Source: Bacteroidia bacterium (GTDB lineage Bacteria > Bacteroidota > Bacteroidia > Flavobacteriales > Flavobacteriaceae). From it: a stretch of DNA of 64,000 bases. Every line of letters begins with the position of its first letter. The first letter of the stretch is position 1. A program made the translations under genes and the position numbers. This document shows, piece after piece, positions 1 to 64,000 of the stretch. The DNA lies in assembly GCA_030432635.1 (NCBI GenBank), contig JAUIMB010000005.1:182019-246018 (forward strand). The letters run 5' to 3'. The notes below the pieces were generated by a model. That model saw nothing but the letters and a program-made list of their open reading frames with translations, did no database searches and was not told the origin of the DNA.

Positions 1-1
1 A

Positions 2-226
2 GTTACAGGAGAGGACCAAACTTATACTGCTATGGCGAAAACGGTTGGATTACCTCTTGCGATGGCAACATTGGCCATTCTTAATGAAAAAATCACAACT
101 CCAGGTGTTCAAATTCCAATCGCTAAGGACGTGTATGAGCCTATTTTGAAGGAACTTCAGGATTATGGTATCGTATTTACTGAAAAAGACGTACCGTATT
201 TAGGCTATAATCCTTTGAATGTATAG
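2..226 (+). CDS. Saccharopine dehydrogenase-like protein, C-terminal end (5' part outside window)
   Basis: The window opens inside this gene; 74 C-terminal residues are visible and read in frame from base 2. The text around AMAKTVGLPLAMATLAIL followed by TTPGVQIP and the ending VPYLGYNP resembles the C-terminus of saccharopine dehydrogenase (Lys9-like) family proteins of Flavobacteriia, NAD(P)-dependent enzymes linked to lysine degradation. The Rossmann domain lies outside the window, so catalytic residues cannot be checked. The stop codon is two bases before the start of an Lrp/AsnC regulator, so the two are probably co-transcribed. Family assignment rests on recall of the C-terminal motif only. 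Confidence 0.7.
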   Translation, partial: VTGEDQTYTAMAKTVGLPLAMATLAILNEKITTPGVQIPIAKDVYEPILKELQDYGIVFTEKDVPYLGYNPLNV

Positions 227-228
227 TC

Positions 229-699
229 ATGAAAATAGTCAATCAAAACATACAAATTGATGGTATCGATAAAAAGATCTTACGAGCCTTAATGGCAGAT
301 GCTCGAACTCCAATTCTTGAAATTGCGCGAATGGTTGGAATTTCTGGTGCTGCCATTCATCAACGCCTACGGAAACTCGAAAAATCCGGATTGATTTCGG
401 GTTCAAAATTTGTAATCAACCCTAAGGTTTTGGGCTATACCACTATGGCTTATATTGGTATTTTCTTAGATAAAGCCATGAGCAATCCTGAAGCGGTTAA
501 ACAGCTAAAAAAAATTCCTGAAGTGCTCGAATGTCACTACACCACAGGAAACTGGAGCATATTTATCAAGGTCTTATGCAAGGACAATGAGCATCTTATG
601 CATGTGTTGAATCGCGATATCCAATCCATTACTGGTGTTTCGAGAACCGAAACTTTTATTTCCTTAGATCAGCAAATCGAACGTCAAATTAAGATTTGA
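229..699 (+). CDS. Lrp/AsnC family transcriptional regulator
   Basis: A 156-residue protein with the full Lrp/AsnC layout: a winged helix-turn-helix at about residues 10-60 (DKKILRAL, ARTPILEIARMVGIS, then the recognition helix AIHQRLRKLEKSGLI) and a RAM ligand-binding/oligomerisation domain at about 70-150 (YIGIF, VLECHYTTGNWSIFIKV). Lrp-type proteins sense amino acids and regulate nearby amino-acid genes. It follows the saccharopine-dehydrogenase-like gene by two bases, so regulation of lysine metabolism is a reasonable inference. The ATG start gives the expected family length. Confidence 0.92.
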   Translation: MKIVNQNIQIDGIDKKILRALMADARTPILEIARMVGISGAAIHQRLRKLEKSGLISGSKFVINPKVLGYTTMAYIGIFLDKAMSNPEAVKQLKKIPEVLECHYTTGNWSIFIKVLCKDNEHLMHVLNRDIQSITGVSRTETFISLDQQIERQIKI

Positions 700-704
700 A
701 AAAC

Positions 705-1430
705 CTAATCCCTAGACAAAAATATACTCAAAACATACCAAAACAAAAGCATAAGTGAGGCGAATAGACCTAATGATGCTGGAATGTATTCATCTTCTGA
801 ATATTTATGAATCAAGTTAGAAGTTTGATACAATATCGATCCTCCTGCCAAAAGGCACATTGCAACTGAAAACCAAAGTCCTAGATTAAATCCGAACAAT
901 GATCCAGCGATAATCAGTCCTATAGCTATAAAAAAGCCAATCGTTAAACCTGATCTCATAAAGGAGAAGTCCTTTTTGGTAACAAATACCACTGCAGATA
1001 AACCAGTAAATAATGCTAGGGTAACAATGGCAGCTTGATTAAGGATCTCTGGTCCAGATTCCATGTAATAAGCTGCAATATAAATGAGTGGCACAAAAAT
1101 AAAGGCCTCAGCCAAAATATAAAGACCATAAGCAAGATACTGCATGTTTTTGTCCTTGGTTCTCAATGCCATACCTTCCGCATAGTTAGTAATGAACATA
1201 AATCCACCAAGCATGATCAACCATCGCCAACCTTGCGTCATGGACAAGGCAAATTCAACTATGGTATCACTCTGCAATAATAACCACTCAAAAAGAATAA
1301 ATACCAAAACACCACCAGCAACATGTGCATAGGTCTTTTTATAAAAGGCGACGCGTTCTGCATCATTGAGCCTACTGACTACCAATTTACCATCGAAGTT
1401 TTCGAATGGACTCATATTAGAGTTTTCCAT
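705..1430 (-). CDS. Bax inhibitor-1/YccA family membrane protein
   Basis: A 241-residue polytopic membrane protein with about seven hydrophobic helices. The N-terminal soluble stretch ending in FYKKTYAHVAGGVLVF and the segment AEAFIFVPLIYIAAYY fit the BI-1/YccA (UPF0005) family, inner-membrane proteins that in E. coli interact with FtsH and in general behave as Ca2+ leak channels. The gene converges on the Lrp gene with five bases between stops. A terminator-like hairpin separates it from the upstream zinc peptidase gene, so it probably has its own promoter around 1440-1470. Confidence 0.85.
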   Translation of the reverse strand: MENSNMSPFENFDGKLVVSRLNDAERVAFYKKTYAHVAGGVLVFILFEWLLLQSDTIVEFALSMTQGWRWLIMLGGFMFITNYAEGMALRTKDKNMQYLAYGLYILAEAFIFVPLIYIAAYYMESGPEILNQAAIVTLALFTGLSAVVFVTKKDFSFMRSGLTIGFFIAIGLIIAGSLFGFNLGLWFSVAMCLLAGGSILYQTSNLIHKYSEDEYIPASLGLFASLMLLFWYVLSIFLSRD

Positions 1431-1470
1431 AATACGGTTTTAAAATTAATAACATGAAGGTAGTAAAAGA

Positions 1471-1503
1471 AAACCGAACCACACAATTATTGTACGTTCG
1501 GTT
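1471..1503 (-). terminator. Rho-independent terminator after the zinc metallopeptidase gene
   Basis: On the minus strand AAACCGAAC pairs with GTTCGGTTT, with an inner ACAAT/ATTGT stem, followed by a T-rich tract (TTCTTTT). It lies directly downstream of the peptidase gene that ends at 1527. Confidence 0.7.
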
Positions 1504-1526
1504 TCATATGAATATGTTTCGAGTGT

Positions 1527-2231
1527 CTAATCTCTGCTACCAAACACCTGCATCGCCCAATATAACAAAGATGCCAGAGCTCCAATAGCAGCCACCAAAT
1601 AGGTTCTTGCTGCCCATTTCAAGGCATCTTCAGATCCCTTGTACTCCTCTGGCGTGACCATATTTTTGTTCTTTAGCCAAGCTAAGGCACGATTGCTGGC
1701 ATCGTACTCTACTGGCAAGGTAATAAAGCTGAATAATGTCGCAAATCCCATAAACGCGAGTCCAGCGATTGCTACCCAAAATCCTAAGCCTACACCTGCT
1801 GCTGCACCTAGCACCAATCCGCCAATCACGAGCCATTGTGACATTCCTGAAGTCACGCTAACAATTGGCACCAATGCCGAACGCATACCTAAGGCACTGT
1901 ATGCTTGTGCATGTTGAATGGCATGACCTACCTCATGGGCTGACACTGCAGCTGCTGCAGCATTTCTTTGATTATACACAGCCTCACTGAGGTTTACGGT
2001 TTTATTTTTTGGGTTATAATGGTCAGTAAGCTGTCCGCTTACAGAGATAACCTCAACATCTGAAATGCCGTGATCTGCCAACATACGCTCAGCTATCTCA
2101 CGTCCACTCATACCATTTCGCAATTGTACTCTAGAGTATTGCGCAAATTTTCGTTTCAGCTGATTGCTCACCAACCAACTGACTAGTGCTATGGCACCAA
2201 TTAATATATAATATCCTGTTAATCCAGTCAT
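1527..2231 (-). CDS. Membrane zinc metallopeptidase (YugP/COG2738 family)
   Basis: A 234-residue protein with an N-terminal membrane helix (about residues 5-22), a cytosolic domain carrying the zinc-binding motif HEVGH at residues 99-103 (AAVSAHEVGHAIQHA), and two or three C-terminal membrane helices. This is the layout of the YugP-type neutral zinc metallopeptidase family (COG2738), whose substrates are unknown. The text before the motif (VNLSEAVYNQRNAAAAAVS) is the usual family signature. Monocistronic by context: terminator downstream and a 138-base gap upstream. Confidence 0.88.
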   Translation of the reverse strand: MTGLTGYYILIGAIALVSWLVSNQLKRKFAQYSRVQLRNGMSGREIAERMLADHGISDVEVISVSGQLTDHYNPKNKTVNLSEAVYNQRNAAAAAVSAHEVGHAIQHAQAYSALGMRSALVPIVSVTSGMSQWLVIGGLVLGAAAGVGLGFWVAIAGLAFMGFATLFSFITLPVEYDASNRALAWLKNKNMVTPEEYKGSEDALKWAARTYLVAAIGALASLLYWAMQVFGSRD

Positions 2232-2369
2232 TTTTTTTAAATTTTAGGTTAGAAGTTTCTAATCCAATTGCAAAAAATGCGCCAATGTTGCAATAGGAAA
2301 TTTTGTCAGTAATTACCTCGTGATCGTTATACCATTTATCACTAGGATTTACCGTAATAACAAATCGTA

Positions 2370-2711
2370 TTAGTCTTTGGAATGAATAATTTTAGTGACT
2401 ACTGAATTATCGAAAAGAATGATAAGTCGCTCATCATTAGATTCAAAAAAACTTGGTGCTTTCCCTAAAGAGTACATCAAATGTTCTTTTCCTTCCAAGT
2501 TGGAAACTTCAGGTTCGCCTAAGAGTTGAATGATCTCATCTTTACGTTTGCCGATGAAACGTTCATTTTCAATAATATCCTTAGACATTTTGTAGCGCAA
2601 GGTAGGTTCATTATTCCAATCTGTAGGATCAAATTCCCGTTCATTAAGTGATATCAAAAATACACTGATGACAATGGCAATGAGAAGTACTCCAACAACT
2701 TTTTTTAACAT
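2370..2711 (-). CDS. Small membrane-anchored protein with a BamE/SmpA-like motif
   Basis: A 113-residue protein with an N-terminal membrane helix or uncleaved signal (residues 4-22) and a small exported domain. The stretch FIGKRKDEIIQLLGEPE, followed by a Tyr-Ser beta strand and a C-terminal beta strand (IILFDNSVVTKII), looks like the BamE/SmpA-type fold, where an 'IGK...LLGxP' helix precedes an antiparallel sheet. The start is one base from the leuS stop and both are on the minus strand, so it probably belongs to the leuS transcript. A similar motif occurs in the cassette lipoprotein at 54349-54666. Function is unknown. Confidence 0.6.
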   Translation of the reverse strand: MLKKVVGVLLIAIVISVFLISLNEREFDPTDWNNEPTLRYKMSKDIIENERFIGKRKDEIIQLLGEPEVSNLEGKEHLMYSLGKAPSFFESNDERLIILFDNSVVTKIIHSKD

Positions 2712-2712
2712 C

Positions 2713-5559
2713 TTAGCCTACAATATTGACAATTTTTCCAGGAACCACAATCACTTTCTTAGGTGTACGACCATCCAATTGCGCCATGGTTTTTTCATGA
2801 GCCATCACTGTTTTTTCAATGTCCTCTTTACTCATATCTAAAGGTAGCTCAAGTGTAAAACGCATTTTTCCATTAAAGGAAATCGGATAATTCTTGCTGC
2901 TTTCTACCAAGTGTTTTTCTTCAAACTTCGGAAAAGCTGCTGTGGAAATCGACCTGTCATGACCTAATTGACTCCAAAGTTCCTCAGCAATATGAGGTGC
3001 ATACGGTGAAATTAAAATCAATAATGGCTCTAGGATTTGCTTGCTGGTACACTTTTGAGCGGTCAACTCATTAACTGCAATCATAAAGGTTGATACTGAC
3101 GTATTGAAGGAAAAGTTTTCGATATCCTCTTCTACCTTCTTGATGGTTTTGTGAAGGGTTTTTAGGTTATCTTTAGAAGGCTCAGTATCCTTAACATTTA
3201 AGCCATCTTGACCAACATAGAGTTTCCAAAGCTTTTTCAGGAAGCCATGTACACCAGTGATACCAGCTGTATTCCAAGGTTTTGCTTGCTCCAATGGCCC
3301 AAGGAACATTTCGTATAAACGCAAACTATCGGCTCCATACTGCTCGCAAATATTGTCTGGGTTGACGACGTTAAACCATCTCTTTGACATTTTTTCCACC
3401 TCACGGCCTACGATATAATTGCCTTCTTCTTGTATAAATTTGGCATCTTTAAACTGTGGTTGCCATTGTTGAAGCTTTTCTATATCAATTTCATCAGATG
3501 CGTTAACTAAATTAACATCAACCCTAATTTCTTCAACTTGATAATTATCTTTCAGCCCTTTGGAAACATATTGATTCGTTCCAGCAACGCGATAAACAAT
3601 TGCACTCGTTCCCAAAATCATCCCTTGGTTGATCAACTTTTTAAAGGGCTCATCAACACCAACAAAGCCTCTATCGTTTAAAAACTTCACCCAAAAACGT
3701 GCGTATAACAAATGACCCGTTGCATGCTCACTTCCACCAATATATAAGTCTACGTTTTCCCAATACTTCAAGGCGTCTTCCGTTGCAAAAGCTTCGCTTC
3801 TGTTGGCTTGTTCTTCCATATATCTAAAGAAATACCAGGAACTTCCTGCCCATCCTGGCATGGTGTTCAATTCTAATGGAAAAACCGTTTTATTATCAAT
3901 CTTATCATTAGAAACAACGGTATTGGTTTCCGTATCCCAAGCCCAAACATCAGCACGACCTAAAGGTGGCTCTCCTTCTTCGGTAGGTAAGTATTTTTCA
4001 ACATCTGGTAACGTAAGTGGCAAATGTTCAGTAGCAATCATTTGTGGCATGCCATTGACATAGTACACTGGAAACGGTTCGCCCCAATACCGTTGTCGCG
4101 AAAACACAGCATCACGCAATCTGTAATTGGTTTTGCCCTTACCTTGTCCCAGTTGTTCCAACTCAAAAATGGCACGTTTGGTCGCTTTCTTGTAGTTCAT
4201 GCCATTCAGAAAATCACTATTGGCAATGGTGACATTATCTTTTGAGGTATAAGCTTCTTCAGAAATATCAACACCTTCAAAAATATTAGGAATTGGAATA
4301 TTGAAATACTTTGCAAAATCGTAATCACGTTGATCTCCACAAGGCACAGCCATAACTGCTCCTGTGCCATAACTCGCCAAGACATAATCGCCAATCCATA
4401 TCGGAATCGGCTCTTTTGAAAACGGATGTTCGGCATAAGCACCTGTAAACACACCTGATATGGTTTTAACATCAGCCATACGATCACGTTCACTTCGTTT
4501 GGCTGTGGCTTCAATATAGGCTTCAACTTCGGCCTTTTGAGCGTCTGTCGTGATTTTTGAGACCAAGTCGTGTTCTGGAGCCAAGGTCATGAAAGAGACT
4601 CCGAAAATGGTATCAGGTCGTGTCGTGAAGACTTCGATTTGAGACTTCTCGACTGCACTCGACATGACATTTTCATCATTAATCACATTGAAGGTTACTG
4701 CAGCACCAACCGATTTACCTATCCAATTGCGTTGGCTTTCCTTAAGGGAATCGGTCCAATCAATGGTTTCCAAACCTTGAAGCAGTCGTTCAGCATAAGC
4801 GGAAATACGCATGCTCCATTGTGTCATTTTTTTACGGATCACTGGATGACCACCACGTTCTGACACACCATTGACGATTTCATCATTTGCTAGGACTGTT
4901 CCGAGTGCAGGACACCAGTTGACTTCAGTTTCAGCCAAGTAGGTGAGTCTATATTTTAAAAGGACTTTTTGTTGTGTTTCCGATGAAAAACTATTCCATT
5001 CTTCAGCAGAAAACAAGGTAACATCTTCGTCGCAAGCAGCATTTATTGAAGCATTTCCTTCAGCTTCAAACACCGAAATCAAATCTGAAATCGGTTTGGC
5101 TTTATCTGAATCCTTACAATAATACGAGTCGAACAATTGAATGAATATCCATTGTGTCCACTTGTAATACTGCGGATCACTAGTGCGCACTTCGCGAGAC
5201 CAATCGAAGGAGAATCCGATTTGATCCAATTGACGACGATAGGTTTTGATATTGGTTTCTGTAGTAATCGCAGGATGCTGACCCGTTTGAATGGCATATT
5301 GTTCAGCAGGCAGTCCAAAGCTATCATACCCTTGAGGATGCAATACATTAAAGCCTTTATGTCGTTTGTATCTGGCATAAATATCACTAGCGATATACCC
5401 TAATGGATGGCCTACGTGCAATCCTGCTCCACTTGGATAAGGAAACATATCCAGCACATAATACTTGGGTTTATCACTTTGGTTTTCAGCTTTAAATGTT
5501 TGGTGTTCTGACCAATATTTTTGCCACTTTTTTTCTATATCATTAAAATTATATCTCAT
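2713..5559 (-). CDS. leuS: Leucine--tRNA ligase
   Basis: A 948-residue class I aminoacyl-tRNA synthetase that charges tRNA-Leu in the cytoplasm. The HIGH-type motif reads HVGH at residues 48-51 in PYPSGAGLHVGHPLGY, and the KMSKR loop is intact at 723-727. Between them lie the CP1 editing domain (including the threonine-rich FTTRPDTIFGVSFM) and a zinc/connective region. The C-terminal anticodon-binding domain ends with TPKKVIVVPGKIVNIV. The length and the extra segment before KMSKR are normal for Bacteroidetes LeuS. It is divergent from ftsX and followed directly by a small membrane protein. Confidence 0.99.
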   Translation of the reverse strand: MRYNFNDIEKKWQKYWSEHQTFKAENQSDKPKYYVLDMFPYPSGAGLHVGHPLGYIASDIYARYKRHKGFNVLHPQGYDSFGLPAEQYAIQTGQHPAITTETNIKTYRRQLDQIGFSFDWSREVRTSDPQYYKWTQWIFIQLFDSYYCKDSDKAKPISDLISVFEAEGNASINAACDEDVTLFSAEEWNSFSSETQQKVLLKYRLTYLAETEVNWCPALGTVLANDEIVNGVSERGGHPVIRKKMTQWSMRISAYAERLLQGLETIDWTDSLKESQRNWIGKSVGAAVTFNVINDENVMSSAVEKSQIEVFTTRPDTIFGVSFMTLAPEHDLVSKITTDAQKAEVEAYIEATAKRSERDRMADVKTISGVFTGAYAEHPFSKEPIPIWIGDYVLASYGTGAVMAVPCGDQRDYDFAKYFNIPIPNIFEGVDISEEAYTSKDNVTIANSDFLNGMNYKKATKRAIFELEQLGQGKGKTNYRLRDAVFSRQRYWGEPFPVYYVNGMPQMIATEHLPLTLPDVEKYLPTEEGEPPLGRADVWAWDTETNTVVSNDKIDNKTVFPLELNTMPGWAGSSWYFFRYMEEQANRSEAFATEDALKYWENVDLYIGGSEHATGHLLYARFWVKFLNDRGFVGVDEPFKKLINQGMILGTSAIVYRVAGTNQYVSKGLKDNYQVEEIRVDVNLVNASDEIDIEKLQQWQPQFKDAKFIQEEGNYIVGREVEKMSKRWFNVVNPDNICEQYGADSLRLYEMFLGPLEQAKPWNTAGITGVHGFLKKLWKLYVGQDGLNVKDTEPSKDNLKTLHKTIKKVEEDIENFSFNTSVSTFMIAVNELTAQKCTSKQILEPLLILISPYAPHIAEELWSQLGHDRSISTAAFPKFEEKHLVESSKNYPISFNGKMRFTLELPLDMSKEDIEKTVMAHEKTMAQLDGRTPKKVIVVPGKIVNIVG

Positions 5560-5737
5560 AACCTTTCTTGTCGGACCTAATTTATCGTTTGATTCGATCT
5601 ATTCATTTTTGTCTTGACTCAAAACGAATCAAAAAAGGCAAATTTAAAGGTATTACAACACAATTGAAAGTTTATGCGTTGTAAACCTTATACAAACAAA
5701 TTCTTTTATATTTTTACTGCACAAATTGCAACTATAC

Positions 5738-6616
5738 ATGAGTACATCCTTTGACCAATATCAAAAACGAAAACTAATCTCTTCTTATTTTTCTGTGGTA
5801 ATTAGTATAGCTTTAGTCTTATTTTTATTGGGATGTCTCGGACTCTTACTTTTGAATGCCAAAAAAGTTGCAGATCATTTTAGGGAACAGGTTGTTGTGA
5901 CCATTTATTTGAATGATTCTGCTAAGGATGTCGAAATTAATCAGCTCAAGAAAAGTCTTGCTATGGCAGAGTATACTAAGGAAGCTAAATATGTATCCAA
6001 GGAAGAAGCCGCTCAAATTGTAAAATCGGATATTGGTGAGGATTTTATGGAATTTTTAGGTGCAAATCCGCTTCAAAATTCCATAGATGTCTATCTTAAA
6101 GCGGATTATGTCACCAATGAAACCTTAGATGGTATCGCTGACGAACTATCGAACAAAGCCTTTATTGAAGACATTAAATACGATAACGATTTGGTCGAGA
6201 TCATGAATAATAATGTCAAGAAGATTTCATTTTGGGTCCTGATTTTAAGTGCTATTTTCACCTTGATTGCTGTGTTGTTAATTAACAGTTCAATTCGCCT
6301 AGCTGTCTATTCCAAGCGTTTCATCATCAAAACCATGCAAATGGTTGGAGCGACCAAACGTTTTATTAGACGACCTTTTGTAATGAAAAGCATTCAGTTG
6401 GGAGTTATTGGAGCTATTGTTGCACTGGTAGGTATGGCATTTGTATTGTATTACCTCAACCAAACCTTCCCAGAACTGGAACTACTTCAGAAACCTGTTT
6501 TAATCGCTGCTTTGTTTGTGTTGATCTTTTTGCTCGGAATTGTAATCACTTGGATTAGTACATTTATCGCAACACAACGTTTCCTGAATTTAAAGACCGA
6601 TCAGTTATATTATTAG
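5738..6616 (+). CDS. ftsX: Cell division protein FtsX (permease of the FtsEX complex)
   Basis: A 292-residue FtsX: one N-terminal membrane helix (about 20-42), a periplasmic domain with FREQVVVTIYLND and the MEFLGANPLQNSIDVYLK stretch, then three C-terminal membrane helices of the FtsX/MacB fold (NSSIRLAVYSKRFIIKTMQMVGATKRFIRRPF). FtsEX activates cell-wall hydrolases at the division site; ftsE is not adjacent, as is common in this phylum. I chose the ATG at 5738 over an upstream in-frame TTG at 5726 because the family start is MSTSFDQYQKR-like. It heads a same-strand run with uppP and truB. Confidence 0.93.
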   Translation: MSTSFDQYQKRKLISSYFSVVISIALVLFLLGCLGLLLLNAKKVADHFREQVVVTIYLNDSAKDVEINQLKKSLAMAEYTKEAKYVSKEEAAQIVKSDIGEDFMEFLGANPLQNSIDVYLKADYVTNETLDGIADELSNKAFIEDIKYDNDLVEIMNNNVKKISFWVLILSAIFTLIAVLLINSSIRLAVYSKRFIIKTMQMVGATKRFIRRPFVMKSIQLGVIGAIVALVGMAFVLYYLNQTFPELELLQKPVLIAALFVLIFLLGIVITWISTFIATQRFLNLKTDQLYY

Positions 6617-6687
6617 TACCTTTTGGTTGTAGATAATAAATGATCTTTGACTGTCGTTTTGAAACTGTCAACCAATTTCCTTTACCA

Positions 6688-7026
6688 ATGAAAAAGTACT
6701 ACTATCTTCCCATCATTCTTCTTTTGCTTTGCTTTAGTGCTTGTATTATTGACAATCCGAAACCTGAAGATTGCGTGGTTGAAACCATAACTATAACCAA
6801 AATTTCAGAAGGCAGATCAAATGATATTGTGTTTCATGATAGCGGCACGGACTATTATTATATTAATCGTGGATTGGAGCAAGGTCTAAATTTAGATTCC
6901 CTTAACGCTAAAATTCTAAATAAAACTGTTACTTTGCACCTAGCTAAAGTTTTAGGAGGAATAACGTCTGAACATATTTCCCAAATGAAACTTGGTGACG
7001 AGATCATATTTACTGAATTTAACTGA
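6688..7026 (+). CDS. Small lipoprotein of unknown function
   Basis: A 112-residue protein starting MKKYYYLP with a type II signal peptide: a hydrophobic core of leucines followed by FSAC, so lipidation is predicted at Cys17. The mature part has a short beta-rich domain (CVVETITITKISEG, HDSGTDYYYIN, LNAKILNKTVTLHLA). I chose the internal ATG at 6688 because it starts exactly at the signal peptide; the upstream ATG at 6640 would add 16 residues with no signal character. It lies within the ftsX-truB run. No function recognised. Confidence 0.7.
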   Translation: MKKYYYLPIILLLLCFSACIIDNPKPEDCVVETITITKISEGRSNDIVFHDSGTDYYYINRGLEQGLNLDSLNAKILNKTVTLHLAKVLGGITSEHISQMKLGDEIIFTEFN

Positions 7027-7071
7027 ACCTACGACCTAAAAGCGAAGTAGGCCATTTATATCAATTTAAAC

Positions 7072-7335
7072 GTGGGAGAACAAAAACGCAAAGAATCAGC
7101 AAAACACGACTTTGTATTTGGTAAAAAGAATTACAAGTTCATGCTTATCGGATTAGGGTGCATCTTACTCGGATTTATCCTAATGTCTGGTGGCGGAAGT
7201 GACGATCCCAATGTTTTTGACCCATCCATTTTTAGTTGGAGACGCATTCGTTTAGCTCCAACACTAGTTCTGATTGGTTTTGGCATTCAGGTGTACGCCA
7301 TATTGTTAAATCCGAATAAGGATTCTAAATCCTGA
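7072..7335 (+). CDS. DUF3098 family two-helix membrane protein
   Basis: An 87-residue protein starting at GTG. After a charged cytosolic N-terminus (KHDFVFGKKNYKFMLIGLG) come two membrane helices separated by a short loop holding DPNVFDPSIFSWRRIRLAP. The FGKKNY and IFSWRRI motifs are typical of DUF3098, a Bacteroidetes family regularly found between ftsX and uppP. That conserved position suggests a role in envelope biogenesis or division, but no activity is known. Confidence 0.88.
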   Translation: MGEQKRKESAKHDFVFGKKNYKFMLIGLGCILLGFILMSGGGSDDPNVFDPSIFSWRRIRLAPTLVLIGFGIQVYAILLNPNKDSKS

Positions 7336-7406
7336 GATTTTATTTTCTTCTGAATATTCTTTTTTCCATTTGGAATTTGAACGTCGTTAGTTGATATTTG
7401 CCAACT

Positions 7407-8204
7407 ATGGATATTATCAATTCAATCATATTAGGAATAATCCAAGGACTCACTGAGTTTTTACCTGTGTCTTCAAGTGGTCATCTCGAATTAGGCAAAG
7501 CCATTCTTGGTGATGATTCTGTTCCAAAAGAAAGCCTGTTGTTCACTGTGGTTTTGCATTTTGCCACAGCACTTAGTACAATCGTTATTTTTCGAAAGGA
7601 CATCTTGGAGATCATTAAAGGCATACTGAAATTTGAGTGGAATGAGGATATGCAATTCCTATTTAAAATTGGTCTGTCCATGATTCCTGCTGTGATTGTC
7701 GGACTCTTTTTCGAAGCACAACTCGAACAGTTATTTGGCGGAAATATTTTGCTTGTAGGCTGCATGCTTATTGTAACAGCTGGTTTATTATTCCTAGCCG
7801 ACAGAGCCAAGGATACGAATAAAAAAGTTTCTTTTCCAAATGCCTTCGTCATTGGTGTCTCTCAAGCCATTGCCATGCTTCCTGGGATATCCCGATCTGG
7901 AGCAACAATTTCGACTTCCGTTTTATTGGGTAATGATAAAACCAAAGCTGCACGTTTTTCATTTTTGATGGTAGTGCCCTTGATCTTCGGAAAAATCGCC
8001 AAAGACATTTTAAGTGGTGACATTACTTATGAAAGTGCAAATTTTACAAGTTTAGGGATTGGTTTCGTCGCAGCTTTTGTTTCAGGATTATTCGCCTGCA
8101 AATGGATGATTGCCCTCGTGAAGAAAAGCAAATTATCCTACTTTGCCATCTACTGTACCGTTGTCGGAATTATTGCCATCGGTTTTGCACTTTACAATCG
8201 TTAA
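7407..8204 (+). CDS. uppP: Undecaprenyl-diphosphatase (UppP/BacA)
   Basis: A 265-residue integral membrane phosphatase that recycles undecaprenyl diphosphate to the monophosphate lipid carrier for peptidoglycan synthesis. Both family motifs are visible: GLTEFLPVSSSGHL near the N-terminus and LPGISRSGATIS in the middle, and about eight membrane helices can be drawn. I chose the ATG at 7407 (MDIINSIILGIIQG) over an in-frame TTG at 7398. The stop is one base before the truB start, which strongly suggests co-translation. Confidence 0.97.
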   Translation: MDIINSIILGIIQGLTEFLPVSSSGHLELGKAILGDDSVPKESLLFTVVLHFATALSTIVIFRKDILEIIKGILKFEWNEDMQFLFKIGLSMIPAVIVGLFFEAQLEQLFGGNILLVGCMLIVTAGLLFLADRAKDTNKKVSFPNAFVIGVSQAIAMLPGISRSGATISTSVLLGNDKTKAARFSFLMVVPLIFGKIAKDILSGDITYESANFTSLGIGFVAAFVSGLFACKWMIALVKKSKLSYFAIYCTVVGIIAIGFALYNR

Positions 8205-8205
8205 A

Positions 8206-8901
8206 ATGACTGGTGAGGATTTTAAAAACGGACAAGTACTACTTATAGACAAACCCTTGACTTGGACATCTTTTCAAGCGGTCAATAAATTGCGCTGGGA
8301 AATCAGGCAAGCCTTTAACATCAAGAAGATAAAAGTGGGTCATGCGGGAACGCTCGATCCTTTGGCAACAGGATTGCTCATCATCTGTACGGGTAAAATG
8401 ACCAAACAGATTGACACCTTTCAAGGTCAGGACAAGGAATACACAGGCACATTTGTTTTGGGCAGTACAACACCTTCCTATGATTTGGAAACGGAAATTG
8501 ACCAAACGTTTCCAACAGACCACATTACAGATGACAATATCCATAAAGTTGCTAATTCCTTTATTGGTGATACTGAACAATTTCCACCTATTTTTTCAGC
8601 CTTAAAAAAAGACGGTAAGCGATTGTATGACTATGCACGTGAAGGTAAAACTGTTGAAATCAAACCTCGAACCATTCGCATTTCAGAATTTGAGATTACG
8701 AATATCGATAGGACTAAAATTCAATTTAGAGTTGTTTGTAGCAAAGGCACTTATATCAGGTCCTTGGCGCATGATTTTGGCAAAGCCTTGAATTCTGGTG
8801 CTCATCTTTCAGTATTGCGACGTACAAAAATTGGAGATTTTGATGTTAAAAATGCTGTAACTCCTTTAGATTTTATCGACGCTCTGTCGCCCAAACCTTA
8901 G
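8206..8901 (+). CDS. truB: tRNA pseudouridine(55) synthase
   Basis: A 231-residue TruB that makes pseudouridine 55 in the T loop of tRNA. The sequence shows GQVLLIDKPLTWTSFQAV, the catalytic-aspartate motif GHAGTLDPLATGLL (Asp at about residue 50), the KEYTG and YDLETE stretches, and CSKGTYIRSLAHDFG. The start ATG at 8206 follows the uppP stop by one base; an ORF extension further upstream would overlap uppP and is not needed. There is no C-terminal PUA extension, normal for this phylum. Confidence 0.97.
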   Translation: MTGEDFKNGQVLLIDKPLTWTSFQAVNKLRWEIRQAFNIKKIKVGHAGTLDPLATGLLIICTGKMTKQIDTFQGQDKEYTGTFVLGSTTPSYDLETEIDQTFPTDHITDDNIHKVANSFIGDTEQFPPIFSALKKDGKRLYDYAREGKTVEIKPRTIRISEFEITNIDRTKIQFRVVCSKGTYIRSLAHDFGKALNSGAHLSVLRRTKIGDFDVKNAVTPLDFIDALSPKP

Positions 8902-8964
8902 GAAAATAATCTTTTTTTGCTATTTTGACGTATATAAGATACCGACAAATTAGAATAAACCTAC

Positions 8965-9708
8965 TTGAATTTCTTAGAAAAACATAAAGCACTTCTTATT
9001 ACGCTCTTAATTTCAGGAACGTTGGTTTTGGCAATGTTTAGTTTTCATATTACAAAAAACACCCAATTCATTGCAGAGAGTTATTACGAACTTGAACCAC
9101 AAACTGAAGAAGAGTTACAGGCACTTGAAAAGCTAAAGGCACTCGAGGATATGGCCAATGCGCATCCAGAAACCAATGAAGCTTTCAATGAAAACGAGGA
9201 ATTCAAGGAAATGATGCGGAATTTCAAATCGGTTGATGCCTATGATGAATCGCTAGATACACCTGAACCTTCTGAAGACATGTCATCTAATACTGAAGAG
9301 TTTCTTACGTCTGACAGCCAAGGATCATCATCAAAATCTTATGCACTCAAAGACAATGAACGCGACTCCTTCAATAAAGCCAATGACGTACTTGCAATGC
9401 AAACAAACAAAAAAGATGTAAAACGAAAAAGCAATGCAAATAGTAGTGTGTCATTTTCGCTTTCCAATAGAGATAAGATCAAATTACCTCCTCCAATTTA
9501 CCTGTGCGAAGTTGGTGGTAAAATCGTTGTGAACATTACGGTAAATGCAAATGGGCAAGTCGTTGACACCTATATTAACTCGTCATCTTCAAGCTCAAAT
9601 CAATGCTTGATCGATACCGCTTTGGAATATGCCAAAAACGCTATATTCACTTCAGCCAATCGCAATAAGCAAATTGGATCAATTACGTATTACTTCAAAG
9701 GAAAGTAA
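8965..9708 (+). CDS. TonB-like energy-transducer-related protein
   Basis: A 247-residue protein with a cytosolic N-terminus (NFLEKHKAL), a single membrane helix (about residues 9-27), a long acidic and serine-rich periplasmic linker, and a C-terminal domain (VGGKIVVNITVNANGQVVDTY ... CLIDTALEYAKNAIF ... GSITYYFKG) that resembles the TonB C-terminal fold. The start is TTG at 8965; no ATG in frame lies before the membrane helix. In Bacteroidetes this gene commonly follows the ftsX-truB group. Whether it energises a particular receptor is unknown. Confidence 0.7.
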   Translation: MNFLEKHKALLITLLISGTLVLAMFSFHITKNTQFIAESYYELEPQTEEELQALEKLKALEDMANAHPETNEAFNENEEFKEMMRNFKSVDAYDESLDTPEPSEDMSSNTEEFLTSDSQGSSSKSYALKDNERDSFNKANDVLAMQTNKKDVKRKSNANSSVSFSLSNRDKIKLPPPIYLCEVGGKIVVNITVNANGQVVDTYINSSSSSSNQCLIDTALEYAKNAIFTSANRNKQIGSITYYFKGK

Positions 9709-9710
9709 GC

Positions 9711-10328
9711 TCAACTTAACAAATCCAATAGGTCATTTATAGTATTTTGACCCTTGTCCCTATTGTACCAAAGTTGTAATGCTTCCTTGAACTCAGCTGA
9801 CAAACTATCGTGTTCGGCTTTATATGCGTTGACCATTTTAGTCGCTTCAGATGGTCGAGGACCATAGGTATTAAGTACGTCACCTGTCTCATCATCAATC
9901 ATGATAAGTTTGGCAATCGCTCTGCCTCCATTGGTTAAAAATTGAGACATGAGTTCATCATTGTCGTCCCTCAAAACCAGTTTCAACTCAATATGTTCAG
10001 ATAGTTCAGCAATTTTATGTATCACAGGAATCACATGAGCTGCATCACCACACCAACTTTCTGTAATGACCAACCAAGTCACCTGACCTTTGAAATTAGA
10101 CACCTTATCCTTGACTTCTTCTGAAATCCTTAAGGTCTTGTCCCAACGCTTCATTCGTCTGTCGTTGAGTTTGGTGTAGTTGATCAAGGCTTGACTTTTG
10201 TCATGACCAGTGGTAGATTCGGTATCAACCATAGTCCTTACTAGATCGCGATAAGCTTGATATGACATTGCGTTATTTAAGCTCTGTCGAATAATATCCT
10301 GTAGTGTTATTTGTTTCAATGTATCCAT
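9711..10328 (-). CDS. Thioredoxin-family protein
   Basis: A 205-residue cytosolic protein without signal peptide. The central part (WLVITESWCGDAAHVIPVI, then LVLRDDNDELMSQFLTNGGRAIAKLIMID) follows the thioredoxin fold with a WCGDA motif in place of CxxC, so only one cysteine of the redox pair is present. The N-terminal helical stretch with NDRRMKRWDKTL is usual for this Bacteroidetes group, often annotated simply as thioredoxin family. A disulfide reductase role is doubtful given the single cysteine. It converges with the TonB-like gene, three bases apart. Confidence 0.8.
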   Translation of the reverse strand: MDTLKQITLQDIIRQSLNNAMSYQAYRDLVRTMVDTESTTGHDKSQALINYTKLNDRRMKRWDKTLRISEEVKDKVSNFKGQVTWLVITESWCGDAAHVIPVIHKIAELSEHIELKLVLRDDNDELMSQFLTNGGRAIAKLIMIDDETGDVLNTYGPRPSEATKMVNAYKAEHDSLSAEFKEALQLWYNRDKGQNTINDLLDLLS

Positions 10329-10471
10329 AGTTTTGAAAGTTGAAATTTAGGTCATATTCCTTATCCAACATATGATTTTTGTCATCTACTGAAAATACTT
10401 TTAAACTCCATTTTGGTTAAGACGAAAATTTACATAAAAACTTACTATTTTTAGTTTTCAAAAACCATACT

Positions 10472-11035
10472 ATGAAAACACAAAGATGCGGTTGGTGTGA
10501 AGGCGACACACTTTATGAAACATATCACGATGAAGAATGGGGTGTTCCGGTTCGTGATGATGATACATTATTTGAATTTTTGATTTTAGAAACCTTTCAA
10601 GCTGGTCTTAGTTGGATTACAGTATTACGAAAACGTGAAAATTTCAGAAAGGCTTTTGATAATTTCAACTATAAAAAAATAGCCAAATACGACCAATCCA
10701 AACTAGATGAACTTCTTCAAAATGAAGGTATTATTAGAAACAAGCTCAAAGTCAAGGCTACGGTTACCAATGCACAAGCCTTTATGGCTATTCAAAATGA
10801 ATTTGGGTCTTTTTCTTCCTATATCTGGGGATTTGTAAATGACAAACCTATTAAGAACAAACTTAAAGATTACCGCAAGGCACCAGCAAATACACCCTTA
10901 AGTGATGCCATTAGTAAAGACCTAAAAAAGCGCGGATTTAAGTTCGTTGGCTCTACGGTCGTATATGCGCATATGCAAGCCACAGGCATGGTCAATGACC
11001 ATGAGGTTTCTTGTTTTAGATATGACGAAGTGTAA
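10472..11035 (+). CDS. tag: DNA-3-methyladenine glycosylase I
   Basis: A 187-residue Tag protein that excises 3-methyladenine from alkylated DNA in base excision repair. Family motifs: CGWCEGDTLYETYHDEEWG at the N-terminus (zinc-binding Cys and the first His), FEFLILETFQAGLSWITVL, and the C-terminal GSTVVYAHMQATGMVNDHEVSC that supplies the remaining zinc ligands. The length matches the family. A 17-base gap leads to the next same-strand gene. Confidence 0.97.
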   Translation: MKTQRCGWCEGDTLYETYHDEEWGVPVRDDDTLFEFLILETFQAGLSWITVLRKRENFRKAFDNFNYKKIAKYDQSKLDELLQNEGIIRNKLKVKATVTNAQAFMAIQNEFGSFSSYIWGFVNDKPIKNKLKDYRKAPANTPLSDAISKDLKKRGFKFVGSTVVYAHMQATGMVNDHEVSCFRYDEV

Positions 11036-11052
11036 CCTTAACTGATACATTC

Positions 11053-11652
11053 ATGCGAAAGACCTGCTTCAAAAATTGCTTATGTTTAAGTTTACTTTTG
11101 TTACTATCCTGGCAAACTGCATCATGCCAAACCAAGGATGAAAAAGAAACAAGGATTCAACTTGAAGCTTTTCCAAAAATCGCACAATCGCATTTTAATT
11201 CATTACCAAGCAAGGTGAAACGCATTCGTTTTTATAAGGAAGTTGATGGTGAAAAAGAAAGTTTCGAATCAAAATTTAAGTTCAAAAAATATTGGCACAG
11301 TGTTGAATTTGATCGTTCGGGAAACCTTGAGGACATCGAAGTTACCGTTAAAAAGCGAGATCTCCCAATTCCTATTCTCGAGCAAATCGAACAGTACTTG
11401 AACGAGCGTTCCAGCAAATTCGAACTCGTCAAAATACAAGAACAGTATGTATATGGCACTGATATTCCTGAAACAAACTTCTTAAATTATGTGTTAAGCA
11501 ACAGAAGCAATCTTTCTTCAAACTATGAAATGATTGTTGCCATGAAAACAAATTCATCCTGGAGTCTAAAAGAGCTTACATTCAATCATGAAGGACAGTT
11601 CCTAAACGCGAGAAATTTACAACCAGATAGCTATGAATACATTATGTACTAG
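11053..11652 (+). CDS. Exported protein of unknown function (PepSY-like/YcfA-like repeats possible)
   Basis: A 199-residue protein with a signal peptide (LCLSLLLLLSWQTASCQ; the TASC could be a lipobox). The mature part has two repeats of the pattern 'helix then KF-KYWHSVEFDRSGNLEDIEV', reminiscent of PepSY-like modules, and a second similar unit near SSWSLKELTFNHEGQFL. I do not recognise a specific family. The end overlaps the next gene by 20 bases, so the two are translationally linked and may act together in the envelope. Confidence 0.6.
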   Translation: MRKTCFKNCLCLSLLLLLSWQTASCQTKDEKETRIQLEAFPKIAQSHFNSLPSKVKRIRFYKEVDGEKESFESKFKFKKYWHSVEFDRSGNLEDIEVTVKKRDLPIPILEQIEQYLNERSSKFELVKIQEQYVYGTDIPETNFLNYVLSNRSNLSSNYEMIVAMKTNSSWSLKELTFNHEGQFLNARNLQPDSYEYIMY

Positions 11653-12319
11653 AACGCTGGTTATAATTTTGTTTGTTTTTATTGGTATGAATGTGTTTGC
11701 CCAAGAGAGCACTGAAATATTTCATGAACACGAATTTGCATTAAGGCGCAATATCAGCAAATCCTATAGTGTCAATTTTGGGTTGAGTTCTCGTGCTTTT
11801 GTCTATGCTGACGATGCGACCCAGTATCGTTTGCGTCAAGCACAAATAAGTCATTTTTCAACCTTAAAACTCGATTTAAAACACAGTATTGCATTAGGTG
11901 TTTTGTATAGAAACCGTGATATCTTTGAGGACTCAAGTAATGAAATCCGTTTGACACAACAATTCAATCGGAAATCGATCTTTAAAACTTTACGCTTTGG
12001 ACATAGAGTTAGAAGTGAACAACGGTTTTATAACGACTTTACAGCATTTCGATTTCGATATCGCTTAGCACTCGATCTACCATTACAAGGTCTAAAGTTA
12101 GATGTTGGAGAAACCTATTTGGTCGTTACCAACGAAGGGTTACTCACAAGTACTAAAATAAGTCAGCCAGAAATTGAATACCGCTTATCACCAACCTTTG
12201 GCATCCTGCTCAGCAAGAATTTAAATATTGAATTTGGTGTCGAACTGCGATTAGACAAACTTAACATTCAAACCGAAGAGACCGTGTTTTTTAATACATC
12301 AGTAGATTTAAAGCTTTAA
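11633..12319 (+). CDS. DUF2490-like outer membrane beta-barrel protein
   Basis: A 228-residue protein with a signal peptide ending FVFIGMNVFAQ, followed by alternating amphipathic beta strands (SYSVNFGLSSRAFVYAD, RTLRFGHRVRSEQRFYNDF, FRFRYRLALDLPLQG, NIEFGVELRLDKL). The motif SEQRFYN...FRFRYR is typical of DUF2490 barrels in Bacteroidetes. The ATG at 11633 lies within the end of the preceding gene. Likely an outer membrane protein; the substrate is unknown. Confidence 0.72.
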   Translation: MNTLCTRTLVIILFVFIGMNVFAQESTEIFHEHEFALRRNISKSYSVNFGLSSRAFVYADDATQYRLRQAQISHFSTLKLDLKHSIALGVLYRNRDIFEDSSNEIRLTQQFNRKSIFKTLRFGHRVRSEQRFYNDFTAFRFRYRLALDLPLQGLKLDVGETYLVVTNEGLLTSTKISQPEIEYRLSPTFGILLSKNLNIEFGVELRLDKLNIQTEETVFFNTSVDLKL

Positions 12320-12942
12320 CCAAGATAGGTCATAAAGACTTCCCTTGGAATGTCTTTCGCGCCTAAACTAGCCAGATGATTGGTATACACCTGACAGTCA
12401 ATGAGTTTGTAATCTGATTGTTGCACAAAGGTTATAAAAGCCACTTTGCTTGCATTGCTTTCCAAACTGAACATGCTCTCGCCACAAAATACACCATTTC
12501 CAACATCTACACCATAAAGTCCTCCTACCAAATTACCATTACGCCATGTTTCAACCGATAACGCGTAACCCATCTCATGTAATTCTAAGTAAGCCGATAT
12601 CATGTTTTGGGTAATCCATGTACTTTGTTGTCCATCACGTTTAATATTAGAACAATGGTGTATTACTGCCTTAAAATCGGCATTGACTGTAATTTCAAAA
12701 TCAGAATTCCTAAGGACTTGCCTCATACTCTTAGACACCTTTAAATCCTTCGGAAATAGAACAAATCTAGGGTCTGGAGACCACCAAATAATGGGTTCGT
12801 CATCATCAAACCAAGGGAAAATACCACTTTGGTATGCCAAGACCAATCGCTCTGGAGCTAAATCACCTCCAATAGCAATAATGCCTTCTTTTGAGGCTAG
12901 TGACACATCCGGAAATTTGATGTCATTGTTTAAAAAATACAT
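12316..12942 (-). CDS. aat: Leucyl/phenylalanyl-tRNA--protein transferase
   Basis: A 208-residue Aat that adds Leu or Phe to proteins with N-terminal Lys/Arg, feeding the N-degron pathway. Family signatures: KEGIIAIGGDLAPERLVLAYQSGIFPWF at residues 19-46, WWSPDPRFVLFP, and the GNAT-like core ETWRNGNLVGGLYGVDVGNGVFCGESMFS with SNASKVAF. The gene converges with the DUF2490-like gene, overlapping by four bases at the stops. Confidence 0.97.
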   Translation of the reverse strand: MYFLNNDIKFPDVSLASKEGIIAIGGDLAPERLVLAYQSGIFPWFDDDEPIIWWSPDPRFVLFPKDLKVSKSMRQVLRNSDFEITVNADFKAVIHHCSNIKRDGQQSTWITQNMISAYLELHEMGYALSVETWRNGNLVGGLYGVDVGNGVFCGESMFSLESNASKVAFITFVQQSDYKLIDCQVYTNHLASLGAKDIPREVFMTYLG

Positions 12943-13112
12943 GTTATCAATATAATAATGAAACTGAAAACTGGTATGTTAAATCTTTATATTCCCTTTG
13001 AAAGTTTGGGTTTTTTCGTCATATTTGATATGACCTTTACGATATAATTTTTGTTCATCATTGCTTTTTTTTGAGTTTGTTTGTAAAGGTTAAACCTAAA
13101 ACCATAATACTA

Positions 13113-13138
13113 AGTCCCGAGTACTTCGGGACTTTTTT
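13113..13138 (+). terminator. Rho-independent terminator with no annotated plus-strand gene before it
   Basis: GTCCCGA and TCGGGAC form a stem around a short loop at 13114-13132, followed by six T on the plus strand. No plus-strand coding gene precedes it within 700 bases; the aat gene upstream is on the minus strand. Possibly it ends a small RNA or backs up the converging minus-strand terminator next to it. Confidence 0.6.
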
Positions 13139-13146
13139 ATTAAAAA

Positions 13147-13187
13147 AAAGACCGAATCAAATGTTTTGAAACAAATGGTTCGGCCTC
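13147..13187 (-). terminator. Rho-independent terminator after the DUF3127 gene
   Basis: On the minus strand GGCCGAACCATTTGTTT pairs imperfectly with AAACATTTGATTCGGTC and is followed by eight T. It lies 45 bases downstream of the DUF3127 stop codon. Confidence 0.75.
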
Positions 13188-13231
13188 TTCTTCAACATTT
13201 AGATCTTGCTAAATGTTGTACTCATTTTGAT

Positions 13232-13603
13232 TTAAAACGGTAAATCGTCGTGATCGTCTTCATTTAAGTTTGTTGCAGGCTCAAAAGCTTCAGTTGGAGC
13301 CACTGGTGGCATATTTCCAGCTTCAGATTGCAAAGCTTCGATTCGCCAGCCTTGGACTGAATTGAAATATTTAGTTTCGCCCTGTGGGTTGACCCATTCC
13401 CTTCCTCTTAAGTTGATATTTACCTTTACTGCTTGTCCGACTTGATAATTATTCAATAGATCTGATTTATCCTGAACAAACTCAATCAAAATATGCTGTG
13501 GGTACTGTTCTTCAGTTGTTACTACCAACTCTCTCTTTCTAAAACCGTTGCTTCCAAAGGTTTGTGTTTCTCCAATCATTTTGATTTTTCCTTGTACTTC
13601 CAT
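13232..13603 (-). CDS. DUF3127 protein (OB-fold-like, DNA-binding candidate)
   Basis: A 123-residue protein starting MEVQGKIKMIGETQTFGS, with FRKRELVVTTEEQYPQHILIEF, KVNINLRGREWVNPQGETKYFN and an acidic disordered tail (EDDHDDLPF). These are hallmarks of DUF3127, an abundant Bacteroidetes family with an OB-like beta barrel and an SSB-like acidic tip (DDLPF). The tail similarity to single-strand-binding proteins suggests a nucleic-acid partner, but this is inference. Flanked by a terminator. Confidence 0.87.
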   Translation of the reverse strand: MEVQGKIKMIGETQTFGSNGFRKRELVVTTEEQYPQHILIEFVQDKSDLLNNYQVGQAVKVNINLRGREWVNPQGETKYFNSVQGWRIEALQSEAGNMPPVAPTEAFEPATNLNEDDHDDLPF

Positions 13604-13639
13604 TCTTGTATTACTTATATTAATTTATAATTTTCCGGG

Positions 13640-14509
13640 TTAAGACAGTAACAATTTCCATGCACTATCAACATCACCATAGCTCAAGTAGTTTCTGGCA
13701 ATTTTATGCTTTTCACGATGGGACATTGTCTTGATATTTGGATAACGCTCACTGACATCGTCAATAAACTGATCTATGTTATCTTGATTTGGTAAGTTTT
13801 CTACGTTTCCTAGCATTCCTAAATCATTGCCTGTCAAGATCATGCTATTTTTAACTACATCAGGCATGGCGTCTACACCAATACCTAAAGTTGAAATAGG
13901 CTTCGGAATTTCAAAAAATCCTTTTTTTGCTCTATTGTAATAACTACCGCCTGCTCTGGCAACAAGATCTAATTTCTCCTGGACAATCACTTGATTATCA
14001 TCAAGAACGTCATCTGAGATGTGCAATTTTACTACTTCACAAATCACAAGATTTCCTGCTCCTCCTTCACGACCCAAATGAATGATGTCATTGACCTTAC
14101 ATTCAAATTGGATTGGAGATTCGGCAACACGAAATGGTTTTACCAATTCAGATTCCAACATGGTCAATCCAGCTTTTTCAAACTCGTTCACGCCTTTAGC
14201 ATACTCGGTACTGCTTAATGACATCTGTTGGACAATATCATAATTCACCACATTGATGACCACTTCCTTGGTGGCTTCAACATTTTCCAAGGTATGCTTG
14301 GTCGTGTTATTTCTTACGCGTCTTGCTGGAGAAAAGACCATAATTGGAGGATTCGCACTAAAGACATTGAAAAAACTAAATGGTGATAAATTCGGATTTC
14401 CTTCTGCATCCATAGTACTAGCGAAAGCGATAGGTCTTGGTGCCACAGCACTTAACAAATACCCATGCATTCGTCCAGTTGATAAGTCTTTTGGTGTAAA
14501 TGATGTCAT
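13640..14509 (-). CDS. Flavin reductase family protein (FMN-binding split barrel)
   Basis: A 289-residue protein whose first 200 residues form a flavin-reductase-like FMN-binding domain: GYLLSAVAPRPIAFASTMDAEGNPNLSPFSFFN, then FSPARRVRNNTTKHTLENV and GGAGNLVICEVVKLHI. The C-terminal 80 residues (DDVSERYPNIKTMSHREKHKIARNYLSYGD) are helical and common to the Bacteroidetes members. Probably a cytoplasmic NAD(P)H:flavin oxidoreductase; the substrate is unknown. It is 36 bases upstream of the DUF3127 gene on the same strand and may be co-transcribed. Confidence 0.88.
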   Translation of the reverse strand: MTSFTPKDLSTGRMHGYLLSAVAPRPIAFASTMDAEGNPNLSPFSFFNVFSANPPIMVFSPARRVRNNTTKHTLENVEATKEVVINVVNYDIVQQMSLSSTEYAKGVNEFEKAGLTMLESELVKPFRVAESPIQFECKVNDIIHLGREGGAGNLVICEVVKLHISDDVLDDNQVIVQEKLDLVARAGGSYYNRAKKGFFEIPKPISTLGIGVDAMPDVVKNSMILTGNDLGMLGNVENLPNQDNIDQFIDDVSERYPNIKTMSHREKHKIARNYLSYGDVDSAWKLLLS

Positions 14510-14668
14510 TGTATTGGTCTCATCCCAAATGCACTGGCTTCAGGAGTTTGAATTTGTTGAATTGCAAATGTAATTATATTGTGAGTGTTATAAAAATGAA
14601 TTGAGCGCAACACAACACAATATTATTAACATAAATCCTTTATATTTAAAATTCAAAATATATAGTGC

Positions 14669-15874
14669 ATGGCATTAACCATAAACCGTAATATGACGCG
14701 ATGGATCATCATTGTGGCTTCTTTATTAATCATCTCTCTCATTCTTTGGAATACCTACATCTTTTTTCAGAATTTCAAGGCCGAAGAACGTAGCAAAATG
14801 GAAATTACTTCCTTTGCCCAACGAGACATTTTTAAAGCGATTGAAGAGTCGAACAAAAACAATAGTGATGATATTTTGGCAGATTTGGATTTGGCGTTTG
14901 AAATTTTGGGCAATAATAATACAACTCCAATGATTCTTGTTGATTCCAATTCAATCGTCGATAATTTCAGAAATATTCTTCGCAAAACAGACATCGATTC
15001 CATACACAATATCAAGGAAGCCAAATATGTAAACGAAAACCTAAAAACACTTATCGCAACTTACGAACAGGAAAACCAACCCATCCATATCGCAGCCAGT
15101 AATCAAACGCTCTACTACGGAAATTCGCCTCTTCTCAACAAGCTAAAATATTATCCCTTGGCGCTGTTATTGATCATTTTCTTATTTGCTGCTGTGGCTT
15201 ATTTCTTTTATAAGAGTTCTAAAACTGCTGACCAAAACAAGCTGTGGACAGGAATGGCGAAGGAGACAGCGCACCAAATTGGAACACCATTATCATCTTT
15301 AGTTGGCTGGACCGAAATTTTAAGGAATGAAAATGTTAATCCAAACTATTTATCTGAAATTGAAAAGGATATTTCACGTTTGCAAACCATAACAGATCGT
15401 TTTAGTAAAATAGGGTCAAAGCCAACACTTGAGAAAATGGACGTCGTCAAAGAAACCCTTGACTCCTATGAATATTTAAAAACACGATCTTCTAAATTGA
15501 TTGAATTTGAAATCACGGCACCATCAGAACAACTTCATGCGGAACTCAACAAGCAACTTTTTAGTTGGACCATAGAGAATCTAGTGAAAAATGCTATTGA
15601 TGCCATGAAAGGAAAAGGCATGTTAAAATTGGCTATTGAAGATGACGGTAAATATGTAAAAGTTTTGGTTACAGATACCGGAAAAGGTATATCGAAACAA
15701 AACTACAATACAGTTTTCCAACCAGGATACACGACAAAAAAACGTGGTTGGGGTTTAGGTTTATCGTTGGCCAAACGAATAATTGAAGATTATCACAATG
15801 GAAAAATAAAGGTCTTACATTCTGAAATTGGCAAAGGAACAACTATGCAAATTTCATTAAAAAAAGTATCTTAG
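14669..15874 (+). CDS. Membrane sensor histidine kinase
   Basis: A 401-residue kinase with two membrane helices (about 12-33 and 162-182) enclosing a periplasmic sensor domain of some 130 residues. The H box is GMAKETAHQIGTPLSSLVGW with the phospho-acceptor His202 (the 'HQIGTPLSSL' form typical of Bacteroidetes). The ATPase domain has an N box (ENLVKNAIDAM), G1 (VTDTGKGIS) and G2 (GWGLGLSLAKRI). No response regulator gene is adjacent, so its partner is elsewhere. It is followed after 22 bases by a zinc-ribbon membrane protein. Confidence 0.93.
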   Translation: MALTINRNMTRWIIIVASLLIISLILWNTYIFFQNFKAEERSKMEITSFAQRDIFKAIEESNKNNSDDILADLDLAFEILGNNNTTPMILVDSNSIVDNFRNILRKTDIDSIHNIKEAKYVNENLKTLIATYEQENQPIHIAASNQTLYYGNSPLLNKLKYYPLALLLIIFLFAAVAYFFYKSSKTADQNKLWTGMAKETAHQIGTPLSSLVGWTEILRNENVNPNYLSEIEKDISRLQTITDRFSKIGSKPTLEKMDVVKETLDSYEYLKTRSSKLIEFEITAPSEQLHAELNKQLFSWTIENLVKNAIDAMKGKGMLKLAIEDDGKYVKVLVTDTGKGISKQNYNTVFQPGYTTKKRGWGLGLSLAKRIIEDYHNGKIKVLHSEIGKGTTMQISLKKVS

Positions 15875-15896
15875 TGTGAGATAAGAACAATTAAGC

Positions 15897-16253
15897 ATGG
15901 CTTCAAAACAATACTTCACCTTAAAGGAAGTACGACTCAACAACAACTGCCCTGAGTGCTATTCTAATGACGGTTTAGTACTTACCTTCAAGCAGAGGTT
16001 TGTTGAAAATTCGTTTTACAAAGCCATTTCTACAGATAGGGTTGAAGAAATGCACTGCCATACATGCCATACAGATATATTTCCCATACGGTGGACCGAT
16101 GGAATAGATCAAGTTGTAGCCTATCAACGACGTGCCGTACAATCAAAACCAAAATCTCTCAAATTGAAAAAGTTAGCTTGGGTTTTTATTATTGTCGATC
16201 TTCTGATTATTGTTCTTATAGTGCTATTCTCTATGGGAATACTGACGTTTTAA
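15897..16253 (+). CDS. Zinc-ribbon-like protein with C-terminal membrane helix
   Basis: A 118-residue protein with two cysteine pairs (C18-P-E-C21 and C54-H-T-C57) spaced like a zinc ribbon, then a basic linker (RRAVQSKPKSLKLKKL) and one C-terminal membrane helix (about 93-116). It probably sits at the cytoplasmic face as a tail-anchored protein. It follows the histidine kinase by 22 bases and could be part of the same transcript. No function recognised. Confidence 0.7.
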   Translation: MASKQYFTLKEVRLNNNCPECYSNDGLVLTFKQRFVENSFYKAISTDRVEEMHCHTCHTDIFPIRWTDGIDQVVAYQRRAVQSKPKSLKLKKLAWVFIIVDLLIIVLIVLFSMGILTF

Positions 16254-16290
16254 CCAACAGGAGTTTAGATGTCCAACTTTAAATAATCCA

Positions 16291-16680
16291 TTATAAAAAG
16301 GAGGCAATCTTTTGGGCAGTTGCTTCAAATTCTTCAGGAGAGAGTGATGCTTTGTTCATGAAACGTGCATCTTCCATCGTTTTTAAAGGAATCAAATGTA
16401 CATGCGCATGCGGAACTTCCAACCCAATGACCGTCAATCCAACACGTTCGCATGGAATTGCCTTTTCTATGGCTTTGGCTACATCTCTTGAAAATTCCAT
16501 AAGTCCGAGATAAGCCGATTTATCCATATCGAACAATTTATCGATTTCTTTCTTCGGAATGCAAAGTGTATGTCCTTTGGCATTTGGATTGATATCCAAA
16601 AAAGCAAAGAAGTCTTCTGTTTCAGCAACTTTATAACAAGGAATTTCGCCGTTGATAATTTTAGTGAAAATTGATGCCAT
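16291..16680 (-). CDS. HIT family protein (nucleotide hydrolase)
   Basis: A 129-residue histidine-triad protein. The catalytic motif HAHVHLIPL is intact (His91, His93, His95), and the N-terminal IFTKIINGEIPCYKVAE with FLDINPNAKGHTLCIPKKE is typical of the HINT/PKCI branch, which hydrolyses purine nucleotide phosphoramidates. Located downstream of greA on the same strand with a 196-base gap, so likely transcribed separately or by readthrough. Confidence 0.95.
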   Translation of the reverse strand: MASIFTKIINGEIPCYKVAETEDFFAFLDINPNAKGHTLCIPKKEIDKLFDMDKSAYLGLMEFSRDVAKAIEKAIPCERVGLTVIGLEVPHAHVHLIPLKTMEDARFMNKASLSPEEFEATAQKIASFL

Positions 16681-16876
16681 ATGTTTTACCTGTTGCGCCT
16701 CCTTGAATTTTTCAAATGCAGGTTGTAGCGACCAATTAATATGCTATGAATTGACTCAGCTGCTACTTTCAATAAGACGATTTGGTATAAAGATAAAAAG
16801 ATTCCCAATTATTAGGAACCTTTCATATGGATTTAATAGCGCTTACTTATTTTGACTGCGCTCAGCGTATCATAAA

Positions 16877-17350
16877 TCATCTACTGATTTCGAGAACATC
16901 AAATTTCATGACACCATTAGGAACCTGTACTTCTGCAACTTCACCAACCGCTTTCCCCAACAGACCTTTACCTATTGGTGAATTGACAGAGATTTTTCCA
17001 GATGCTAAGTCGGCTTCTCCATCAGCAACTAAAGTATAGGTCATTTCCATACCATTGGTTTGGTTCTTAATTTTCACCTTAGATAACACCAAGACTTTAG
17101 AGGTATCCATTTGCGATTCATCAATCACTCTAGCACCAGCTAAAGTCTCTTCTAACTTAGCAATCTTCATTTCTAACATGCCTTGGGCTTCCTTGGCAGC
17201 ATCATACTCGGCATTTTCACTTAAATCACCTTTATCCCTTGCTTCAGCAATAGCTTGAGATGCTTTAGGACGTTCAATATCTTTTAACTGTTGTAATTCT
17301 TCCCTTAACTTTTTTAATCCTTCTGGTGTATAATAGGATACTTTACTCAT
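16877..17350 (-). CDS. greA: Transcription elongation factor GreA
   Basis: A 157-residue GreA that rescues backtracked RNA polymerase by stimulating transcript cleavage. The N-terminal coiled coil begins SYYTPEGLKKLREELQQL and carries the tip acidic residues in GDLSENAEYDAAKE; the C-terminal FKBP-like domain contains TYTLVADGEADLASGKISV and SPIGKGLLGK. Its leader holds a promoter and two terminator-like hairpins (see separate entries), suggesting attenuation or a leader-derived small RNA. Confidence 0.97.
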   Translation of the reverse strand: MSKVSYYTPEGLKKLREELQQLKDIERPKASQAIAEARDKGDLSENAEYDAAKEAQGMLEMKIAKLEETLAGARVIDESQMDTSKVLVLSKVKIKNQTNGMEMTYTLVADGEADLASGKISVNSPIGKGLLGKAVGEVAEVQVPNGVMKFDVLEISR

Positions 17351-17390
17351 AATTCATTCGTTTACTAATTGTCATCTCTAGTCTTACATC

Positions 17391-17446
17391 TAAAAAAGAT
17401 CCCGAAACAAGTTCGGGACTAAAGAAAAAATCCCGCTTGCACGAGA
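17391..17446 (-). promoter_or_regulatory. greA leader with two tandem terminator-like hairpins
   Basis: Read on the minus strand, a short stem TCTCG/CGGGA at 17431-17446 is followed by six T, and then a strong stem GTCCCGAA/TTTCGGGAT at 17398-17419 is followed by six T. Both lie between the greA promoter and its start codon, and the gene on the other side is divergent, so these terminators can only act on the greA leader. This resembles in layout, not in sequence, the leader terminator of E. coli greA that yields the GraL RNA. Confidence 0.6.
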
Positions 17447-17454
17447 TTGTATGG

Positions 17455-17488
17455 CAAAGATACAAAATATTTAATTCGGGTTCAAAAT
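17455..17488 (-). promoter_or_regulatory. Bacteroidetes-type promoter of greA
   Basis: On the minus strand TTG is followed after 20 bases by TATCTTTG, matching the Bacteroidetes sigma-A consensus TTG-N19-TAnnTTTG. The predicted transcript starts about 100 bases before the greA ATG. Confidence 0.6.
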
Positions 17489-17522
17489 ATTGTAAATTGC
17501 AAGCCAAAATAAATCATCAATA

Positions 17523-17954
17523 ATGAAAAAAATAGCGTCCTACTTATCTATCTTATTACTAATTGCTTGCAACAAAGATGACAGTGTGGCAAACTGTAAT
17601 TTTTTGGTGAATGTAGGTGTCAGTGCCTCATTGAACATGAATTTACCTGAATACAGCAGTTTGATGTTTATCAATGAAGTAGCGTATATTCCAAACCAAG
17701 GGATTGGAGGCGTTTATGTCATAAATGTCGGCAACGATAGTTTTAGGGCTTGGGATGCTGCAGATCCCAATCATATCCCAAGCGGTTGTTCATTTTTGGA
17801 ACGTGATGGTCTAGAAGTCGTTTGCGGTTGTGCTGACGAAAATCGCTATAACCTATTTACTGGTGCACCTGATCCTGAAGGACCACCTTTACAATGTGGA
17901 CTCAAGGAATACCGTGTTTCGGTGTCAGGAAATACCCTTGTGGTGAACAATTAA
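17523..17954 (+). CDS. Lipoprotein resembling a Rieske-like domain with altered ligands
   Basis: A 143-residue protein with a type II signal peptide (lipobox LIAC before NKDD, lipidated Cys about 16). The mature part reads like a Rieske-type beta sandwich (SSLMFINEVAYIPNQGIGGVYVIN, FRAWDAADPNHIPSGC, GLEVVCGCADENRYNLFTGAP, KEYRVSVSGNTLVVNN). In canonical Rieske proteins the two loops carry CxH and CxxH; here the visible loops carry CGC and LQCGL without the histidines, so [2Fe-2S] binding is doubtful. Bacteroidetes have many such lipoproteins. It converges on the TonB-dependent receptor gene. Confidence 0.62.
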   Translation: MKKIASYLSILLLIACNKDDSVANCNFLVNVGVSASLNMNLPEYSSLMFINEVAYIPNQGIGGVYVINVGNDSFRAWDAADPNHIPSGCSFLERDGLEVVCGCADENRYNLFTGAPDPEGPPLQCGLKEYRVSVSGNTLVVNN

Positions 17955-17972
17955 TCGATCAACAACCTTTCA

Positions 17973-20219
17973 TCAAAACTTCAATGTTAGTCCAATTAAA
18001 AAATTCGTTGTGGCTTGCGGATAAAATCCTGTGAAATATCCAGTTGAAATTCCAGTTGGGCTTTCAGAATCTTCAAAATCGAAAGACCCAAAATAACCAT
18101 TTGACACGTATTTTTCATTAAAAATATTATTCACCAAACCAGAAAATACGATCGATTTGAATATGGATTTTGTCTTCCATTCATAGGTTATATTAAAATC
18201 GTTAACGAAGTAACTATCCAATTTCGATTCTGGGTTTTCAGTATTGCCCATAAACTGTTCGCCAACATATTTGCTTAACAATGCGATTTGAAACCCTTCC
18301 CTTGGTTGAAAAACAAAAGCATTGGCAGCGATAAGTTCTGGTGCAAAAGAGATATCAGTATTTCCTAAGTCGACCAATTGACCATTTACAGATTCAAAAG
18401 TTTGTTTATTTTGATTCGTACTTAAAGTAACGTTGGGTTGTACTGAAAATTTGTTGCCCAAGGCGATTGCAGCATCGACTTCCAGACCCAAACGGTAACT
18501 CTCACCACTGTTGGTTCTTACTGGATTACCAACATTATCGATTTGACCGGTTAACACCAATTGCTCATTGTATAACATATAATAGCCATTTACGTGTAAC
18601 CTGAATTTTTGGGAATCATGCCTCCAACCTAGCTCAAAGTCATTGAGTTGCTCAGGTCTTACCGTTTGGTTGTTTTCAAAATCATCGCGATTAGGTTCCC
18701 TGTTTGCTCTTGCATAAGAAAAGTACAAACTGTTTTTGGTATTGAGCTTGTAGGTTATTCCTGCTTTAGGGTTAAAAAAAGAATAGTTTTCATCAACGTT
18801 GAATGGAATTCTATCAGAAGTCAATCCTGTAGTTTTATAATCTACCAAACGCAATTGCAAATCACCATATAAGCTCACTTTATCGTTGATGCGATATGTC
18901 GCTTTTGTGAACACGCTCCAATCGGTTTTCTTACCATTACCTTCATAATAGCGATCCCGAATTTCACTATTACTGGCGAATTCGGCCCAAACAATTTCAC
19001 CAAAATGGTCACCATCATAAAGGCTGTACGAAGTTCCAAAAATAAGATTGATATTACTGTTCTTAAAATTTCCGCTTGCGTTAATCACATAATAATCATT
19101 GTCTAACCAGCGACGTCTTATCAAATCGGTTTCATTTATAGTTTCTGACCCAATCTCTAGAGGTGTGAGGTTATAGTCAGAAAAAGATTCGTCTTCCTTA
19201 TATTGTTCAAAATATCCTCTTCCGTAAGTATAGTTTAAACCCAAATTGGTTGACCACCTATTGTTATAACGTTGATTCCAATGTAACTGATAATGATCCT
19301 GATTGTAATTATCAACTTCATTGTCATAAAACCTCATCATTCCATTGGCATCGGTATAGGCTCCTGACGGATTGAAAGTGCGGTTATCTTCCAAGGTTTC
19401 TCGATCAATCCCATTCCATGCTTGATAGGTTACTTCCTTGCCACCAAAAGTGATGGCTTTGATTAAGGTATTATCATCAACATACGACCCTTGGAGGAAA
19501 TATGATTTTAAGTCGGTTTCAGCTCTGTCTATATAACCATCTGAGGCAATATTTGAAAGGCGACCAGCAATCTCGATTCCTCGACTACGTTCGGCATCAG
19601 CTCCAATTAATCCTGTGCTAAACTTTACGGTGTGCTTTCGAGTAGCAAAACTTCCGAAGGAATTAGAAATCTCACCATTGGATGTTTTGGACACAGCATC
19701 GGTCAATACATTAATACTGGCTCCAAATGCTCCGGAACCATTGGTAGAAGTTCCCACGCCTCTTTGTAATTGTAAACTTTCTACCGAAGATGCAAAATCC
19801 CCTAAATTTACCCAAAATGTCCCTAAGGATTCGGCATCATTATATGGAATTCCGTTTATGGTAACATTGGTCGATTGCGCGTTGATACCACGAACTCGAA
19901 TCCCTGTGTAACCAATTCCTGCTCCAGCATCTGTTGTGGTAACAACTGAAGGCAAATAATTTAATAACACTGGAATATCCTGTCCCAGATTTCGCTTTGC
20001 CAATTCCTTCTTGGATACATTGGTATGTGTAATTGGTGATGTCGCATCGACGCGAACAGCTTTTACCAATACCTCATCTAAAGTTTCTGTTTTGGTTGAA
20101 TCTTGTTCCTTTTCTTGTGCATATCCTGATAGATTAAATGAAAGTAAGACAAGAATTAATACGCTTACGTGGATCGGCTTCTTACATAATGAAGACAAAT
20201 TGTTGAATAAAAATTTCAT
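17973..20219 (-). CDS. TonB-dependent receptor, TPP-riboswitch controlled (thiamine uptake candidate)
   Basis: A 748-residue outer membrane receptor. It has a signal peptide (LILVLLSFNLSGYAQ), a TonB-box-like region before the plug (TLDEVLVKAVRVDA), a plug domain (NLGQDIPVLLNYLPSVVTT, IRVRGINAQSTNVTINGIPYND, LQLQRGVGTSTNGSGAFGASIN) and a 22-strand barrel ending NFLIGLTLKF. No N-terminal carboxypeptidase-like domain is present. The upstream leader contains a TPP riboswitch, so the likely substrate is thiamine or a precursor rather than iron, even though the plug resembles Fe-siderophore receptors. The nearby PnuC-like and thiamine-binding genes support this. Confidence 0.9.
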   Translation of the reverse strand: MKFLFNNLSSLCKKPIHVSVLILVLLSFNLSGYAQEKEQDSTKTETLDEVLVKAVRVDATSPITHTNVSKKELAKRNLGQDIPVLLNYLPSVVTTTDAGAGIGYTGIRVRGINAQSTNVTINGIPYNDAESLGTFWVNLGDFASSVESLQLQRGVGTSTNGSGAFGASINVLTDAVSKTSNGEISNSFGSFATRKHTVKFSTGLIGADAERSRGIEIAGRLSNIASDGYIDRAETDLKSYFLQGSYVDDNTLIKAITFGGKEVTYQAWNGIDRETLEDNRTFNPSGAYTDANGMMRFYDNEVDNYNQDHYQLHWNQRYNNRWSTNLGLNYTYGRGYFEQYKEDESFSDYNLTPLEIGSETINETDLIRRRWLDNDYYVINASGNFKNSNINLIFGTSYSLYDGDHFGEIVWAEFASNSEIRDRYYEGNGKKTDWSVFTKATYRINDKVSLYGDLQLRLVDYKTTGLTSDRIPFNVDENYSFFNPKAGITYKLNTKNSLYFSYARANREPNRDDFENNQTVRPEQLNDFELGWRHDSQKFRLHVNGYYMLYNEQLVLTGQIDNVGNPVRTNSGESYRLGLEVDAAIALGNKFSVQPNVTLSTNQNKQTFESVNGQLVDLGNTDISFAPELIAANAFVFQPREGFQIALLSKYVGEQFMGNTENPESKLDSYFVNDFNITYEWKTKSIFKSIVFSGLVNNIFNEKYVSNGYFGSFDFEDSESPTGISTGYFTGFYPQATTNFLIGLTLKF

Positions 20220-20353
20220 ACGACTATAAACTTATAATCGAATAAAAAGAGGTGATTATTCTTTATTGTTAAAATTGATTTTTGAACGTAATCCAAAAAC
20301 AAAACACTTTGTTTTTGATACTCACTAAAAATGTCTAGTAGACACTTTATTTA

Positions 20354-20514
20354 CGTTCGTAGTCCCTAAACAGCATTATCTGTTCTAGGTTCAATGGGTA
20401 TGATCTCAGCCTTTTTTAGCAGACCGTTTACAGTAGCATTGCAAACAGTTAAATTATCTGTCTGCTAGGTACTGAAGACTTAATTACTAAAAAAAAGCAC
20501 CCCTTTATGAGAAC
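20354..20514 (-). promoter_or_regulatory. TPP (THI-box) riboswitch upstream of the TonB-dependent receptor
   Basis: Read on the minus strand, the leader contains AAAGGGGTGC, an extended P3 arm closed by GCAGAC/GTCTGC, then GGCTGAGATCATACCC, TTGAACCT, AGATAATGCTG and AGGGA. These are the conserved blocks of the thiamine pyrophosphate aptamer in the right order. The long P3 insertion accounts for the large size. The distance to the receptor ATG (about 135 bases) leaves room for an expression platform; a clear terminator hairpin was not identified. Confidence 0.92.
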
Positions 20515-20568
20515 GTCGCAAAGGTAATTCAGATTTCTGATTTACACATCACGATTCCTGAAATTTTA

Positions 20569-20976
20569 TCAATCGATTTTAGGTGGTTTTCTATTCGCCT
20601 TTTTTTCAGCGTTTTTGCGTTTATCGTCCAATCGTTTTTTGACAATCGTTCTTGGAATTTTTGTTGGAATACGATCTTTTTCTTGTATGAGGTTGTCTTG
20701 GATCAATTCCAAAAAGCGCTGAATCACTAGCGCTCGGTTTTTATGCTGACTTCGACTTTCAGCACATTGAAGTATCAGTATCTTTTCCTTTGTGAGCCTT
20801 GACTTTAAATTGGTTAGCAATAATTCCTTTTGAGGCACATTTAGCACTTGAGAGTTTTGCACATCAAACGTTAGCTCTACTTTCGAAGCTGTTTTATTAA
20901 CATGTTGGCCTCCAGGTCCAGAACTTCGAATAGCCTTAAATGATAATTCCTTTACTATAGCGTCTTCATCAAACAT
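20569..20976 (-). CDS. arfB: Alternative ribosome-rescue peptidyl-tRNA hydrolase ArfB (YaeJ)
   Basis: A 135-residue protein with the class I release factor catalytic motif GGQ at residues 22-24 (SSGPGGQHVNKTASKVEL) and a basic C-terminal tail (VKKRLDDKRKNAEKKANRKPP) that in ArfB enters the empty mRNA channel of stalled ribosomes. It lacks the codon-recognition domains of RF1/RF2, and the length matches ArfB. It starts one base after the DUF4301 stop, so it belongs to that transcript. Confidence 0.93.
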   Translation of the reverse strand: MFDEDAIVKELSFKAIRSSGPGGQHVNKTASKVELTFDVQNSQVLNVPQKELLLTNLKSRLTKEKILILQCAESRSQHKNRALVIQRFLELIQDNLIQEKDRIPTKIPRTIVKKRLDDKRKNAEKKANRKPPKID

Positions 20977-20977
20977 A

Positions 20978-22534
20978 TTATTTGATTTGATGTGGTGCTT
21001 TAAGTAAGTCGTTAACCTTTTTCACAGGATTGAAGGTAATGAGTGGCACCTCTACAAAGACGGTATTCCAATTGGCCATACTTCCATTCCACAACCCAGG
21101 AAGTTCCAAAGCTTTCAAATCTTTCCCAGTTTTGGTCTTCATTGTGATAAAGGCTGTCTTTGGATCTACAAATTTCTTGAGATCAAACTTTTCTCCTTTA
21201 TAGTTTTTTGTTGCACATACAATATCAACTGGATTGAAATGCGTAGCGTTCTTTAAAATATCCTTCTGTTGTTTACTCTTTTTATTGATTTGAGCAGATT
21301 CTACAATTTGAAGTGACACATTTCCACTTTCATCCTTGGTCCAAAACGGTCCACCACCAGGCTCACCTTCATTCTTTACCATACCACAAATGCGAATTGG
21401 GCGATTTAGCTTTTCGGTCAAATATTCAATTTGGTACTTTTTAGAATATTTTTCAAACTCAGGGCTAATGCGTACATTCATTTTATTGACCAAAAACTCA
21501 GCAATTTCAATCAATTCTTCCTCGGAAAGGTTTTCTTTTTCCAATCTGTTTAAATACTTGAATGATTGTTCCTGTAATTCCAATAAGATGCCTGCCAATA
21601 TTTTTTTATACTTAGCAACGTCTTCCTTGTAGTATTTTATTACGACATTATCAATATTTTTAATAAAGATGATGTCGGCTTCAAGATCATTTAGATTTTC
21701 AAGCAGAGCGCCATGTCCAGAAGGTCTGAACAACAAGGAACCATCTTGGTCTCTAAACGGCCTGTTCTTGGTAGTTACTGCAATGGTATCAGTGGATTCC
21801 TTTTGATATGAAAACGAAATATCAAAGGTAGAACCTGTGATCTTTTCAATTTTTTGCTCGATATTTTCAAACTCTTCGTCAAACTTGGAATTGTACTTCT
21901 CTGAAATTGTAAAATGCAGCTTTGTTGGCGCATCCGTTTCAGAATACAATGCCGACTCATATAAATGTTCACCAAAAGCAGTGGAAATAGTACCATCCTT
22001 ATATTTATGGAACGGCAATAATCCTTTAGGAAAATTTCCATAGTTAAGTTCATTTTCATCAAGCAACATATGTACAAATCGCAAACGTTGTTCATCGGTA
22101 GACAACTGATCAAAATTAGGTGTATTAGCCCTCAATCGATCCATAACAATATCGTAAAAAGGAAATTTTTCAAGACCGACAAAAAACACGTACAAATCTT
22201 TGTTTTTGTGGGTGTTGATATAGGCATTTATACTTTCCTCCTCAATATTGTATTCGTCTAAAAACGTAAAGAGAAATTTAAACATACGGCTTGCTGCACC
22301 CGAAGCAGGGACAAACTTCAATATGGAAATTCCATCTTTTTTTGCTTCAAATCGTTCGATTAAATTCGTTTGTTGATCTTCAGACAGCTTTAAAATTCCA
22401 TCTCCAATAATGGCTTCGGAAACAAGGTTTGAAAACGGCAGTCCGTTTTGGAACAACTCTATTTGCTGCTCTACTTTCTTAACTGTTAATCCTTTTTTTT
22501 GTATTTGGACAATGTCTTTTTTAGAAAATTTCAA
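20978..22534 (-). CDS. DUF4301 family protein
   Basis: A 518-residue cytosolic protein of the DUF4301 family, recognised by FVPASGAASRMFKFL, GLLPFHKYKDGTISTAFGEHLYESALY, LLFRPSGHGALLENLNDLEADIIFIKNIDN and CGMVKNEGEPGGGPFWTKDESG. The SGAASRM and GHGALLENL motifs resemble a nucleotidyltransferase-like sugar-phosphate fold, but the activity is not known to me. The 5' end overlaps the NadR-like gene by four bases, so they are translationally coupled. Confidence 0.9.
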   Translation of the reverse strand: MKFSKKDIVQIQKKGLTVKKVEQQIELFQNGLPFSNLVSEAIIGDGILKLSEDQQTNLIERFEAKKDGISILKFVPASGAASRMFKFLFTFLDEYNIEEESINAYINTHKNKDLYVFFVGLEKFPFYDIVMDRLRANTPNFDQLSTDEQRLRFVHMLLDENELNYGNFPKGLLPFHKYKDGTISTAFGEHLYESALYSETDAPTKLHFTISEKYNSKFDEEFENIEQKIEKITGSTFDISFSYQKESTDTIAVTTKNRPFRDQDGSLLFRPSGHGALLENLNDLEADIIFIKNIDNVVIKYYKEDVAKYKKILAGILLELQEQSFKYLNRLEKENLSEEELIEIAEFLVNKMNVRISPEFEKYSKKYQIEYLTEKLNRPIRICGMVKNEGEPGGGPFWTKDESGNVSLQIVESAQINKKSKQQKDILKNATHFNPVDIVCATKNYKGEKFDLKKFVDPKTAFITMKTKTGKDLKALELPGLWNGSMANWNTVFVEVPLITFNPVKKVNDLLKAPHQIK

Positions 22535-23097
22535 TCGTTTTGTTTTAAAAGTTTGTCAATTTGGGTTTTGCATATTTGCAAACGTTCTTCAAATGAGCCT
22601 TTAACAACTACATAGGGTCTTTTAAGGTCTATCAAGGCTTGTTCAAACATATGGTACATTTGCAATCTATTTTTGGGCTGATCGCGAATTCCATCGGCTT
22701 CCCAAGGGACGTCAATATAAGTCAATAAATACAAATCATAATGGTTTATACGTGCATATTTTTCCACGCTATCAGGACAATAGCCTTCGTAATAATATTT
22801 GGCATACACTTCAGTCTCCAATAAATCGGTATCACAAATTAATAACCGATTGCACTTATACGCTTGCTTATTTTCCAATTGCATTTGGCCAACAGCAATG
22901 GGCAGGACGTCATCTTTGGTCAACATCATCCCTTGTGTTGCTTTAGTCTCGGCGAGAATGCGCGAGAATTCTGGGACATATAACGTATTATAGTGATGTG
23001 CCAATTCTTCAGCTAGAGATGTTTTTCCAGTAGATTCTGGGCCAAACAACACGACTTTTAAACAGTCTGTAGGTTTTTGTTCAAGTGTTTTTTCCAT
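22531..23097 (-). CDS. NadR-like P-loop ATPase/kinase, probably of vitamin salvage
   Basis: A 188-residue P-loop protein: Walker A GPESTGKTSLAEELAHHY at residues 19-36, then VPEFSRILAE, LLICDTDLLETEVYAKYYY (Walker B-like) and a C-terminal lid (DQPKNRLQMYHMFEQAL). This is the ribosylnicotinamide-kinase-like domain of NadR without the N-terminal adenylyltransferase. It overlaps the permease gene by 40 bases. In Bacteroidetes such kinases pair with PnuC-type transporters; near a TPP riboswitch and a thiamine-binding protein, phosphorylating thiamine is as plausible as phosphorylating nicotinamide riboside. Confidence 0.82.
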   Translation of the reverse strand: MEKTLEQKPTDCLKVVLFGPESTGKTSLAEELAHHYNTLYVPEFSRILAETKATQGMMLTKDDVLPIAVGQMQLENKQAYKCNRLLICDTDLLETEVYAKYYYEGYCPDSVEKYARINHYDLYLLTYIDVPWEADGIRDQPKNRLQMYHMFEQALIDLKRPYVVVKGSFEERLQICKTQIDKLLKQND

Positions 23098-23690
23098 GCG
23101 TTATAACCGAATATGGCAATGACTGTTAATGCGATATAAAGGATGCTACTAAACGTTAGACCTTTATAAAAATACAGCGGAACTGTTATGATATTACCAA
23201 CAATCCAAAATAACCAATTCTCTATTTTACGTTTTGCCATCAACCACATCCCTACAAAAAATATCGCTGTAGTTAAAGTATCAACATAAGCCGTCCAAGT
23301 ATTAAATTTATCAAAGATCATATAAATAACAATGATAAACACTACTGCTCCAACAAATAACAAAACTGCAAAAGGCCAATCTTTGTTACTTGTTTTGGAA
23401 ATTGGTGTGACTTGCACATCATCTATTTTTCTTGTCCAAATCCACCAACCATAAATACTCATTATAAAATAATACGCATTTATAATCATGTCACCAAGCA
23501 AACCCCATTTCAGTAGAAGATACACGAATATCGCAGTACAAATCATTCCTGTAGGAAATACTAGAACACTATTTTTTTTTGAGTAAATGACCGATGCAAT
23601 TGTGAAAACTACTGCAATCAACTCCAAAATAACGTCAAAGGTTTCGTATGATTTATACTGACCGAAAAGAAATTCAAAAATGTGGCTCAT
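23058..23690 (-). CDS. PnuC-family vitamin permease (PnuT-like thiamine transporter candidate)
   Basis: A 210-residue membrane protein with seven helices typical of PnuC: SVIYSKKNSVLVFPTGMICTAIFVYLLLKWG, MSIYGWWIWTRK and the late motif NWLFWIVGNIITVPLYFYKGL (the WxxWxxxN signature of the substrate site). PnuC proteins carry unphosphorylated vitamin nucleosides by facilitated diffusion with trapping by a kinase, here the overlapping NadR-like gene. The YkoF-like gene upstream and the TPP-riboswitch-controlled receptor downstream suggest thiamine (PnuT) rather than nicotinamide riboside. Confidence 0.87.
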   Translation of the reverse strand: MSHIFEFLFGQYKSYETFDVILELIAVVFTIASVIYSKKNSVLVFPTGMICTAIFVYLLLKWGLLGDMIINAYYFIMSIYGWWIWTRKIDDVQVTPISKTSNKDWPFAVLLFVGAVVFIIVIYMIFDKFNTWTAYVDTLTTAIFFVGMWLMAKRKIENWLFWIVGNIITVPLYFYKGLTFSSILYIALTVIAIFGYNAWKKHLNKNLQTV

Positions 23691-23934
23691 AATCTGAACG
23701 ATCTGACTTTACAATCTTTATAAAAAGCACACCGCTTTCAACGAGTTGAAGTGCTGATTTTATTTCTGAATTCAAAAGGCTCATGACTTCATCATAATCT
23801 CCATACACTTGAGTACTCAACGGATTTTCGATGATCTTTAAATTTGAAGCACGCAACTGCTTTATGAAATGTATGATGGCTGGCTCATAGTCATCATGCA
23901 AAGGTGTTAATGTTAGTTCTACAGATATCTTCAT
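23674..23934 (-). CDS. Thiamine-binding protein of the YkoF/MTH1187 type
   Basis: An 86-residue protein with MKISVELTLTPLHDDYEPAI, IENPLSTQVYGDYDEVMSLL and a final beta strand (GVLFIKIVKSDR). It follows the MTH1187/YkoF ferredoxin-like fold (thiamine-binding family PF01910), including the STQVYGD motif. It overlaps the PnuC-like gene by 17 bases and the GGGP synthase gene by four, so these are one transcript. Binding of thiamine or its pyrimidine part is known for the family; here it is inferred from similarity. Confidence 0.75.
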   Translation of the reverse strand: MKISVELTLTPLHDDYEPAIIHFIKQLRASNLKIIENPLSTQVYGDYDEVMSLLNSEIKSALQLVESGVLFIKIVKSDRSDYEPHF

Positions 23935-24692
23935 GTTTTTTTTCTTAGTTTATCAAAAAAGCGATCGTCGTCTTCAAAAGCAGTTCCTATAACAACGAGG
24001 TCTGCACCTGCTTGATAGGCGCTTTCCATTTGTTGTGTGTTTCGTATTCCACCACCTACAATTATAGGAATGCTTACTTCCTTTTTCACTGCACTAATGA
24101 TGTCTACGGAAACAGGATGTAGCGCACCACTGCCAGCTTCTAGATATACCAATTGCATACCCAATAGTTCACCAGCTTTGGCTGTGTCTACAATTCTAGG
24201 GATATCTTCTCGTGACAAAGGTTTGGTTCTCGTCACTTTTTCTACAGCTGTTTGCTTGCCATTCGCTATCAAAATATAGCCTGTCGGAATGACGTCCAAA
24301 TTTGAATGTTTTAATTTTGAAACAGCGTCAATGTGCTTTCCTATCAAGTACTCAGGGTTAGTTCCTGAAATCAACGACAAAAATAATATCGCATGGGCAT
24401 AATCTGTGATTTGAGTGACATCTCCTGGAAACAAAACAATTGGCAACTGTGTATGTTTTTTAATTTCAATCACTAATGCTTCTGTGGCAAAATCATCTAC
24501 TGAACTTCCTCCAACAAATATGTAAGTAGCAATTGATGCATTTAATTTTTGCACAAAGTCTGGCACATTTTCAAGCATCATTTTATCCGGATCAATAAGA
24601 ACTGCCAAACCCTTTTGGCCTTCAGCAATCGACTTGATAATTTGGTGATATGTTGAATTCGTTTTTATGTCTTTGTCTTTAGTTAACCACAT
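23931..24692 (-). CDS. Geranylgeranylglyceryl/heptaprenylglyceryl phosphate synthase
   Basis: A 253-residue TIM-barrel prenyltransferase of the GGGPS/PcrB family: LAVLIDPDKM at the first strand, TYIFVGGSSVDD, IVLFPGDVTQIT, YLEAGSGALHPVS and the phosphate-binding IIVGGGIRNTQQM with GADLVVIGTAFEDD. In Bacteroidetes these enzymes attach a polyprenyl group to glycerol-1-phosphate; the physiological product is unclear. I chose the ATG at 24692 (MWLTKDKDIK) because an upstream extension to 24761 runs back into the PPTase gene and adds nothing conserved. The start overlaps the PPTase stop by 14 bases. Confidence 0.9.
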   Translation of the reverse strand: MWLTKDKDIKTNSTYHQIIKSIAEGQKGLAVLIDPDKMMLENVPDFVQKLNASIATYIFVGGSSVDDFATEALVIEIKKHTQLPIVLFPGDVTQITDYAHAILFLSLISGTNPEYLIGKHIDAVSKLKHSNLDVIPTGYILIANGKQTAVEKVTRTKPLSREDIPRIVDTAKAGELLGMQLVYLEAGSGALHPVSVDIISAVKKEVSIPIIVGGGIRNTQQMESAYQAGADLVVIGTAFEDDDRFFDKLRKKT

Positions 24693-25305
24693 AGGCACAA
24701 GTAAACCCTTCAAATTCAAAAAAATAGGTTTGGTATCTGTACTTTTTATTTTCGTAATCAATCCAAGCTACCGTTTTACCATCATTTAACATAAACGGAA
24801 TCACCAAAAAATGCTCCTTGAATAACATACCTGGTGTGGCAAATAATTTATATAAGGATTCTTTGACTCCCCAAATCACAGTTAGCTTTCGCACATAATC
24901 TTCGGTATTGGTATCTAAATAATTGAATTCGTAGTCAACAAATTTATTAGCAATAATCTCAATTTTGGGTCTCTGCTTTTCGATATCAATACCAACTTCA
25001 CCAGAGCTGATAATCACAGCCGAAAAGGTAAACGAATGTGTAATGGAAATGTGTGTCCCATCCTTTAGATGTGGCTTTCCATAATCATCATAAAATAAAT
25101 CCTGATCAGTATAACCAAATTCCCTCAATAAATGACGAACACTCAAAAACCCACGTTGGTGGATTTCACTTCTCATTCCCAAAACACGATCTAGGCTATT
25201 TTGCTTCAAATCAAGAGGTTGAAATAAATCCTCATAAGATTCAGTAATCTTCCAGATTTTAACGGTCGTTTTTGAATTTGGATGAATAGTTTTATAAACA
25301 GGCAT
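24679..25305 (-). CDS. 4'-phosphopantetheinyl transferase superfamily protein
   Basis: A 208-residue PPTase that transfers phosphopantetheine from CoA to carrier proteins. The two key motifs are visible: GVIDIE-type (EVGIDIEKQRP) and WGVKESLYKLF, which together place the Mg2+ and CoA ligands. FYDDYGKPHLKDGTHISITHS is the usual middle motif. Its substrate may be acyl carrier protein of fatty acid or flexirubin-type synthesis; that is inference. It heads the minus-strand transcript leading into GGGP synthase and the vitamin genes. Confidence 0.92.
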   Translation of the reverse strand: MPVYKTIHPNSKTTVKIWKITESYEDLFQPLDLKQNSLDRVLGMRSEIHQRGFLSVRHLLREFGYTDQDLFYDDYGKPHLKDGTHISITHSFTFSAVIISSGEVGIDIEKQRPKIEIIANKFVDYEFNYLDTNTEDYVRKLTVIWGVKESLYKLFATPGMLFKEHFLVIPFMLNDGKTVAWIDYENKKYRYQTYFFEFEGFTCAYVVN

Positions 25306-25328
25306 TTAATTATCTGAAACTTAATGGT

Positions 25329-25336
25329 TATCTTTG
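25329..25336 (+). promoter_or_regulatory. Bacteroidetes-type -7 promoter element of ahcY
   Basis: TATCTTTG matches the TAnnTTTG consensus. A start just after it gives a leader of about 100 bases before the ahcY ATG; within this leader GGCCTAAG near 25340-25347 can pair with CTTAAGCC near 25391-25402. Confidence 0.55.
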
Positions 25337-25439
25337 CACGGCCTAAGGCTAATATGGCATGTTTTAATAAGCGAATGTAATTATTTTAAGTGCTTAAGCC
25401 AAAGGTGTTGTTTAATTAATAATTAAGAAAAAAAGATCA

Positions 25440-26756
25440 ATGAGTACAAAAACAACGACCTATGTACCATACAAAGTAAAAGATATGTCTCTTGCTGCAT
25501 GGGGAAGGAAAGAAATTGAATTAGCTGAAGCCGAAATGCCAGGTTTAATGAGTCTTCGTGAAGAATACAAAGACAGTCAACCTCTTAAAGGTGCTCGAAT
25601 CGCTGGATGTCTTCATATGACGATCCAAACTGCAGTGCTAATCGAAACTTTAACTGCGCTTGGAGCTGAGGTCACCTGGAGTTCATGTAATATCTTCTCA
25701 ACTCAAGATCAAGCTGCGGCTGCGATTGCTGATGCCGGAATTCCTGTATACGCATGGAAAGGTATGAACGAAGAGGAGTTTGATTGGTGTATCGAACAAA
25801 CATTGTTCTTTGGTGAAGATCGTAAGCCTCTAAACATGATTTTGGATGATGGTGGTGATTTAACCAATATGGTTTTGGATAAATATCCAGAATTAGCCTC
25901 TGGCATTAAAGGATTGTCCGAAGAAACCACGACTGGTGTTCACCGTTTGTACGAGCGTATGAAAAAAGGGACACTACCTATGCCTGCAATCAATGTGAAT
26001 GATTCGGTAACCAAATCAAAGTTTGACAATAAATACGGCTGTAAGGAAAGTGCAGTTGATGCTATTCGTCGTGCAACCGACGTGATGCTTGCCGGAAAAC
26101 GCGTTACGGTTTGTGGTTATGGTGATGTTGGTAAAGGTACTGCAGCTTCTTTTAAAGGTGCAGGAAGTATCGTAACGGTTACCGAAATTGATCCAATATG
26201 TGCGCTTCAGGCTGCTATGGATGGATTTGAAGTAAAACGTCTGGAAACTGTTGTGGCCAACTCTGATATCATTATTACAACTACCGGAAACAAAGATATC
26301 GTTCGCGCTGAGCATTTCAAAGCCATGAAAGACAAGACTATTGTCTGTAATATTGGTCATTTCGATAATGAAATTCAAATGGCTTGGCTTAACGACAACC
26401 ACGGAAACACTAAAGTTGAAATCAAGCCACAAGTAGATAAATATACGATTGACGGAAAAGATATAATTATTCTAGCTGAAGGACGCCTTGTGAACTTAGG
26501 TTGTGCTACAGGTCACCCTAGTTTTGTAATGAGTAACTCATTTACCAACCAGACTTTGGCACAGATCGAATTATGGAACAACAGCGATAACTATAAAAAT
26601 GAAGTGTATATGCTACCAAAACATTTAGATGAGAAAGTAGCTAAACTTCACTTGGAAAAAATTGGTGTTGAACTTACAGAATTAGCTCCTTACCAAGCTG
26701 AATATATAGGTGTTACTGTTGAAGGTCCTTACAAACCTGAACACTATAGATATTAA
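25440..26756 (+). CDS. ahcY: Adenosylhomocysteinase
   Basis: A 438-residue S-adenosylhomocysteine hydrolase, which removes the product inhibitor of methylation by splitting SAH to adenosine and homocysteine. Family motifs: [63 protein letters not shown], the NAD-binding [20 protein letters not shown], and the C-terminal [21 protein letters not shown] ending KPEHYRY. Single gene with its own promoter and a terminator downstream. Confidence 0.99.
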
Positions 26757-26805
26757 AAAGTCACTAGCATTCCCAGTTTGGGATCGCTTCACTTATAGAT
26801 ACTAC

Positions 26806-26836
26806 AAAACCCTTGCAAAAATGTAAGGGTTTTTCA
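26806..26836 (+). terminator. Rho-independent terminator after ahcY
   Basis: AAACCCTTGC and GTAAGGGTTT form a stem with an A-rich loop, followed by a short T run. It lies about 50 bases downstream of the ahcY stop. Confidence 0.8.
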
Positions 26837-26905
26837 TTTCCATACAGATTGTACAAAATTTAAGCGAACTCGAAATAAGTCATTATCTTCACAAAAACTC
26901 TACAC

Positions 26906-27373
26906 ATGAATTCCAATAAACTCGATTTCGCCATCCAAAAAATAGAATCACACTTAGACAATCACCAAGTGTCCAACCCTAAAGTTTCCAAAAGTAATGT
27001 TGCTTGGCATATTGATCATAGTCTAAAGGTTATAAATAGTGTAGTTAAGGCATTACAATCTTCTGATCCAAGTACTTATGAAGCCAATTTTAGTGTTCTA
27101 GGACAATTATTTTTTACACTTGGTTTTTTTCCTAGAGGAAAAGCTAGAGCTCCAAAATATGTCAGACCTCCAGAAACTATTTTAAAAGAAGACTTAATCT
27201 CACAAATAGATTTAGCCAAAACAAATGTGAAAGGAATTTCCAATTTAGATAAAAACGCCTATTTCAAACATCCTATTTTTGGAAATATCAACACCAAAAG
27301 AGTCCTTAAGTTTTTATGGCTTCACACCAACCACCATGTAAAGATTATAGATGACATCGTAAAGACAGCATAA
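26906..27373 (+). CDS. DinB/DUF1569-like protein
   Basis: A 155-residue helical protein with the DinB-like four-helix layout. It has conserved histidines in NVAWHIDHSLKVI (about residues 34-40) and FKHPIFGNINTKRVLKFLWLHTNHHVKII near the C-terminus, which in this superfamily form a metal site. The HPxFG...W..H.NHH pattern is typical of the DUF1569 group. Enzymatic activity unknown. Starts 53 bases before vsr on the same strand. Confidence 0.75.
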   Translation: MNSNKLDFAIQKIESHLDNHQVSNPKVSKSNVAWHIDHSLKVINSVVKALQSSDPSTYEANFSVLGQLFFTLGFFPRGKARAPKYVRPPETILKEDLISQIDLAKTNVKGISNLDKNAYFKHPIFGNINTKRVLKFLWLHTNHHVKIIDDIVKTA

Positions 27374-27425
27374 TCATTTCATTTTTGAATGACATACACT
27401 TTAAAATGCTTATATTGATAGAGCA

Positions 27426-27896
27426 ATGTCCTATTCCGAAAACCATATAAAAGTACCTCGTTTTAATGAGGCTTCAGGTTTCTTTACCACAAAAAAACGC
27501 TCAAAAATCATGAGTAAGATTCGTGGAAAGAACACTAAACCTGAGCTCCTATTTAGACGTGCGCTTTGGAAAAAGAATGTGCGTTATCGTGTGGATAGCA
27601 AGCAATTACCAGGTCGACCTGACCTGAGCATTGAGAAGTATAAACTCGCTGTTTTTATCGATGGTGAATTTTGGCATGGCTATAATTGGAACGAACGCAA
27701 AGTCAAACTTAAGTCCAATCGGAACTTTTGGATACCCAAAATTGAACGCAATATGCAACGTGACCGTCAAGTCAATCAAAAACTGGAGGATTTAGGATTT
27801 ACCGTATTTCGTTTTTGGGAATCAGAAATCAAGACCAATCTAAAAACTTGTATCAACGACGTGATGGTGTACTTACAAACTGGACAAATAAATTGA
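27426..27896 (+). CDS. vsr: Very short patch repair endonuclease (Vsr)
   Basis: A 156-residue Vsr-family nuclease that nicks T:G mismatches arising from deamination of 5-methylcytosine. Signature: TTKKRSKIMSKIRGKNTKPE, FRRALWKKNVRYRVD, LPGRPDLSIEKYKLAVFIDGEFWHG (PD-(D/E)XK-like core with the catalytic Asp) and FTVFRFWESEI. No cytosine methyltransferase gene is next to it, so it is an orphan copy; it overlaps nothing and converges on the next gene with one base between stops. Confidence 0.94.
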   Translation: MSYSENHIKVPRFNEASGFFTTKKRSKIMSKIRGKNTKPELLFRRALWKKNVRYRVDSKQLPGRPDLSIEKYKLAVFIDGEFWHGYNWNERKVKLKSNRNFWIPKIERNMQRDRQVNQKLEDLGFTVFRFWESEIKTNLKTCINDVMVYLQTGQIN

Positions 27897-27897
27897 T

Positions 27898-28668
27898 TTA
27901 AAATCCAGTAACCAGCAATCCCTTCGCTCCTTTAAGTCCGCATTTTTGATAATGATGATAGGCTTTTGCAGCACGTTCTCTGATCTCGGTATCTGATTCA
28001 TTTAATATCCAACCATCAATTGCCCATTTTAAGGTATAGGCTTCAGGAGCCATAAGACCAGTGGTCCAAACCAACGGATTGGCTTTTGTTTTTTGTAAAT
28101 ACGGTTTAAAGAAATCTTTACTTATACAAGCCAATATAATCGCATCTCGTTCATCGTCATTGAGTGGCTTAAAGTTTCCTTCCACATCAAATTCCATAAG
28201 TCCATCATGACCAATGTATGACAAAAGCTGTGCTTTCCCGCCAAATTTTAAGGTTTGTGCTTTGTAAACAACAGCTATAGGATTACGTCCAGCTGAAGCT
28301 TCCAAAAAATCTATTATAGTTTGCTTGATATACTTCCCATCATAAGCATCAGCCAAAAGGAAGGTATTTGAAGTGTTATGCTTTAATAATACACGTTCTA
28401 AAACATGATTTCCTATATTCTTTTCTGAAGATATAAAAGTCCAATCCTCACTATTCTTGAAATAAGTTTTCACACCATAAAGTGCGCTCCAATAAAGGTT
28501 ACTTTTAACATCCTGACCATTTCCCAATTTTGAAGGTACCGGAACAATACCTTGATTAACATTATCACATAAGGCGACAAAAACATGAATGGTTTTGAGG
28601 TCATCCTTCTTTTGCGCAACAGTAATTAAGGTAAAGAGGAAAATGATATAAGACACTCGACTTTTCAT
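27898..28668 (-). CDS. Exported protein of unknown function
   Basis: A 256-residue protein. I chose the ATG at 28668 because it starts a signal peptide (MKSRVSYIIFLFTLITVAQ); an upstream ATG at 28710 would add 14 residues without signal character. The mature part begins IHVFVALCDNVNQGIVPVP and contains NTFLLADAYDGKYIKQTI, VVYKAQTLKFGGKAQLLSYIGHDGLMEF and a C-terminal helical stretch with AAKAYHHYQKCGLKGA. It looks like a caspase-like/Rossmann-type fold, but I do not recognise a family with confidence. Confidence 0.65.
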   Translation of the reverse strand: MKSRVSYIIFLFTLITVAQKKDDLKTIHVFVALCDNVNQGIVPVPSKLGNGQDVKSNLYWSALYGVKTYFKNSEDWTFISSEKNIGNHVLERVLLKHNTSNTFLLADAYDGKYIKQTIIDFLEASAGRNPIAVVYKAQTLKFGGKAQLLSYIGHDGLMEFDVEGNFKPLNDDERDAIILACISKDFFKPYLQKTKANPLVWTTGLMAPEAYTLKWAIDGWILNESDTEIRERAAKAYHHYQKCGLKGAKGLLVTGF

Positions 28669-28757
28669 GTATCCATAACGAAAAAACAGGCACTTTCTTA
28701 TAACAAACACCTATAAGGTTTTAACAGCCTTGTAGGTTTGAAATGACCAATTAAAAA

Positions 28758-30848
28758 TTATCGCTTTGGATGCACAAGCTTCATCTCATCAATCAAATGT
28801 GTTGCACCTGCATATTTATCGACTATAAACAGTACATAACGCAAATCGACCATGATATTTCTGCAAATTTCAGGGTCGTAATAAATATCACTCATGGTAC
28901 CTTCCCAAACGCGATCAAAATTTAAACCAACGAGATTTCCTTCAGCATCAATGGCAGGACTTCCAGAGTTTCCACCAGTTGTATGATTTGTTCCCAAAAA
29001 GCAAATCGGCAGCTTTCCATTGCTATCAGCATATTGTCCGTAATCTTTCAATTCATATAGGTCACGTAGCTTTTGTGGCACATCAAATTCGTAATCACCT
29101 GGTACATATTTTTCGATAACACCGTCTAAATAGGTCACCGGATTGTAATAAATGGCATCCCTTGGCGAATAGCCATTAACTTTTCCGTAGGTGACACGAA
29201 GTGTACTATTGGCATCAGGAAAATAACGTTCTTTTGGCATCACTTCCATGAGTGCTTTCATATACTGTGTTTGAAGCGCATTAATTTGAGTATTGGTCTC
29301 CTGGAATTCTGGCTCCAATCTCATATAAAACTCTAAAACCATTGGCTTGGCATATTGATATGCGACATCATTATTAAGATTTTTAACGACTGTTTCGGCA
29401 TCACCTTCGAACAAGGCCAAGGCCTTATCCAAATCGGTAAAGGCAGTCTTGTCATAAATCGACGCATCTACCGCATCAGGATTATAAAGTGGCATAACAG
29501 CCTTGTAGACACCTTTATCAACATTGACATTGTAGTTTTTGTGAATGCCTTTTAGGCGATCAATCATCGATTGCCTCGCCTTCTCGAAGGCAGCATCACT
29601 TTGAAGTGCAGCATTTTCAACTTGAGTTGCCCGAAACGCCATTTGCATCAATTCGTTCGTGCGGATGAAAACCTCAATAAAGCTATTGCGCTTTACATTT
29701 ACATCTTCAAAGTCACTGTAAAGTTTCTCAAAATCACCAAGTAGGTTACCATATTGAGCGTCCTTCCCTTGCGCTTTTACAGCTTTGGCAAACTCATTTT
29801 CAAAATCCTTTTTGATGGCTATCGCACCAGTTTTCTTGATTCCGAGATTTTCACCAATCCATTTTTTCCAAGCATTAGCAATACGTGCTTGCTTGGACGC
29901 ATATTGAATTCTAATCTGGTCATCTACTTTCATATTGGCATCAATCACCTTTAGAGCAGCTTCTCGAATTCCAATTTTCGCTGGATTGACCTTTTGGGTA
30001 ATTTGTTCTATGGCAACTGCTGGCAAATATTCGTTGGTTCGTCCAGGAAATCCGAAAATCATAGTAAAATCGCCTTCCGCTATCCCATCAAGAGAGATTG
30101 GTAAAAAGTGTTTCGGCTTGTAAGGAACATTGTCTTTGCTGTATTGGGCTGGACGATTGTTTTTATCGGCATATATTCTAAAAATCGAAAAATCACCTGT
30201 ATGACGTGGCCAAACCCAATTATCGGTATCACTTCCAAATTTGCCTATGCTACTTGGAGGAGCACCAACCAGACGAACATCATCAAAACGCTCAGTAACA
30301 AACAAATAATACTGATTGCCTTTATAAAATGGCCTGATCTTAACACCATGCCATTCTTCTTTTTCAACTGCCTTCAACACATTATTTTGGTTGATGTCGA
30401 TCTTAGACTGTTTTTCCCTTGGTGTCATCGCATCGGTTACACCTGAAAGCATCGCTTCAGTAACATCTTCAATGCGCACTATGAACTCAACATATAAGCC
30501 ATTGTTAGGTAACTCTTCCTCTAAGGACATTGCCCAAAAACCATTTTTCAAATAATCATTTTCTAATGAAGAATGTGACTGAATTTGACTATAACCACAG
30601 TGATGATTGGTTAGCAATAAGCCCTTTGGTGAAATCACTTCACTCGTACAACCACCATTGAAATGACCAATGGCATCTTTTAAACTTGAATTGTTAACAT
30701 CATAGATATCCTTAGCGGTCAATGTACTACCAAGGCTTTGCATTTCAGATTCATTCATGCCTTCCAACAACGATGGAATCCACATACCACCTTGTTGTGC
30801 AGACAGTTGAAATGCTATAAAAAAGAAAATAATTTTCAGAAATCTCAT
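28758..30848 (-). CDS. S46 family dipeptidyl-peptidase (DPP7/DPP11 type)
   Basis: A 696-residue periplasmic serine peptidase that removes dipeptides from peptide N-termini. It has a signal peptide, QGGMWIPSLL at the mature N-terminus, the catalytic histidine in LLLTNHHCGYSQIQ (about residues 82-83), GAPPSSIGKFGSDTDNWVWPRHTGDFSIFR with the acid, and the serine motif TGGNSGSPAIDAEGNLVGLNFD (Ser at about 628). S46 enzymes are common in Bacteroidetes that use proteins as carbon source. No close operon partner on its strand apart from the following exported protein 89 bases away. Confidence 0.95.
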   Translation of the reverse strand: MRFLKIIFFFIAFQLSAQQGGMWIPSLLEGMNESEMQSLGSTLTAKDIYDVNNSSLKDAIGHFNGGCTSEVISPKGLLLTNHHCGYSQIQSHSSLENDYLKNGFWAMSLEEELPNNGLYVEFIVRIEDVTEAMLSGVTDAMTPREKQSKIDINQNNVLKAVEKEEWHGVKIRPFYKGNQYYLFVTERFDDVRLVGAPPSSIGKFGSDTDNWVWPRHTGDFSIFRIYADKNNRPAQYSKDNVPYKPKHFLPISLDGIAEGDFTMIFGFPGRTNEYLPAVAIEQITQKVNPAKIGIREAALKVIDANMKVDDQIRIQYASKQARIANAWKKWIGENLGIKKTGAIAIKKDFENEFAKAVKAQGKDAQYGNLLGDFEKLYSDFEDVNVKRNSFIEVFIRTNELMQMAFRATQVENAALQSDAAFEKARQSMIDRLKGIHKNYNVNVDKGVYKAVMPLYNPDAVDASIYDKTAFTDLDKALALFEGDAETVVKNLNNDVAYQYAKPMVLEFYMRLEPEFQETNTQINALQTQYMKALMEVMPKERYFPDANSTLRVTYGKVNGYSPRDAIYYNPVTYLDGVIEKYVPGDYEFDVPQKLRDLYELKDYGQYADSNGKLPICFLGTNHTTGGNSGSPAIDAEGNLVGLNFDRVWEGTMSDIYYDPEICRNIMVDLRYVLFIVDKYAGATHLIDEMKLVHPKR

Positions 30849-30892
30849 AGTAAGCGTATTTTAATTTTAAAGCACGTAAAGATAAAAAAACC

Positions 30893-31693
30893 TTAGTTAG
30901 CTGGCACAACCAACCGTTCATTTAAAATCCATTTTTCCATGAGACCTTTGTTCGAGGAAATTTCAGCAAACACATAGATATTGGAGTCAAAACATGGCGA
31001 AATCCCAGCGGGTTCGATAAGGATCTTATCTACACAGTAACTCGAATGTAAGAAGTATAAGTCCTTATCCTTTATAATTACATAACCTACATGATTATCC
31101 AAACCGACAAAGTAAATCCCATTGCCATAAATCGAGTTAAGGCCTTCTCTTAATGATTCATATGAAAGGTTTGAGAAAATTTTAAGCTCGTCTTTTGGCT
31201 GAAGCGTAATGGCTTCTCTCAAACCTGCTTGCTGTGCCATTTTATATCGATTGAGATTGAATCCTAAGTGTTTTAATGTGGTGGACACAAAATATCCGCA
31301 AGCAATTTCACCTTTATTCGGTATATTGGTATGACCATTAAAATCCCAATTTGTACCATACCAATGCGGAACAATCGTATTTAGTAATTTAGAATACAAG
31401 TAAGTTGAAGCACTGTCGATCGCTTTTTTAGGATTGCTACGGTACAAGGTGTTGAAATAAATTCTATCTGCACGAATAATGTCGACATGCCTGTTGTAAT
31501 CACCTTCAGGTTTGAAATTGATATTTAATTTCAACGAATCTAAAGTCTGTCGTGAAGCTTTTGTTCCTACCTCTTTTACAGCAATTGAATCTACTTGAGG
31601 TTTGGTGATGGCCAACGGTTTTTCCGAATGGTCTACACAACCAAGCAGAACTAAAAAAAATATAGGGACTAGTGTTTTGATAATGTTTGTCAA
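30893..31693 (-). CDS. Lipoprotein of unknown function (NlpC/P60-like features weak)
   Basis: A 266-residue protein with a type II signal peptide (lipobox LLGC, lipidated Cys about 19). Conserved-looking stretches are HWYGTNWDFNGHTNIPNKGEIACGYFVSTTLKHLGF, GNGIYFVGLDNHVGYVIIKDKDLYFLHSSY and VFAEISSNKGL. A Cys followed by a later His in GLDNHVGYV and FLHSSY would fit an NlpC/P60-type cysteine peptidase fold (CGYFV... H), and I think that is the best guess. It is 44 bases upstream of the S46 peptidase gene on the same strand. Confidence 0.6.
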   Translation of the reverse strand: MTNIIKTLVPIFFLVLLGCVDHSEKPLAITKPQVDSIAVKEVGTKASRQTLDSLKLNINFKPEGDYNRHVDIIRADRIYFNTLYRSNPKKAIDSASTYLYSKLLNTIVPHWYGTNWDFNGHTNIPNKGEIACGYFVSTTLKHLGFNLNRYKMAQQAGLREAITLQPKDELKIFSNLSYESLREGLNSIYGNGIYFVGLDNHVGYVIIKDKDLYFLHSSYCVDKILIEPAGISPCFDSNIYVFAEISSNKGLMEKWILNERLVVPAN

Positions 31694-31754
31694 GATGATG
31701 GATGACTATAGAACTCTTTTTTCTTATAAATATTATCCTTAGTATATTTACCTT

Positions 31755-32897
31755 ATGCAACTCTCACCTAAACTTTCCAACGTCAAAACCTCAATATTTA
31801 CCATTATGAGTGCTTTGGCAAACAAACACAATGCGATCAATTTATCCCAAGGCTTCCCGAATTTCAAGAGTGACCAAAGGCTGATTGATGCGGTTTCAAA
31901 GGCTATGAACTCTGGCTACAATCAATATGCTCCTATGGCTGGACTTATGGAGCTTCGTCAAGCCATCTCAAAAAAGTTCGAAAGGCTTTACAATTCTAGT
32001 TACCACCCAGATGCTGAAATTACAATAACAGCTGGTGCAACTCAAGCGATTTTCACGATAATTTCCACATTTATAAAACCAGGTGATGAGGTTATCATTT
32101 TCAAACCTGCATATGATTGCTACGAACCAACAATTGAACTTCATGGAGGCAAAACTATAGCTGTGCCGCTGGCAGCACCACAGTATAAAATCGATTGGAC
32201 AGCTGTAACCAAGCTGATCTCACAAAAAACCAAAATGATCATCATCAACTCACCTCATAATCCAAGCGGAACTATTTGGTCTGAGCTGGACATGCTCAAA
32301 CTCCAAGAACTTACCGAAAACACTGATATAATCATTTTGAGCGATGAAGTCTATGAACATATTGTTTTTGATGAACAACAACATCAAAGTGTGTGTCGTT
32401 TTTCTGGGTTAAAGGCACGTAGCTTTATTACGGCTTCTTTTGGAAAGACCTTCCATAATACTGGTTGGAAAGTTGGGTATTGTTGTGCTCCCAAAGATAT
32501 GATGGAAGCATTTCGGAGCGTACATCAATTTAATGTGTTTTCGGTACATCATCCAACACAAAAGGCCTTAGCGTACTATTTGCAAAGTTCAAAGCATTAT
32601 GAAAACCTATCATATTTCTATCAGGAAAAACGGGATACGTTCCTGAACCTCATCAAAGATTCAAGATTTAAGTTTTCACCATCACAAGGCACTTATTTTC
32701 AAGTTTTGGATTTTTCAGAAATCACTTCAGAAAACGATGTTGATGTTGCTAAAAAATTAACTATTGAACATGGTATTGCCTCTATTCCTCTATCAGTATT
32801 CAATGAAAAAGGACGCGATGATAAGGTGTTGCGATTTTGTTTTGCAAAAACCGATGAAACCTTAAATGCAGCTGCAGCAATTTTAAACCAAATCTAA
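31755..32897 (+). CDS. Methionine aminotransferase (KAT/YbdL-like, PLP-dependent)
   Basis: A 380-residue class I/II aminotransferase: NAINLSQGFPNFKSD, NQYAPMAGLMELRQAI, AGATQAIFTIISTFIKPGDEVIIF, NSPHNPSGTIW, ILSDEVYEHIVFD, the PLP lysine in SFGKTFHNTGWKVGYC, and the C-terminal VLRFCFAKTDETL. The sequence matches the YbdL/kynurenine-aminotransferase branch, which prefers methionine and aromatic amino acids. The omega-amidase gene at 34148 is its usual partner in methionine salvage. Confidence 0.9.
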   Translation: MQLSPKLSNVKTSIFTIMSALANKHNAINLSQGFPNFKSDQRLIDAVSKAMNSGYNQYAPMAGLMELRQAISKKFERLYNSSYHPDAEITITAGATQAIFTIISTFIKPGDEVIIFKPAYDCYEPTIELHGGKTIAVPLAAPQYKIDWTAVTKLISQKTKMIIINSPHNPSGTIWSELDMLKLQELTENTDIIILSDEVYEHIVFDEQQHQSVCRFSGLKARSFITASFGKTFHNTGWKVGYCCAPKDMMEAFRSVHQFNVFSVHHPTQKALAYYLQSSKHYENLSYFYQEKRDTFLNLIKDSRFKFSPSQGTYFQVLDFSEITSENDVDVAKKLTIEHGIASIPLSVFNEKGRDDKVLRFCFAKTDETLNAAAAILNQI

Positions 32898-33401
32898 TCG
32901 CATGAGCCAATCGGTTTGGCGATCCTTTCCAATGTAAAAAGAGTGTGAATCGAAAATCTCAAATCCGTGACGCTCATAAAAACGAACAGCTTTTGGGTTT
33001 TTCTGCCACACTCCGAGCCATAAGAGCATTTTCCTTTTGCTCTTGGCAATAGCGATAATTTTTTGGAGCATGTGTGATCCCATGGCATGACCTTGGAAGT
33101 CCTTCAACACGTAAATTCGGGATAATTCGATCGCTCGATCACCATAATCTTCAGATTGCGATGCAAATTCACACAATTTGAAATAAGCAACTAAACTATC
33201 ATTCCAGTATACAAAATAAAACTGCGCATCCTTATCCAGAAGCTCCTTCCGGATTTCTGTTTCACTAAAGGCTAAATCGACATAATCTTTAAAATCATCA
33301 GGATTGTTATCCTTTTCAAAAGCATCGCAAAAGGTTTGTCGTGAAATTTGAACCAAGCGATCCAAGTCACTTAGTTTACATATTTTATACGTGAGGTCCA
33401 T
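32883..33401 (-). CDS. GNAT family N-acetyltransferase
   Basis: A 172-residue acetyltransferase with the GNAT core: YFKLCEF, then IELSRIYVLKDFQGHAMGSHMLQKII (acetyl-CoA pyrophosphate loop, QGHAMGS) and LWLGVWQKNPKAVRFYERHGFEIFDSH (the NxKAxxFYxxxGF motif). The substrate is unknown. It overlaps the end of the aminotransferase gene by 15 bases in convergent orientation. Confidence 0.92.
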   Translation of the reverse strand: MDLTYKICKLSDLDRLVQISRQTFCDAFEKDNNPDDFKDYVDLAFSETEIRKELLDKDAQFYFVYWNDSLVAYFKLCEFASQSEDYGDRAIELSRIYVLKDFQGHAMGSHMLQKIIAIAKSKRKMLLWLGVWQKNPKAVRFYERHGFEIFDSHSFYIGKDRQTDWLMRLDLV

Positions 33402-33450
33402 TGTTACAATTTCGTAGTGATAAATTTAGAAAATAAAGTGACCTTTTCTA

Positions 33451-33458
33451 TACTTTTG
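33451..33458 (+). promoter_or_regulatory. Possible -7 promoter element of the coiled-coil protein gene
   Basis: TACTTTTG fits TAnnTTTG, 37 bases before the start codon at 33496. I see no clear TTG at the -33 position, so this is tentative. Confidence 0.35.
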
Positions 33459-33495
33459 TGTCTATATATGTACACCGTAATTAAATAAAACACCC

Positions 33496-34053
33496 ATGAA
33501 ATATTGGATAACACTTTTGACCATAATAGCCTTTAACACTTCAGTACTTGCACAACAAGTAGAAAAAGAAGGTAAAATCTATGAGGTAAAGAATGAAAAG
33601 ATCTTTCTTGACGGAAAAGATGTCACCGAAACCCTTAGCATAGAACAACGCGCGACGATCTTGAAGGAAGCTGCACTCCTATCAGAAAAATTGATATTGG
33701 AAGATCAGGCTAAGAATGCCGAAGCCCAAGCGAAACAAGAAGCCGAAGATGCCAAATTGAAACAAACTGAAAAGCTTGAAAAAGAAAAGAAAAAGGCAGA
33801 AAAAGCTCAAAAAAAAGCTGAAAAAGAGGCAAAAAAGGCTCAAAAAGAACTAAAAAAAGCTGAAAAAGCCAGAAAAAAGAAAGAAAAGCTTCAAAGTAAC
33901 TTTGACGATGCAAAAGATAAGCTTGCCAAGGCACAAAAAAAGTACGACAAACTTAAAAACAAAGGTAAGTTGTCTCCTAATGACGAGCAGAAATGGCTAG
34001 ATAAGATCCAAAAACTATCAGAAAAGCTTGAGAAAGCGAAAGGAAAACTCTAA
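33496..34053 (+). CDS. Exported lysine/glutamate-rich coiled-coil protein
   Basis: A 185-residue protein with a signal peptide (LLTIIAFNTSVLAQ), a short beta hairpin (KEGKIYEVKNEKIFLDGKDVT) and then a long charged coiled coil (about residues 65-185) full of repeated 'KKAEKAQKKAEKEAKKAQ' units, with many lysines. Such proteins are common in Flavobacteriia and of unknown function; the composition suggests a periplasmic rod or spacer. Ends before a strong terminator. Confidence 0.7.
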   Translation: MKYWITLLTIIAFNTSVLAQQVEKEGKIYEVKNEKIFLDGKDVTETLSIEQRATILKEAALLSEKLILEDQAKNAEAQAKQEAEDAKLKQTEKLEKEKKKAEKAQKKAEKEAKKAQKELKKAEKARKKKEKLQSNFDDAKDKLAKAQKKYDKLKNKGKLSPNDEQKWLDKIQKLSEKLEKAKGKL

Positions 34054-34075
34054 AGGCCACAAATCGACAACTATA

Positions 34076-34112
34076 AAATCCGTTTTAGTGTTCAACTGAA
34101 ACGGATTTTTTA
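34076..34112 (+). terminator. Rho-independent terminator after the coiled-coil protein gene
   Basis: AAATCCGTTT and AAACGGATTT form a long stem with inner AGT/ACT pairing, followed by a T run. It lies 22 bases past the stop codon and separates the gene from the downstream amidase. Confidence 0.85.
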
Positions 34113-34147
34113 TGCCATTTTATTATTGAATTTTGTAATTTTAAAAC

Positions 34148-34927
34148 ATGAATAATGATCTAAAAGTTGCCCTAATTCAGACTGATTTGGCATGGGAAAA
34201 CCCAGAAGCTAATCGCAAGCTTTTCAGTCAAAAAATCAATGCCATTTCTGAAGATATAGATCTTATCATTCTTCCTGAAATGTTTACTTCTGGCTTCACA
34301 ATGAATGCTTCAAAGGTGGCTGAAACCATGACTGGAACTACTGTTTCTTGGATGCAAAACCTTTCAAAAGAACACCATACAGCCATTACAGGCAGTGTTG
34401 TGATAACTGAGAATAATGTGTTTTATAATCGTTTGCTTTTTGTGTCTCCTGATGGTGGGATTCAGTATTATGACAAGAAACACACCTTCACTTTAGCTCA
34501 TGAGCATAAAACCTACAAAGCTGGCTCAAAACAATTGGTCGTTACCTACAAAGGTTGGACAATAAAACCGTTGGTGTGCTATGATCTCCGCTTTCCAGTT
34601 TGGGCAAGAAACACCGAAGACTACGATTTACTATTATATGTTGCCAATTGGCCCAAGGTGAGAGTTACAGCTTGGGATGCACTGCTAAAAGCTCGAGCCA
34701 TTGAAAACATGAGCTATTGTATTGGTGTTAATCGTGTAGGTTTGGATGGTAATGGTTTTGAATATTGTGGACATACTGCTGCCTATGACGTTTTGGGTGA
34801 ACGCTTGGACACAATTCCTAGTGGTAAAGACCTCACAGAAATTGTCACGCTCAGTAAAGACCATATTATCAAATATCGAGAAAAGCTAGGGTTCTTGAAG
34901 GATCGCGATGATTTTAGTCTAGAATAA
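34148..34927 (+). CDS. Omega-amidase / nitrilase-family amidohydrolase (YafV-like)
   Basis: A 259-residue nitrilase-superfamily amidase with the Glu-Lys-Cys triad: Glu in LIILPEMFTSGFTM, Lys in YYDKKHTFTLAHE, Cys in IKPLVCYDLRFPVWARN. The YafV/Nit2 branch hydrolyses alpha-ketoglutaramate and alpha-ketosuccinamate, the products of glutamine or asparagine transamination, pulling the YbdL-type aminotransferase reaction towards methionine. That enzyme lies about 1.2 kb away on the same strand. It converges on the Ig-like lipoprotein gene. Confidence 0.9.
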   Translation: MNNDLKVALIQTDLAWENPEANRKLFSQKINAISEDIDLIILPEMFTSGFTMNASKVAETMTGTTVSWMQNLSKEHHTAITGSVVITENNVFYNRLLFVSPDGGIQYYDKKHTFTLAHEHKTYKAGSKQLVVTYKGWTIKPLVCYDLRFPVWARNTEDYDLLLYVANWPKVRVTAWDALLKARAIENMSYCIGVNRVGLDGNGFEYCGHTAAYDVLGERLDTIPSGKDLTEIVTLSKDHIIKYREKLGFLKDRDDFSLE

Positions 34928-36518
34928 ACTCCACAACCCAATCCCAACCAGCTCTAGCATCGACCAAATCAGGATGATGTGCGACGCGTTCGGCTTGACG
35001 CTGATCCAAGAAACGACCCGAATCATAACGTTGATTACCATTGGAATCAAAAATGGCTCTTACATAATAAGTTCCAGGTGTGATGTTCCTGAAATCAAAC
35101 AAACGGCTTTCAGTTGCATATTGCTCGTATTTGACCTCACCTTTATCATTTGTTAACTGAACAATCATAGGATAATTAGCATTCACCAAGGTCACCCGAA
35201 TGTTGGAATAATCGGAAAGTGTCTTAGTTCGCGCAGTAAAACTGAGTGTATCATTGACATTTCCGAAGAAATCCTCTATGGCATTTGGGAGTATTTCAAT
35301 GTTATATGTTTCAGATTCTTTCTTTTCAAACTGAAGGCTGTACGTGTTATCCAATTCATTGTAGGCACTCTCAAAAGGCACATTAAGTGAGTCCTTGTCG
35401 ATAATCGATATACGATTTTTATCGAGCTTCACTATTGGAACAGTTGCTGTAAAACTAAAGTCATCATTAAAACTCAAGGTACCTGATGATGTCGATTTCA
35501 CCACCAAAGTATCTTTATCTATCGTTCTAAAACGATGCTTGATGGTGTCAATATAAGTTTTATTACGTATTAGAAATTCAGCGGAATCGAGCTCAATTTT
35601 TGGTCGATACCAATAAAACAATGTATCTGAGGAAGGATCCTTTGTAATTCGTGTTTTGAAACCTTCAGGCTTCGATCCAAGCATCTCAATTTGCATGCTT
35701 TTATAATCGCCTTCAAAACCAAATGCAATTTTTTGTCCGGCAACCTGCTTTGGACGTTTGGCATCAAAATCGGGTTCTTCCTTAAATAGCTTAATGGTAT
35801 AGAACGAATCGGTTGGTGCAGTTATGAATCCTTCGTAATAACCAATCTTATCGCTATCCTGTTGAAAGGTATAATTACCATTCTCTTCTTTTAAGGCTAT
35901 TAATTTGTAGGTTCCTGGTTTGATATTATCGATACTGAATGTTGTAAGGCTATCTAAAGTATTGGTAATGTATTTTGGTTTTTGCTTAAATACGGTTGAG
36001 TCGGTATAGGTCGAATCCCGTTCATACAACATGACCGAAACGAAGGAGTCAGGCTCTCGATTTTCAGCATCTAAAATTCGTCCTTTTACAGACAACGAAT
36101 CGATAAACGCTCCAGTAGAGAGCACATACCTGTAGTATTCATAAGGATTTTCCTCATTGTTATCGACAATACTTTCTCCAAAATTAAAAGCATACGTTGT
36201 GTTTTCCTCAAGTGTGTCGTTGATAATAATTCTCACATACTTACTTGGCGTTCCCAATGGTGTAATGGTAGGTTCTGTGCGCATTGGAGGAGAGATGATG
36301 AGCTGTTTTTGAAGGTCTTTTATTTTGACATATTCATCAAAATAAATGCGTATTTCCTTACGGTCAAAATTAGTAGAATAATTCTCTGGAACTTCTCTTA
36401 ATATTTTTGGGGCTTCTACATCTTTTGGTCCTCCGGATGGATTTCCTCTATTGGCACAACCCATGAAAACGGCAATGATAGCGATAAGAACAAATCCTTG
36501 TAACAGCGTTTTATGCAT
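34914..36518 (-). CDS. Ig-like domain lipoprotein (Big_5/SbsA-type), surface or periplasmic
   Basis: A 534-residue lipoprotein: the chosen ATG at 36518 starts a type II signal peptide (LLQGFVLIAIIAVFMGC), and the mature part begins NRGNPSGGPKDVEAPKILREVPEN, a Bacteroidetes signature. One N-terminal Ig-like domain (EIRIYFDEYVKIKDL) is followed by several beta domains and a C-terminal carboxypeptidase-regulatory-like module (TPGTYYVRAIFDSNGNQRYDSGRFL). The upstream ATG at 36581 would put 21 residues before the signal. Function unknown; such proteins are often next to comF in this group. Confidence 0.82.
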   Translation of the reverse strand: MHKTLLQGFVLIAIIAVFMGCANRGNPSGGPKDVEAPKILREVPENYSTNFDRKEIRIYFDEYVKIKDLQKQLIISPPMRTEPTITPLGTPSKYVRIIINDTLEENTTYAFNFGESIVDNNEENPYEYYRYVLSTGAFIDSLSVKGRILDAENREPDSFVSVMLYERDSTYTDSTVFKQKPKYITNTLDSLTTFSIDNIKPGTYKLIALKEENGNYTFQQDSDKIGYYEGFITAPTDSFYTIKLFKEEPDFDAKRPKQVAGQKIAFGFEGDYKSMQIEMLGSKPEGFKTRITKDPSSDTLFYWYRPKIELDSAEFLIRNKTYIDTIKHRFRTIDKDTLVVKSTSSGTLSFNDDFSFTATVPIVKLDKNRISIIDKDSLNVPFESAYNELDNTYSLQFEKKESETYNIEILPNAIEDFFGNVNDTLSFTARTKTLSDYSNIRVTLVNANYPMIVQLTNDKGEVKYEQYATESRLFDFRNITPGTYYVRAIFDSNGNQRYDSGRFLDQRQAERVAHHPDLVDARAGWDWVVEFILD

Positions 36519-36594
36519 TCCAAATTCAAATTTCAACAAAATAACAACAATGCCTTTTATCGTCAAAACAATTAGCACCAATTTAATAGTATTT

Positions 36595-37275
36595 CTAATC
36601 GGTAATTGCCATCGTCGCCAGGCTTAAGGTAATCCCTTTAATTCTTCGTAATTGATTTGCGCAATCCTCAACGGTTGCTCCAGTGGTAACGATGTCGTCT
36701 ACCAATAGAAGATGTTTGTGTTCCAATATCGAATAATCGACAATTTTGAAATTAGAAGATTGATGCTCCTGTCGTTTTATTCGATCTTTAAACACTTGGG
36801 TTTTTGTATTGGTGGTTTTCACCAAAACTGAAGCATTGTAATCCGCTTCCAAGGCATTAGCCAAGGCTATTCCAAATTTATCAACTTGATTGTATCCTCT
36901 GGATTTGAGTTTTGCTTTATGTAAAGGAACTGGAATGACAACATCAACGGCCTTGTATGCCTCAACATGTTTGAGTTCTTCTCCTAGCCACTCTCCCAAA
37001 AACTGACCAATTGACTCTTGTCCTCTATACTTCAAATTATGCATAAGCCCTTGTACAATGCCCTTTTTAGAGAAATGAAGTAACGCAGTAGCCTGCTCCA
37101 ATTGCACTCGTCCATAAAGCCTTTTATGAACCATATTTTCAGGATCATCGTGAAAGTTTGTGAGTGGTAACTCATACCTACAGTTTGTACAAATTTGTAT
37201 TTCATTATCTGACAATTGTGAGTTACAAGCACTACAAATTTTGGGAAAGAATAAGTTTAACAAGTTTTTTATCAT
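36595..37275 (-). CDS. comF: ComF family phosphoribosyltransferase-like protein
   Basis: A 226-residue ComF: an N-terminal zinc-ribbon-like domain with C15xxC18 (ICSACN) and C31xxC34 (ICTNCR), then HNLKYRGQESIGQFLGEWLG, VIPVPLHKAKLKSRGYNQ, LVKTTNTKTQVFKDRIKRQEH and the PRPP-loop LLVDDIVTTGATVEDCANQL. ComF supports DNA uptake in competent bacteria; in others it may serve replication or DNA repair. It is 76 bases upstream of the Ig-like lipoprotein on the same strand. Confidence 0.93.
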   Translation of the reverse strand: MIKNLLNLFFPKICSACNSQLSDNEIQICTNCRYELPLTNFHDDPENMVHKRLYGRVQLEQATALLHFSKKGIVQGLMHNLKYRGQESIGQFLGEWLGEELKHVEAYKAVDVVIPVPLHKAKLKSRGYNQVDKFGIALANALEADYNASVLVKTTNTKTQVFKDRIKRQEHQSSNFKIVDYSILEHKHLLLVDDIVTTGATVEDCANQLRRIKGITLSLATMAITD

Positions 37276-37346
37276 TTCAACGATTAAAATTAATTATCAA
37301 TGACATATTCTCTAGATTCGCAGGATAAAATAACGAAATATTAATA

Positions 37347-38231
37347 ATGATAGTTAACCCTCAATCATTTAACTACAGATTAATAATTGGTTCTTTGGTC
37401 GTTGCTGTTGCCATTCTAACTGTTTACAGTTTTACAAGTTACAAATCCATTGTTGCACATCAACAATTTTTAGAACAAGAAAAGAAGCTCGTTGAAAGTG
37501 AACTCTCCCAAATGATCACACGATATGATGACGTTTCCATTTCAAATGATCTGATTTCTTCCCAATTGGAAGACGCTAAGAAAACAACTAAAATTGCTTT
37601 AGATTCTCTGCGTATGCTTCGTAGCGACCTTTCGGTACTGGCAAAATTTAAATCCCAACTTTTTGACTTAAAAGAAAAGAATAAATCTTTGTTCAAAACC
37701 ATTGATTCCCTCGATGAAGTCAATCAAGGTCTAGAAAAGGAAAAGCGATTGGCTTACAATGAATTGAGACGTCAAAAAAGGGCTAACAACTCCTTAATAA
37801 AGGAAAACGAAACCCTAGAAAAAAGTATTGAGAAAGGAGCCTTACTAACGGCTAATTCATTTAGAGCTGAAGGATTTGAAAAATTCTTTGGTGTGAAACG
37901 CCCTAGTTCAAAAGCGAAGCGCGTTCAAAGTATTGAAGTGTGTTTTACGCTTGCTGAAAATTCTTTGACCGAAGCTGGAATGAAAGAACTATACATTCAA
38001 GTATTAAATCCGAGAAACAATGTAGTTGCTGATAAAGGAGCTATCAACTTTGGAAATTCCTCACTGATTTACAGCGCTAAGGAAGTTGTATATTATGATA
38101 ATAAAGTACTCGAAGTATGCTTGGATGTCGATGCTGACATTAATGAACAACCTTTGGTAAGTGGAACTTACTATGTATCGATTTTCCATAAAGACAGAAA
38201 GCTTGGAAGTACTGAAGTAAAACTTAAATAG
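37347..38231 (+). CDS. Membrane-anchored coiled-coil protein
   Basis: A 294-residue protein with one N-terminal membrane helix (about residues 10-28) followed by a long coiled coil (about 35-165) and a C-terminal beta domain (IEVCFTLAENSLTEAGMKELYIQVLNPRNNVVADKG, TYYVSIFHKDRKLGSTEVKL). The layout recalls other Bacteroidetes proteins that tether a beta domain to the inner membrane by a rod. No function recognised. A terminator follows, directly before glyS. Confidence 0.68.
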   Translation: MIVNPQSFNYRLIIGSLVVAVAILTVYSFTSYKSIVAHQQFLEQEKKLVESELSQMITRYDDVSISNDLISSQLEDAKKTTKIALDSLRMLRSDLSVLAKFKSQLFDLKEKNKSLFKTIDSLDEVNQGLEKEKRLAYNELRRQKRANNSLIKENETLEKSIEKGALLTANSFRAEGFEKFFGVKRPSSKAKRVQSIEVCFTLAENSLTEAGMKELYIQVLNPRNNVVADKGAINFGNSSLIYSAKEVVYYDNKVLEVCLDVDADINEQPLVSGTYYVSIFHKDRKLGSTEVKLK

Positions 38232-38253
38232 CCAACACTATATAATTTCACCA

Positions 38254-38285
38254 AAACCGCTCTGTAAATTGGAGCGGTTTTTTAT
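38254..38285 (+). terminator. Rho-independent terminator before glyS
   Basis: AACCGCTC and GAGCGGTT form a stem with a nine-base loop, followed by six T. It terminates the coiled-coil gene; its T run overlaps a TATTTTTG box just before the glyS start. Confidence 0.82.
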
Positions 38286-38294
38286 TTTTGCAGC

Positions 38295-39836
38295 ATGGCA
38301 AACGAAGATCAATTTAAAAAGGTAATCTCTCACGCAAAAGAGTACGGTTACGTGTTTCAAAGTAGCGAAATCTATGATGGATTGAGCGCTGTATACGATT
38401 ATGCACAAAATGGTGCTGAACTCAAAAAGAATATTCGCGACTACTGGTGGAAATCCATGGTCCAAATGAACGATAACATTGTTGGGATCGATGCGGCGAT
38501 TTTTATGCACCCAACAACCTGGAAGGCTTCAGGCCACGTCGATGCGTTTAATGATCCCTTAATTGATAATAAGGACTCAAAAAAGCGTTATCGTGCTGAT
38601 GTTTTGGTAGAAGATTATTGTGCGAAGATTGAAAATAAGATCGAGAAGGAAATCAAGAAAGCAGCCAAACGCTTTGGAGATGCGTTTGACCAAGCTGAAT
38701 TTGTAAGCACAAACGGACGGGTTTTAGGGTATCAAGAAAAAATAGACACGATTTTAAAACGACTTGGAAAGTCGTTGGAAAATGAAGACTTAGCAGATGT
38801 CAAGGCACTAATTGAAGAATTGGAAATAGCCGATCCCTTGACAGGTTCAAAAAATTGGACCGATGTTAAGCAATTCAACCTTATGTTCGGTACAAAACTT
38901 GGTGCTTCGGCTGAAAACGCCATGGATTTGTACTTACGCCCAGAAACTGCCCAAGGTATATTTGTCAATTTCCTAAATGTCCAGAAAACTGGACGCATGA
39001 AAATTCCATTCGGAATCGCTCAAACTGGAAAAGCCTTTAGAAATGAAATCGTTGCAAGACAGTTCATCTTTAGAATGCGTGAATTTGAGCAAATGGAAAT
39101 GCAATTCTTTATCAAGCCTGGCACACAAAAAGAATGGTTTGATTATTGGAAAGACACACGCTTAAAATGGCATACATCCCTTGGAATGGGAGACGACAAC
39201 TATCGTTTTCATGACCATGAGAAATTGGCACACTATGCAGATGCTGCCACTGATATTGAGTTTAAGTTTCCTTTTGGGTTTAAAGAATTGGAAGGTATCC
39301 ATTCACGAACTGATTTTGACTTAAAACAACACGAGGAATACTCAGGTAAGAAACTTCAGTATTTCGATCACGAAGACAATGCGAGTTATACACCTTACGT
39401 ACTAGAAACATCCATTGGTTTGGACCGTATGTTCTTGGCTGTTTTCTCCAATGCTCTTGAAGATGAAACCCTAGAAGATGGAAGCGTTCGTACCGTTTTA
39501 AAATTACCTGCTGTATTGGCACCAACAAAAGCCGCTGTTTTACCATTGGTGAAAAAAGATGGCTTACCAGAAATCGCACAACAAATCGTTGACGATTTAA
39601 AATGGGATTTCAATGTGGCCTATGACGAAAAAGATGCCGTTGGAAGACGTTACCGTCGCCAAGATGCCAACGGAACGCCATTTTGCATTACCGTAGACCA
39701 CGATACACTAGAAGACCAAATGGTAACGATTCGTCATCGTGACACGATGGAACAACAGCGCGTCAAGATCGAAGATGTACGTGACATCATAAAAAAGGAA
39801 GTTGATGTTAAACATTGGTTGAAGAAAATGGAATAG
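38295..39836 (+). CDS. glyS: Glycine--tRNA ligase (single-chain type)
   Basis: A 513-residue class II synthetase of the homodimeric (eukaryote/Bacteroidetes-like) type. Visible motifs: GYVFQSSEIYDGLSAVYDY at the N-terminus, YLRPETAQGIFVNF (motif 1/2 region), GIAQTGKAFRNEIVARQFIFRMREFEQMEMQFF (motif 2) and YVLETSIGLDRMFLAVF (motif 3 with GLDR), then an anticodon-binding domain (VLPLVKKDGLPEIAQQI). Length and motifs match the family. Confidence 0.98.
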   Translation: MANEDQFKKVISHAKEYGYVFQSSEIYDGLSAVYDYAQNGAELKKNIRDYWWKSMVQMNDNIVGIDAAIFMHPTTWKASGHVDAFNDPLIDNKDSKKRYRADVLVEDYCAKIENKIEKEIKKAAKRFGDAFDQAEFVSTNGRVLGYQEKIDTILKRLGKSLENEDLADVKALIEELEIADPLTGSKNWTDVKQFNLMFGTKLGASAENAMDLYLRPETAQGIFVNFLNVQKTGRMKIPFGIAQTGKAFRNEIVARQFIFRMREFEQMEMQFFIKPGTQKEWFDYWKDTRLKWHTSLGMGDDNYRFHDHEKLAHYADAATDIEFKFPFGFKELEGIHSRTDFDLKQHEEYSGKKLQYFDHEDNASYTPYVLETSIGLDRMFLAVFSNALEDETLEDGSVRTVLKLPAVLAPTKAAVLPLVKKDGLPEIAQQIVDDLKWDFNVAYDEKDAVGRRYRRQDANGTPFCITVDHDTLEDQMVTIRHRDTMEQQRVKIEDVRDIIKKEVDVKHWLKKME

Positions 39837-39860
39837 CATTTAAATGGGATCATTATAATA

Positions 39861-39893
39861 AAAACTCTTAAGTTAAACTTGAGAGTTTTTTTG
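39861..39893 (+). terminator. Rho-independent terminator after glyS (possibly bidirectional)
   Basis: AAAACTCT and GAGAGTTTT pair, with an inner AAGTT/ACTT step, and are followed by a T run; an A run lies on the other side, so it may also serve the converging minus-strand gene that ends at 39896. Confidence 0.8.
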
Positions 39894-39895
39894 CT

Positions 39896-42800
39896 TTAAA
39901 AATAAGCCTTCAACTGTACCGTTCCAGTATGGATGGTTTTGCTCGTTTCTGTTTTCCTTCCAAAGTAATTAAGGTTTAAATCCAAAAATTTGGTAAGCTT
40001 TTTTTGAGCTAGCAAACTCCATGTAAAATTGGTTCCTGGTTGAAGTCCTTCCAGAATTTGATACGCTACAGGTGTATTGGCATCTCCCGTAAATTCATTT
40101 TTAAATAGATTGACCTCTCCTGTTAGCGCTAACTTATTGGCGTTATTATAGGTAAAAGACACACCATAATTATTTTGGAACAATTGTTCTTTATCGCGTA
40201 TCACATTTTCTTTGGACGTATATTGATAGAATACATCGAAACGCGCATTTTCATTAAAAATATATGATAGCTTTGGCTGAAGACGAATCTCATCCAATTG
40301 ATAATTCCTGAATTCAAAATTCTGGTTCAAACTCTCATTGACCTCAAAACTTGATTGTAAATTGAATAACCAACTCTTCCAAAATTTATGATTAAACTGA
40401 AGTTGATGACTGGTCAATCTATTTTCCTGAAAACCGATTGAAAGTATTCTTCGGTTAGTGTTCGACAAAAAAGTATACGAAGTTGTGTAGCGTTGCTTTC
40501 CTCTATTGAAAAACAACACATTCCTTAAACTTCTTTCCAATGCCAATTGATTTTCCTCATCGGACGAAAATGGATTCAAATTAAATCCATCGCCTTCTCT
40601 TCTATTCTTACGATCAATTAAATATGACGTTTGGTTATAAAAATGAGACCAGAACATTTTGGTCTTGTTCTCCGAAACCGACCACTGCTTTGGATTAAAG
40701 GTCAAAGTTTGGCTAAACCGGTTTTGATGTGTTTTCACGAACACCTGATTGGGTAGCAATACACGAATAAAACTGCCTTGATCAGAGAATTGGGCAACTT
40801 CAAACTCATCTAACTCCTGAATACCGTTTTCATTATAATCGAACCACGTATAGTTGCCTTGGCCAGGTTCTACCTCAACGTACGTAAAATCTTGTTGCGG
40901 CAAGGTACCAGAGTTGGTTTCATATACCGTATTCCAAAGTACGAGGTTGTTCCAAAATCTCTGATTGAAATTCAATCTGGAGTTTAAGGAACTCTCATCC
41001 TCGACCATAGCATCCTCACTTTTCAGTTTTCGATAATTGGCATATAAACCCAAGCGTGTGGTCTCATTTTGGATGATTTGGGATTTCAGATAATACGTAT
41101 TGGATGTATTTACACGTCGTATGTCATTATTGCGTAAACTGTCATTAACACGATACTTATAACCAATTTCCACAAAAACACCTGTACTGTCTCCATAACC
41201 CGTAAAGACTTCATAAGAGTTAAAACGCTGACTTAAATTGGTTAATAAATTGGTTTCCTTTTCACGTTGCTCACTATCTTCCAAAGCAATTTTTGTACCT
41301 ACCCAATTGTTTTTAAAACTATAGGTGATTCTATTGAAAGACCTTACAAATGTTGAAGTGGATATCGTGCTATTATTGCTCAAAAAACTTGAATTTGAAA
41401 AGATATTAAATCGTTCTAACTTAAGGTTTGCCATGAGGTTATGACGGTTTCCGTTGAAATTCTCTGAAAAATTCAAATGCTCAAATTTATAGCTTGCCAT
41501 GCCTTTTTCAGCATGGGACAAATCCACACCTGAAGTTAATAAGAGTTGGTGTCCCAAAGGATCATTCAAATTCCAATCACGATTAAACTCAGCGCGATAC
41601 AAACGTTGTATGGTCTTAAAGTTCTTATTGATGACATCAGCATCAGCAAATGCGCTCAAGTTCCAAAGGCTATCCGTTTTTATAAGGCTTTGATTCACTC
41701 GCAATTTAGCCGCAAAACCATCATTATCTCCATCGTCAATATCTGAAAACAGGTTGATATCATTTTTACTTCCAGCAACCTCAAAGACAATATCCGTTTT
41801 TTCACTAGGCTTATAGTTGCCATTAATGACCGCAACCTGTAATCGTTCTGGTGCAATAAGTCGTACGATCGGTTCATAACTCCCTTGTGGCACACCATTT
41901 ACAGGTTCTACATATTCATAAATATTTTCAACGGCATTACTATTAATCAAGATATAATTACCTTGATTAGCACCAACCAATGTAAATCGCACACTATATA
42001 ATTCGTCTTCAGGATCATTCGAAAACACAAAAATTTCATTTCCATTGACGATTTCCTTTCGGTATAAAATTCGATTTTCATCGAAAGCTTCCTGAATGTC
42101 TGAAGGAGCCACCATTTGGGTTTGATCATCACCAGCTTCAGAAAGAATTTGCACTTGTTCAGGTGAAAGATTTTGTTGTAATGGTTGGTTTTTAGCATCC
42201 GATTCTGAATAAACCGAAATGCCTAATTTCAGCTTTTCAGACTCATAATTACCGCCTCCAAAAATGGTAAATCTAGAGAAGTTCCGTTCACTAAATTGGT
42301 AATCTACCGTGATTCGCATTTCAGAAGTGATGGGATAGGTCGAATTAAATATGAGTTCTCCAGCATTATAATCAATAATATAATCCTTGTTTTCGCCACG
42401 TTCTACAGGAATTCCATTGACATAAACCGTTTCACTTCCTGATACGATAAGCACAAACAATTCGTTGTTTGGGCCAGTAAGTTTATATGGTCCTTGATTA
42501 CCTTCCTGAGCGATAAACTGACTGGTGGTAAATTGTCCACGAACCAGAGCTCCAGAAGCAAAAAGAGTTGTTTTTGAATCGTCTTCGCCAAAATTGGCAC
42601 TCACCTGAAGGCCTTGAACACGTTTGGTAAATTGTGCAAAATAACTGTTAGGATTCACTAAATCAATATCACCTGCTCGAATATTCCAACGGTCGCTAAA
42701 CAATTCGACAAACACTTGGTCAAATTCATCCAATCGTTGCGAATAACCACTTTCCTGTAATGGGATATTGGCATCTTGAATTGAAGCTCGCAACGACACC

Positions 42801-43309
42801 TTATCACTCAATTTTCCAGTAATCTGTAAATCCAGCTCACTGTTGAGTACCGAATTTTGGTTATTTCCAATGGTCACACCTCTTGAAATACTTCCAGAGG
42901 TTACCAATCCATCAAAGGGTGTGAAATTGCGTTTAATATTAGATTGGTTCAGTTTATAGAGTCTCTGAATATTATCGGTATTTTGAACAATAATACTCTC
43001 ATCAAGTTGAGCATATTTCCGTGTTAAAAAGTCTGGATACCTTAAATAGGACACTTCAACTGAATCGACATCTAGCGGTTTTTTAAAAACAAGGGAAGCT
43101 TTTGCAAAGTCTATTTTGTAAAACGAAGTGTCGATGACCGTATTATTTTTCCGTCTTAAAAAGAATAGACTCGAGTTAATACTCACTGTATCAATTTGTA
43201 TGGAGTCTCTAACTGCCATCATTTTCTTTCTGTAATTGGATGTTGTATCTTCCTGCGCAAACGCACATAACGATAGCATCAAACAGATAAGTGAAATAGC
43301 AATTTTCAT
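39896..43309 (-). CDS. Very large outer membrane beta-barrel protein of unknown function
   Basis: A 1137-residue exported protein. After the signal peptide (SLICLMLSLCAFAQ) comes a domain with RNFTPFDGLVTSGSISRGVTIGNNQNSVLNSELDLQITG and DVRLRASIQDANIPLQESG-type text (here KVSLRASIQDANIP), reminiscent of surface translocon-like barrels of Bacteroidetes such as SprA. It is followed by many amphipathic strands to the C-terminus, which ends TIHTGTVQLKAYF as barrels do. It is shorter than SprA and has no type IX signal. I cannot assign a role. The start ATG at 43309 gives the signal peptide. Confidence 0.75.
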   Translation of the reverse strand: MKIAISLICLMLSLCAFAQEDTTSNYRKKMMAVRDSIQIDTVSINSSLFFLRRKNNTVIDTSFYKIDFAKASLVFKKPLDVDSVEVSYLRYPDFLTRKYAQLDESIIVQNTDNIQRLYKLNQSNIKRNFTPFDGLVTSGSISRGVTIGNNQNSVLNSELDLQITGKLSDKVSLRASIQDANIPLQESGYSQRLDEFDQVFVELFSDRWNIRAGDIDLVNPNSYFAQFTKRVQGLQVSANFGEDDSKTTLFASGALVRGQFTTSQFIAQEGNQGPYKLTGPNNELFVLIVSGSETVYVNGIPVERGENKDYIIDYNAGELIFNSTYPITSEMRITVDYQFSERNFSRFTIFGGGNYESEKLKLGISVYSESDAKNQPLQQNLSPEQVQILSEAGDDQTQMVAPSDIQEAFDENRILYRKEIVNGNEIFVFSNDPEDELYSVRFTLVGANQGNYILINSNAVENIYEYVEPVNGVPQGSYEPIVRLIAPERLQVAVINGNYKPSEKTDIVFEVAGSKNDINLFSDIDDGDNDGFAAKLRVNQSLIKTDSLWNLSAFADADVINKNFKTIQRLYRAEFNRDWNLNDPLGHQLLLTSGVDLSHAEKGMASYKFEHLNFSENFNGNRHNLMANLKLERFNIFSNSSFLSNNSTISTSTFVRSFNRITYSFKNNWVGTKIALEDSEQREKETNLLTNLSQRFNSYEVFTGYGDSTGVFVEIGYKYRVNDSLRNNDIRRVNTSNTYYLKSQIIQNETTRLGLYANYRKLKSEDAMVEDESSLNSRLNFNQRFWNNLVLWNTVYETNSGTLPQQDFTYVEVEPGQGNYTWFDYNENGIQELDEFEVAQFSDQGSFIRVLLPNQVFVKTHQNRFSQTLTFNPKQWSVSENKTKMFWSHFYNQTSYLIDRKNRREGDGFNLNPFSSDEENQLALERSLRNVLFFNRGKQRYTTSYTFLSNTNRRILSIGFQENRLTSHQLQFNHKFWKSWLFNLQSSFEVNESLNQNFEFRNYQLDEIRLQPKLSYIFNENARFDVFYQYTSKENVIRDKEQLFQNNYGVSFTYNNANKLALTGEVNLFKNEFTGDANTPVAYQILEGLQPGTNFTWSLLAQKKLTKFLDLNLNYFGRKTETSKTIHTGTVQLKAYF

Positions 43310-43460
43310 TCGTTATATTAACTTGTAAAGACGGAAATTATTTTATGGTTAAAATGCCCTTAAAATGATAGTGTAAAAGTACAGTATTATTTATTTTCGC
43401 TTGAAAATCACATTTAATTAAAAGATGCCACCAAAACGTCGGCATCACAGAGTATATATC

Positions 43461-44225
43461 ATGAAAATCATATCTTACAACGTAAATGGCATTCGGGCTG
43501 CAATGAACAAAGGTTTTATTGATTGGCTTACAAGTGCCAATCCTGATGTCATCTGTATACAGGAAATTAAAGCTATGAAAGAACAGATCGATATTGAAGC
43601 CATCGAAGGCGCTGGCTATACGTATAATTATTGGTTTAGTGCCCAAAAAAAAGGCTATAGTGGTGTTGCGATTTTATGCAAAACTGAACCTGACCATATC
43701 GAGTATGGTACTGGTATTGAATCCATGGACTATGAAGGTCGCAATTTAAGAGTTGATTTTGGTGAGCTCTCAATTATGAGTATGTATTTGCCTTCTGGAA
43801 CCAATGATGCAAGATTGGCCCATAAGTTTGAATATATGAACTTGATACACCAATACCTCAATGAACTTCGACAAGAAAAACCAAATCTTGTTGTTTTGGG
43901 CGATTATAATATTTGCCACGAGGAAATAGACATCCACAACCCGAAGATGAAAGGTGTTTCTGGATTCTTACCAGAAGAACGTCAATGGCTAGGTGAATTT
44001 ATTGATAGCGGCTTTATTGATTCATACCGTTACTTACATCCAGAAAAACAAGAGTTTTCATGGTGGAGTTATCGCGCCAATGCAAGAGCCAATAATAAAG
44101 GATGGCGTTTGGATTATGCTATGGTAAGTGAGCCATTACAAGAAAACATCAAAAGAAGCGTTATTTTAACCGAAGCCGTTCACAGTGACCATTGTCCGAT
44201 TTTGGTGGAAATCGATGCTCAATAA
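43461..44225 (+). CDS. xth: Exodeoxyribonuclease III / AP endonuclease
   Basis: A 254-residue exonuclease III family protein for base excision repair. Motifs: MKIISYNVNGIRAAMNKGF, CIQEIKAMKEQID (catalytic Glu), KKGYSGVAILCK, LVVLGDYNICHEEIDIHNPK (Asp/Asn), and the C-terminal GWRLDYAMVSEPL and HSDHCPILVEI (catalytic His). I chose the ATG at 43461; an upstream extension from 43425 (MPPKRRHHRVYI) is not conserved. Confidence 0.97.
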   Translation: MKIISYNVNGIRAAMNKGFIDWLTSANPDVICIQEIKAMKEQIDIEAIEGAGYTYNYWFSAQKKGYSGVAILCKTEPDHIEYGTGIESMDYEGRNLRVDFGELSIMSMYLPSGTNDARLAHKFEYMNLIHQYLNELRQEKPNLVVLGDYNICHEEIDIHNPKMKGVSGFLPEERQWLGEFIDSGFIDSYRYLHPEKQEFSWWSYRANARANNKGWRLDYAMVSEPLQENIKRSVILTEAVHSDHCPILVEIDAQ

Positions 44226-44331
44226 TTTATGCACAGTATTTGGCAAACAGTCGACAATATAACAGATAATTCCTGCGATGTAACATGCCTACAATTATTA
44301 AACTAATCAACGATTAAACAATAACAACCCT

Positions 44332-45291
44332 ATGATCAAAAAATTGTCATTAATAGCATTAGCCTTATGTTTAACCACGTCTTGTGTGTCTAAAAAAATC
44401 TATACGGATTTAGAAGACAAGTATGCGAATCTCAAGAAGGAAAATCGGAAACTACTAGATCAGAATCGTGATTTGGAATCAGCCTTAAACGAAGCCAATA
44501 ACCAATTGGCAAGTCTTCAAAAAGATTATGATCAAACATTAGCACAACGGAATCAACTTCAAGACGACTACCAAGCTACCAAAACCAATCTCGATAATTT
44601 AAAGGCCTCCTATGAGGCGTTGGAAAAAAATAGCAGTGCAGAAATTTCTGCGAATTCCAAAAAAAACAGAGAACTGTTAGCCCAATTAGAAGCTAAGGAA
44701 CAGGCTTTAGCTGCTGAAAATGCAAGACTCGAAAAACTTAAAAAGGAATTGGAATCCCGTTCGCAACGTGTGGCTGAACTAGAAAATGTTATCGCTGCTA
44801 AAGATGCTAACATGTCTAAACTAAAAGATGCCATTTCAAAAGCACTTACCAATTTTGAAGGTAAAGGGCTTACCGTCGAGCAACGCAATGGAAAAGTCTA
44901 TGTCTCTATGGAAAATAAGCTACTATTCGAATCTGGAAGTTGGGCAGTTGGCGCTCAAGGGAAGCAAGCTGTGAGACAACTTGGTAGCGTATTGGCTGAC
45001 AATCCAGAAATTGATATTTTAATTGAAGGTCATACTGATAATGTCCCTTATAAAGGTAATGCACAGCTAAGTGGTAATTGGGACTTATCTACAAAACGTG
45101 CCACAGCCATTGTCAATATTTTAAGAGAAAATGAGGCCATAAATCCTGAACATTTAACTGCAGCTGGTCGAGGCGAATTTGCACCAGTTGCAAGTAATGA
45201 CACCGCTGAAGGGAAAGCTAAAAACAGAAGAATTGAAGTGATTCTTACCCCTAAACTTGACGAAATTTCAAAACTTCTCAATGAGATTTAA
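44332..45291 (+). CDS. OmpA family peptidoglycan-binding lipoprotein with coiled coil
   Basis: A 319-residue lipoprotein: signal ending CLTTSC (lipidated Cys18), a long coiled coil (about residues 28-165), and a C-terminal OmpA-like domain with LLFESGSWAVGAQGKQAVRQLGSVL, DILIEGHTDNVPYKG, LSTKRATAIVNIL and AAGRGEFAPVASNDTAEGKAKNRRIEVILTP, which binds peptidoglycan diaminopimelate. It tethers the outer membrane to the wall through the lipid and the OmpA domain. A terminator-like hairpin follows. Confidence 0.92.
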   Translation: MIKKLSLIALALCLTTSCVSKKIYTDLEDKYANLKKENRKLLDQNRDLESALNEANNQLASLQKDYDQTLAQRNQLQDDYQATKTNLDNLKASYEALEKNSSAEISANSKKNRELLAQLEAKEQALAAENARLEKLKKELESRSQRVAELENVIAAKDANMSKLKDAISKALTNFEGKGLTVEQRNGKVYVSMENKLLFESGSWAVGAQGKQAVRQLGSVLADNPEIDILIEGHTDNVPYKGNAQLSGNWDLSTKRATAIVNILRENEAINPEHLTAAGRGEFAPVASNDTAEGKAKNRRIEVILTPKLDEISKLLNEI

Positions 45292-45344
45292 TGCATTCTG
45301 AAGGCATTTCAGTACACAATTATATATTATTAATTTTAAAATTA

Positions 45345-45376
45345 GACCATTCAATTTTTATCTCGGTGAATGGTCT
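45345..45376 (+). terminator. Probable terminator after the OmpA lipoprotein gene
   Basis: GACCATTCA and TGAATGGTC form a nine-base-pair stem, followed by the imperfect T tract TTCTTATCTTT. Confidence 0.6.
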
Positions 45377-45410
45377 TCTTATCTTTACACCATACTAATA
45401 ACATCCCAAC

Positions 45411-46448
45411 ATGAAATATACTACACTGCCAAAAACCGATATCAAAGTCAGTAAACTATGTTTAGGCACCATGACTTGGGGCAATCAAAATACCCAAGAG
45501 GAAGGTTTTGCCCAAATGGATATGGCTATTGATAAAGGCATTAATTTTTTTGATACTGCCGAGTTATATCCTGTTCCGGCTACTGCCGAACGCTACGCTG
45601 ACACCGAGCGTATTATTGGTAATTGGTTTGAAAAAACAGGTCAAAGGGACAAAGTCGTTTTGGCCACAAAAATTGCTGGACCAGGAGATTATACAGCCCA
45701 TATTCGAACCAACGGATTTAGCAAACAAGCAATAGAAGACGCTGTTAACAACAGTCTAAAACGCCTCAAAACGGACTATATCGATTTGTATCAGTTGCAT
45801 TGGCCAGAGCGCAATACCAACACCTTTGGTATTCGAGATTACAACCATAATACCAATGACCCTTGGACAGACAATTTCAATGAGATCTTACATTCGTTAG
45901 ATGATATCATCAAATCAGGAAAAATTCGTCATGTTGGTATTTCTAATGAAAAAGCTTGGGGAACTATGCGTTATTTGGAAGAATCAAAAGCGAATGATTT
46001 ACCTCGAATGATTACCATTCAAAATGCATACTCATTATTAAATCGCGTGTTTGAAGGAGATATGGCTGAAATCGCCATTCGAGAAGACATTGGTTTATTA
46101 GCCTATTCGCCAATGGCTTTTGGCGTATTATCTGGAAAGTATATTAAAGGAACAGCTGCAGACAATGCCAGACTAAAACTCTTTCCACGATTTGCAAGGT
46201 ACAGTGGAGACAAAGCCACCGAAGCAACCAAACGTTATATGCAAATCGCTGCAGACCATAATATGAGTTTAGCTCAGATGTCATTGGCTTTTGTAACCGA
46301 TCGACCATTTATGACGAGTAATATCATTGGTGCGACGTCTTTGGAACAATTAGAAGAAAATATTGATAGTATCAATTTCGAATTGAACGATAACGTTTTA
46401 AAAGCGATTAATAAAGTGCATGCAGAATTACCTAATCCTGCGCCTTGA
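45411..46448 (+). CDS. Aldo/keto reductase (Tas-like)
   Basis: A 345-residue NADPH-dependent reductase with the AKR barrel and tetrad: LCLGTMTWGNQNTQEE, INFFDTAELYP (Asp48 and Tyr53), KVVLATKIAG (Lys), YIDLYQLHWPERNT (His), HVGISNEKAWG, and the cofactor loop FMTSNIIGATSLEQLEENI. The Tas-type insertion and overall length match the family. Substrate unknown. It is the last intact core gene before the mobile region. Confidence 0.93.
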   Translation: MKYTTLPKTDIKVSKLCLGTMTWGNQNTQEEGFAQMDMAIDKGINFFDTAELYPVPATAERYADTERIIGNWFEKTGQRDKVVLATKIAGPGDYTAHIRTNGFSKQAIEDAVNNSLKRLKTDYIDLYQLHWPERNTNTFGIRDYNHNTNDPWTDNFNEILHSLDDIIKSGKIRHVGISNEKAWGTMRYLEESKANDLPRMITIQNAYSLLNRVFEGDMAEIAIREDIGLLAYSPMAFGVLSGKYIKGTAADNARLKLFPRFARYSGDKATEATKRYMQIAADHNMSLAQMSLAFVTDRPFMTSNIIGATSLEQLEENIDSINFELNDNVLKAINKVHAELPNPAP

Positions 46449-46553
46449 ATTTTTTCTCTTAAAAACATAGTATAAAAGTCGTTTCGCTTTTAGATTTTTT
46501 TCTATATTTAGATACTATAAGCTCTATTCAATCTCCTAAACTATGTTTCTAAT

Positions 46554-46928
46554 ATGAAATACCTTACTAAATCTTCATTTTTATTACTTAGCTTTTTTGT
46601 TGTTTTTTATGCTTGTCAAAAAGACGACAGTTCAATTATTTATGATAAACAAAAGTCTAAATTAAATTCACGTTTACAGATTAAACAAGGATCAGAAGTT
46701 TCTCAAAAAGCCCTCGCCTTTATAAATTATAGAACAACTAATTCGTCTTTTGTGGCGATAGACAAAAATCGAATAACGCTATCATAAACCAACACTCATT
46801 CAAGGGAAACAATAATGGGTACCGTGAAGACAGATAAGGAGATAGTTGTTATTAATGAAACCAACACAAAACACACTTTTAGTGTAAAAACAGTAGACCA
46901 TAATGACAACAGTATTGTATTATACTGA
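46554..46928 (+). pseudogene. Decayed lipoprotein gene beside the IS3 element
   Basis: An intact 77-codon start (46554-46787) encodes a lipoprotein signal (LSFFVVFYAC, lipidated Cys about 21) and the start of a mature region. It ends early, and a second open segment at 46815-46928 (beginning MGTVKTDKEIVVINETNTKH) reads like exported-protein sequence too and stops just before the left end of the IS at 46930. Most likely one larger secreted-protein gene broken by a frameshift and cut by the IS. Two small intact genes are the alternative. Confidence 0.5.
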
Positions 46929-46965
46929 TATAGGTTGACTCTTTTTGGTTAATATTTGCTCTTTT

Positions 46966-47748
46966 TTAAATGGTGAGTTCAGGTAAATTTACATTATTTT
47001 TTCGATAGGATTTGTATTTGATATCCGGATTCAAATGTACTTCAACTGGTTTTCTTAAGTCCAGGCTGAAATGTGTTCTAAGATTGTTGTAAATATATAC
47101 AGCTTGCTCAGTCATTTTTTGAGCTAGATCAGTGTTCTTAATGGTTTGTTTTAATCCATATTCATATTTGAGTGTTCTATTAATTCGTTCTGCCACAGCG
47201 TTTTCGTATGGGTCGTATTGTTCAGTCATACTCATAGTAATGTTGTTGTTTTCTGCAAACTCGGTGTATTTAGGGTTACAGTACTGAAATCCTCTGTCTG
47301 AGTGATGAATGAGCTTTTCCTGTGGGTATTTTCTATTTTTAATAGCCATAGCGAGCGCATCAGTGCAAAGCGATGTTCTCATATGGTTATCGAGTTTGTA
47401 GCCCATTATTTGCTTAGAATAGGCATCTGTTACTAGTGCTAAGTAGTTGTGGCCATTTTGTGTTTTGATGTATGTGATGTCACTTACCCAGAGTTGTTCA
47501 GGACGAGTAGGGACGTGGTCTTTTACGATGTTTTTATATTTTTTGTACATATGGTTTGAGTTTGTAGTTGTGATGTAATTTTTAGTTTTTGGAATCAAAA
47601 GATTATTTAATCTGAGGAACCGATAGAACTTATCTCTACCAATTTTAATATCAGCATTTAAAAAGTCTTTCTTTAGTTCTTTATGTAATTTGATTCCACC
47701 AGTTTTAGAGCCTACTTTTTTACGGTAGCCTTTGACCATTGTAATCAT
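46966..47748 (-). CDS. IS3-family transposase OrfB (DDE domain)
   Basis: 260 residues of the rve-type integrase core. The catalytic triad is visible: Asp in LWVSDITYIKTQ, Asp in KLIHHSDRGFQYCN, Glu in YENAVAERINRTLKYEYGL. The N-terminal part carries the HTH_21 helix (KLHKELKKDFLNADIKIGRDKFYRFLRLNNL). The frame is open further upstream (WIYQCLGISKQAFYKRLKAQQ) inside orfA, so the active protein is probably an OrfAB fusion made by -1 frameshifting at A_AAA_AAG rather than from the internal ATG. Confidence 0.93.
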   Translation of the reverse strand: MITMVKGYRKKVGSKTGGIKLHKELKKDFLNADIKIGRDKFYRFLRLNNLLIPKTKNYITTTNSNHMYKKYKNIVKDHVPTRPEQLWVSDITYIKTQNGHNYLALVTDAYSKQIMGYKLDNHMRTSLCTDALAMAIKNRKYPQEKLIHHSDRGFQYCNPKYTEFAENNNITMSMTEQYDPYENAVAERINRTLKYEYGLKQTIKNTDLAQKMTEQAVYIYNNLRTHFSLDLRKPVEVHLNPDIKYKSYRKNNVNLPELTI

Positions 47749-47759
47749 TTTTTGATGAT

Positions 47760-48218
47760 CTATTTCTTTTTTTTGTTGGGCTTTGAGTCTTTTGTAGAAG
47801 GCTTGTTTAGAGATTCCAAGGCACTGATAGATCCATTTTCTTTTAAACGGTTTTTCTTTTTTCGTTCTATCTCTTTCGCGAGTGACTTGGGCAAGGACTT
47901 TTTTGACATATCGACGCCTGTAATGAGTTCCATATCAGCTATGATGTCTTGTTGGAAGTCTTTTACAAATTCTAGTTCTTCAATCTTTTCCTTTAGCTTC
48001 TTAATCTCATCGTTTTTGCTCATACCTGTATTTTGTTGCACTAAGGTACTGTATTTTCTCAACCAATAGGTAATGGTGGTTCTAGGGACATCATACTTTT
48101 TAGAAGCGAAGTTTGTCGATAGTTGTCCGTTTAGGATTTGGTCAACGACTAAAAGTTTAGTCTCTAAAGTTGCTTTTTGGTAGCTTTTTTTTCGCCAGTG
48201 TTGTTTTTGTGGTTTCAT
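47760..48218 (-). CDS. IS3-family transposase OrfA (DNA-binding)
   Basis: 152 residues with the Tnp_1/HTH_8-like N-terminus (YQKATLETKLLVVDQILNGQ, KYDVPRTTITYWLRKY) and a leucine-zipper-like segment (MSKNDEIKKLKEKIEELEF). It ends in a lysine run encoded by CAAAAAAAAG, followed by AAATAG; the heptamer A_AAA_AAG there is the classical slippery site, and shifting back one base enters the orfB frame as GAA ATA GAT. Both orfs are intact, so the element could still move. Confidence 0.9.
   Translation of the reverse strand: MKPQKQHWRKKSYQKATLETKLLVVDQILNGQLSTNFASKKYDVPRTTITYWLRKYSTLVQQNTGMSKNDEIKKLKEKIEELEFVKDFQQDIIADMELITGVDMSKKSLPKSLAKEIERKKKNRLKENGSISALESLNKPSTKDSKPNKKKK
47766..47777 (-). other. 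Programmed -1 frameshift site between orfA and orfB
   Basis: On the minus strand the heptamer A_AAA_AAG lies in the last orfA codons before TAG; the -1 frame continues without a stop from inside orfA into the DDE domain. Confidence 0.7.
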
Positions 48219-48289
48219 AAGTGACTATAATTAAATGATTAATTTTTAGTCAACCTATTTCAGGAAAGTTCATCCTCATAATTAAGTAC

Positions 48290-48459
48290 AACGTCTTCGT
48301 GTATGGTTTGTTGAGGGAATTCAGCGCACGCGTGCGGCTGGCTTTCCGATGGAAAACGTGCGCTTTTCAGCACAATTTTCCGAGTAATAAATATAGTGAA
48401 TTTTACGTAAGAATTTTTCCTTGTCTTAACCAACAGAGCAATGAACTATACACGTTGTT
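48290..48459 (-). repeat. attC-like repeat 1, class B (distal end of array)
   Basis: 170 bp with central GCGCACG/CGTGCGC arms and the GGCTGGCTTTCCGATGG core. It begins AACGTCTTCG instead of AACGTGTTCG. Left of it only 30 bases separate it from the IS3 end, so its outer neighbour unit is lost or never existed. Confidence 0.85.
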
Positions 48460-48492
48460 GTACGATGGCATTGTCATATTTACAATCTAGAT

Positions 48493-49263
48493 TTAATAGA
48501 CTATTTCTTCAATAGTTGGTTGCTTATTGAATTTTATTATTCCATTTTCTTGTTTAAGAATATTTTCATTAATGCATTTAGAAATATCGGTGGAGAAACA
48601 TCTTATTTTAGAAATCCCATTATAGTTAAAAGTTTTATTGATTTTATTAAGTAAAAGTAAAAGATTTGGATGGTCTTCTAATTTTTGAAGTTGCTTTTCA
48701 GGTAAAGTGTTATGAAATAATATTACCGCAGGAATAACCTTTTGATAATTACCATAGTCATTTATTAATGTTTTAAGACGATTATATTTAATTAATCGAA
48801 AAAGGTAAACATAGATTTCAAGGATTGCTCTTAAAACGGACTCATTTGAGTTAGCTTTTGCCTCAAAGAAATATATTTCATTTTGTTTTACGGAAATAAA
48901 GTCGATTTTACCGTGATTTTTCTTGTCAATACCTTGATTTGGTTCAGTTAGTGGAATCTCATAATCAATTACTTTTCCAAAAAGTTCAAACTTACCGCTA
49001 TTATATAAAGCATAACAAAATCTTTTTTCTGTTATCTGTTTAATAGATGTTTGTAAGTTACATACTCCAATATGCTTTTTTATTTTAAAGTTTTGTTTGC
49101 GTAACCCTTTATCTACCCACTTAATTTTATCAAAATGTTTGAGAATTAAACTTGAAACGAACTCAGTGTAGCTTTTCCTTTTAACTATATCTGATTGATA
49201 TAAGTTCATCCAATCGTAGTTAAGTTGGTCAAACAAGACACTTAATTCTTTATTTGTTTTCAT
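48493..49263 (-). CDS. Cassette gene: PD-(D/E)XK nuclease-like protein
   Basis: A 256-residue protein without signal peptide. The middle holds a restriction-nuclease-like core: GKIDFISVK (Asp121) followed by YFFEAKANSNESVLRAILEIYVYLF (Glu134 and Lys136 as ExK), then helices with VIPAVILFHNTLPEKQL. This arrangement is the PD-(D/E)XK fold of nucleases. A role in restriction or other DNA processing is inference. It is the sole gene of unit 1 (ends GTTGTACGA / TCGTACAAC), starting 26 bases after repeat 2. Confidence 0.68.
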   Translation of the reverse strand: MKTNKELSVLFDQLNYDWMNLYQSDIVKRKSYTEFVSSLILKHFDKIKWVDKGLRKQNFKIKKHIGVCNLQTSIKQITEKRFCYALYNSGKFELFGKVIDYEIPLTEPNQGIDKKNHGKIDFISVKQNEIYFFEAKANSNESVLRAILEIYVYLFRLIKYNRLKTLINDYGNYQKVIPAVILFHNTLPEKQLQKLEDHPNLLLLLNKINKTFNYNGISKIRCFSTDISKCINENILKQENGIIKFNKQPTIEEIVY

Positions 49264-49289
49264 GCAATTAACTTATCATGCTTTCGTAC

Positions 49290-49410
49290 AACGTGTTGTG
49301 TATGGTTTGTAGTGTTGCAGACTAAGTTAATTAAAAAGGATTGAAGAGTTACGGGATTTCGCTAGAAATCCGCGAATTTTGAATAAACACTATAAACTAT
49401 ACACGTTGTT
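49290..49410 (-). repeat. attC-like repeat 2, class A
   Basis: 121 bp. Outer arms GTATGGTTTGTAGTGTT and AACACTATAAACTATAC pair; the centre has GGATTTC/GAAATCC around GCTA. Confidence 0.85.
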
Positions 49411-49424
49411 AGCTGTTGTAGTAA

Positions 49425-50126
49425 TTAATTTTGACTTGGATCCATAATATTAGTTGGATAATAATCTTGTCTGTTATTTTCATCAAGTTGCTCTAAATTA
49501 ATGAATGCGTCAATTTTATTGGATTTCAAATGTAAGTCTTCTTCTAGATTTAATGAGTATCTAATCTTAGTCTTAAATTCTCCTTTGAAAACAGGAATGC
49601 TGAATTCCCAATATTCATTTTCATCAAGTGTAATAGTATGGTAACTGTTTCCACAAGAACTTGAAGGTAAATAAGTTATTGCTTTCCAATTTCCGTTTTT
49701 ATCTAATGCTTCTATCTGAATATCGAGGCGACTATCTTGAGCAAAAAAATCAATTTTTGAATTTGTTGAATTCACTAAGTATAATTTTTGCCCAAAATAT
49801 TCCTCCGCGAATGTAGTATATTCTTTTTCACTTAAGAAGAGAGTAAGTTTTTCTTTTGGGAATGCCTTGTCTATTATTTTTGGATAGTTTTCAGAACGGT
49901 ATTCGCCATTTGGTTTCTCAGCGTTAGTCGAATTACTAAATGCTTCTAAAAATCCAATTAGTTGAAATTGAATATTTAATGAGTCTTTTTCAACTGTTTT
50001 ATTGTTCGAGAGCTGTTCAATCAAAACAGCATATTCATCATTATTTAATGGCGTAATACTTTTTTCTGTTCGTTTGTTACAACTAAAAAAATAAGAAACT
50101 AATAATATGGCTAATATCTTTTTCAT
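49425..50126 (-). CDS. Cassette gene: lipoprotein of unknown function
   Basis: A 233-residue lipoprotein (signal ending VSYFFSC, lipidated Cys about 16). The C-terminal half has a beta-rich domain: KLYLVNSTNSKIDFFAQDSRLDIQIEAL, NGNWKAITYLPSSSCGNSYHT, YWEFSIPVFKGEFKTKIRYSL. The same pattern (WKPIEYW...CGLSY, then GNIKTKIRFKL) occurs in the frameshifted gene at 63220-63899, so they are paralogs. Sole gene of unit 2 (ends GTTAGCTGT / ACAGCTAAC); the start is 14 bases from repeat 3. Confidence 0.7.
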   Translation of the reverse strand: MKKILAILLVSYFFSCNKRTEKSITPLNNDEYAVLIEQLSNNKTVEKDSLNIQFQLIGFLEAFSNSTNAEKPNGEYRSENYPKIIDKAFPKEKLTLFLSEKEYTTFAEEYFGQKLYLVNSTNSKIDFFAQDSRLDIQIEALDKNGNWKAITYLPSSSCGNSYHTITLDENEYWEFSIPVFKGEFKTKIRYSLNLEEDLHLKSNKIDAFINLEQLDENNRQDYYPTNIMDPSQN

Positions 50127-50140
50127 TGACTATTACAGCT

Positions 50141-50262
50141 AACGTGTTTGTGTATGGTTTGTAGTGTTTCAGACTAAGTTAATTAAAAAGGGGAGAAGAG
50201 TTGCAGGATTTCGTTAGAAATCCGCGAGACTTTTTTAAACACTATAAACTATACACGTTGTT
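50141..50262 (-). repeat. attC-like repeat 3, class A
   Basis: 122 bp, same arms as repeat 2, with GGGGAGAAG in the spacer and a GTTA core in the inner hairpin (GGATTTC-GTTA-GAAATCC). Confidence 0.85.
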
Positions 50263-50288
50263 AGCCACTGGCTTTTTATTAATCTTAA

Positions 50289-50828
50289 TTAGTCAATTAA
50301 AAACCTTGTCGAAGGTAATAATCTTGTGTCATCTAAAGAAGCGGCTCTGTGAGGTGAAATTTTCTTATACTCATCACTTTTGATGAATTTTTTGAAATCC
50401 TGTACTGATTCATATTCAACCAGTATGAATCCATCCCAAGTTTCATCTTCTGGGCCGACAAAAAAATTCTTGCTTTCTCCAAAATATAATACTCGCCCAT
50501 AATTGTTTTCTTCTATAATCTCTTCTACTAATTTGATGTAGTGTTTATAAACTTCTTTTCCAGTTTTGCCTATTTGCTTATTCGAAACCTCAATTCCTGT
50601 ATAGTCTGCCATAGGTTTAAACTTTAAAAAATTGACACTTGCGAATTTCCCCTTTCCGCTAAAATTTTCTTCTATTTCTTTCCAAGAATCAGGTGTAGCA
50701 TAGAGATATTTTGGTATAGATTTTAATTCCTCTAACGACTCTAAAGGTTCTTTGTTGATAGTATTTTGTTGTTTGCAGGATAGGACTAAAATTCCAATGA
50801 CCAAGAATACAATTTGTGTGGTTTTCAT
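50289..50828 (-). CDS. Cassette gene: lipoprotein with DUF1330-like dimeric alpha/beta barrel
   Basis: A 179-residue protein with a type II signal (LVIGILVLSC, lipidated Cys about 18). The mature part has GKGKFASVNFLKFKPMADY, a helix KEVYKHYIKLVEEIIEENN, YFGESKNFFVG, WDGFILVEYESVQDFKKFIKSDEYKKI and LDDTRLLPSTRF. This matches the DUF1330/antibiotic-biosynthesis-monooxygenase-like barrel, where a beta-alpha-beta unit ends in 'R..AL.D.R'. Enzymatic role unknown. Unit 3 (ends GTTAGCCAC / GTGGCTAAC). Confidence 0.7.
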   Translation of the reverse strand: MKTTQIVFLVIGILVLSCKQQNTINKEPLESLEELKSIPKYLYATPDSWKEIEENFSGKGKFASVNFLKFKPMADYTGIEVSNKQIGKTGKEVYKHYIKLVEEIIEENNYGRVLYFGESKNFFVGPEDETWDGFILVEYESVQDFKKFIKSDEYKKISPHRAASLDDTRLLPSTRFLID

Positions 50829-50879
50829 AGTTCTTATGCGATTTATAATTTTTTTTAATGACCTGTATGGCTTGTGGCT

Positions 50880-51000
50880 AACGTGTTGTGTATGGTTTGT
50901 AGTGTTGCAGACTAAGTTAGTTAAAAAGGAGGGAAGGGTTGTAGGATTTCGTTAGAAATCCGCGAGGTTTCTTTAAACACTATGGACTATACACGTTGTT
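50880..51000 (-). repeat. attC-like repeat 4, class A
   Basis: 121 bp, GGATTTC-GTTA-GAAATCC inner hairpin, outer arms as in repeat 2. Confidence 0.85.
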
Positions 51001-51018
51001 GTGGTACGTTAATTTGCA

Positions 51019-51885
51019 CTAGATTTTCTTTGCTACTATGTTTACATCCGGATCTGTAATATTAAGACTTCTAATGACTTCATCCGTGCTCTCAAAGGTT
51101 ATGATTACAGAAGGAGCTCCATTATAAGTAAATTTATTCTCACCAATTTTATATAATGCTCCTCCAAATCCACCAATTGGTGCTATGGAAAGCAATTTTC
51201 TCATATTGATACTAATAGTGAAGCCTTCATTTTTACCATTTCCATATTTATAATCACCAATATACTTTTTTTGATCTTCTGGACTTACATCAATATACTT
51301 TTCACCATCTGCGTTTCCTAAAGACTCTAAATATTCAATTGTTTTTTCTAAGTTTTCTATTTCATTGTCCACCATATCATCTTTCATTCTTCTTCCAGCA
51401 AATGCGTGATCTAATAGGCTAATACCGTGAGGTCCTGTGATTTTTTGTATACCATTTGATGATTCTATAATAGATTTAACGACTTGAAAATGTCCTAGCA
51501 TTGCAAAAGTGAAAATTGTAGGTCTAGCTCCTTTGCTCATTAGATACAATGCTATGTCTCTTCGACCTACGTGTGAAGCAGCTCCAATCGCGGATTCAAA
51601 ATCACCAAATCGCCATTCCCAGACTGATCTAGAAAGTTCGGGTCTTTTATCCACTAATTCTTTTACACGGTCTAAGTCAAAATGAGACTTGCCTACAACC
51701 TCTGATATAATTTTAGGCGAAATATTTGGGAAATATTCAGGTATTATTTGATCGCTTTCAGCTATTTTAAAAAAATTCTCTTTAGTTTGGTTCGAATATA
51801 GCATATTGGGAATTGCTAAGCCTAATAATGCTAAAGAACTAATCTTTAATGAAGTTCTTCTATCAATGTTCTTGTTTTTTTTCAT
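51019..51885 (-). CDS. Cassette gene: Tat-type exported ankyrin-repeat protein
   Basis: A 288-residue protein starting with a twin-arginine-like signal (DRRTSLKISSLALLGLAIP, RR at residues 9-10). The middle carries ankyrin-like helix pairs (FESAIGAASHVGRRDIALYLMSKGARPTIFTFAMLGHFQVVKSII, HGISLLDHAFAG). The C-terminus has a beta domain (KKYIGDYKYGNGKNEGFTISINMRKLLSI, KFTYNGAPSVIITFES). The combination resembles other flavobacterial ankyrin proteins with an added beta module. Function unknown. Unit 4 (ends GTTGTGGTAC / GTACCACAAC). Confidence 0.7.
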   Translation of the reverse strand: MKKNKNIDRRTSLKISSLALLGLAIPNMLYSNQTKENFFKIAESDQIIPEYFPNISPKIISEVVGKSHFDLDRVKELVDKRPELSRSVWEWRFGDFESAIGAASHVGRRDIALYLMSKGARPTIFTFAMLGHFQVVKSIIESSNGIQKITGPHGISLLDHAFAGRRMKDDMVDNEIENLEKTIEYLESLGNADGEKYIDVSPEDQKKYIGDYKYGNGKNEGFTISINMRKLLSIAPIGGFGGALYKIGENKFTYNGAPSVIITFESTDEVIRSLNITDPDVNIVAKKI

Positions 51886-51911
51886 TTTGCCTTAGTTGAA
51901 TAATGTACCAC

Positions 51912-52079
51912 AACGTGTTTGTGTATGGTTTGTTGCGGAATGGCAGCGCACGTGTGCGGCTGGTCTTCCGCGGAAAACGTGCGCTTTTCAGCACAGATTT
52001 CCGTGTTTTAAATATAGTGAATTTTACGTATTAAATTTCTTTCACTTAACCAACAGAGCAATGAACTATACACGTTGTT
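51912..52079 (-). repeat. attC-like repeat 5, class B
   Basis: 168 bp. Central arms GCGCACG/CGTGCGC with TCTTCCGCGGAAAA between; end TTAACCAACAGAGCAATGAAC. Confidence 0.85.
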
Positions 52080-52087
52080 GTATGCCG

Positions 52088-52624
52088 TTAACTTTTTGTC
52101 ATATAGTAGAATTCACGTTCTAATTCGTATTTCATTCGTTTTGCACTTCTCCTCATTACAAAATAAGGTATTCCAAACATTAGGGCTGCGTGAATAAATA
52201 TAAAGGGTAATGCGAAGCCAGCACCATTTCCGTCAAAATTATCAGACATAAGAAAACCAGCGATGAATATAGAATAGAAGATAATGGCAAATACATAAAA
52301 AGGGATCATGATTCCGCTAAATCCATTTATTTCGGTTTCAATTATCAATTTCTCATTATCTTGTCGATAAGTTCCGCGTGCAACTGCCAAATTCATACCC
52401 ATATCGAATAATTTTCTTCTCCTTTTTATTTTGAATCCTTCAATTCCAACTTGTCCTTTATATTCATTTTCACTTGAAGTAAAGATATCAAAAGTATCAA
52501 AAAAAAATCCTGTACTTCCTTCATCAACAATTTGACTGAATTTTGAAACAAACTGAGATTTTTGAATATCAATGTTTGTTGTCAAGTATTGAATAAGTTT
52601 TATTTTTTTTAAAAATTCTTTCAA
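52088..52624 (-). CDS. Cassette gene: membrane protein with two helices
   Basis: A 178-residue protein: a soluble N-terminal domain (KSQFVSKFSQIVDEG, FDIFTSSENEYKGQVGIEGFKIKRRRKLFDMGMNLAVARGTYRQDNEKLIIETEING), then two membrane helices (about 108-133 and 143-165) and a basic tail. 'VEGFKIKRRRKLFD' followed by beta strands suggests a small cytosolic beta domain. Not recognised. Unit 5 (ends GTTGTATGCC / GGCTTACAAC, two mismatches over 16). Confidence 0.62.
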   Translation of the reverse strand: MKEFLKKIKLIQYLTTNIDIQKSQFVSKFSQIVDEGSTGFFFDTFDIFTSSENEYKGQVGIEGFKIKRRRKLFDMGMNLAVARGTYRQDNEKLIIETEINGFSGIMIPFYVFAIIFYSIFIAGFLMSDNFDGNGAGFALPFIFIHAALMFGIPYFVMRRSAKRMKYELEREFYYMTKS

Positions 52625-52645
52625 GATGGTATGTTAATGGCTTAC

Positions 52646-52815
52646 AACGTGTTCGTGTATGGTTTGTTGCGGAATGACAGCGCACGCGTGCGGCTGGCTT
52701 TCCGATGGAAAACGTGTGCTTTTCAGCACAGATTTCCGTGTTTTAAATATAGTGAATTTTACGTAAGGATTTTTCTTTCACTTAACCAACAGAGCAATGA
52801 ATTATACACGTTGTT
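52646..52815 (-). repeat. attC-like repeat 6, class B
   Basis: 170 bp, with GCGCACGCGTGCG and CGTGTGC arms (one C-to-T change in the 3' arm). Confidence 0.85.
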
Positions 52816-52828
52816 GTACACTGTACTT

Positions 52829-53371
52829 TTAATTCCATTTTTCTATTAACGCAGTCACTCCATTTTTAATTCCTTTATAATATTCTCCATTTTTTAATTC
52901 TGGAATAATAGTTTTGTCTAATACTTCTTTGCAGATTTCGTTTGTCAAAACTATTTGAGTTCCAGTTCCAGCTGCTATTCCAATTTTCCGACATGGTTTG
53001 CAGATGACTATAGTCAATCCATTATTTTTTTCAGAGTCTCCAATTCCCCAATAATTACTTAAATCAGTTGCATATTTTACAATATCAGAATAAGGAGAGA
53101 TACTATCAATTGTTACGATTACAATTTGTCGAGTTGTTTTTATGTTATAATTATAAATTAAATCTGATAGTTCTTGTCTTTGATTCGGACTAAGTATGCT
53201 ATCATAATCATTAATAATAAGACCTTGAAGTTTTGTGTTTCGAAATTTTTCAACTGATGAAAAGTCAAATTCAGTTGTTGGTTTTATTGTTTCTGTTTCT
53301 TGTGAAATTCCTTTGCAAGAAACAAAACTCAATGTCAGAAATAGGATTAGTATTTTAGTTCCGATTTTCAT
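52829..53371 (-). CDS. Cassette gene: exported TPM-domain protein (YgcG/Psb32 type)
   Basis: A 180-residue protein with a lipoprotein-like signal (LFLTLSFVSC) and a TPM domain: INDYDSILSPNQRQELSDLIYNYNIKTTRQIVIVTIDSI, KYATDLSNYWGIGDSEKNNGLTIVICKPCRKIGIAAGTG, CKEVLDKTIIPELKNGEYYKGI. Family members act in phosphatase or photosystem repair processes; here unknown. I chose the ATG at 53371, overlapping the SRPBCC stop by ATGA, instead of 53389, because the signal then starts at MKIGTK. Second gene of unit 6. Confidence 0.82.
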   Translation of the reverse strand: MKIGTKILILFLTLSFVSCKGISQETETIKPTTEFDFSSVEKFRNTKLQGLIINDYDSILSPNQRQELSDLIYNYNIKTTRQIVIVTIDSISPYSDIVKYATDLSNYWGIGDSEKNNGLTIVICKPCRKIGIAAGTGTQIVLTNEICKEVLDKTIIPELKNGEYYKGIKNGVTALIEKWN

Positions 53372-53841
53372 TTTATAACTTCTTTCCATTTGTTAGATTC
53401 CGCAAACTCTTTTACAATTCGATTTCTTTCGGTTAGTAATTCAGTCATATATTTTTTAAGAAAGAGCTTGTCCGCTAACTTGCCTAAAATTCCGAAAGGT
53501 GATTTATAATCAAAAAAGTCGGTCATTAAAGTTCCGTCATTCGATTCCTTAAAGTGATGTTCGTGTTTAAATTCGGCAAACGCTCCTTTAACCATTTCGT
53601 CTGCAAAGTATTTAGGTCGGTCATATTCCGTGATTTTGGAAGTCAGATTTTGATAGATTCCAAAGTGTTTTGCTCTCCAAGTAACACTTTCATTCATTCC
53701 AATTAATCCACTTGTTTTTCCAGCGATTGCTTCTTCATTAGTTTGTTCTGTCGATATTTTGTGCAAATCGACACTTCGAGACAAGTCAAACACGATATGT
53801 CTATCAGCTTTTATTTCAGTTTGAAGTTCAATTCTCGGCAT
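53368..53841 (-). CDS. Cassette gene: SRPBCC (polyketide cyclase-like) family protein
   Basis: A 157-residue START-like protein: PRIELQTEIKADRHIVFDLSRSVDLHKIS, VTWRAKHFGIYQNLTSKITEYDRPKYFADEMVKGAFAEFKHEHHF, DGTLMTDFFDYKSPFGILGKLADKLFLKKYM. This is the common cytosolic SRPBCC fold with a hydrophobic cavity, found widely in bacteria without known ligand. First gene of the two-gene unit 6 (ends GTTGTACAC / GTGTACAAC); its TGA stop overlaps the TPM gene ATG, so the unit is an operon. Confidence 0.85.
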   Translation of the reverse strand: MPRIELQTEIKADRHIVFDLSRSVDLHKISTEQTNEEAIAGKTSGLIGMNESVTWRAKHFGIYQNLTSKITEYDRPKYFADEMVKGAFAEFKHEHHFKESNDGTLMTDFFDYKSPFGILGKLADKLFLKKYMTELLTERNRIVKEFAESNKWKEVIK

Positions 53842-53859
53842 TTTTCGGGTATTGTGTAC

Positions 53860-53981
53860 AACGTGTTCGTGTATGGTTTGTAGTGTTGCAGACCAAGTTA
53901 ATTAAAAAGGAGGGAAGAGTTGCAGGATTTCGCTAGAAATCCGCGAGTTTTGTTTAAACACTATGAGCTATACACGTTGTT
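53860..53981 (-). repeat. attC-like repeat 7, class A
   Basis: 122 bp, starts AACGTGTTCGTG as class B does, otherwise class A with GGATTTC-GCTA-GAAATCC. Confidence 0.85.
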
Positions 53982-54008
53982 GGCAAATCGTTTTTATTAT
54001 TTATTCCG

Positions 54009-54332
54009 CTATTCAATTTCAATATTTTTTAGTTGAATCAGTTTTTCGGATTTAGTCATTCTTTTTCCAAAATATTGGTCAATTTCATTATTTAGCCATT
54101 TTTCTCTATAATTCTCCCAACTCTTTTCATAAGGTGGCTCTCCACTATCGTCAAATCCGTATTCAAATCCGCACGAACAGATATCGTATGATGGAAGTCC
54201 TGTTTCGTCATAAGGTCTCCATTCCTTATTCTTTGCTTTTTCTCCGCAAACTGGACAATAGCAAAATCCGTCAGAACTTATTTTTAATTCGACTTTTTTT
54301 CCGTTCCAAGTATTTATTATTTCTTTTTTCAA
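54009..54332 (-). CDS. Cassette gene: CPCC-type cysteine-rich protein
   Basis: A 107-residue protein with a cysteine-rich centre: YCPVCGEKAKNKEWRPYD and YDICSCGFEYGFDD. The paired C-x-x-C sites separated by a WRPYDETGLPSYDIC stretch are typical of the CPCC-like domain family (cysteine-rich CPCC), probably zinc binding, with function unknown. Second gene of unit 7 in transcription order. Confidence 0.78.
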   Translation of the reverse strand: MKKEIINTWNGKKVELKISSDGFCYCPVCGEKAKNKEWRPYDETGLPSYDICSCGFEYGFDDSGEPPYEKSWENYREKWLNNEIDQYFGKRMTKSEKLIQLKNIEIE

Positions 54333-54348
54333 AAGGTTGTTAATTTTT

Positions 54349-54666
54349 TTAATCAGAAATTGTCACTTCTATTGCTTTTAAATCAGTTTTGCCAAAATTC
54401 ACATCCAAATGAAATGGTGTCATATATCCAAAGTCCAGCAAATAATGAAAATTCGTGTTAGTGCTATCTTTTGGAAATCCAAGGTATTCAATTGTTTCCG
54501 ATTTCGTTTTCCCGATTAATATTTGACTTTCAACTAAATCAGTCGACATATTTCCACGCTCAATTTGAGTTCCACTTATCCATTTTTCATTATCAAACTT
54601 TTCCGTTTTGTTTTTGTTTCCGCAACTCAAAAAAAAGATAAATAATAGTAATAATGTTTGTTTCAT
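54349..54666 (-). CDS. Cassette gene: BamE/SmpA-like small lipoprotein
   Basis: A 105-residue lipoprotein (signal LLLFIFFLSC, lipidated Cys about 15) with QILIGKTKSETIEYLGFPKDS followed by short strands (FHYLLDFGYMTP, DVNFGKTDLKAIEVTI). The helix 'IGKxKxExIExLGxP' also occurs in the chromosomal protein at 2370-2711, which suggests a shared BamE-like fold. First gene of unit 7 (ends GTTGGCAAA / TTTGCCAAC), 16 bases before the CPCC gene. Confidence 0.68.
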   Translation of the reverse strand: MKQTLLLLFIFFLSCGNKNKTEKFDNEKWISGTQIERGNMSTDLVESQILIGKTKSETIEYLGFPKDSTNTNFHYLLDFGYMTPFHLDVNFGKTDLKAIEVTISD

Positions 54667-54689
54667 TCTGTTTTGCTCAAATGTTTGCC

Positions 54690-54859
54690 AACGTGTTCGG
54701 CTATGAGTTGTTGCGGGAATGCAGCTTGCGTGAGCGGCTGGATTTCCGATGGAAAACGCGAGCTGTTCGCACGGATTTTCCGTTTTTGGTTAATTTGAAT
54801 TAAAAGTAAGAAAAATTCCTTTGCTTAACCAACAGAAGCAATTACTTATAGCCATTGTT
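54690..54859 (-). repeat. attC-like repeat 8, class C
   Basis: 170 bp. Outer arms CGGCTATGAGTTGTTGC and GCAATTACTTATAGCC replace the A/B arms with covarying bases; central arms GCTTGCG/CGCGAGC. Confidence 0.82.
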
Positions 54860-54871
54860 GTAGCCAGTTAT

Positions 54872-55408
54872 TTATTCAGCGTATTTTTTGTATTCAACTA
54901 TTTTAGCTTTTAACCTTGTGTTCAGATATTCATTTTTATTTTTTAACATCTCGTTAATCAATTTGGCTTCATTCAGATAATTCAATATTTTGTCTTTTCC
55001 CCAAAACTTTGGTGGTTCTTGAAGGTTAGTAATTCTATCCGCTAGTTTAACGATTCCGACTTCTTTTTCCAATTGATTAATTCGGTTTAAACTATCTGTC
55101 ATTTTCTCTTTTTTAGAAGTCAGATTGTCGTTTTTGGTCAAAGCTTGAATTCCCAAAGCTACTTTTTCTCCAAATTGTTCCTTTAGTTCTGAAAATTCAG
55201 TTTTGGTATCTTCTAAAGTATCGTGAAGTAGAGCTAATTGTATTGCATAATTTATATCAAAATCTTTATTTTCATTGTGAGCTAAAATGATTTCCATTGC
55301 AACATTTGAAATATGTAACAAATAGTTCGCATCTGTTCCAGGTACTTTTTGATTTTTATGTTTTTCTCCAGCAAACTTTATGGCTTTCTGATATATTTCT
55401 TGTGTCAT
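54872..55408 (-). CDS. Cassette gene: HD-domain protein (MESH1/RelA-SpoT-hydrolase-like)
   Basis: A 178-residue HD hydrolase: AIKFAGEKHKNQKVPGTDANYLLHISNVAMEIIL (His32), QLALLHDTLEDTKTEFSELKEQFGEKVALGIQALTK (His62-Asp63, Glu66-Asp67), IVKLADRITNL. This is the (p)ppGpp-hydrolase-like (MESH1/SpoT HD) branch without a synthetase domain. Cleaving ppGpp or a related nucleotide is likely from the family but not shown. Sole gene of unit 8 (ends GTTGTAGCCA / TGGCTACAAC). Confidence 0.82.
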   Translation of the reverse strand: MTQEIYQKAIKFAGEKHKNQKVPGTDANYLLHISNVAMEIILAHNENKDFDINYAIQLALLHDTLEDTKTEFSELKEQFGEKVALGIQALTKNDNLTSKKEKMTDSLNRINQLEKEVGIVKLADRITNLQEPPKFWGKDKILNYLNEAKLINEMLKNKNEYLNTRLKAKIVEYKKYAE

Positions 55409-55433
55409 TTGCGTGAGTTTTCTAATTGGCTAC

Positions 55434-55603
55434 AACGTGTTTGTGTATGGTTTGTTGCGGAATGACAGCGCACGCGTGCGGCTGGCTTTCCGATGGAAAA
55501 ACGTGCGCTTTTCAGCACTGATTTCCGTGTTTTAAATATAGTGAATTTTACGTAAGGTTTCTCTTTCTTTGACCAAACTAAGCAATGAACCATATACATT
55601 GTT
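55434..55603 (-). repeat. attC-like repeat 9, class B
   Basis: 170 bp; the ending CATATACATTGTT departs from CTATACACGTTGTT at several bases. Confidence 0.82.
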
Positions 55604-55627
55604 GTATGTTGTGCTTAAGGAAATCAA

Positions 55628-56032
55628 TTATCTAATAATAAGAGCTATAAAAGTTAATGTTATCATCCAAAATATTACTCCTAGAAATTTAGCTTTACGA
55701 GCTTGTTTTATTTTTTCTTTGAAGCCATATTTTTCAAATCGTTCCAATTCAGATTCAGAGAAATGATCGTTTCTTCCAATCGGTTTAGGTGTGAAAAATG
55801 GCAGTATAAAAAATGTCAGCCATTCTTCCGTTGTTAAAGGTTCTGTTTTCCGTTTCTGTTGAAATTTCTTAAACTTCAGATAATCAGATTCAATTTTAAC
55901 TTTTTCAGCGTGTGTCAAGTTCCGAGATTGCAATTCATATTCCGCTTTCCCAACCTCAGTTTTATCAATTCCGTTTTTTATGACATCAAGTAATTCTACA
56001 TTAGAATATCGGTAAATTTTTTTGTCAATCAT
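55628..56032 (-). CDS. Cassette gene: small protein with a C-terminal membrane helix
   Basis: A 134-residue protein: a helical N-terminus (YSNVELLDVIKNGIDKTEVGKAEYELQSRNLTHAEKVKIESDYLKFKKFQ), a hydrophobic stretch (WLTFFILPFFTP), and a C-terminal membrane helix (about 115-132). The N-terminal part resembles short helical repeats with 'AEYELQSRNL'. No family recognised. Unit 9 is the only complete unit whose ends do not match each other, see findings. Confidence 0.6.
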   Translation of the reverse strand: MIDKKIYRYSNVELLDVIKNGIDKTEVGKAEYELQSRNLTHAEKVKIESDYLKFKKFQQKRKTEPLTTEEWLTFFILPFFTPKPIGRNDHFSESELERFEKYGFKEKIKQARKAKFLGVIFWMITLTFIALIIR

Positions 56033-56055
56033 GGACTCGGTTGTGCATTACTGGC

Positions 56056-56176
56056 AACGTGTTGTGTATGGTTTGTAGTGTTTCAGACCAAGTTAATTAA
56101 AAAGGATTGAAGAGTTACGGGATTTCGTTAGAAATCCGCGAAGTTTCATTAAACACTATGGACTATACACGTTGTT
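56056..56176 (-). repeat. attC-like repeat 10, class A
   Basis: 121 bp, class A arms, GTTA inner loop, TTTCAGACCA variant at the left shoulder. Confidence 0.85.
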
Positions 56177-56219
56177 GTGCTTTCGTTATTTATGTAGTTC
56201 CAATTCCATCTTAATCAAT

Positions 56220-56948
56220 TCAAGATTTGTCCAACACTATTTTTAATTCTTCAGTAATATCATTAAGGATTTTTATGGACAATTTTACAGAGGTGACATA
56301 ATTGGGATACCTTGAATTGTAGTTATTAACAACGTGATGCCTATATTCTTTACTGTAAAGAAAATAATCTTGCAGTTCCTTACTGCTATTGTTCTGCATA
56401 ATGGTTTTACTCATATATTCTGGATACCAATCGTACTTTTCCATAAATATCTTTTGTAAATTTTCACTCTCGTTATTAATGCTTATCTCTAAATTGTCAA
56501 TAATTATGAGCTTCATTTGGTCATAAATTTCAATTATTTTAAGCGACAGACTATCGTTGGTATTCAACGCTTTTAATTGATTTACACCTGTTGTATTCAA
56601 CGTTGTTGCAACTGAATTTGCTGTTACTAACCTTGATAATCCCACATCAAATAAATCTGGAGTAATAGAATCGTTAATTACTCTTTTAAAAATATATTCT
56701 ATGCTATCGTGATGTTTTACAATTGCAGTAAACTCCTGTATATCATTATTTATATCTGATAAGGTGCGTTCATATACAGATAGTAATTGTTTTTGTTGAA
56801 GTCTGTTTTCATTCCAATTGTTAATTTGAAGTGCAATCAAAATTCCAATTACCACCAAGATTATTTCTCCGATTGCATATTTAAAATACTTTCCAGTTTT
56901 TCCTTCTGAAAGTAAATTTTGTCTAATTTTTCTAAAGAATTTTATCAT
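56220..56948 (-). CDS. Cassette gene: DUF6090 family membrane protein, copy 1
   Basis: A 242-residue protein with the DUF6090 N-terminus (MIKFFRKIRQNLLSEGKTGK, YFKYAIGEIILVVIGILIAL, INNWNENRLQQ): a cytosolic basic stretch, one membrane helix (about residues 24-43) and a large extracytoplasmic helical domain. The first 45 residues are nearly identical to the two copies at 59787 and 60575, the rest differs. Function unknown. Sole gene of unit 10 (ends GTTGTGCTT / AAGCACAAC) with a 66-base leader similar to that of the copy at 60575. Confidence 0.88.
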   Translation of the reverse strand: MIKFFRKIRQNLLSEGKTGKYFKYAIGEIILVVIGILIALQINNWNENRLQQKQLLSVYERTLSDINNDIQEFTAIVKHHDSIEYIFKRVINDSITPDLFDVGLSRLVTANSVATTLNTTGVNQLKALNTNDSLSLKIIEIYDQMKLIIIDNLEISINNESENLQKIFMEKYDWYPEYMSKTIMQNNSSKELQDYFLYSKEYRHHVVNNYNSRYPNYVTSVKLSIKILNDITEELKIVLDKS

Positions 56949-57014
56949 TGGTCGGTTATTTCTCGAAAGTTAGGATAATTATTTTATTCCGTTCGAGTGA
57001 GAATAATGAAGCAC

Positions 57015-57135
57015 AACGTGTTGTGTATGGTTTGTAGTGTTACAGACTAAGTTAATTAAAAAGGGGAGAAGAGTTGCAGGATTTCGCTAGAAATCCGCGA
57101 GACTTTTTTAAACACTATGGACTATACACGTTGTT
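57015..57135 (-). repeat. attC-like repeat 11, class A
   Basis: 121 bp, class A, GGATTTC-GCTA-GAAATCC inner hairpin. Confidence 0.85.
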
Positions 57136-57146
57136 GTAGCCAGTTT

Positions 57147-58061
57147 TTATACATATTTTGAATATTTCGATAAAAACCTTTTTTTTTCAACTATTTTATT
57201 TTCTTGATACCAATATAAATGGTCATTTTCGAGTCCATTTAATTTGTCAAAAAACACTGGGTATTTCATTCGGTCGATAAATTGTCGCCAGTATCTTTTA
57301 TGTAAATTAATGTTTGTAAATTTTCCACTATGCCTATGAAGTTCAGTTTTAAATTCGTGACCAAAAAACCTCTTTGCTTCCCAAGAATATAATTCTCTAC
57401 ATAATTCATTAATTTGATTTTGAATTTCGTAGGTAATTAACTGCGAGTTAAAGTTTTCGTGAAATTCTATTTCAAAATGCGAGCCATTTGATATATCAAG
57501 ACTCTTGAAATTCTTATTGTCAAATATTTCCTTAAAAAGAGGTTTATTTAATAAGTTTGTTCTGAAATTGTCCATATCATATTTATGGATATCAGTGAAA
57601 TATTCTGGAATTGAAATGCAAATTGAATTTAGTTTTTTGTTAGTTTGATAATGTAATTCAGAGTTAGAAGCTAAATTCTTTCCGTTTAAAATCCATATCA
57701 TTCCTTCTTTTCCATAGAAGGTTTCTCTTTGTTCTATTTCATCAATTTTAATAGGCGAGTACTGAATTTCTATAACTAATTTGTTATTTAATACAATATC
57801 AGCTCGATGTCTTATATTTTTTGTATCGATTAGAGTTACTTCTTGATTGTCAAGAGGGAATTTATTTTGCCAATTCAAATGCCATTTAGTAATTGGCTCA
57901 TACCAATTATCACAATCTTTATTTGCTTTATGAGACCAATGTTTTATTTTTATTTTTCCTTTTTTTCCAATAACGACTGAATTGCAATCAGGGCATTTTC
58001 CTTGTTCTCCTGATTTAGACACCTCTATTTTTTTATCATTTTCATCAAAAGCATATCTCAT
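57147..58061 (-). CDS. Cassette gene: CoiA-like competence/nuclease family protein
   Basis: A 304-residue protein with the CoiA layout: start MRYAFDENDKKIEVSKSGEQ, a zinc-ribbon (C23PDC26) and HWSHKANKDCDNW, then a nuclease-like core IRHRADIVLNNKLVIEIQYSPIKIDEIEQRE (Asp88, Glu98-x-Gln100), GMIWILNGKN. In Streptococcus, CoiA is needed for recombination of taken-up DNA. In cassettes such a gene could process DNA; this is inference. Sole gene of unit 11 (ends GTTGTAGCCA / TGGCTACAAC, the same end sequence as unit 8). Confidence 0.82.
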   Translation of the reverse strand: MRYAFDENDKKIEVSKSGEQGKCPDCNSVVIGKKGKIKIKHWSHKANKDCDNWYEPITKWHLNWQNKFPLDNQEVTLIDTKNIRHRADIVLNNKLVIEIQYSPIKIDEIEQRETFYGKEGMIWILNGKNLASNSELHYQTNKKLNSICISIPEYFTDIHKYDMDNFRTNLLNKPLFKEIFDNKNFKSLDISNGSHFEIEFHENFNSQLITYEIQNQINELCRELYSWEAKRFFGHEFKTELHRHSGKFTNINLHKRYWRQFIDRMKYPVFFDKLNGLENDHLYWYQENKIVEKKRFLSKYSKYV

Positions 58062-58087
58062 TTGTGATTCAGTTCAAAATTGGCTAC

Positions 58088-58257
58088 AACGTGTTTGTGT
58101 ATTGTTTGTTGCGGAATATCAGCGCACGCGTGCGGCTGGTCTTCCGCGGAAAACGTGCGCTTTTCAGCACAATTTTCCGAGTAATAAATATAGTGAATTT
58201 TATGTAAGATTTTTTCTTTCATTCAACCAAATAGAGCAATGAATTATACACGGTGTT
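58088..58257 (-). repeat. attC-like repeat 12, class B
   Basis: 170 bp, ending CACGGTGTT instead of CACGTTGTT; the matching AACGGTATT variant is at the start of repeat 13, in the partner position of the same unit. Confidence 0.82.
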
Positions 58258-58807
58258 ACCCAACGTTTTTATTTCTTAATCTTTTCTTTTTCTGATATTT
58301 ATATTCATAAATCTTGAATCGGATTTTACCCAAAAAACTATTCCACTCGTGACGAATTCCACCTAATTCCCAATTCACATCAAATTTTTCGGAATCATTT
58401 TTTCGATAATTCGGAAGTCCGATTTTACAATGTAACATTGGATTATTCTCTTTTACAGTTTCATGAAAGTCAGACTCAAGTGATGATTTCGGATAGTATT
58501 GAATTTCAATTATCGTACTTTCCTTTTTACTTTTATATATGTACAAATTTATGTCGTACAGATTTTCATAAATATCTTTTAATTCACTCGTTATTTGCTC
58601 AAGCGATTTAGGCTTTTTTTTATCGTTTATTTTTTTGCGTTCAATTCGTTTGTCAAAAAAATTCCGTTCGTCATTTACTATTTCCGAAATTATGTAACTT
58701 GTATTATCCGAAATTTTATTCCAAATAGAATTTCTCGCCATTTCTAATAGGGAAGAAGTGGCTTCTTTTAAATTCAGTTCAAGGTTGTTTTTCGTTACTT
58801 TTTTCAA
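58256..58807 (-). CDS. Cassette gene: protein of unknown function
   Basis: A 183-residue protein, lysine-rich and without signal peptide. It starts with a helical part (LNLKEATSSLLEMARNSIWNKIS) and has beta strands near LYIYKSKKESTIIEIQYYPKSS and CKIGLPNYRKNDSEKFDVNWELGGIRHEWNSFLGKIRFKIYEYK. I do not recognise it. Its TAA stop at 58256-58258 uses bases of the recombination box (GTTACCC), so it ends at the unit border. Second gene of unit 12 after the small membrane protein. Confidence 0.65.
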   Translation of the reverse strand: MKKVTKNNLELNLKEATSSLLEMARNSIWNKISDNTSYIISEIVNDERNFFDKRIERKKINDKKKPKSLEQITSELKDIYENLYDINLYIYKSKKESTIIEIQYYPKSSLESDFHETVKENNPMLHCKIGLPNYRKNDSEKFDVNWELGGIRHEWNSFLGKIRFKIYEYKYQKKKRLRNKNVG

Positions 58808-58811
58808 AATA

Positions 58812-59033
58812 TTAATGAGTCCGTTTTATAAATATTAAGCACGAAACTACAGTCAAAACTAAAATTCCAATTGTTCCGTAAATTATCAAATTCAGCCACA
58901 TTCCAACATTGTGAATTCCCGAAGCAAATTTGTTTAATAATGGTTCAGCCGAAAAAAATAGAACTATCGTCAAAATGACAAAAGTTAATAGATGAATTCC
59001 TATGATTTTTCGTTTTCTCAATGTTTCTCTCAA
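58812..59033 (-). CDS. Cassette gene: small two-helix membrane protein
   Basis: A 73-residue protein: basic start (RKRKIIGIHLL), a membrane helix (about 10-28), an extracytoplasmic loop (EPLLNKFASGIHNVGMW) and a second helix (about 44-66). The start is TTG at 59033, only nine bases from repeat 13; no ATG occurs before the first helix, so the start is uncertain. First gene of unit 12 (ends GTTACCCAA / TTGGGTAAC), four bases before the next gene. Confidence 0.62.
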   Translation of the reverse strand: MRETLRKRKIIGIHLLTFVILTIVLFFSAEPLLNKFASGIHNVGMWLNLIIYGTIGILVLTVVSCLIFIKRTH

Positions 59034-59042
59034 ATGTTGGGT

Positions 59043-59164
59043 AACGGTATTGTGTATGGTTTGTAGTGTTGCAGACTAAGTTAATTAAAAAGGAGGGAAG
59101 AGTGGCAGGATTTCGCTAGAAATCCGCGAGGTTCCTTTAAACACTATGAGCTATACACGTTGTT
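59043..59164 (-). repeat. attC-like repeat 13, class A
   Basis: 122 bp, starts AACGGTATTGTG (variant of AACGTGTTGTG), GGATTTC-GCTA-GAAATCC inner hairpin. Confidence 0.84.
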
Positions 59165-59635
59165 GTGCATAGTATTTTTTATTTCCTCAATTTCAGATTC
59201 AATTTCCGCATAGTTTATAAATCCGTTTTGAGTTGTTGTTTTTTTAACTGTCTTTTTCCAAAATGGATAAGCCCAAGTCAACACTGTTCCGTAGTTTTTC
59301 CAATTCCCATTTCCATCTTCAAATTCATATTCATTTCGGTATGCCAATTTGCCTTTATAGAAATCAATTCTTCGTTTCTTACAGGTCAAAAATTGAAGGA
59401 ATTCATTAAACCCTTTATTCAAGTCATCATATTTTTGATTATAATGTATATGACTAATTCCATATCCAACAGTTAATTGTCCACCTTCGTCGAGTTCAAT
59501 CCAAATTGACGATTCGTTTTCATTTTCTGAATCCAAAGTCAGATGAGTTCCATTTTCAAATTCCGAAACTCTTTCCGGAAAATTAGTTTTCAGAAGTTTC
59601 TTTATTTTACTAAATGTCAATTCGTGATTCGTCAT
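59144..59635 (-). CDS. Cassette gene: protein of unknown function reading into the repeat
   Basis: A 163-residue cytosolic protein: TNHELTFSKIKKLLKTNFPERVSEF, HLTLDSENENESSIWIELDEGGQLTVGYGISHIHYNQKYDDLNKGF, FLQFLTCKKRRIDFYKGKLAYRNEYEF, NWKNYGTVLTWAYPFWKKT. The last residues (MHNNVYSS) are encoded by the start of repeat 13. I chose the ATG at 59635; an upstream GTG at 59650 lies at the repeat border. No family recognised. Unit 13 (ends GTTGTGCATA / TATGCACAAC). Confidence 0.66.
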   Translation of the reverse strand: MTNHELTFSKIKKLLKTNFPERVSEFENGTHLTLDSENENESSIWIELDEGGQLTVGYGISHIHYNQKYDDLNKGFNEFLQFLTCKKRRIDFYKGKLAYRNEYEFEDGNGNWKNYGTVLTWAYPFWKKTVKKTTTQNGFINYAEIESEIEEIKNTMHNNVYSS

Positions 59636-59650
59636 TCCAATATTATGCAC

Positions 59651-59772
59651 AACGTGTTTGTGTATGGTTTGTAGTGTTGCAGACTAAGTTAATTAAAAAG
59701 GAGGGAAGAGTTGCAGGATTTCGTTAGAAATCCGCGAAGTTTCATTAAACACTATAAACTATACACGTTGTT
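59651..59772 (-). repeat. attC-like repeat 14, class A
   Basis: 122 bp, class A arms, GTTA inner loop. Confidence 0.85.
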
Positions 59773-59786
59773 GTGCTTACGTTATT

Positions 59787-60548
59787 TTAATCTAACTCCC
59801 TTTCAATTAAATCCAAAACACGTTTTATATAAGATTCAATATTTTCTTCATTGATAAAAACATAATATTGGTTCATATAATGATCAAAAATGGTTCCATC
59901 TACTTCAAGAGAAGTTATTAATTTCTTATAGTTTTCCTCCGAAACACTCAAAGGAGTTATTTGCTTTTGTCTTAGATAATCAGGTCTAAACTGTGTGGCA
60001 TCTGAGTTTCTAATTGGAATATGCTTTCTAATAATAGGAAGTAAATGATTTAGCCAATGTTCTCGTCTTATGATAACATCTTCTTTTAAATCATTTAACT
60101 CTCCTGACCATTGACTAAGATGAATTTTAAGTGAATCACTTTGAATTAAATCCAATTTACCTGAGCTGATAGCTTGATTTATATATCCAATACTTGGATC
60201 GAAAGTTGCAAATGTGCACAATTGACCCATTAAACTATCTATCCGCTTAGTACTTATTAGATGCTTATCAGTTTCTAAAAATTGATATGTTGCTTCTAGC
60301 ATTCTAAGATTGATTTTATGATCAGCATTTAATTCATTAAGATTTTTGGTAAATTCTTGTTTTAAATTTTGAAGTAATATTTGTTCTTCATTTCTATCGT
60401 CTTGATAATTTTTCAAGTTGTTTATGCTCAATGCAATTAAAATTCCAATAACGACAAGAATAATCTCTCCAATAGCATATTTAAAATACTTTCCAGTTTT
60501 TCCTTCTGAAAGTAAATTTTGTCTAATTTTTCTAAAAAATTTTATCAT
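59787..60548 (-). CDS. Cassette gene: DUF6090 family membrane protein, copy 2
   Basis: A 253-residue DUF6090 protein. The first 43 residues (MIKFFRKIRQNLLSEGKTGK, YFKYAIGEIILVVIGILIAL, INN) equal those of the copy at 56220 except for one or two substitutions. The extracytoplasmic part (YQDDRNEEQILLQNLKQEF, LNELNADHKINLRMLEATYQFLETD) differs. Its leader is cut short: upstream of the start the usual 66-base DUF6090 leader is replaced by about 26 bases that resemble the left end of a DUF6090 cassette. Second gene of the fused unit 14. Confidence 0.87.
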   Translation of the reverse strand: MIKFFRKIRQNLLSEGKTGKYFKYAIGEIILVVIGILIALSINNLKNYQDDRNEEQILLQNLKQEFTKNLNELNADHKINLRMLEATYQFLETDKHLISTKRIDSLMGQLCTFATFDPSIGYINQAISSGKLDLIQSDSLKIHLSQWSGELNDLKEDVIIRREHWLNHLLPIIRKHIPIRNSDATQFRPDYLRQKQITPLSVSEENYKKLITSLEVDGTIFDHYMNQYYVFINEENIESYIKRVLDLIERELD

Positions 60549-60574
60549 TGGTTAACGTTGCACTTGCGTTATTT
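60549..60574 (-). other. Probable scar of a lost attC-like repeat between two DUF6090 cassettes
   Basis: The plus-strand bases GTTGCACTTGCGTTATTTTT at about 60557-60576 align with GTTGTGCTTACGTTATTTTA just after repeat 14 (about 59770-59789). So a second cassette left end is present here without its repeat. Confidence 0.5.
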
Positions 60575-61333
60575 TTATCTGTTGTTCAACTCGCTATTGA
60601 TTTCAGCAATTAGTCTTTTGGTATTCCGAATACTTCTTTTAAAAACTGTCCTTCTATATGTATTACTATTTCTTTGTTTAGTGTCTAGATAATGTTCAAC
60701 AGCTAAGTATGTTGGCGAATTAGGGTTGTTTATCCAAGTAGTATCTATTGTTGTTATATCAATCTTTGGATTCTTTAATTGATTTACTAAAAATTTGTAA
60801 GGATATAAGTCAGGTGATTTGTCAAATAAAAATGCCTGTTCATCATTAACTTCATTGATATATCCTTTATCTGCATTTAAATTTAAATAATGTGCAATTA
60901 TTTTTTCCTGAAGAGTCTTATTTGTCATGTTATACATGCTGCCAGAATTAATCATTTCGAGATATGTATTGTTGTTAACATATAAAACATTCCACATATC
61001 ATCATTCAATTCATCAACAACACCTATATCTTCAGAAGTTTTGGCTTTGTAAAAGAGATCAATTGATTTGGCAGTTTTTGATTCAAGAATTGCATAAAGT
61101 GAATCTTCTTTGTTTAATCGTTTTATATCCGCTTCCAAATCGTTTTTTAGATTTTTTAGCATGATTACTTCCTTTTCAGATTCAATTCTCGAAGTGTTCT
61201 TATTATTTATTCCAAGTGCAATTAAAATTCCAATCACCACAAGAAATATTTCTCCAATTGCATAAATTAAGTACTTACTGAATTTGTTTTCAGAGAGTAG
61301 TTTATGTCTAATTTTTCGAAAGAATTTTATCAT
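60575..61333 (-). CDS. Cassette gene: DUF6090 family membrane protein, copy 3
   Basis: A 252-residue DUF6090 protein. Its N-terminus (MIKFFRKIRHKLLSENKFSKYLIYAIGEIFLVVIGILIALGINN) is the most diverged of the three copies. The outer domain contains LKNLKNDLEADIKRLNKEDSLYAILE and NNTYLEMINSGSMYNMTNKTLQEKII. First gene of unit 14 (outer ends GTTGTGCTTA / TTAAGCACAAC), with the same 66-base leader as the copy at 56220. Confidence 0.87.
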   Translation of the reverse strand: MIKFFRKIRHKLLSENKFSKYLIYAIGEIFLVVIGILIALGINNKNTSRIESEKEVIMLKNLKNDLEADIKRLNKEDSLYAILESKTAKSIDLFYKAKTSEDIGVVDELNDDMWNVLYVNNNTYLEMINSGSMYNMTNKTLQEKIIAHYLNLNADKGYINEVNDEQAFLFDKSPDLYPYKFLVNQLKNPKIDITTIDTTWINNPNSPTYLAVEHYLDTKQRNSNTYRRTVFKRSIRNTKRLIAEINSELNNR

Positions 61334-61399
61334 TGGTTGGAATTTCTCTAAAGTTAGAATAATTATTTAATTCCGTTTGAGTGAGAAATAATTAAGCAC

Positions 61400-61569
61400 A
61401 ACGTGTTCGGCTATGAGTTGTTGCGGGAATTCAGCTCGCGCGAGCGGCTGGCTTTCCGATGGAAAACGCGAGCTGTTCGCACGGATTTTCCGCTTTTGGT
61501 TAATTTGGATTAAAAGTAAGAAAAATTCCTTTGCTTAACCAACAGAAGCAATTACTTATAGCCATTGTT
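61400..61569 (-). repeat. attC-like repeat 15, class C
   Basis: 170 bp, GCTCGCG/CGCGAGC central arms and CGGCTATGAG/CTTATAGCC outer arms as in repeat 8. Confidence 0.84.
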
Positions 61570-62368
61570 ACCTGCAGTTTTTTAATTCCGTTATTATTTT
61601 TTCAGTTCTATTTCCACCAACAATACAGCCAGAACAAGTTTCAGTCAGCATTGGTTTTGTTTTTAATTCCTCAATTCGAGTTTCAATCGATTTCTTTTGA
61701 GCATCACCAAATTCAGTCAGATTACAATGATAAAATTCAATTGCCATTAATCGAGTTGCTGGATTTTTGCTGTATAGTAAATACTCACAATTTTCACTTT
61801 TTATTAATCCATCAAACACTTTTCTGTTGTTCATTAAGCTCATTCCATAACCACAGTAATTACCAAAAGTTATTCCAATAAATGGACTCATTATTTCGTT
61901 CAGGTTGTTATTATTCCATTTTTCTATTCCAGTTAACGGTTCGGTTGAGTTGTCAATTCCGAAATAGATTGGTTCCACTTTATAATCGTCATTAACTTTG
62001 AAAAGAGTAGATAGTTTTTCCTTGTAAAGCTTTTTTAGTCTCTTTGATTTATTCGGAATGCGTGTTGTTAGTTGATAAGAAACAATTTCGTTTTTGTAAT
62101 ACAAAATCTGATAATTAACTGTCATACTCCCAAGACCTTTTCCACTTTGTTTTAATTGATAGCCAAAGCCTAAATTTTCGCGTCTCTCGTTTTTGACTTC
62201 CAAGGTTTTCATTAATTCCTCTGTCGATGTTTCATACGCTTTTTTCAATTCCGTTACAAAAGCTGTATCAACTCGAACATAATATTTTTCCACTTCCGTT
62301 TTTTGAGAAAATGAAAAGTTCCAAATTCCTAAAGTCAGTAAAATTGATATGTAGATTGCTTTTTTCAA
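61568..62368 (-). CDS. Cassette gene: exported protein of unknown function
   Basis: A 266-residue protein with a signal peptide (AIYISILLTLGIWNFSFSQ). The mature part includes TAFVTELKKAYETSTEELMK-like helices (here DTAFVTELKKAYETS), NLGFGYQLKQSGKGLGSMTVNYQILYYKNEIVSY, ITFGNYCGYGMSLMNNRKVFDGLI, ATRLMAIEFYHCNL and a C-terminal CSGCIVGGNRTEKII. Not recognised. The start is a TTG nine bases from repeat 16; the TAA stop at 61568-61570 uses the border box GTTACC. Unit 15 (ends GTTACCTGCA / TGCAGGTAAC). Confidence 0.66.
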   Translation of the reverse strand: MKKAIYISILLTLGIWNFSFSQKTEVEKYYVRVDTAFVTELKKAYETSTEELMKTLEVKNERRENLGFGYQLKQSGKGLGSMTVNYQILYYKNEIVSYQLTTRIPNKSKRLKKLYKEKLSTLFKVNDDYKVEPIYFGIDNSTEPLTGIEKWNNNNLNEIMSPFIGITFGNYCGYGMSLMNNRKVFDGLIKSENCEYLLYSKNPATRLMAIEFYHCNLTEFGDAQKKSIETRIEELKTKPMLTETCSGCIVGGNRTEKIITELKNCR

Positions 62369-62377
62369 ATTGCAGGT

Positions 62378-62498
62378 AACGTGTTGTGTATGGTTTGTAG
62401 TGTTTCAGACTAAGTTAATTAAAAAGGATTGAAGAGTTGCGGGATTTCGTTAGAAATTCGCGAAGTTTGATTAGACACTATGAACTATACACGTTGTT
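62378..62498 (-). repeat. attC-like repeat 16, class A
   Basis: 121 bp, class A with several substitutions (GAAATTCGCG, TTAGACACTATG). Confidence 0.84.
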
Positions 62499-62509
62499 GT
62501 ATGCAGTTT

Positions 62510-63013
62510 TTATTTATTCAATTTCCAAGTTTTCTTATCAGCCGTTTTTATAGATTCAATTTTGTATCCATTTAGTATAATTTGTTCGATATCTGATTTT
62601 CCTAGTCCACAACTTGTTCTTTCGAAAACAAATTTATTGGTTGTCAATTCAGACGGATTTACTTTAAAACCATCGACTGATGAAATACATTGGCTGAAAA
62701 TATTCAATTCATAATCACCATTTTCTCTCTTGATTAAATGAATTTGAATTTCTTTGTCTTGAAAATCCATAATATAAGATTTAACATGTTGACATTCTCT
62801 GTAATTCATTAGACCTTTAAAAGAAGTCTTTTCATAAAAATCAATCTTTTCTATTAAATTTATACTGTCAATTTCACTTTTGTCAGAAGTAAGATAATAT
62901 TTGTTTTTTATTTTACTTAAGTCGAATAAACTTTCGTTTATAGGTTTTAGTTTACATTCTTTTTCACAAGACGTAAGAATTAAAAAAAGAAGTAAGATTA
63001 TTTTAATTCGCAT
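62510..63013 (-). CDS. Cassette gene: lipoprotein of unknown function
   Basis: A 167-residue lipoprotein (signal LLFLILTSC, lipidated Cys about 16) with KLKPINESLFDLSKIKNKYYLTSDKSEID, EKTSFKGLMNYRECQHVKSYIMDFQDKEIQIHLIKRENGDYELNIFSQC and VFERTSCGLGKSDIEQIILNGYKI. The repeated Cys residues suggest disulfides. No family recognised. Unit 16 (ends GTTGTATGCA / TGCATACAAC), start 23 bases after repeat 17. Confidence 0.66.
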   Translation of the reverse strand: MRIKIILLLFLILTSCEKECKLKPINESLFDLSKIKNKYYLTSDKSEIDSINLIEKIDFYEKTSFKGLMNYRECQHVKSYIMDFQDKEIQIHLIKRENGDYELNIFSQCISSVDGFKVNPSELTTNKFVFERTSCGLGKSDIEQIILNGYKIESIKTADKKTWKLNK

Positions 63014-63036
63014 TTAATTCTTTCAAAATTGCATAC

Positions 63037-63207
63037 AACGTCTTCGTGTATGGTTTGTTGCGGGAATTCAGCGCACGCGTGCGGCTGGATTTCCGATGGA
63101 AAACGTGCGCTTTTCAGCACTGATTTCCGTGTTTTAAATATAGTAAATTTTACGTAAGAATTTTTCCTTCTCATAACCAATTAGAGCAATAGACTATACA
63201 CATTGTT
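63037..63207 (-). repeat. attC-like repeat 17, class B (rightmost seen)
   Basis: 171 bp, begins AACGTCTTCG as repeat 1 does; ending ACTATACACATTGTT. Confidence 0.84.
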
Positions 63208-63219
63208 GTACTACGTATA

Positions 63220-63899
63220 TTAATTTTGCTTCTTCTTTTTTAATTTTTTGATGAAGTCATCCATTACTTTGTTGTATTCTTCTATCGCATTGGGCTCTAA
63301 AAAGATTACTTTTTTCAGTAAAGACCTACTTCCTCTTTTTTCTATAAGCTTGTATGTGTTGTATTCAGTGATATTATCTGGGATTTCAAAATGAGATATA
63401 TTTACATTTCCATCGATTGAATTGGAATAATATGATTTGTTATCATTTAAAAGTTTAAATCTGATTTTTGTTTTGATATTCCCATTGTATTGTTTTGATA
63501 CGGTCTTAATTATTCCGTTCGGTTCCAGTTTTCTTTCATGTAACTTAATCCGCACCAAGAATATTTCCAATATTCAATCGGTTTCCATTTTCCATCATTT
63601 GATTTTGCTTCTTGAATCATGTATAAATGTTCGTCTTGACTTGAAATTTTCAATGAATCTGATGATTTGTTTACAAGATAAATAGTTAGCAATGAGTCAT
63701 TGGTTTTTTCAAGTAATAAATTAATTTTTTGATCAGATTCGTTTGAAGAGAACAAGATTTTCTTAAGGTCCAAAGGTGCGATGAAATCTCTGTCGATTAA
63801 GTTTGTGTTATATTCCATGTCAGACCTTTGAGCATTGAGAATCGTGGTCACGCACAAGATGAAAAGTGTAATCATATTTTTCATAATCTGACAACTCAT
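63220..63899 (-). pseudogene. Cassette gene broken by a frameshift (paralog of the gene at 49425-50126)
   Basis: Two overlapping frames: 63510-63899 gives a signal peptide (FILCVTTILNAQ) and text up to WKPIEYWKYSWCGLSYMKE, then a stop. 63220-63570 continues with LEPNGIIKTVSKQYNGNIKTKIRFKLLND and more. Joined, they give the same order as the unit 2 lipoprotein (WKAITYLPSSSCGNSYHT ... GEFKTKIRYSL), so one base gain or loss near 63515-63545 splits a single gene. It lies in unit 17, whose right end is not reached (100 bases to the window edge show no further repeat). Confidence 0.7.
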
Positions 63900-64000
63900 A
63901 TATGTCTAGTCCTGAAATATGGCTACAGGTTAAAAATTGATTTACGCTGTTTTTAAATATACCATATTTGGTGTTTTATAATCTAAAGATACATGTAATC

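What the first reader, a model, noticed from the sequence alone, without database searches (positions are those of the whole stretch)
48290..64000. A long integron-like cassette array in a flavobacterial chromosome
Seen: 17 directly oriented imperfect palindromes of 121-122 or 168-171 bp alternate with 16 complete one- or two-gene units, all genes on one strand, with starts 9-66 bases after a repeat and stops at or a few bases before the next. Known: this is the geometry of integron gene cassettes with attC sites, and the class A length is close to that of VCR-type attC sites. Inference: a CALIN-like array or chromosomal integron of a divergent type in Bacteroidota, possibly undescribed, since the border boxes (GTTGTGC, GTTAGCC, GTTGGCA, GTTACCC) keep GTT but not the full GTTRRRY pattern.
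Basis: partly seen in the sequence, partly recalled or inferred. Interest (0 to 1): 0.95.

Follow-up and report, generated by a model that had tools for sequence, protein, structure and literature searches.

The report
Gene-cassette array with an unusual integrase
This marine bacterium carries a chain of 16 complete gene cassettes, each ended by a foldable DNA repeat, that is likely collected and shuffled by an integrase lacking the part that defines known integron integrases, so a gene-collecting system widespread in flavobacteria has probably been overlooked.

Summary
Seventeen same-direction repeats (121-122 or 168-171 bp) bound 16 cassettes. Decisive test: a cassette's 3' end is the reverse complement of its own 5' start (mean 6.0 nt beyond AAC/GTT; same-repeat 1.6, other pairs 1.4; 0 of 100,000 permutations), as expected of units that were circles.

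The array runs off the contig. A tyrosine recombinase lies 372 bp from the end of contig C38. In relatives a cassette with matched ends starts 26-119 bp after its stop codon (16 of 27 loci), and genes run its way (175 to 10). Two Gramella strains are 96-97% identical up to GTT, unrelated after.

It is not an IntI: 27 of 27 aligned members lack the IntI insertion (75-76 aa against 117 in 24 canonical IntI) and have a ~95-aa N-terminal domain, weakly HARP/XPB-like. attC stems keep G-T pairs on the bottom strand (588 to 50).

Best reading: an integron-type system of Bacteroidia with a non-IntI integrase; 78 of 395 order genomes have a relative of it. Recombination is untested; array and integrase are not joined in this assembly.

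The parts
63037..63207 (-). attC-type repeat 1 (171 bp)
62378..62498 (-). attC-type repeat 2 (121 bp), ends cassette 1
61400..61569 (-). attC-type repeat 3 (170 bp), ends cassette 2
59651..59772 (-). attC-type repeat 4 (122 bp), ends cassette 3
59043..59164 (-). attC-type repeat 5 (122 bp), ends cassette 4
58088..58257 (-). attC-type repeat 6 (170 bp), ends cassette 5
57015..57135 (-). attC-type repeat 7 (121 bp), ends cassette 6
56056..56176 (-). attC-type repeat 8 (121 bp), ends cassette 7
55434..55603 (-). attC-type repeat 9 (170 bp), ends cassette 8; own-end match only 1 nt
54690..54859 (-). attC-type repeat 10 (170 bp), ends cassette 9
53860..53981 (-). attC-type repeat 11 (122 bp), ends cassette 10
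52646..52815 (-). attC-type repeat 12 (170 bp), ends cassette 11
51912..52079 (-). attC-type repeat 13 (168 bp), ends cassette 12; own-end match 3 nt
50880..51000 (-). attC-type repeat 14 (121 bp), ends cassette 13
50141..50262 (-). attC-type repeat 15 (122 bp), ends cassette 14
49290..49410 (-). attC-type repeat 16 (121 bp), ends cassette 15
48290..48459 (-). attC-type repeat 17 (170 bp), ends cassette 16; last of the array
63220..64000 (-). cassette cut off by the contig end (two overlapping ORFs)
62510..63013 (-). gene of cassette 1, 167 aa, no Pfam match
61568..62368 (-). gene of cassette 2, 266 aa, no Pfam match
59787..61333 (-). two DUF6090-type genes of cassette 3 (60575-61333 and 59787-60548)
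59144..59650 (-). gene of cassette 4, 168 aa, no Pfam match
58256..59033 (-). two genes of cassette 5 (73 aa, not scanned; 183 aa, no Pfam match)
57147..58061 (-). gene of cassette 6, CoiA-like nuclease domains
56220..56948 (-). gene of cassette 7, DUF6090-like (just under cut-off)
55628..56032 (-). gene of cassette 8, 134 aa
54872..55408 (-). gene of cassette 9, HD domain
54009..54666 (-). two genes of cassette 10 (105 and 107 aa)
52829..53841 (-). two genes of cassette 11 (polyketide-cyclase-like, just under cut-off; TPM domain)
52088..52624 (-). gene of cassette 12, 178 aa, no Pfam match
51019..51885 (-). gene of cassette 13, 288 aa, no Pfam match
50289..50828 (-). gene of cassette 14, DUF1330
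49425..50126 (-). gene of cassette 15, 233 aa, no Pfam match
48493..49263 (-). gene of cassette 16, 256 aa, no Pfam match

Best explanation
The window holds an integron-type cassette array (17 attC-type palindromes bounding 16 complete cassettes) that was likely built by a tyrosine recombinase encoded on another contig of the same genome, which lacks the IntI-specific domain and is predicted to act on the folded bottom strand of the repeats. Shown: the two ends of a cassette are complementary to each other (14 of 16). Shown in relatives: the integrase gene is followed, within 26-119 bp in 16 of 27 loci, by a cassette on the same strand, with an attI-like sequence (...GATATAAC[C/T/G]A^GTT...) before it in the closer clade; two strains differ abruptly at that GTT; copies of a cassette within a genome mostly share their own downstream repeat rather than the upstream one. 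Inferred: a cassette circle (gene plus attC) is inserted at attI by crossover at G^TT, using the single-stranded bottom-strand hairpin of attC. Its stem is kept by G-T wobbles where the top strand has A-C mismatches, with about 3 against 6 unpaired bases near the crossover. New cassettes enter next to the integrase and older ones move away; excision is the reverse. Predicted and weakest: the extra N-terminal domain (HARP/XPB-DRD-like) helps to recognise the hairpin junction, in place of the IntI insertion.
For: Own-end complementarity 6.0 nt against 1.6/1.4, 0 of 100,000 permutations. Candidate integrase in the genome with the attI motif 36 bp after its stop, read by eye. Orthologue of 66% identity in Psychroserpens algicola, with sites starting 439 bp behind it. 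Pattern search around 20 integrase relatives: 44 hits in 12 loci, each 3' of and co-directional with the integrase. Sequence-free chain detector: 215 links in 9 arrays against 14.9 in shuffles; genes 175 to 10 on the integrase's strand. Matched cassette 26-119 bp after the integrase stop in 16 of 27 loci. Gramella pair 96-97% identical before GTT, 49 of 137 after. One cassette sits at attI in G750 and about 10 kb down the array in G138, 90% identical from GTT to one base past AAC. 254 homologous cassette pairs within five genomes: downstream repeat better conserved in 149, upstream in 13. Bottom strand folds better in 67 of 70 pattern-found sites; stem wobbles 588 to 50 in 264 sites. R229, K254, H318, R321, H344 and Y353 invariant in the 12-row alignment.
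Confidence: 0.83

Rival explanations
1. An ordinary IntI integron or a CALIN left by one: classical attC sites once served by a canonical IntI.
For: Same cassette logic, including matched ends, which some canonical arrays of the phylum also show; canonical IntI is common in the phylum sample (105 of 395 genomes over cut-off).
Against: None of the 108 matching genomes is labelled same order or nearer (one is same class); the own integrase scores 206 bits against a cut-off of 265, with the IntI-specific model stretch unmatched; 27 of 27 members lack the insertion; in relatives the array lies 3' of and co-directional with the gene; 0 of 17 boxes fit GTTRRRY.
Confidence: 0.07
2. Dispersed hairpin elements (MITE/REP-type repeats) that happen to lie between co-directional genes.
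For: Repeats are palindromic, of two sequence classes, and similar sites also occur far from the integrase in other genomes; in three cross-genome pairs body and downstream repeat part company.
Against: Complementarity of each unit's own borders; one orientation; within genomes units are copied with their downstream repeat; junction exactly at GTT behind an integrase.
Confidence: 0.03
3. A Xer/dif-like module system run by the host XerC/XerD rather than by the C38 enzyme.
For: The genome has other Xer-type recombinases, and three genomes with such sites show only Xer-like enzymes.
Against: Sites are 121-171 bp and all in one orientation, not short sites in alternating orientation (dif-module anatomy recalled); the integrase clade is distinct from the own Xer proteins and sits at attI in relatives.
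Confidence: 0.06

Closest known systems
Sedentary chromosomal integron (IntI/attI/attC; Vibrio type)
   Same: Array of cassettes with one or two genes; attC-type hairpin 3' of each gene; junction at GTT; bottom-strand folding favoured; insertion beside the integrase.
   Different: Integrase lacks the IntI insertion and has an extra N-terminal domain; attI is at the 3' side of the integrase gene and cassettes run the same way (opposite orientation in canonical integrons is recalled; one canonical locus here, L078, shows 0 to 11); boxes are GTTR plus cassette-specific bases; strong G-T wobble asymmetry of the stem.
Simple tyrosine recombinases of the Xer/XerA type (NF040815)
   Same: Best sequence and fold matches of the catalytic half (XerA 5hxy; 217 bits against the NF040815 cut-off of 220).
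   Different: About 95 extra N-terminal residues; associated with cassette arrays, not a single dif site (dif recalled).
CALIN with attC sites in Polaribacter phage P12002L (PMC9892861, passages)
   Same: That phage carries sites resembling those seen here (no chance control); the paper reports that one of its two tested attC sites was recombined by IntI1, with recombinants from the bottom but not the top strand.
   Different: The passages name no flavobacterial integrase; I could not tell which coordinates the tested sites have.

Membership tests
Integron (IntI type) | Array of co-oriented cassettes, each ended by a palindromic attC | tested here: met
Integron (IntI type) | Cassette ends self-match (R'' of a cassette complementary to its own R'), i.e. 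circular unit | tested here: met
   14 of 16 cassettes
Integron (IntI type) | R' box GTTRRRY | tested here: not met
   0 of 17 in the window, 10 of 243 in all; GTTR in 238 of 243
Integron (IntI type) | Bottom strand of attC folds preferentially | tested here: met
   15 of 16 window sites, 52 of 54 others; exceptions
Integron (IntI type) | Integrase with the IntI-specific additional domain (definition as in PMC9668308 passages) | tested here: not met
   interval 75-76 aa in 27 of 27, 117 aa in 24 of 24 canonical IntI
Integron (IntI type) | attI next to the integrase gene, first cassette inserted there | tested here: met
   in relatives; in the own genome only the motif behind the C38 gene, not joined to the window array
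Integron (IntI type) | Cassettes move as gene plus downstream attC | tested here: inconclusive
   within genomes 149 pairs for, 13 against; 3 of 3 cross-genome pairs do not share the downstream repeat
Integron (IntI type) | Integrase-catalysed attI x attC recombination | not testable with these tools
   needs an assay
MITE/REP-type dispersed repeat | Insertion independent of gene borders | tested here: not met
HARP/XPB-DRD domain (integrase N-terminus) | Profile or fold match | tested here: inconclusive

The most novel reading that the evidence does not exclude
Bacteroidia have their own kind of integron, evolved separately from the IntI type: a Xer-type recombinase that gained a HARP-like, junction-binding N-terminal domain in place of the IntI insertion, recognises single-stranded hairpins whose strand is marked by G-T wobbles, captures cassettes at an attI downstream of its gene, and underlies large arrays across marine and other flavobacteria that integron software based on the IntI domain cannot see.
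Probability: 0.5. Interest if true: 0.95.

Novelty: new variant of a known kind. Interest (0 to 1): 0.92.

Why it matters
Integrons are recognised by IntI, and surveys find its gene through the extra domain (PMC9668308 passage). Passages I saw list Bacteroidota among phyla with integrons but, for Bacteroidetes proper, name one complete integron, in Salinibacter (PMC9024848). Here 78 of 395 sampled genomes of the order carry a relative of a different integrase, some of which head arrays of tens of cassettes. If it works as inferred, the IntI insertion is not needed for hairpin-based cassette capture, a large gene pool in flavobacteria has been uncounted, and the question of how a recombinase chooses one strand of a folded site gets a second, natural test system.

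Tried and rejected
Rfam found nothing relevant in the array (one chance hit). The first cassette-chain detector is blind to strand because GTT...AAC is its own mirror, so orientation was taken from the genes. Promoters, LexA control and IntegronFinder's own attC model were not tested. PADLOC gave no match in 10 of the 20 cassette proteins scanned with Pfam. A PDB profile search with the N-terminal domain gave nothing better than E 0.16. I looked for the far end of the own first cassette in the window and on part of contig C9 and did not find it. The idea that tet(X3) beside a related recombinase on Acinetobacter plasmids is itself a first cassette was not supported: no matched ends. Canonical controls were thin: of 8 canonical loci fetched, chains of 3 or more appeared in three and in two, where gene orientation was 0 to 11 (L078) but 3 to 0 (L079). 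Rows dropped before counts: one of 17 window repeats was missed by the pattern; searches left out 6 of 30 canonical loci (length outside 300-350 aa or motif missing) and one duplicate record, and one empty own row counts for nothing; one search compared only the 243 cassettes with both neighbours delimited; one search scored only chains of 3 or more. In one search, 120 stem positions mismatch on both strands. In one search the backwards control pattern also gave hits, 5 in one genome (G277). could not measure the three cross-genome pairs, could. Papers: searches showed no description of this system in their listings; the library lacks preprints and most subscription journals. PMC9024848, PMC9668308, PMC8618304, PMC9892861, PMC10963911 and PMC8138268 were seen as passages only, the others as listings.
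Full report
OBSERVATION. Searches recover the repeats; one search places each of the 17 from its first AAC to its last GTT, 121-122 bp for nine and 168-171 bp for eight, all in the same direction as the genes (minus strand). There are 16 complete units and one cut by the window end, which is also the end of contig C30. Gene starts lie 0-66 bases after a repeat; stops lie from 43 bases before to 21 bases inside the next. The two repeat classes share their outer parts and differ inside.

KEY TEST. If units were inserted as circles, the bases left of AAC at the end of a unit (R'') and those right of GTT at the start of the same unit (R') once formed one hairpin and should be complementary, while R'' and R' of the same repeat in the array belong to different units and should not be. 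That is what is seen: own ends match for 6.0 nt on average beyond AAC/GTT (14 of 16 at 6 or more), same-repeat ends 1.6 (17), other pairs 1.43 (256); none of 100,000 permutations reaches the observed sum (96; mean 26, maximum 68). Dispersed repeats or terminators would not give this. Canonical arrays of the phylum show the same kind of match (examples, not scored), so it marks cassettes as such, not this variant.

THE INTEGRASE. The own genome has eight tyrosine recombinase matches. The best match to the integron-integrase model is a 390-aa protein on contig C38, 372 bp from the contig end. Relatives in named genomes include Psychroserpens algicola (66%), an Algicola MAG, Paucihalobacter and Gramella/Christiangramia. 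In P. algicola sites follow from 439 bp behind the integrase, on the same strand. Around 20 relatives in other genomes, 12 loci gave 44 pattern hits, each 3' of the integrase and on its strand; 8 gave none (4 kb upstream and about 15 kb downstream were fetched, so the strand is the stronger half of this; L042 is the same record as L015). A detector that uses no repeat sequence, only matched ends linked by gaps of 100-190 bp, finds 215 links in 9 extended arrays against 14.9 in shuffled sequence, with 175 genes on the integrase's strand and 10 on the other; it is weak in G747 (2 against 0.8) and G314 (4 against 1.1). Single chains reach 33 cassettes. Common repeat lengths are 123-127 bp.

attI. 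In 16 of 27 loci a cassette with matched ends begins 26-119 bp after the integrase stop; of the other 11, three end with the contig and eight have none that close. In the closer clade the sequence before the junction is ...GATATAAC[T/C/G]A^GTT, often with a GTTATAT-like half-site before it. The own C38 locus has the motif 36 bp after the stop (read by eye; the pattern picked another GTT). Two Gramella strains are 96-97% identical over the last 200 bp before GTT and 49 of 137 bases alike after it: different first cassettes at one site.

CASSETTE MOVEMENT. One cassette, the first at attI in G750, lies about 10 kb down the array in G138, 90.4% identical over 851 nt that begin at GTT and end one base past AAC. 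Among 254 pairs of homologous cassettes within five genomes, the downstream repeat is as conserved as the body, and the upstream one is near background in four of the five; downstream exceeds upstream in 149 and the reverse holds in 13 (237 pairs are from G306). Against this, three cassettes shared between genomes have bodies 87-90% identical but downstream repeats only 46-54%, and in one (G033/G105) the upstream repeat is the shared one, 86%. So gene plus downstream attC is the likelier unit, as in integrons, but between genomes repeats seem to be exchanged or to diverge fast.

STRAND. DNA folding favours the bottom strand in 15 of 16 window sites and 52 of 54 others. In the outer stem, positions that are not Watson-Crick keep a G-T pair on the bottom strand (175) rather than on the top (7) in those 70 sites, with 120 mismatched on both, and 588 to 50, with 195 mismatched, in 264 sites found without repeat patterns. 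Because mRNA has the top-strand sequence, selection for an RNA hairpin would not explain it (inference). Exceptions: over whole sites the bottom strand is favoured in 104 of 132, but in 0 of 3 and 3 of 13 in two loci of genus g2, although their stem wobbles lean the usual way (G231 6:0, G334 37:4). Eleven canonical sites lean the same way more weakly (20 to 10).

DISTRIBUTION. 78 of 395 genomes of the order and 20 of 23 of the genus, 16 of them at 52% identity or more, have a relative of the integrase at E <= 1e-60. The repeat pattern occurs in 81 of 395 (the backwards control also hits some, up to 5 in one genome). Genomes with at least three pattern hits have the integrase in 21 of 33 cases against 57 of 362 (p = 7e-9), but within the family without genus g2 there is no association, partly because the cut-off was strict: of the 12 site-only genomes 7 have a relative just under it, 2 weaker or partial matches, 3 only Xer-like enzymes. 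G163, a single contig, has the integrase followed, from 5.7 kb on, by 22 co-directional hits over 48 kb; its other hits lie elsewhere on both strands.

PRIOR WORK. Passages list Bacteroidota among phyla with integrons; for Bacteroidetes the IntegronFinder 2.0 passage names one complete integron, in Salinibacter (PMC9024848). A study of phages (PMC9892861) reports attC sites in Polaribacter phage P12002L, one of two recombined by IntI1; the record carries sites resembling the present type (two of them only 54-56 nt, no chance control), but I could not match coordinates. Ten literature searches (listed under Tried and rejected) showed no account of this system.

VERDICT. It works like an integron and meets most of its structural tests; it fails the defining integrase test. 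I file it as a new variant: an integron-type system with a non-IntI integrase. Shown: array anatomy and end pairing here; attI junctions and within-genome copying in relatives. Inferred: that the C38 enzyme serves the window array and acts on the bottom-strand hairpin.

Noticed in passing
window 46966-48218: An IS element (two ORFs, IS3-like by eye) abuts the distal end of the array; contig C9, which holds more sites of the same type, begins with 99 bp identical to it, so the assembly may break at IS copies.
   Followed up: partly
L012/L013 (contig C9, 2748-16556 and beyond): Second stretch of the array type in the own genome, with at least four full sites. A cassette body there is 87% identical over 2550 nt to one in a Bacteroidia MAG, but its end arms and flanking repeats are not shared.
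   Followed up: partly
L027, L112, L113 (G306): 41 of 56 delimited cassettes have no ATG ORF of 50 aa or more and include many near-identical copies of a few types rich in ACTCAAA/GGAATT; the own first cassette on C38 looks similar by eye.
   Followed up: partly
L120: 31118, 32492, 38036, 38880, 39123, 39516: Polaribacter phage P12002L carries sites resembling this attC type around methyltransferase and hypothetical genes, so phages may carry these cassettes.
   Followed up: partly
L121: 4052-4717: A short relative of the integrase (44% over residues 136-370) lies directly upstream of tet(X3) on an Acinetobacter plasmid; 49 of 63 matching plasmid records are Acinetobacter. No matched cassette ends were found.
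   Followed up: partly
L079 (G399): A genome with canonical IntI has, 4-8 kb upstream, three units with boxes such as GTTACC and GTTGTG, possibly both systems in one genome.
   Followed up: no
window 56220-56948, 59787-61333: Three DUF6090-type genes in one array, sharing repeated 5' parts (families D5 and D9).
   Followed up: no
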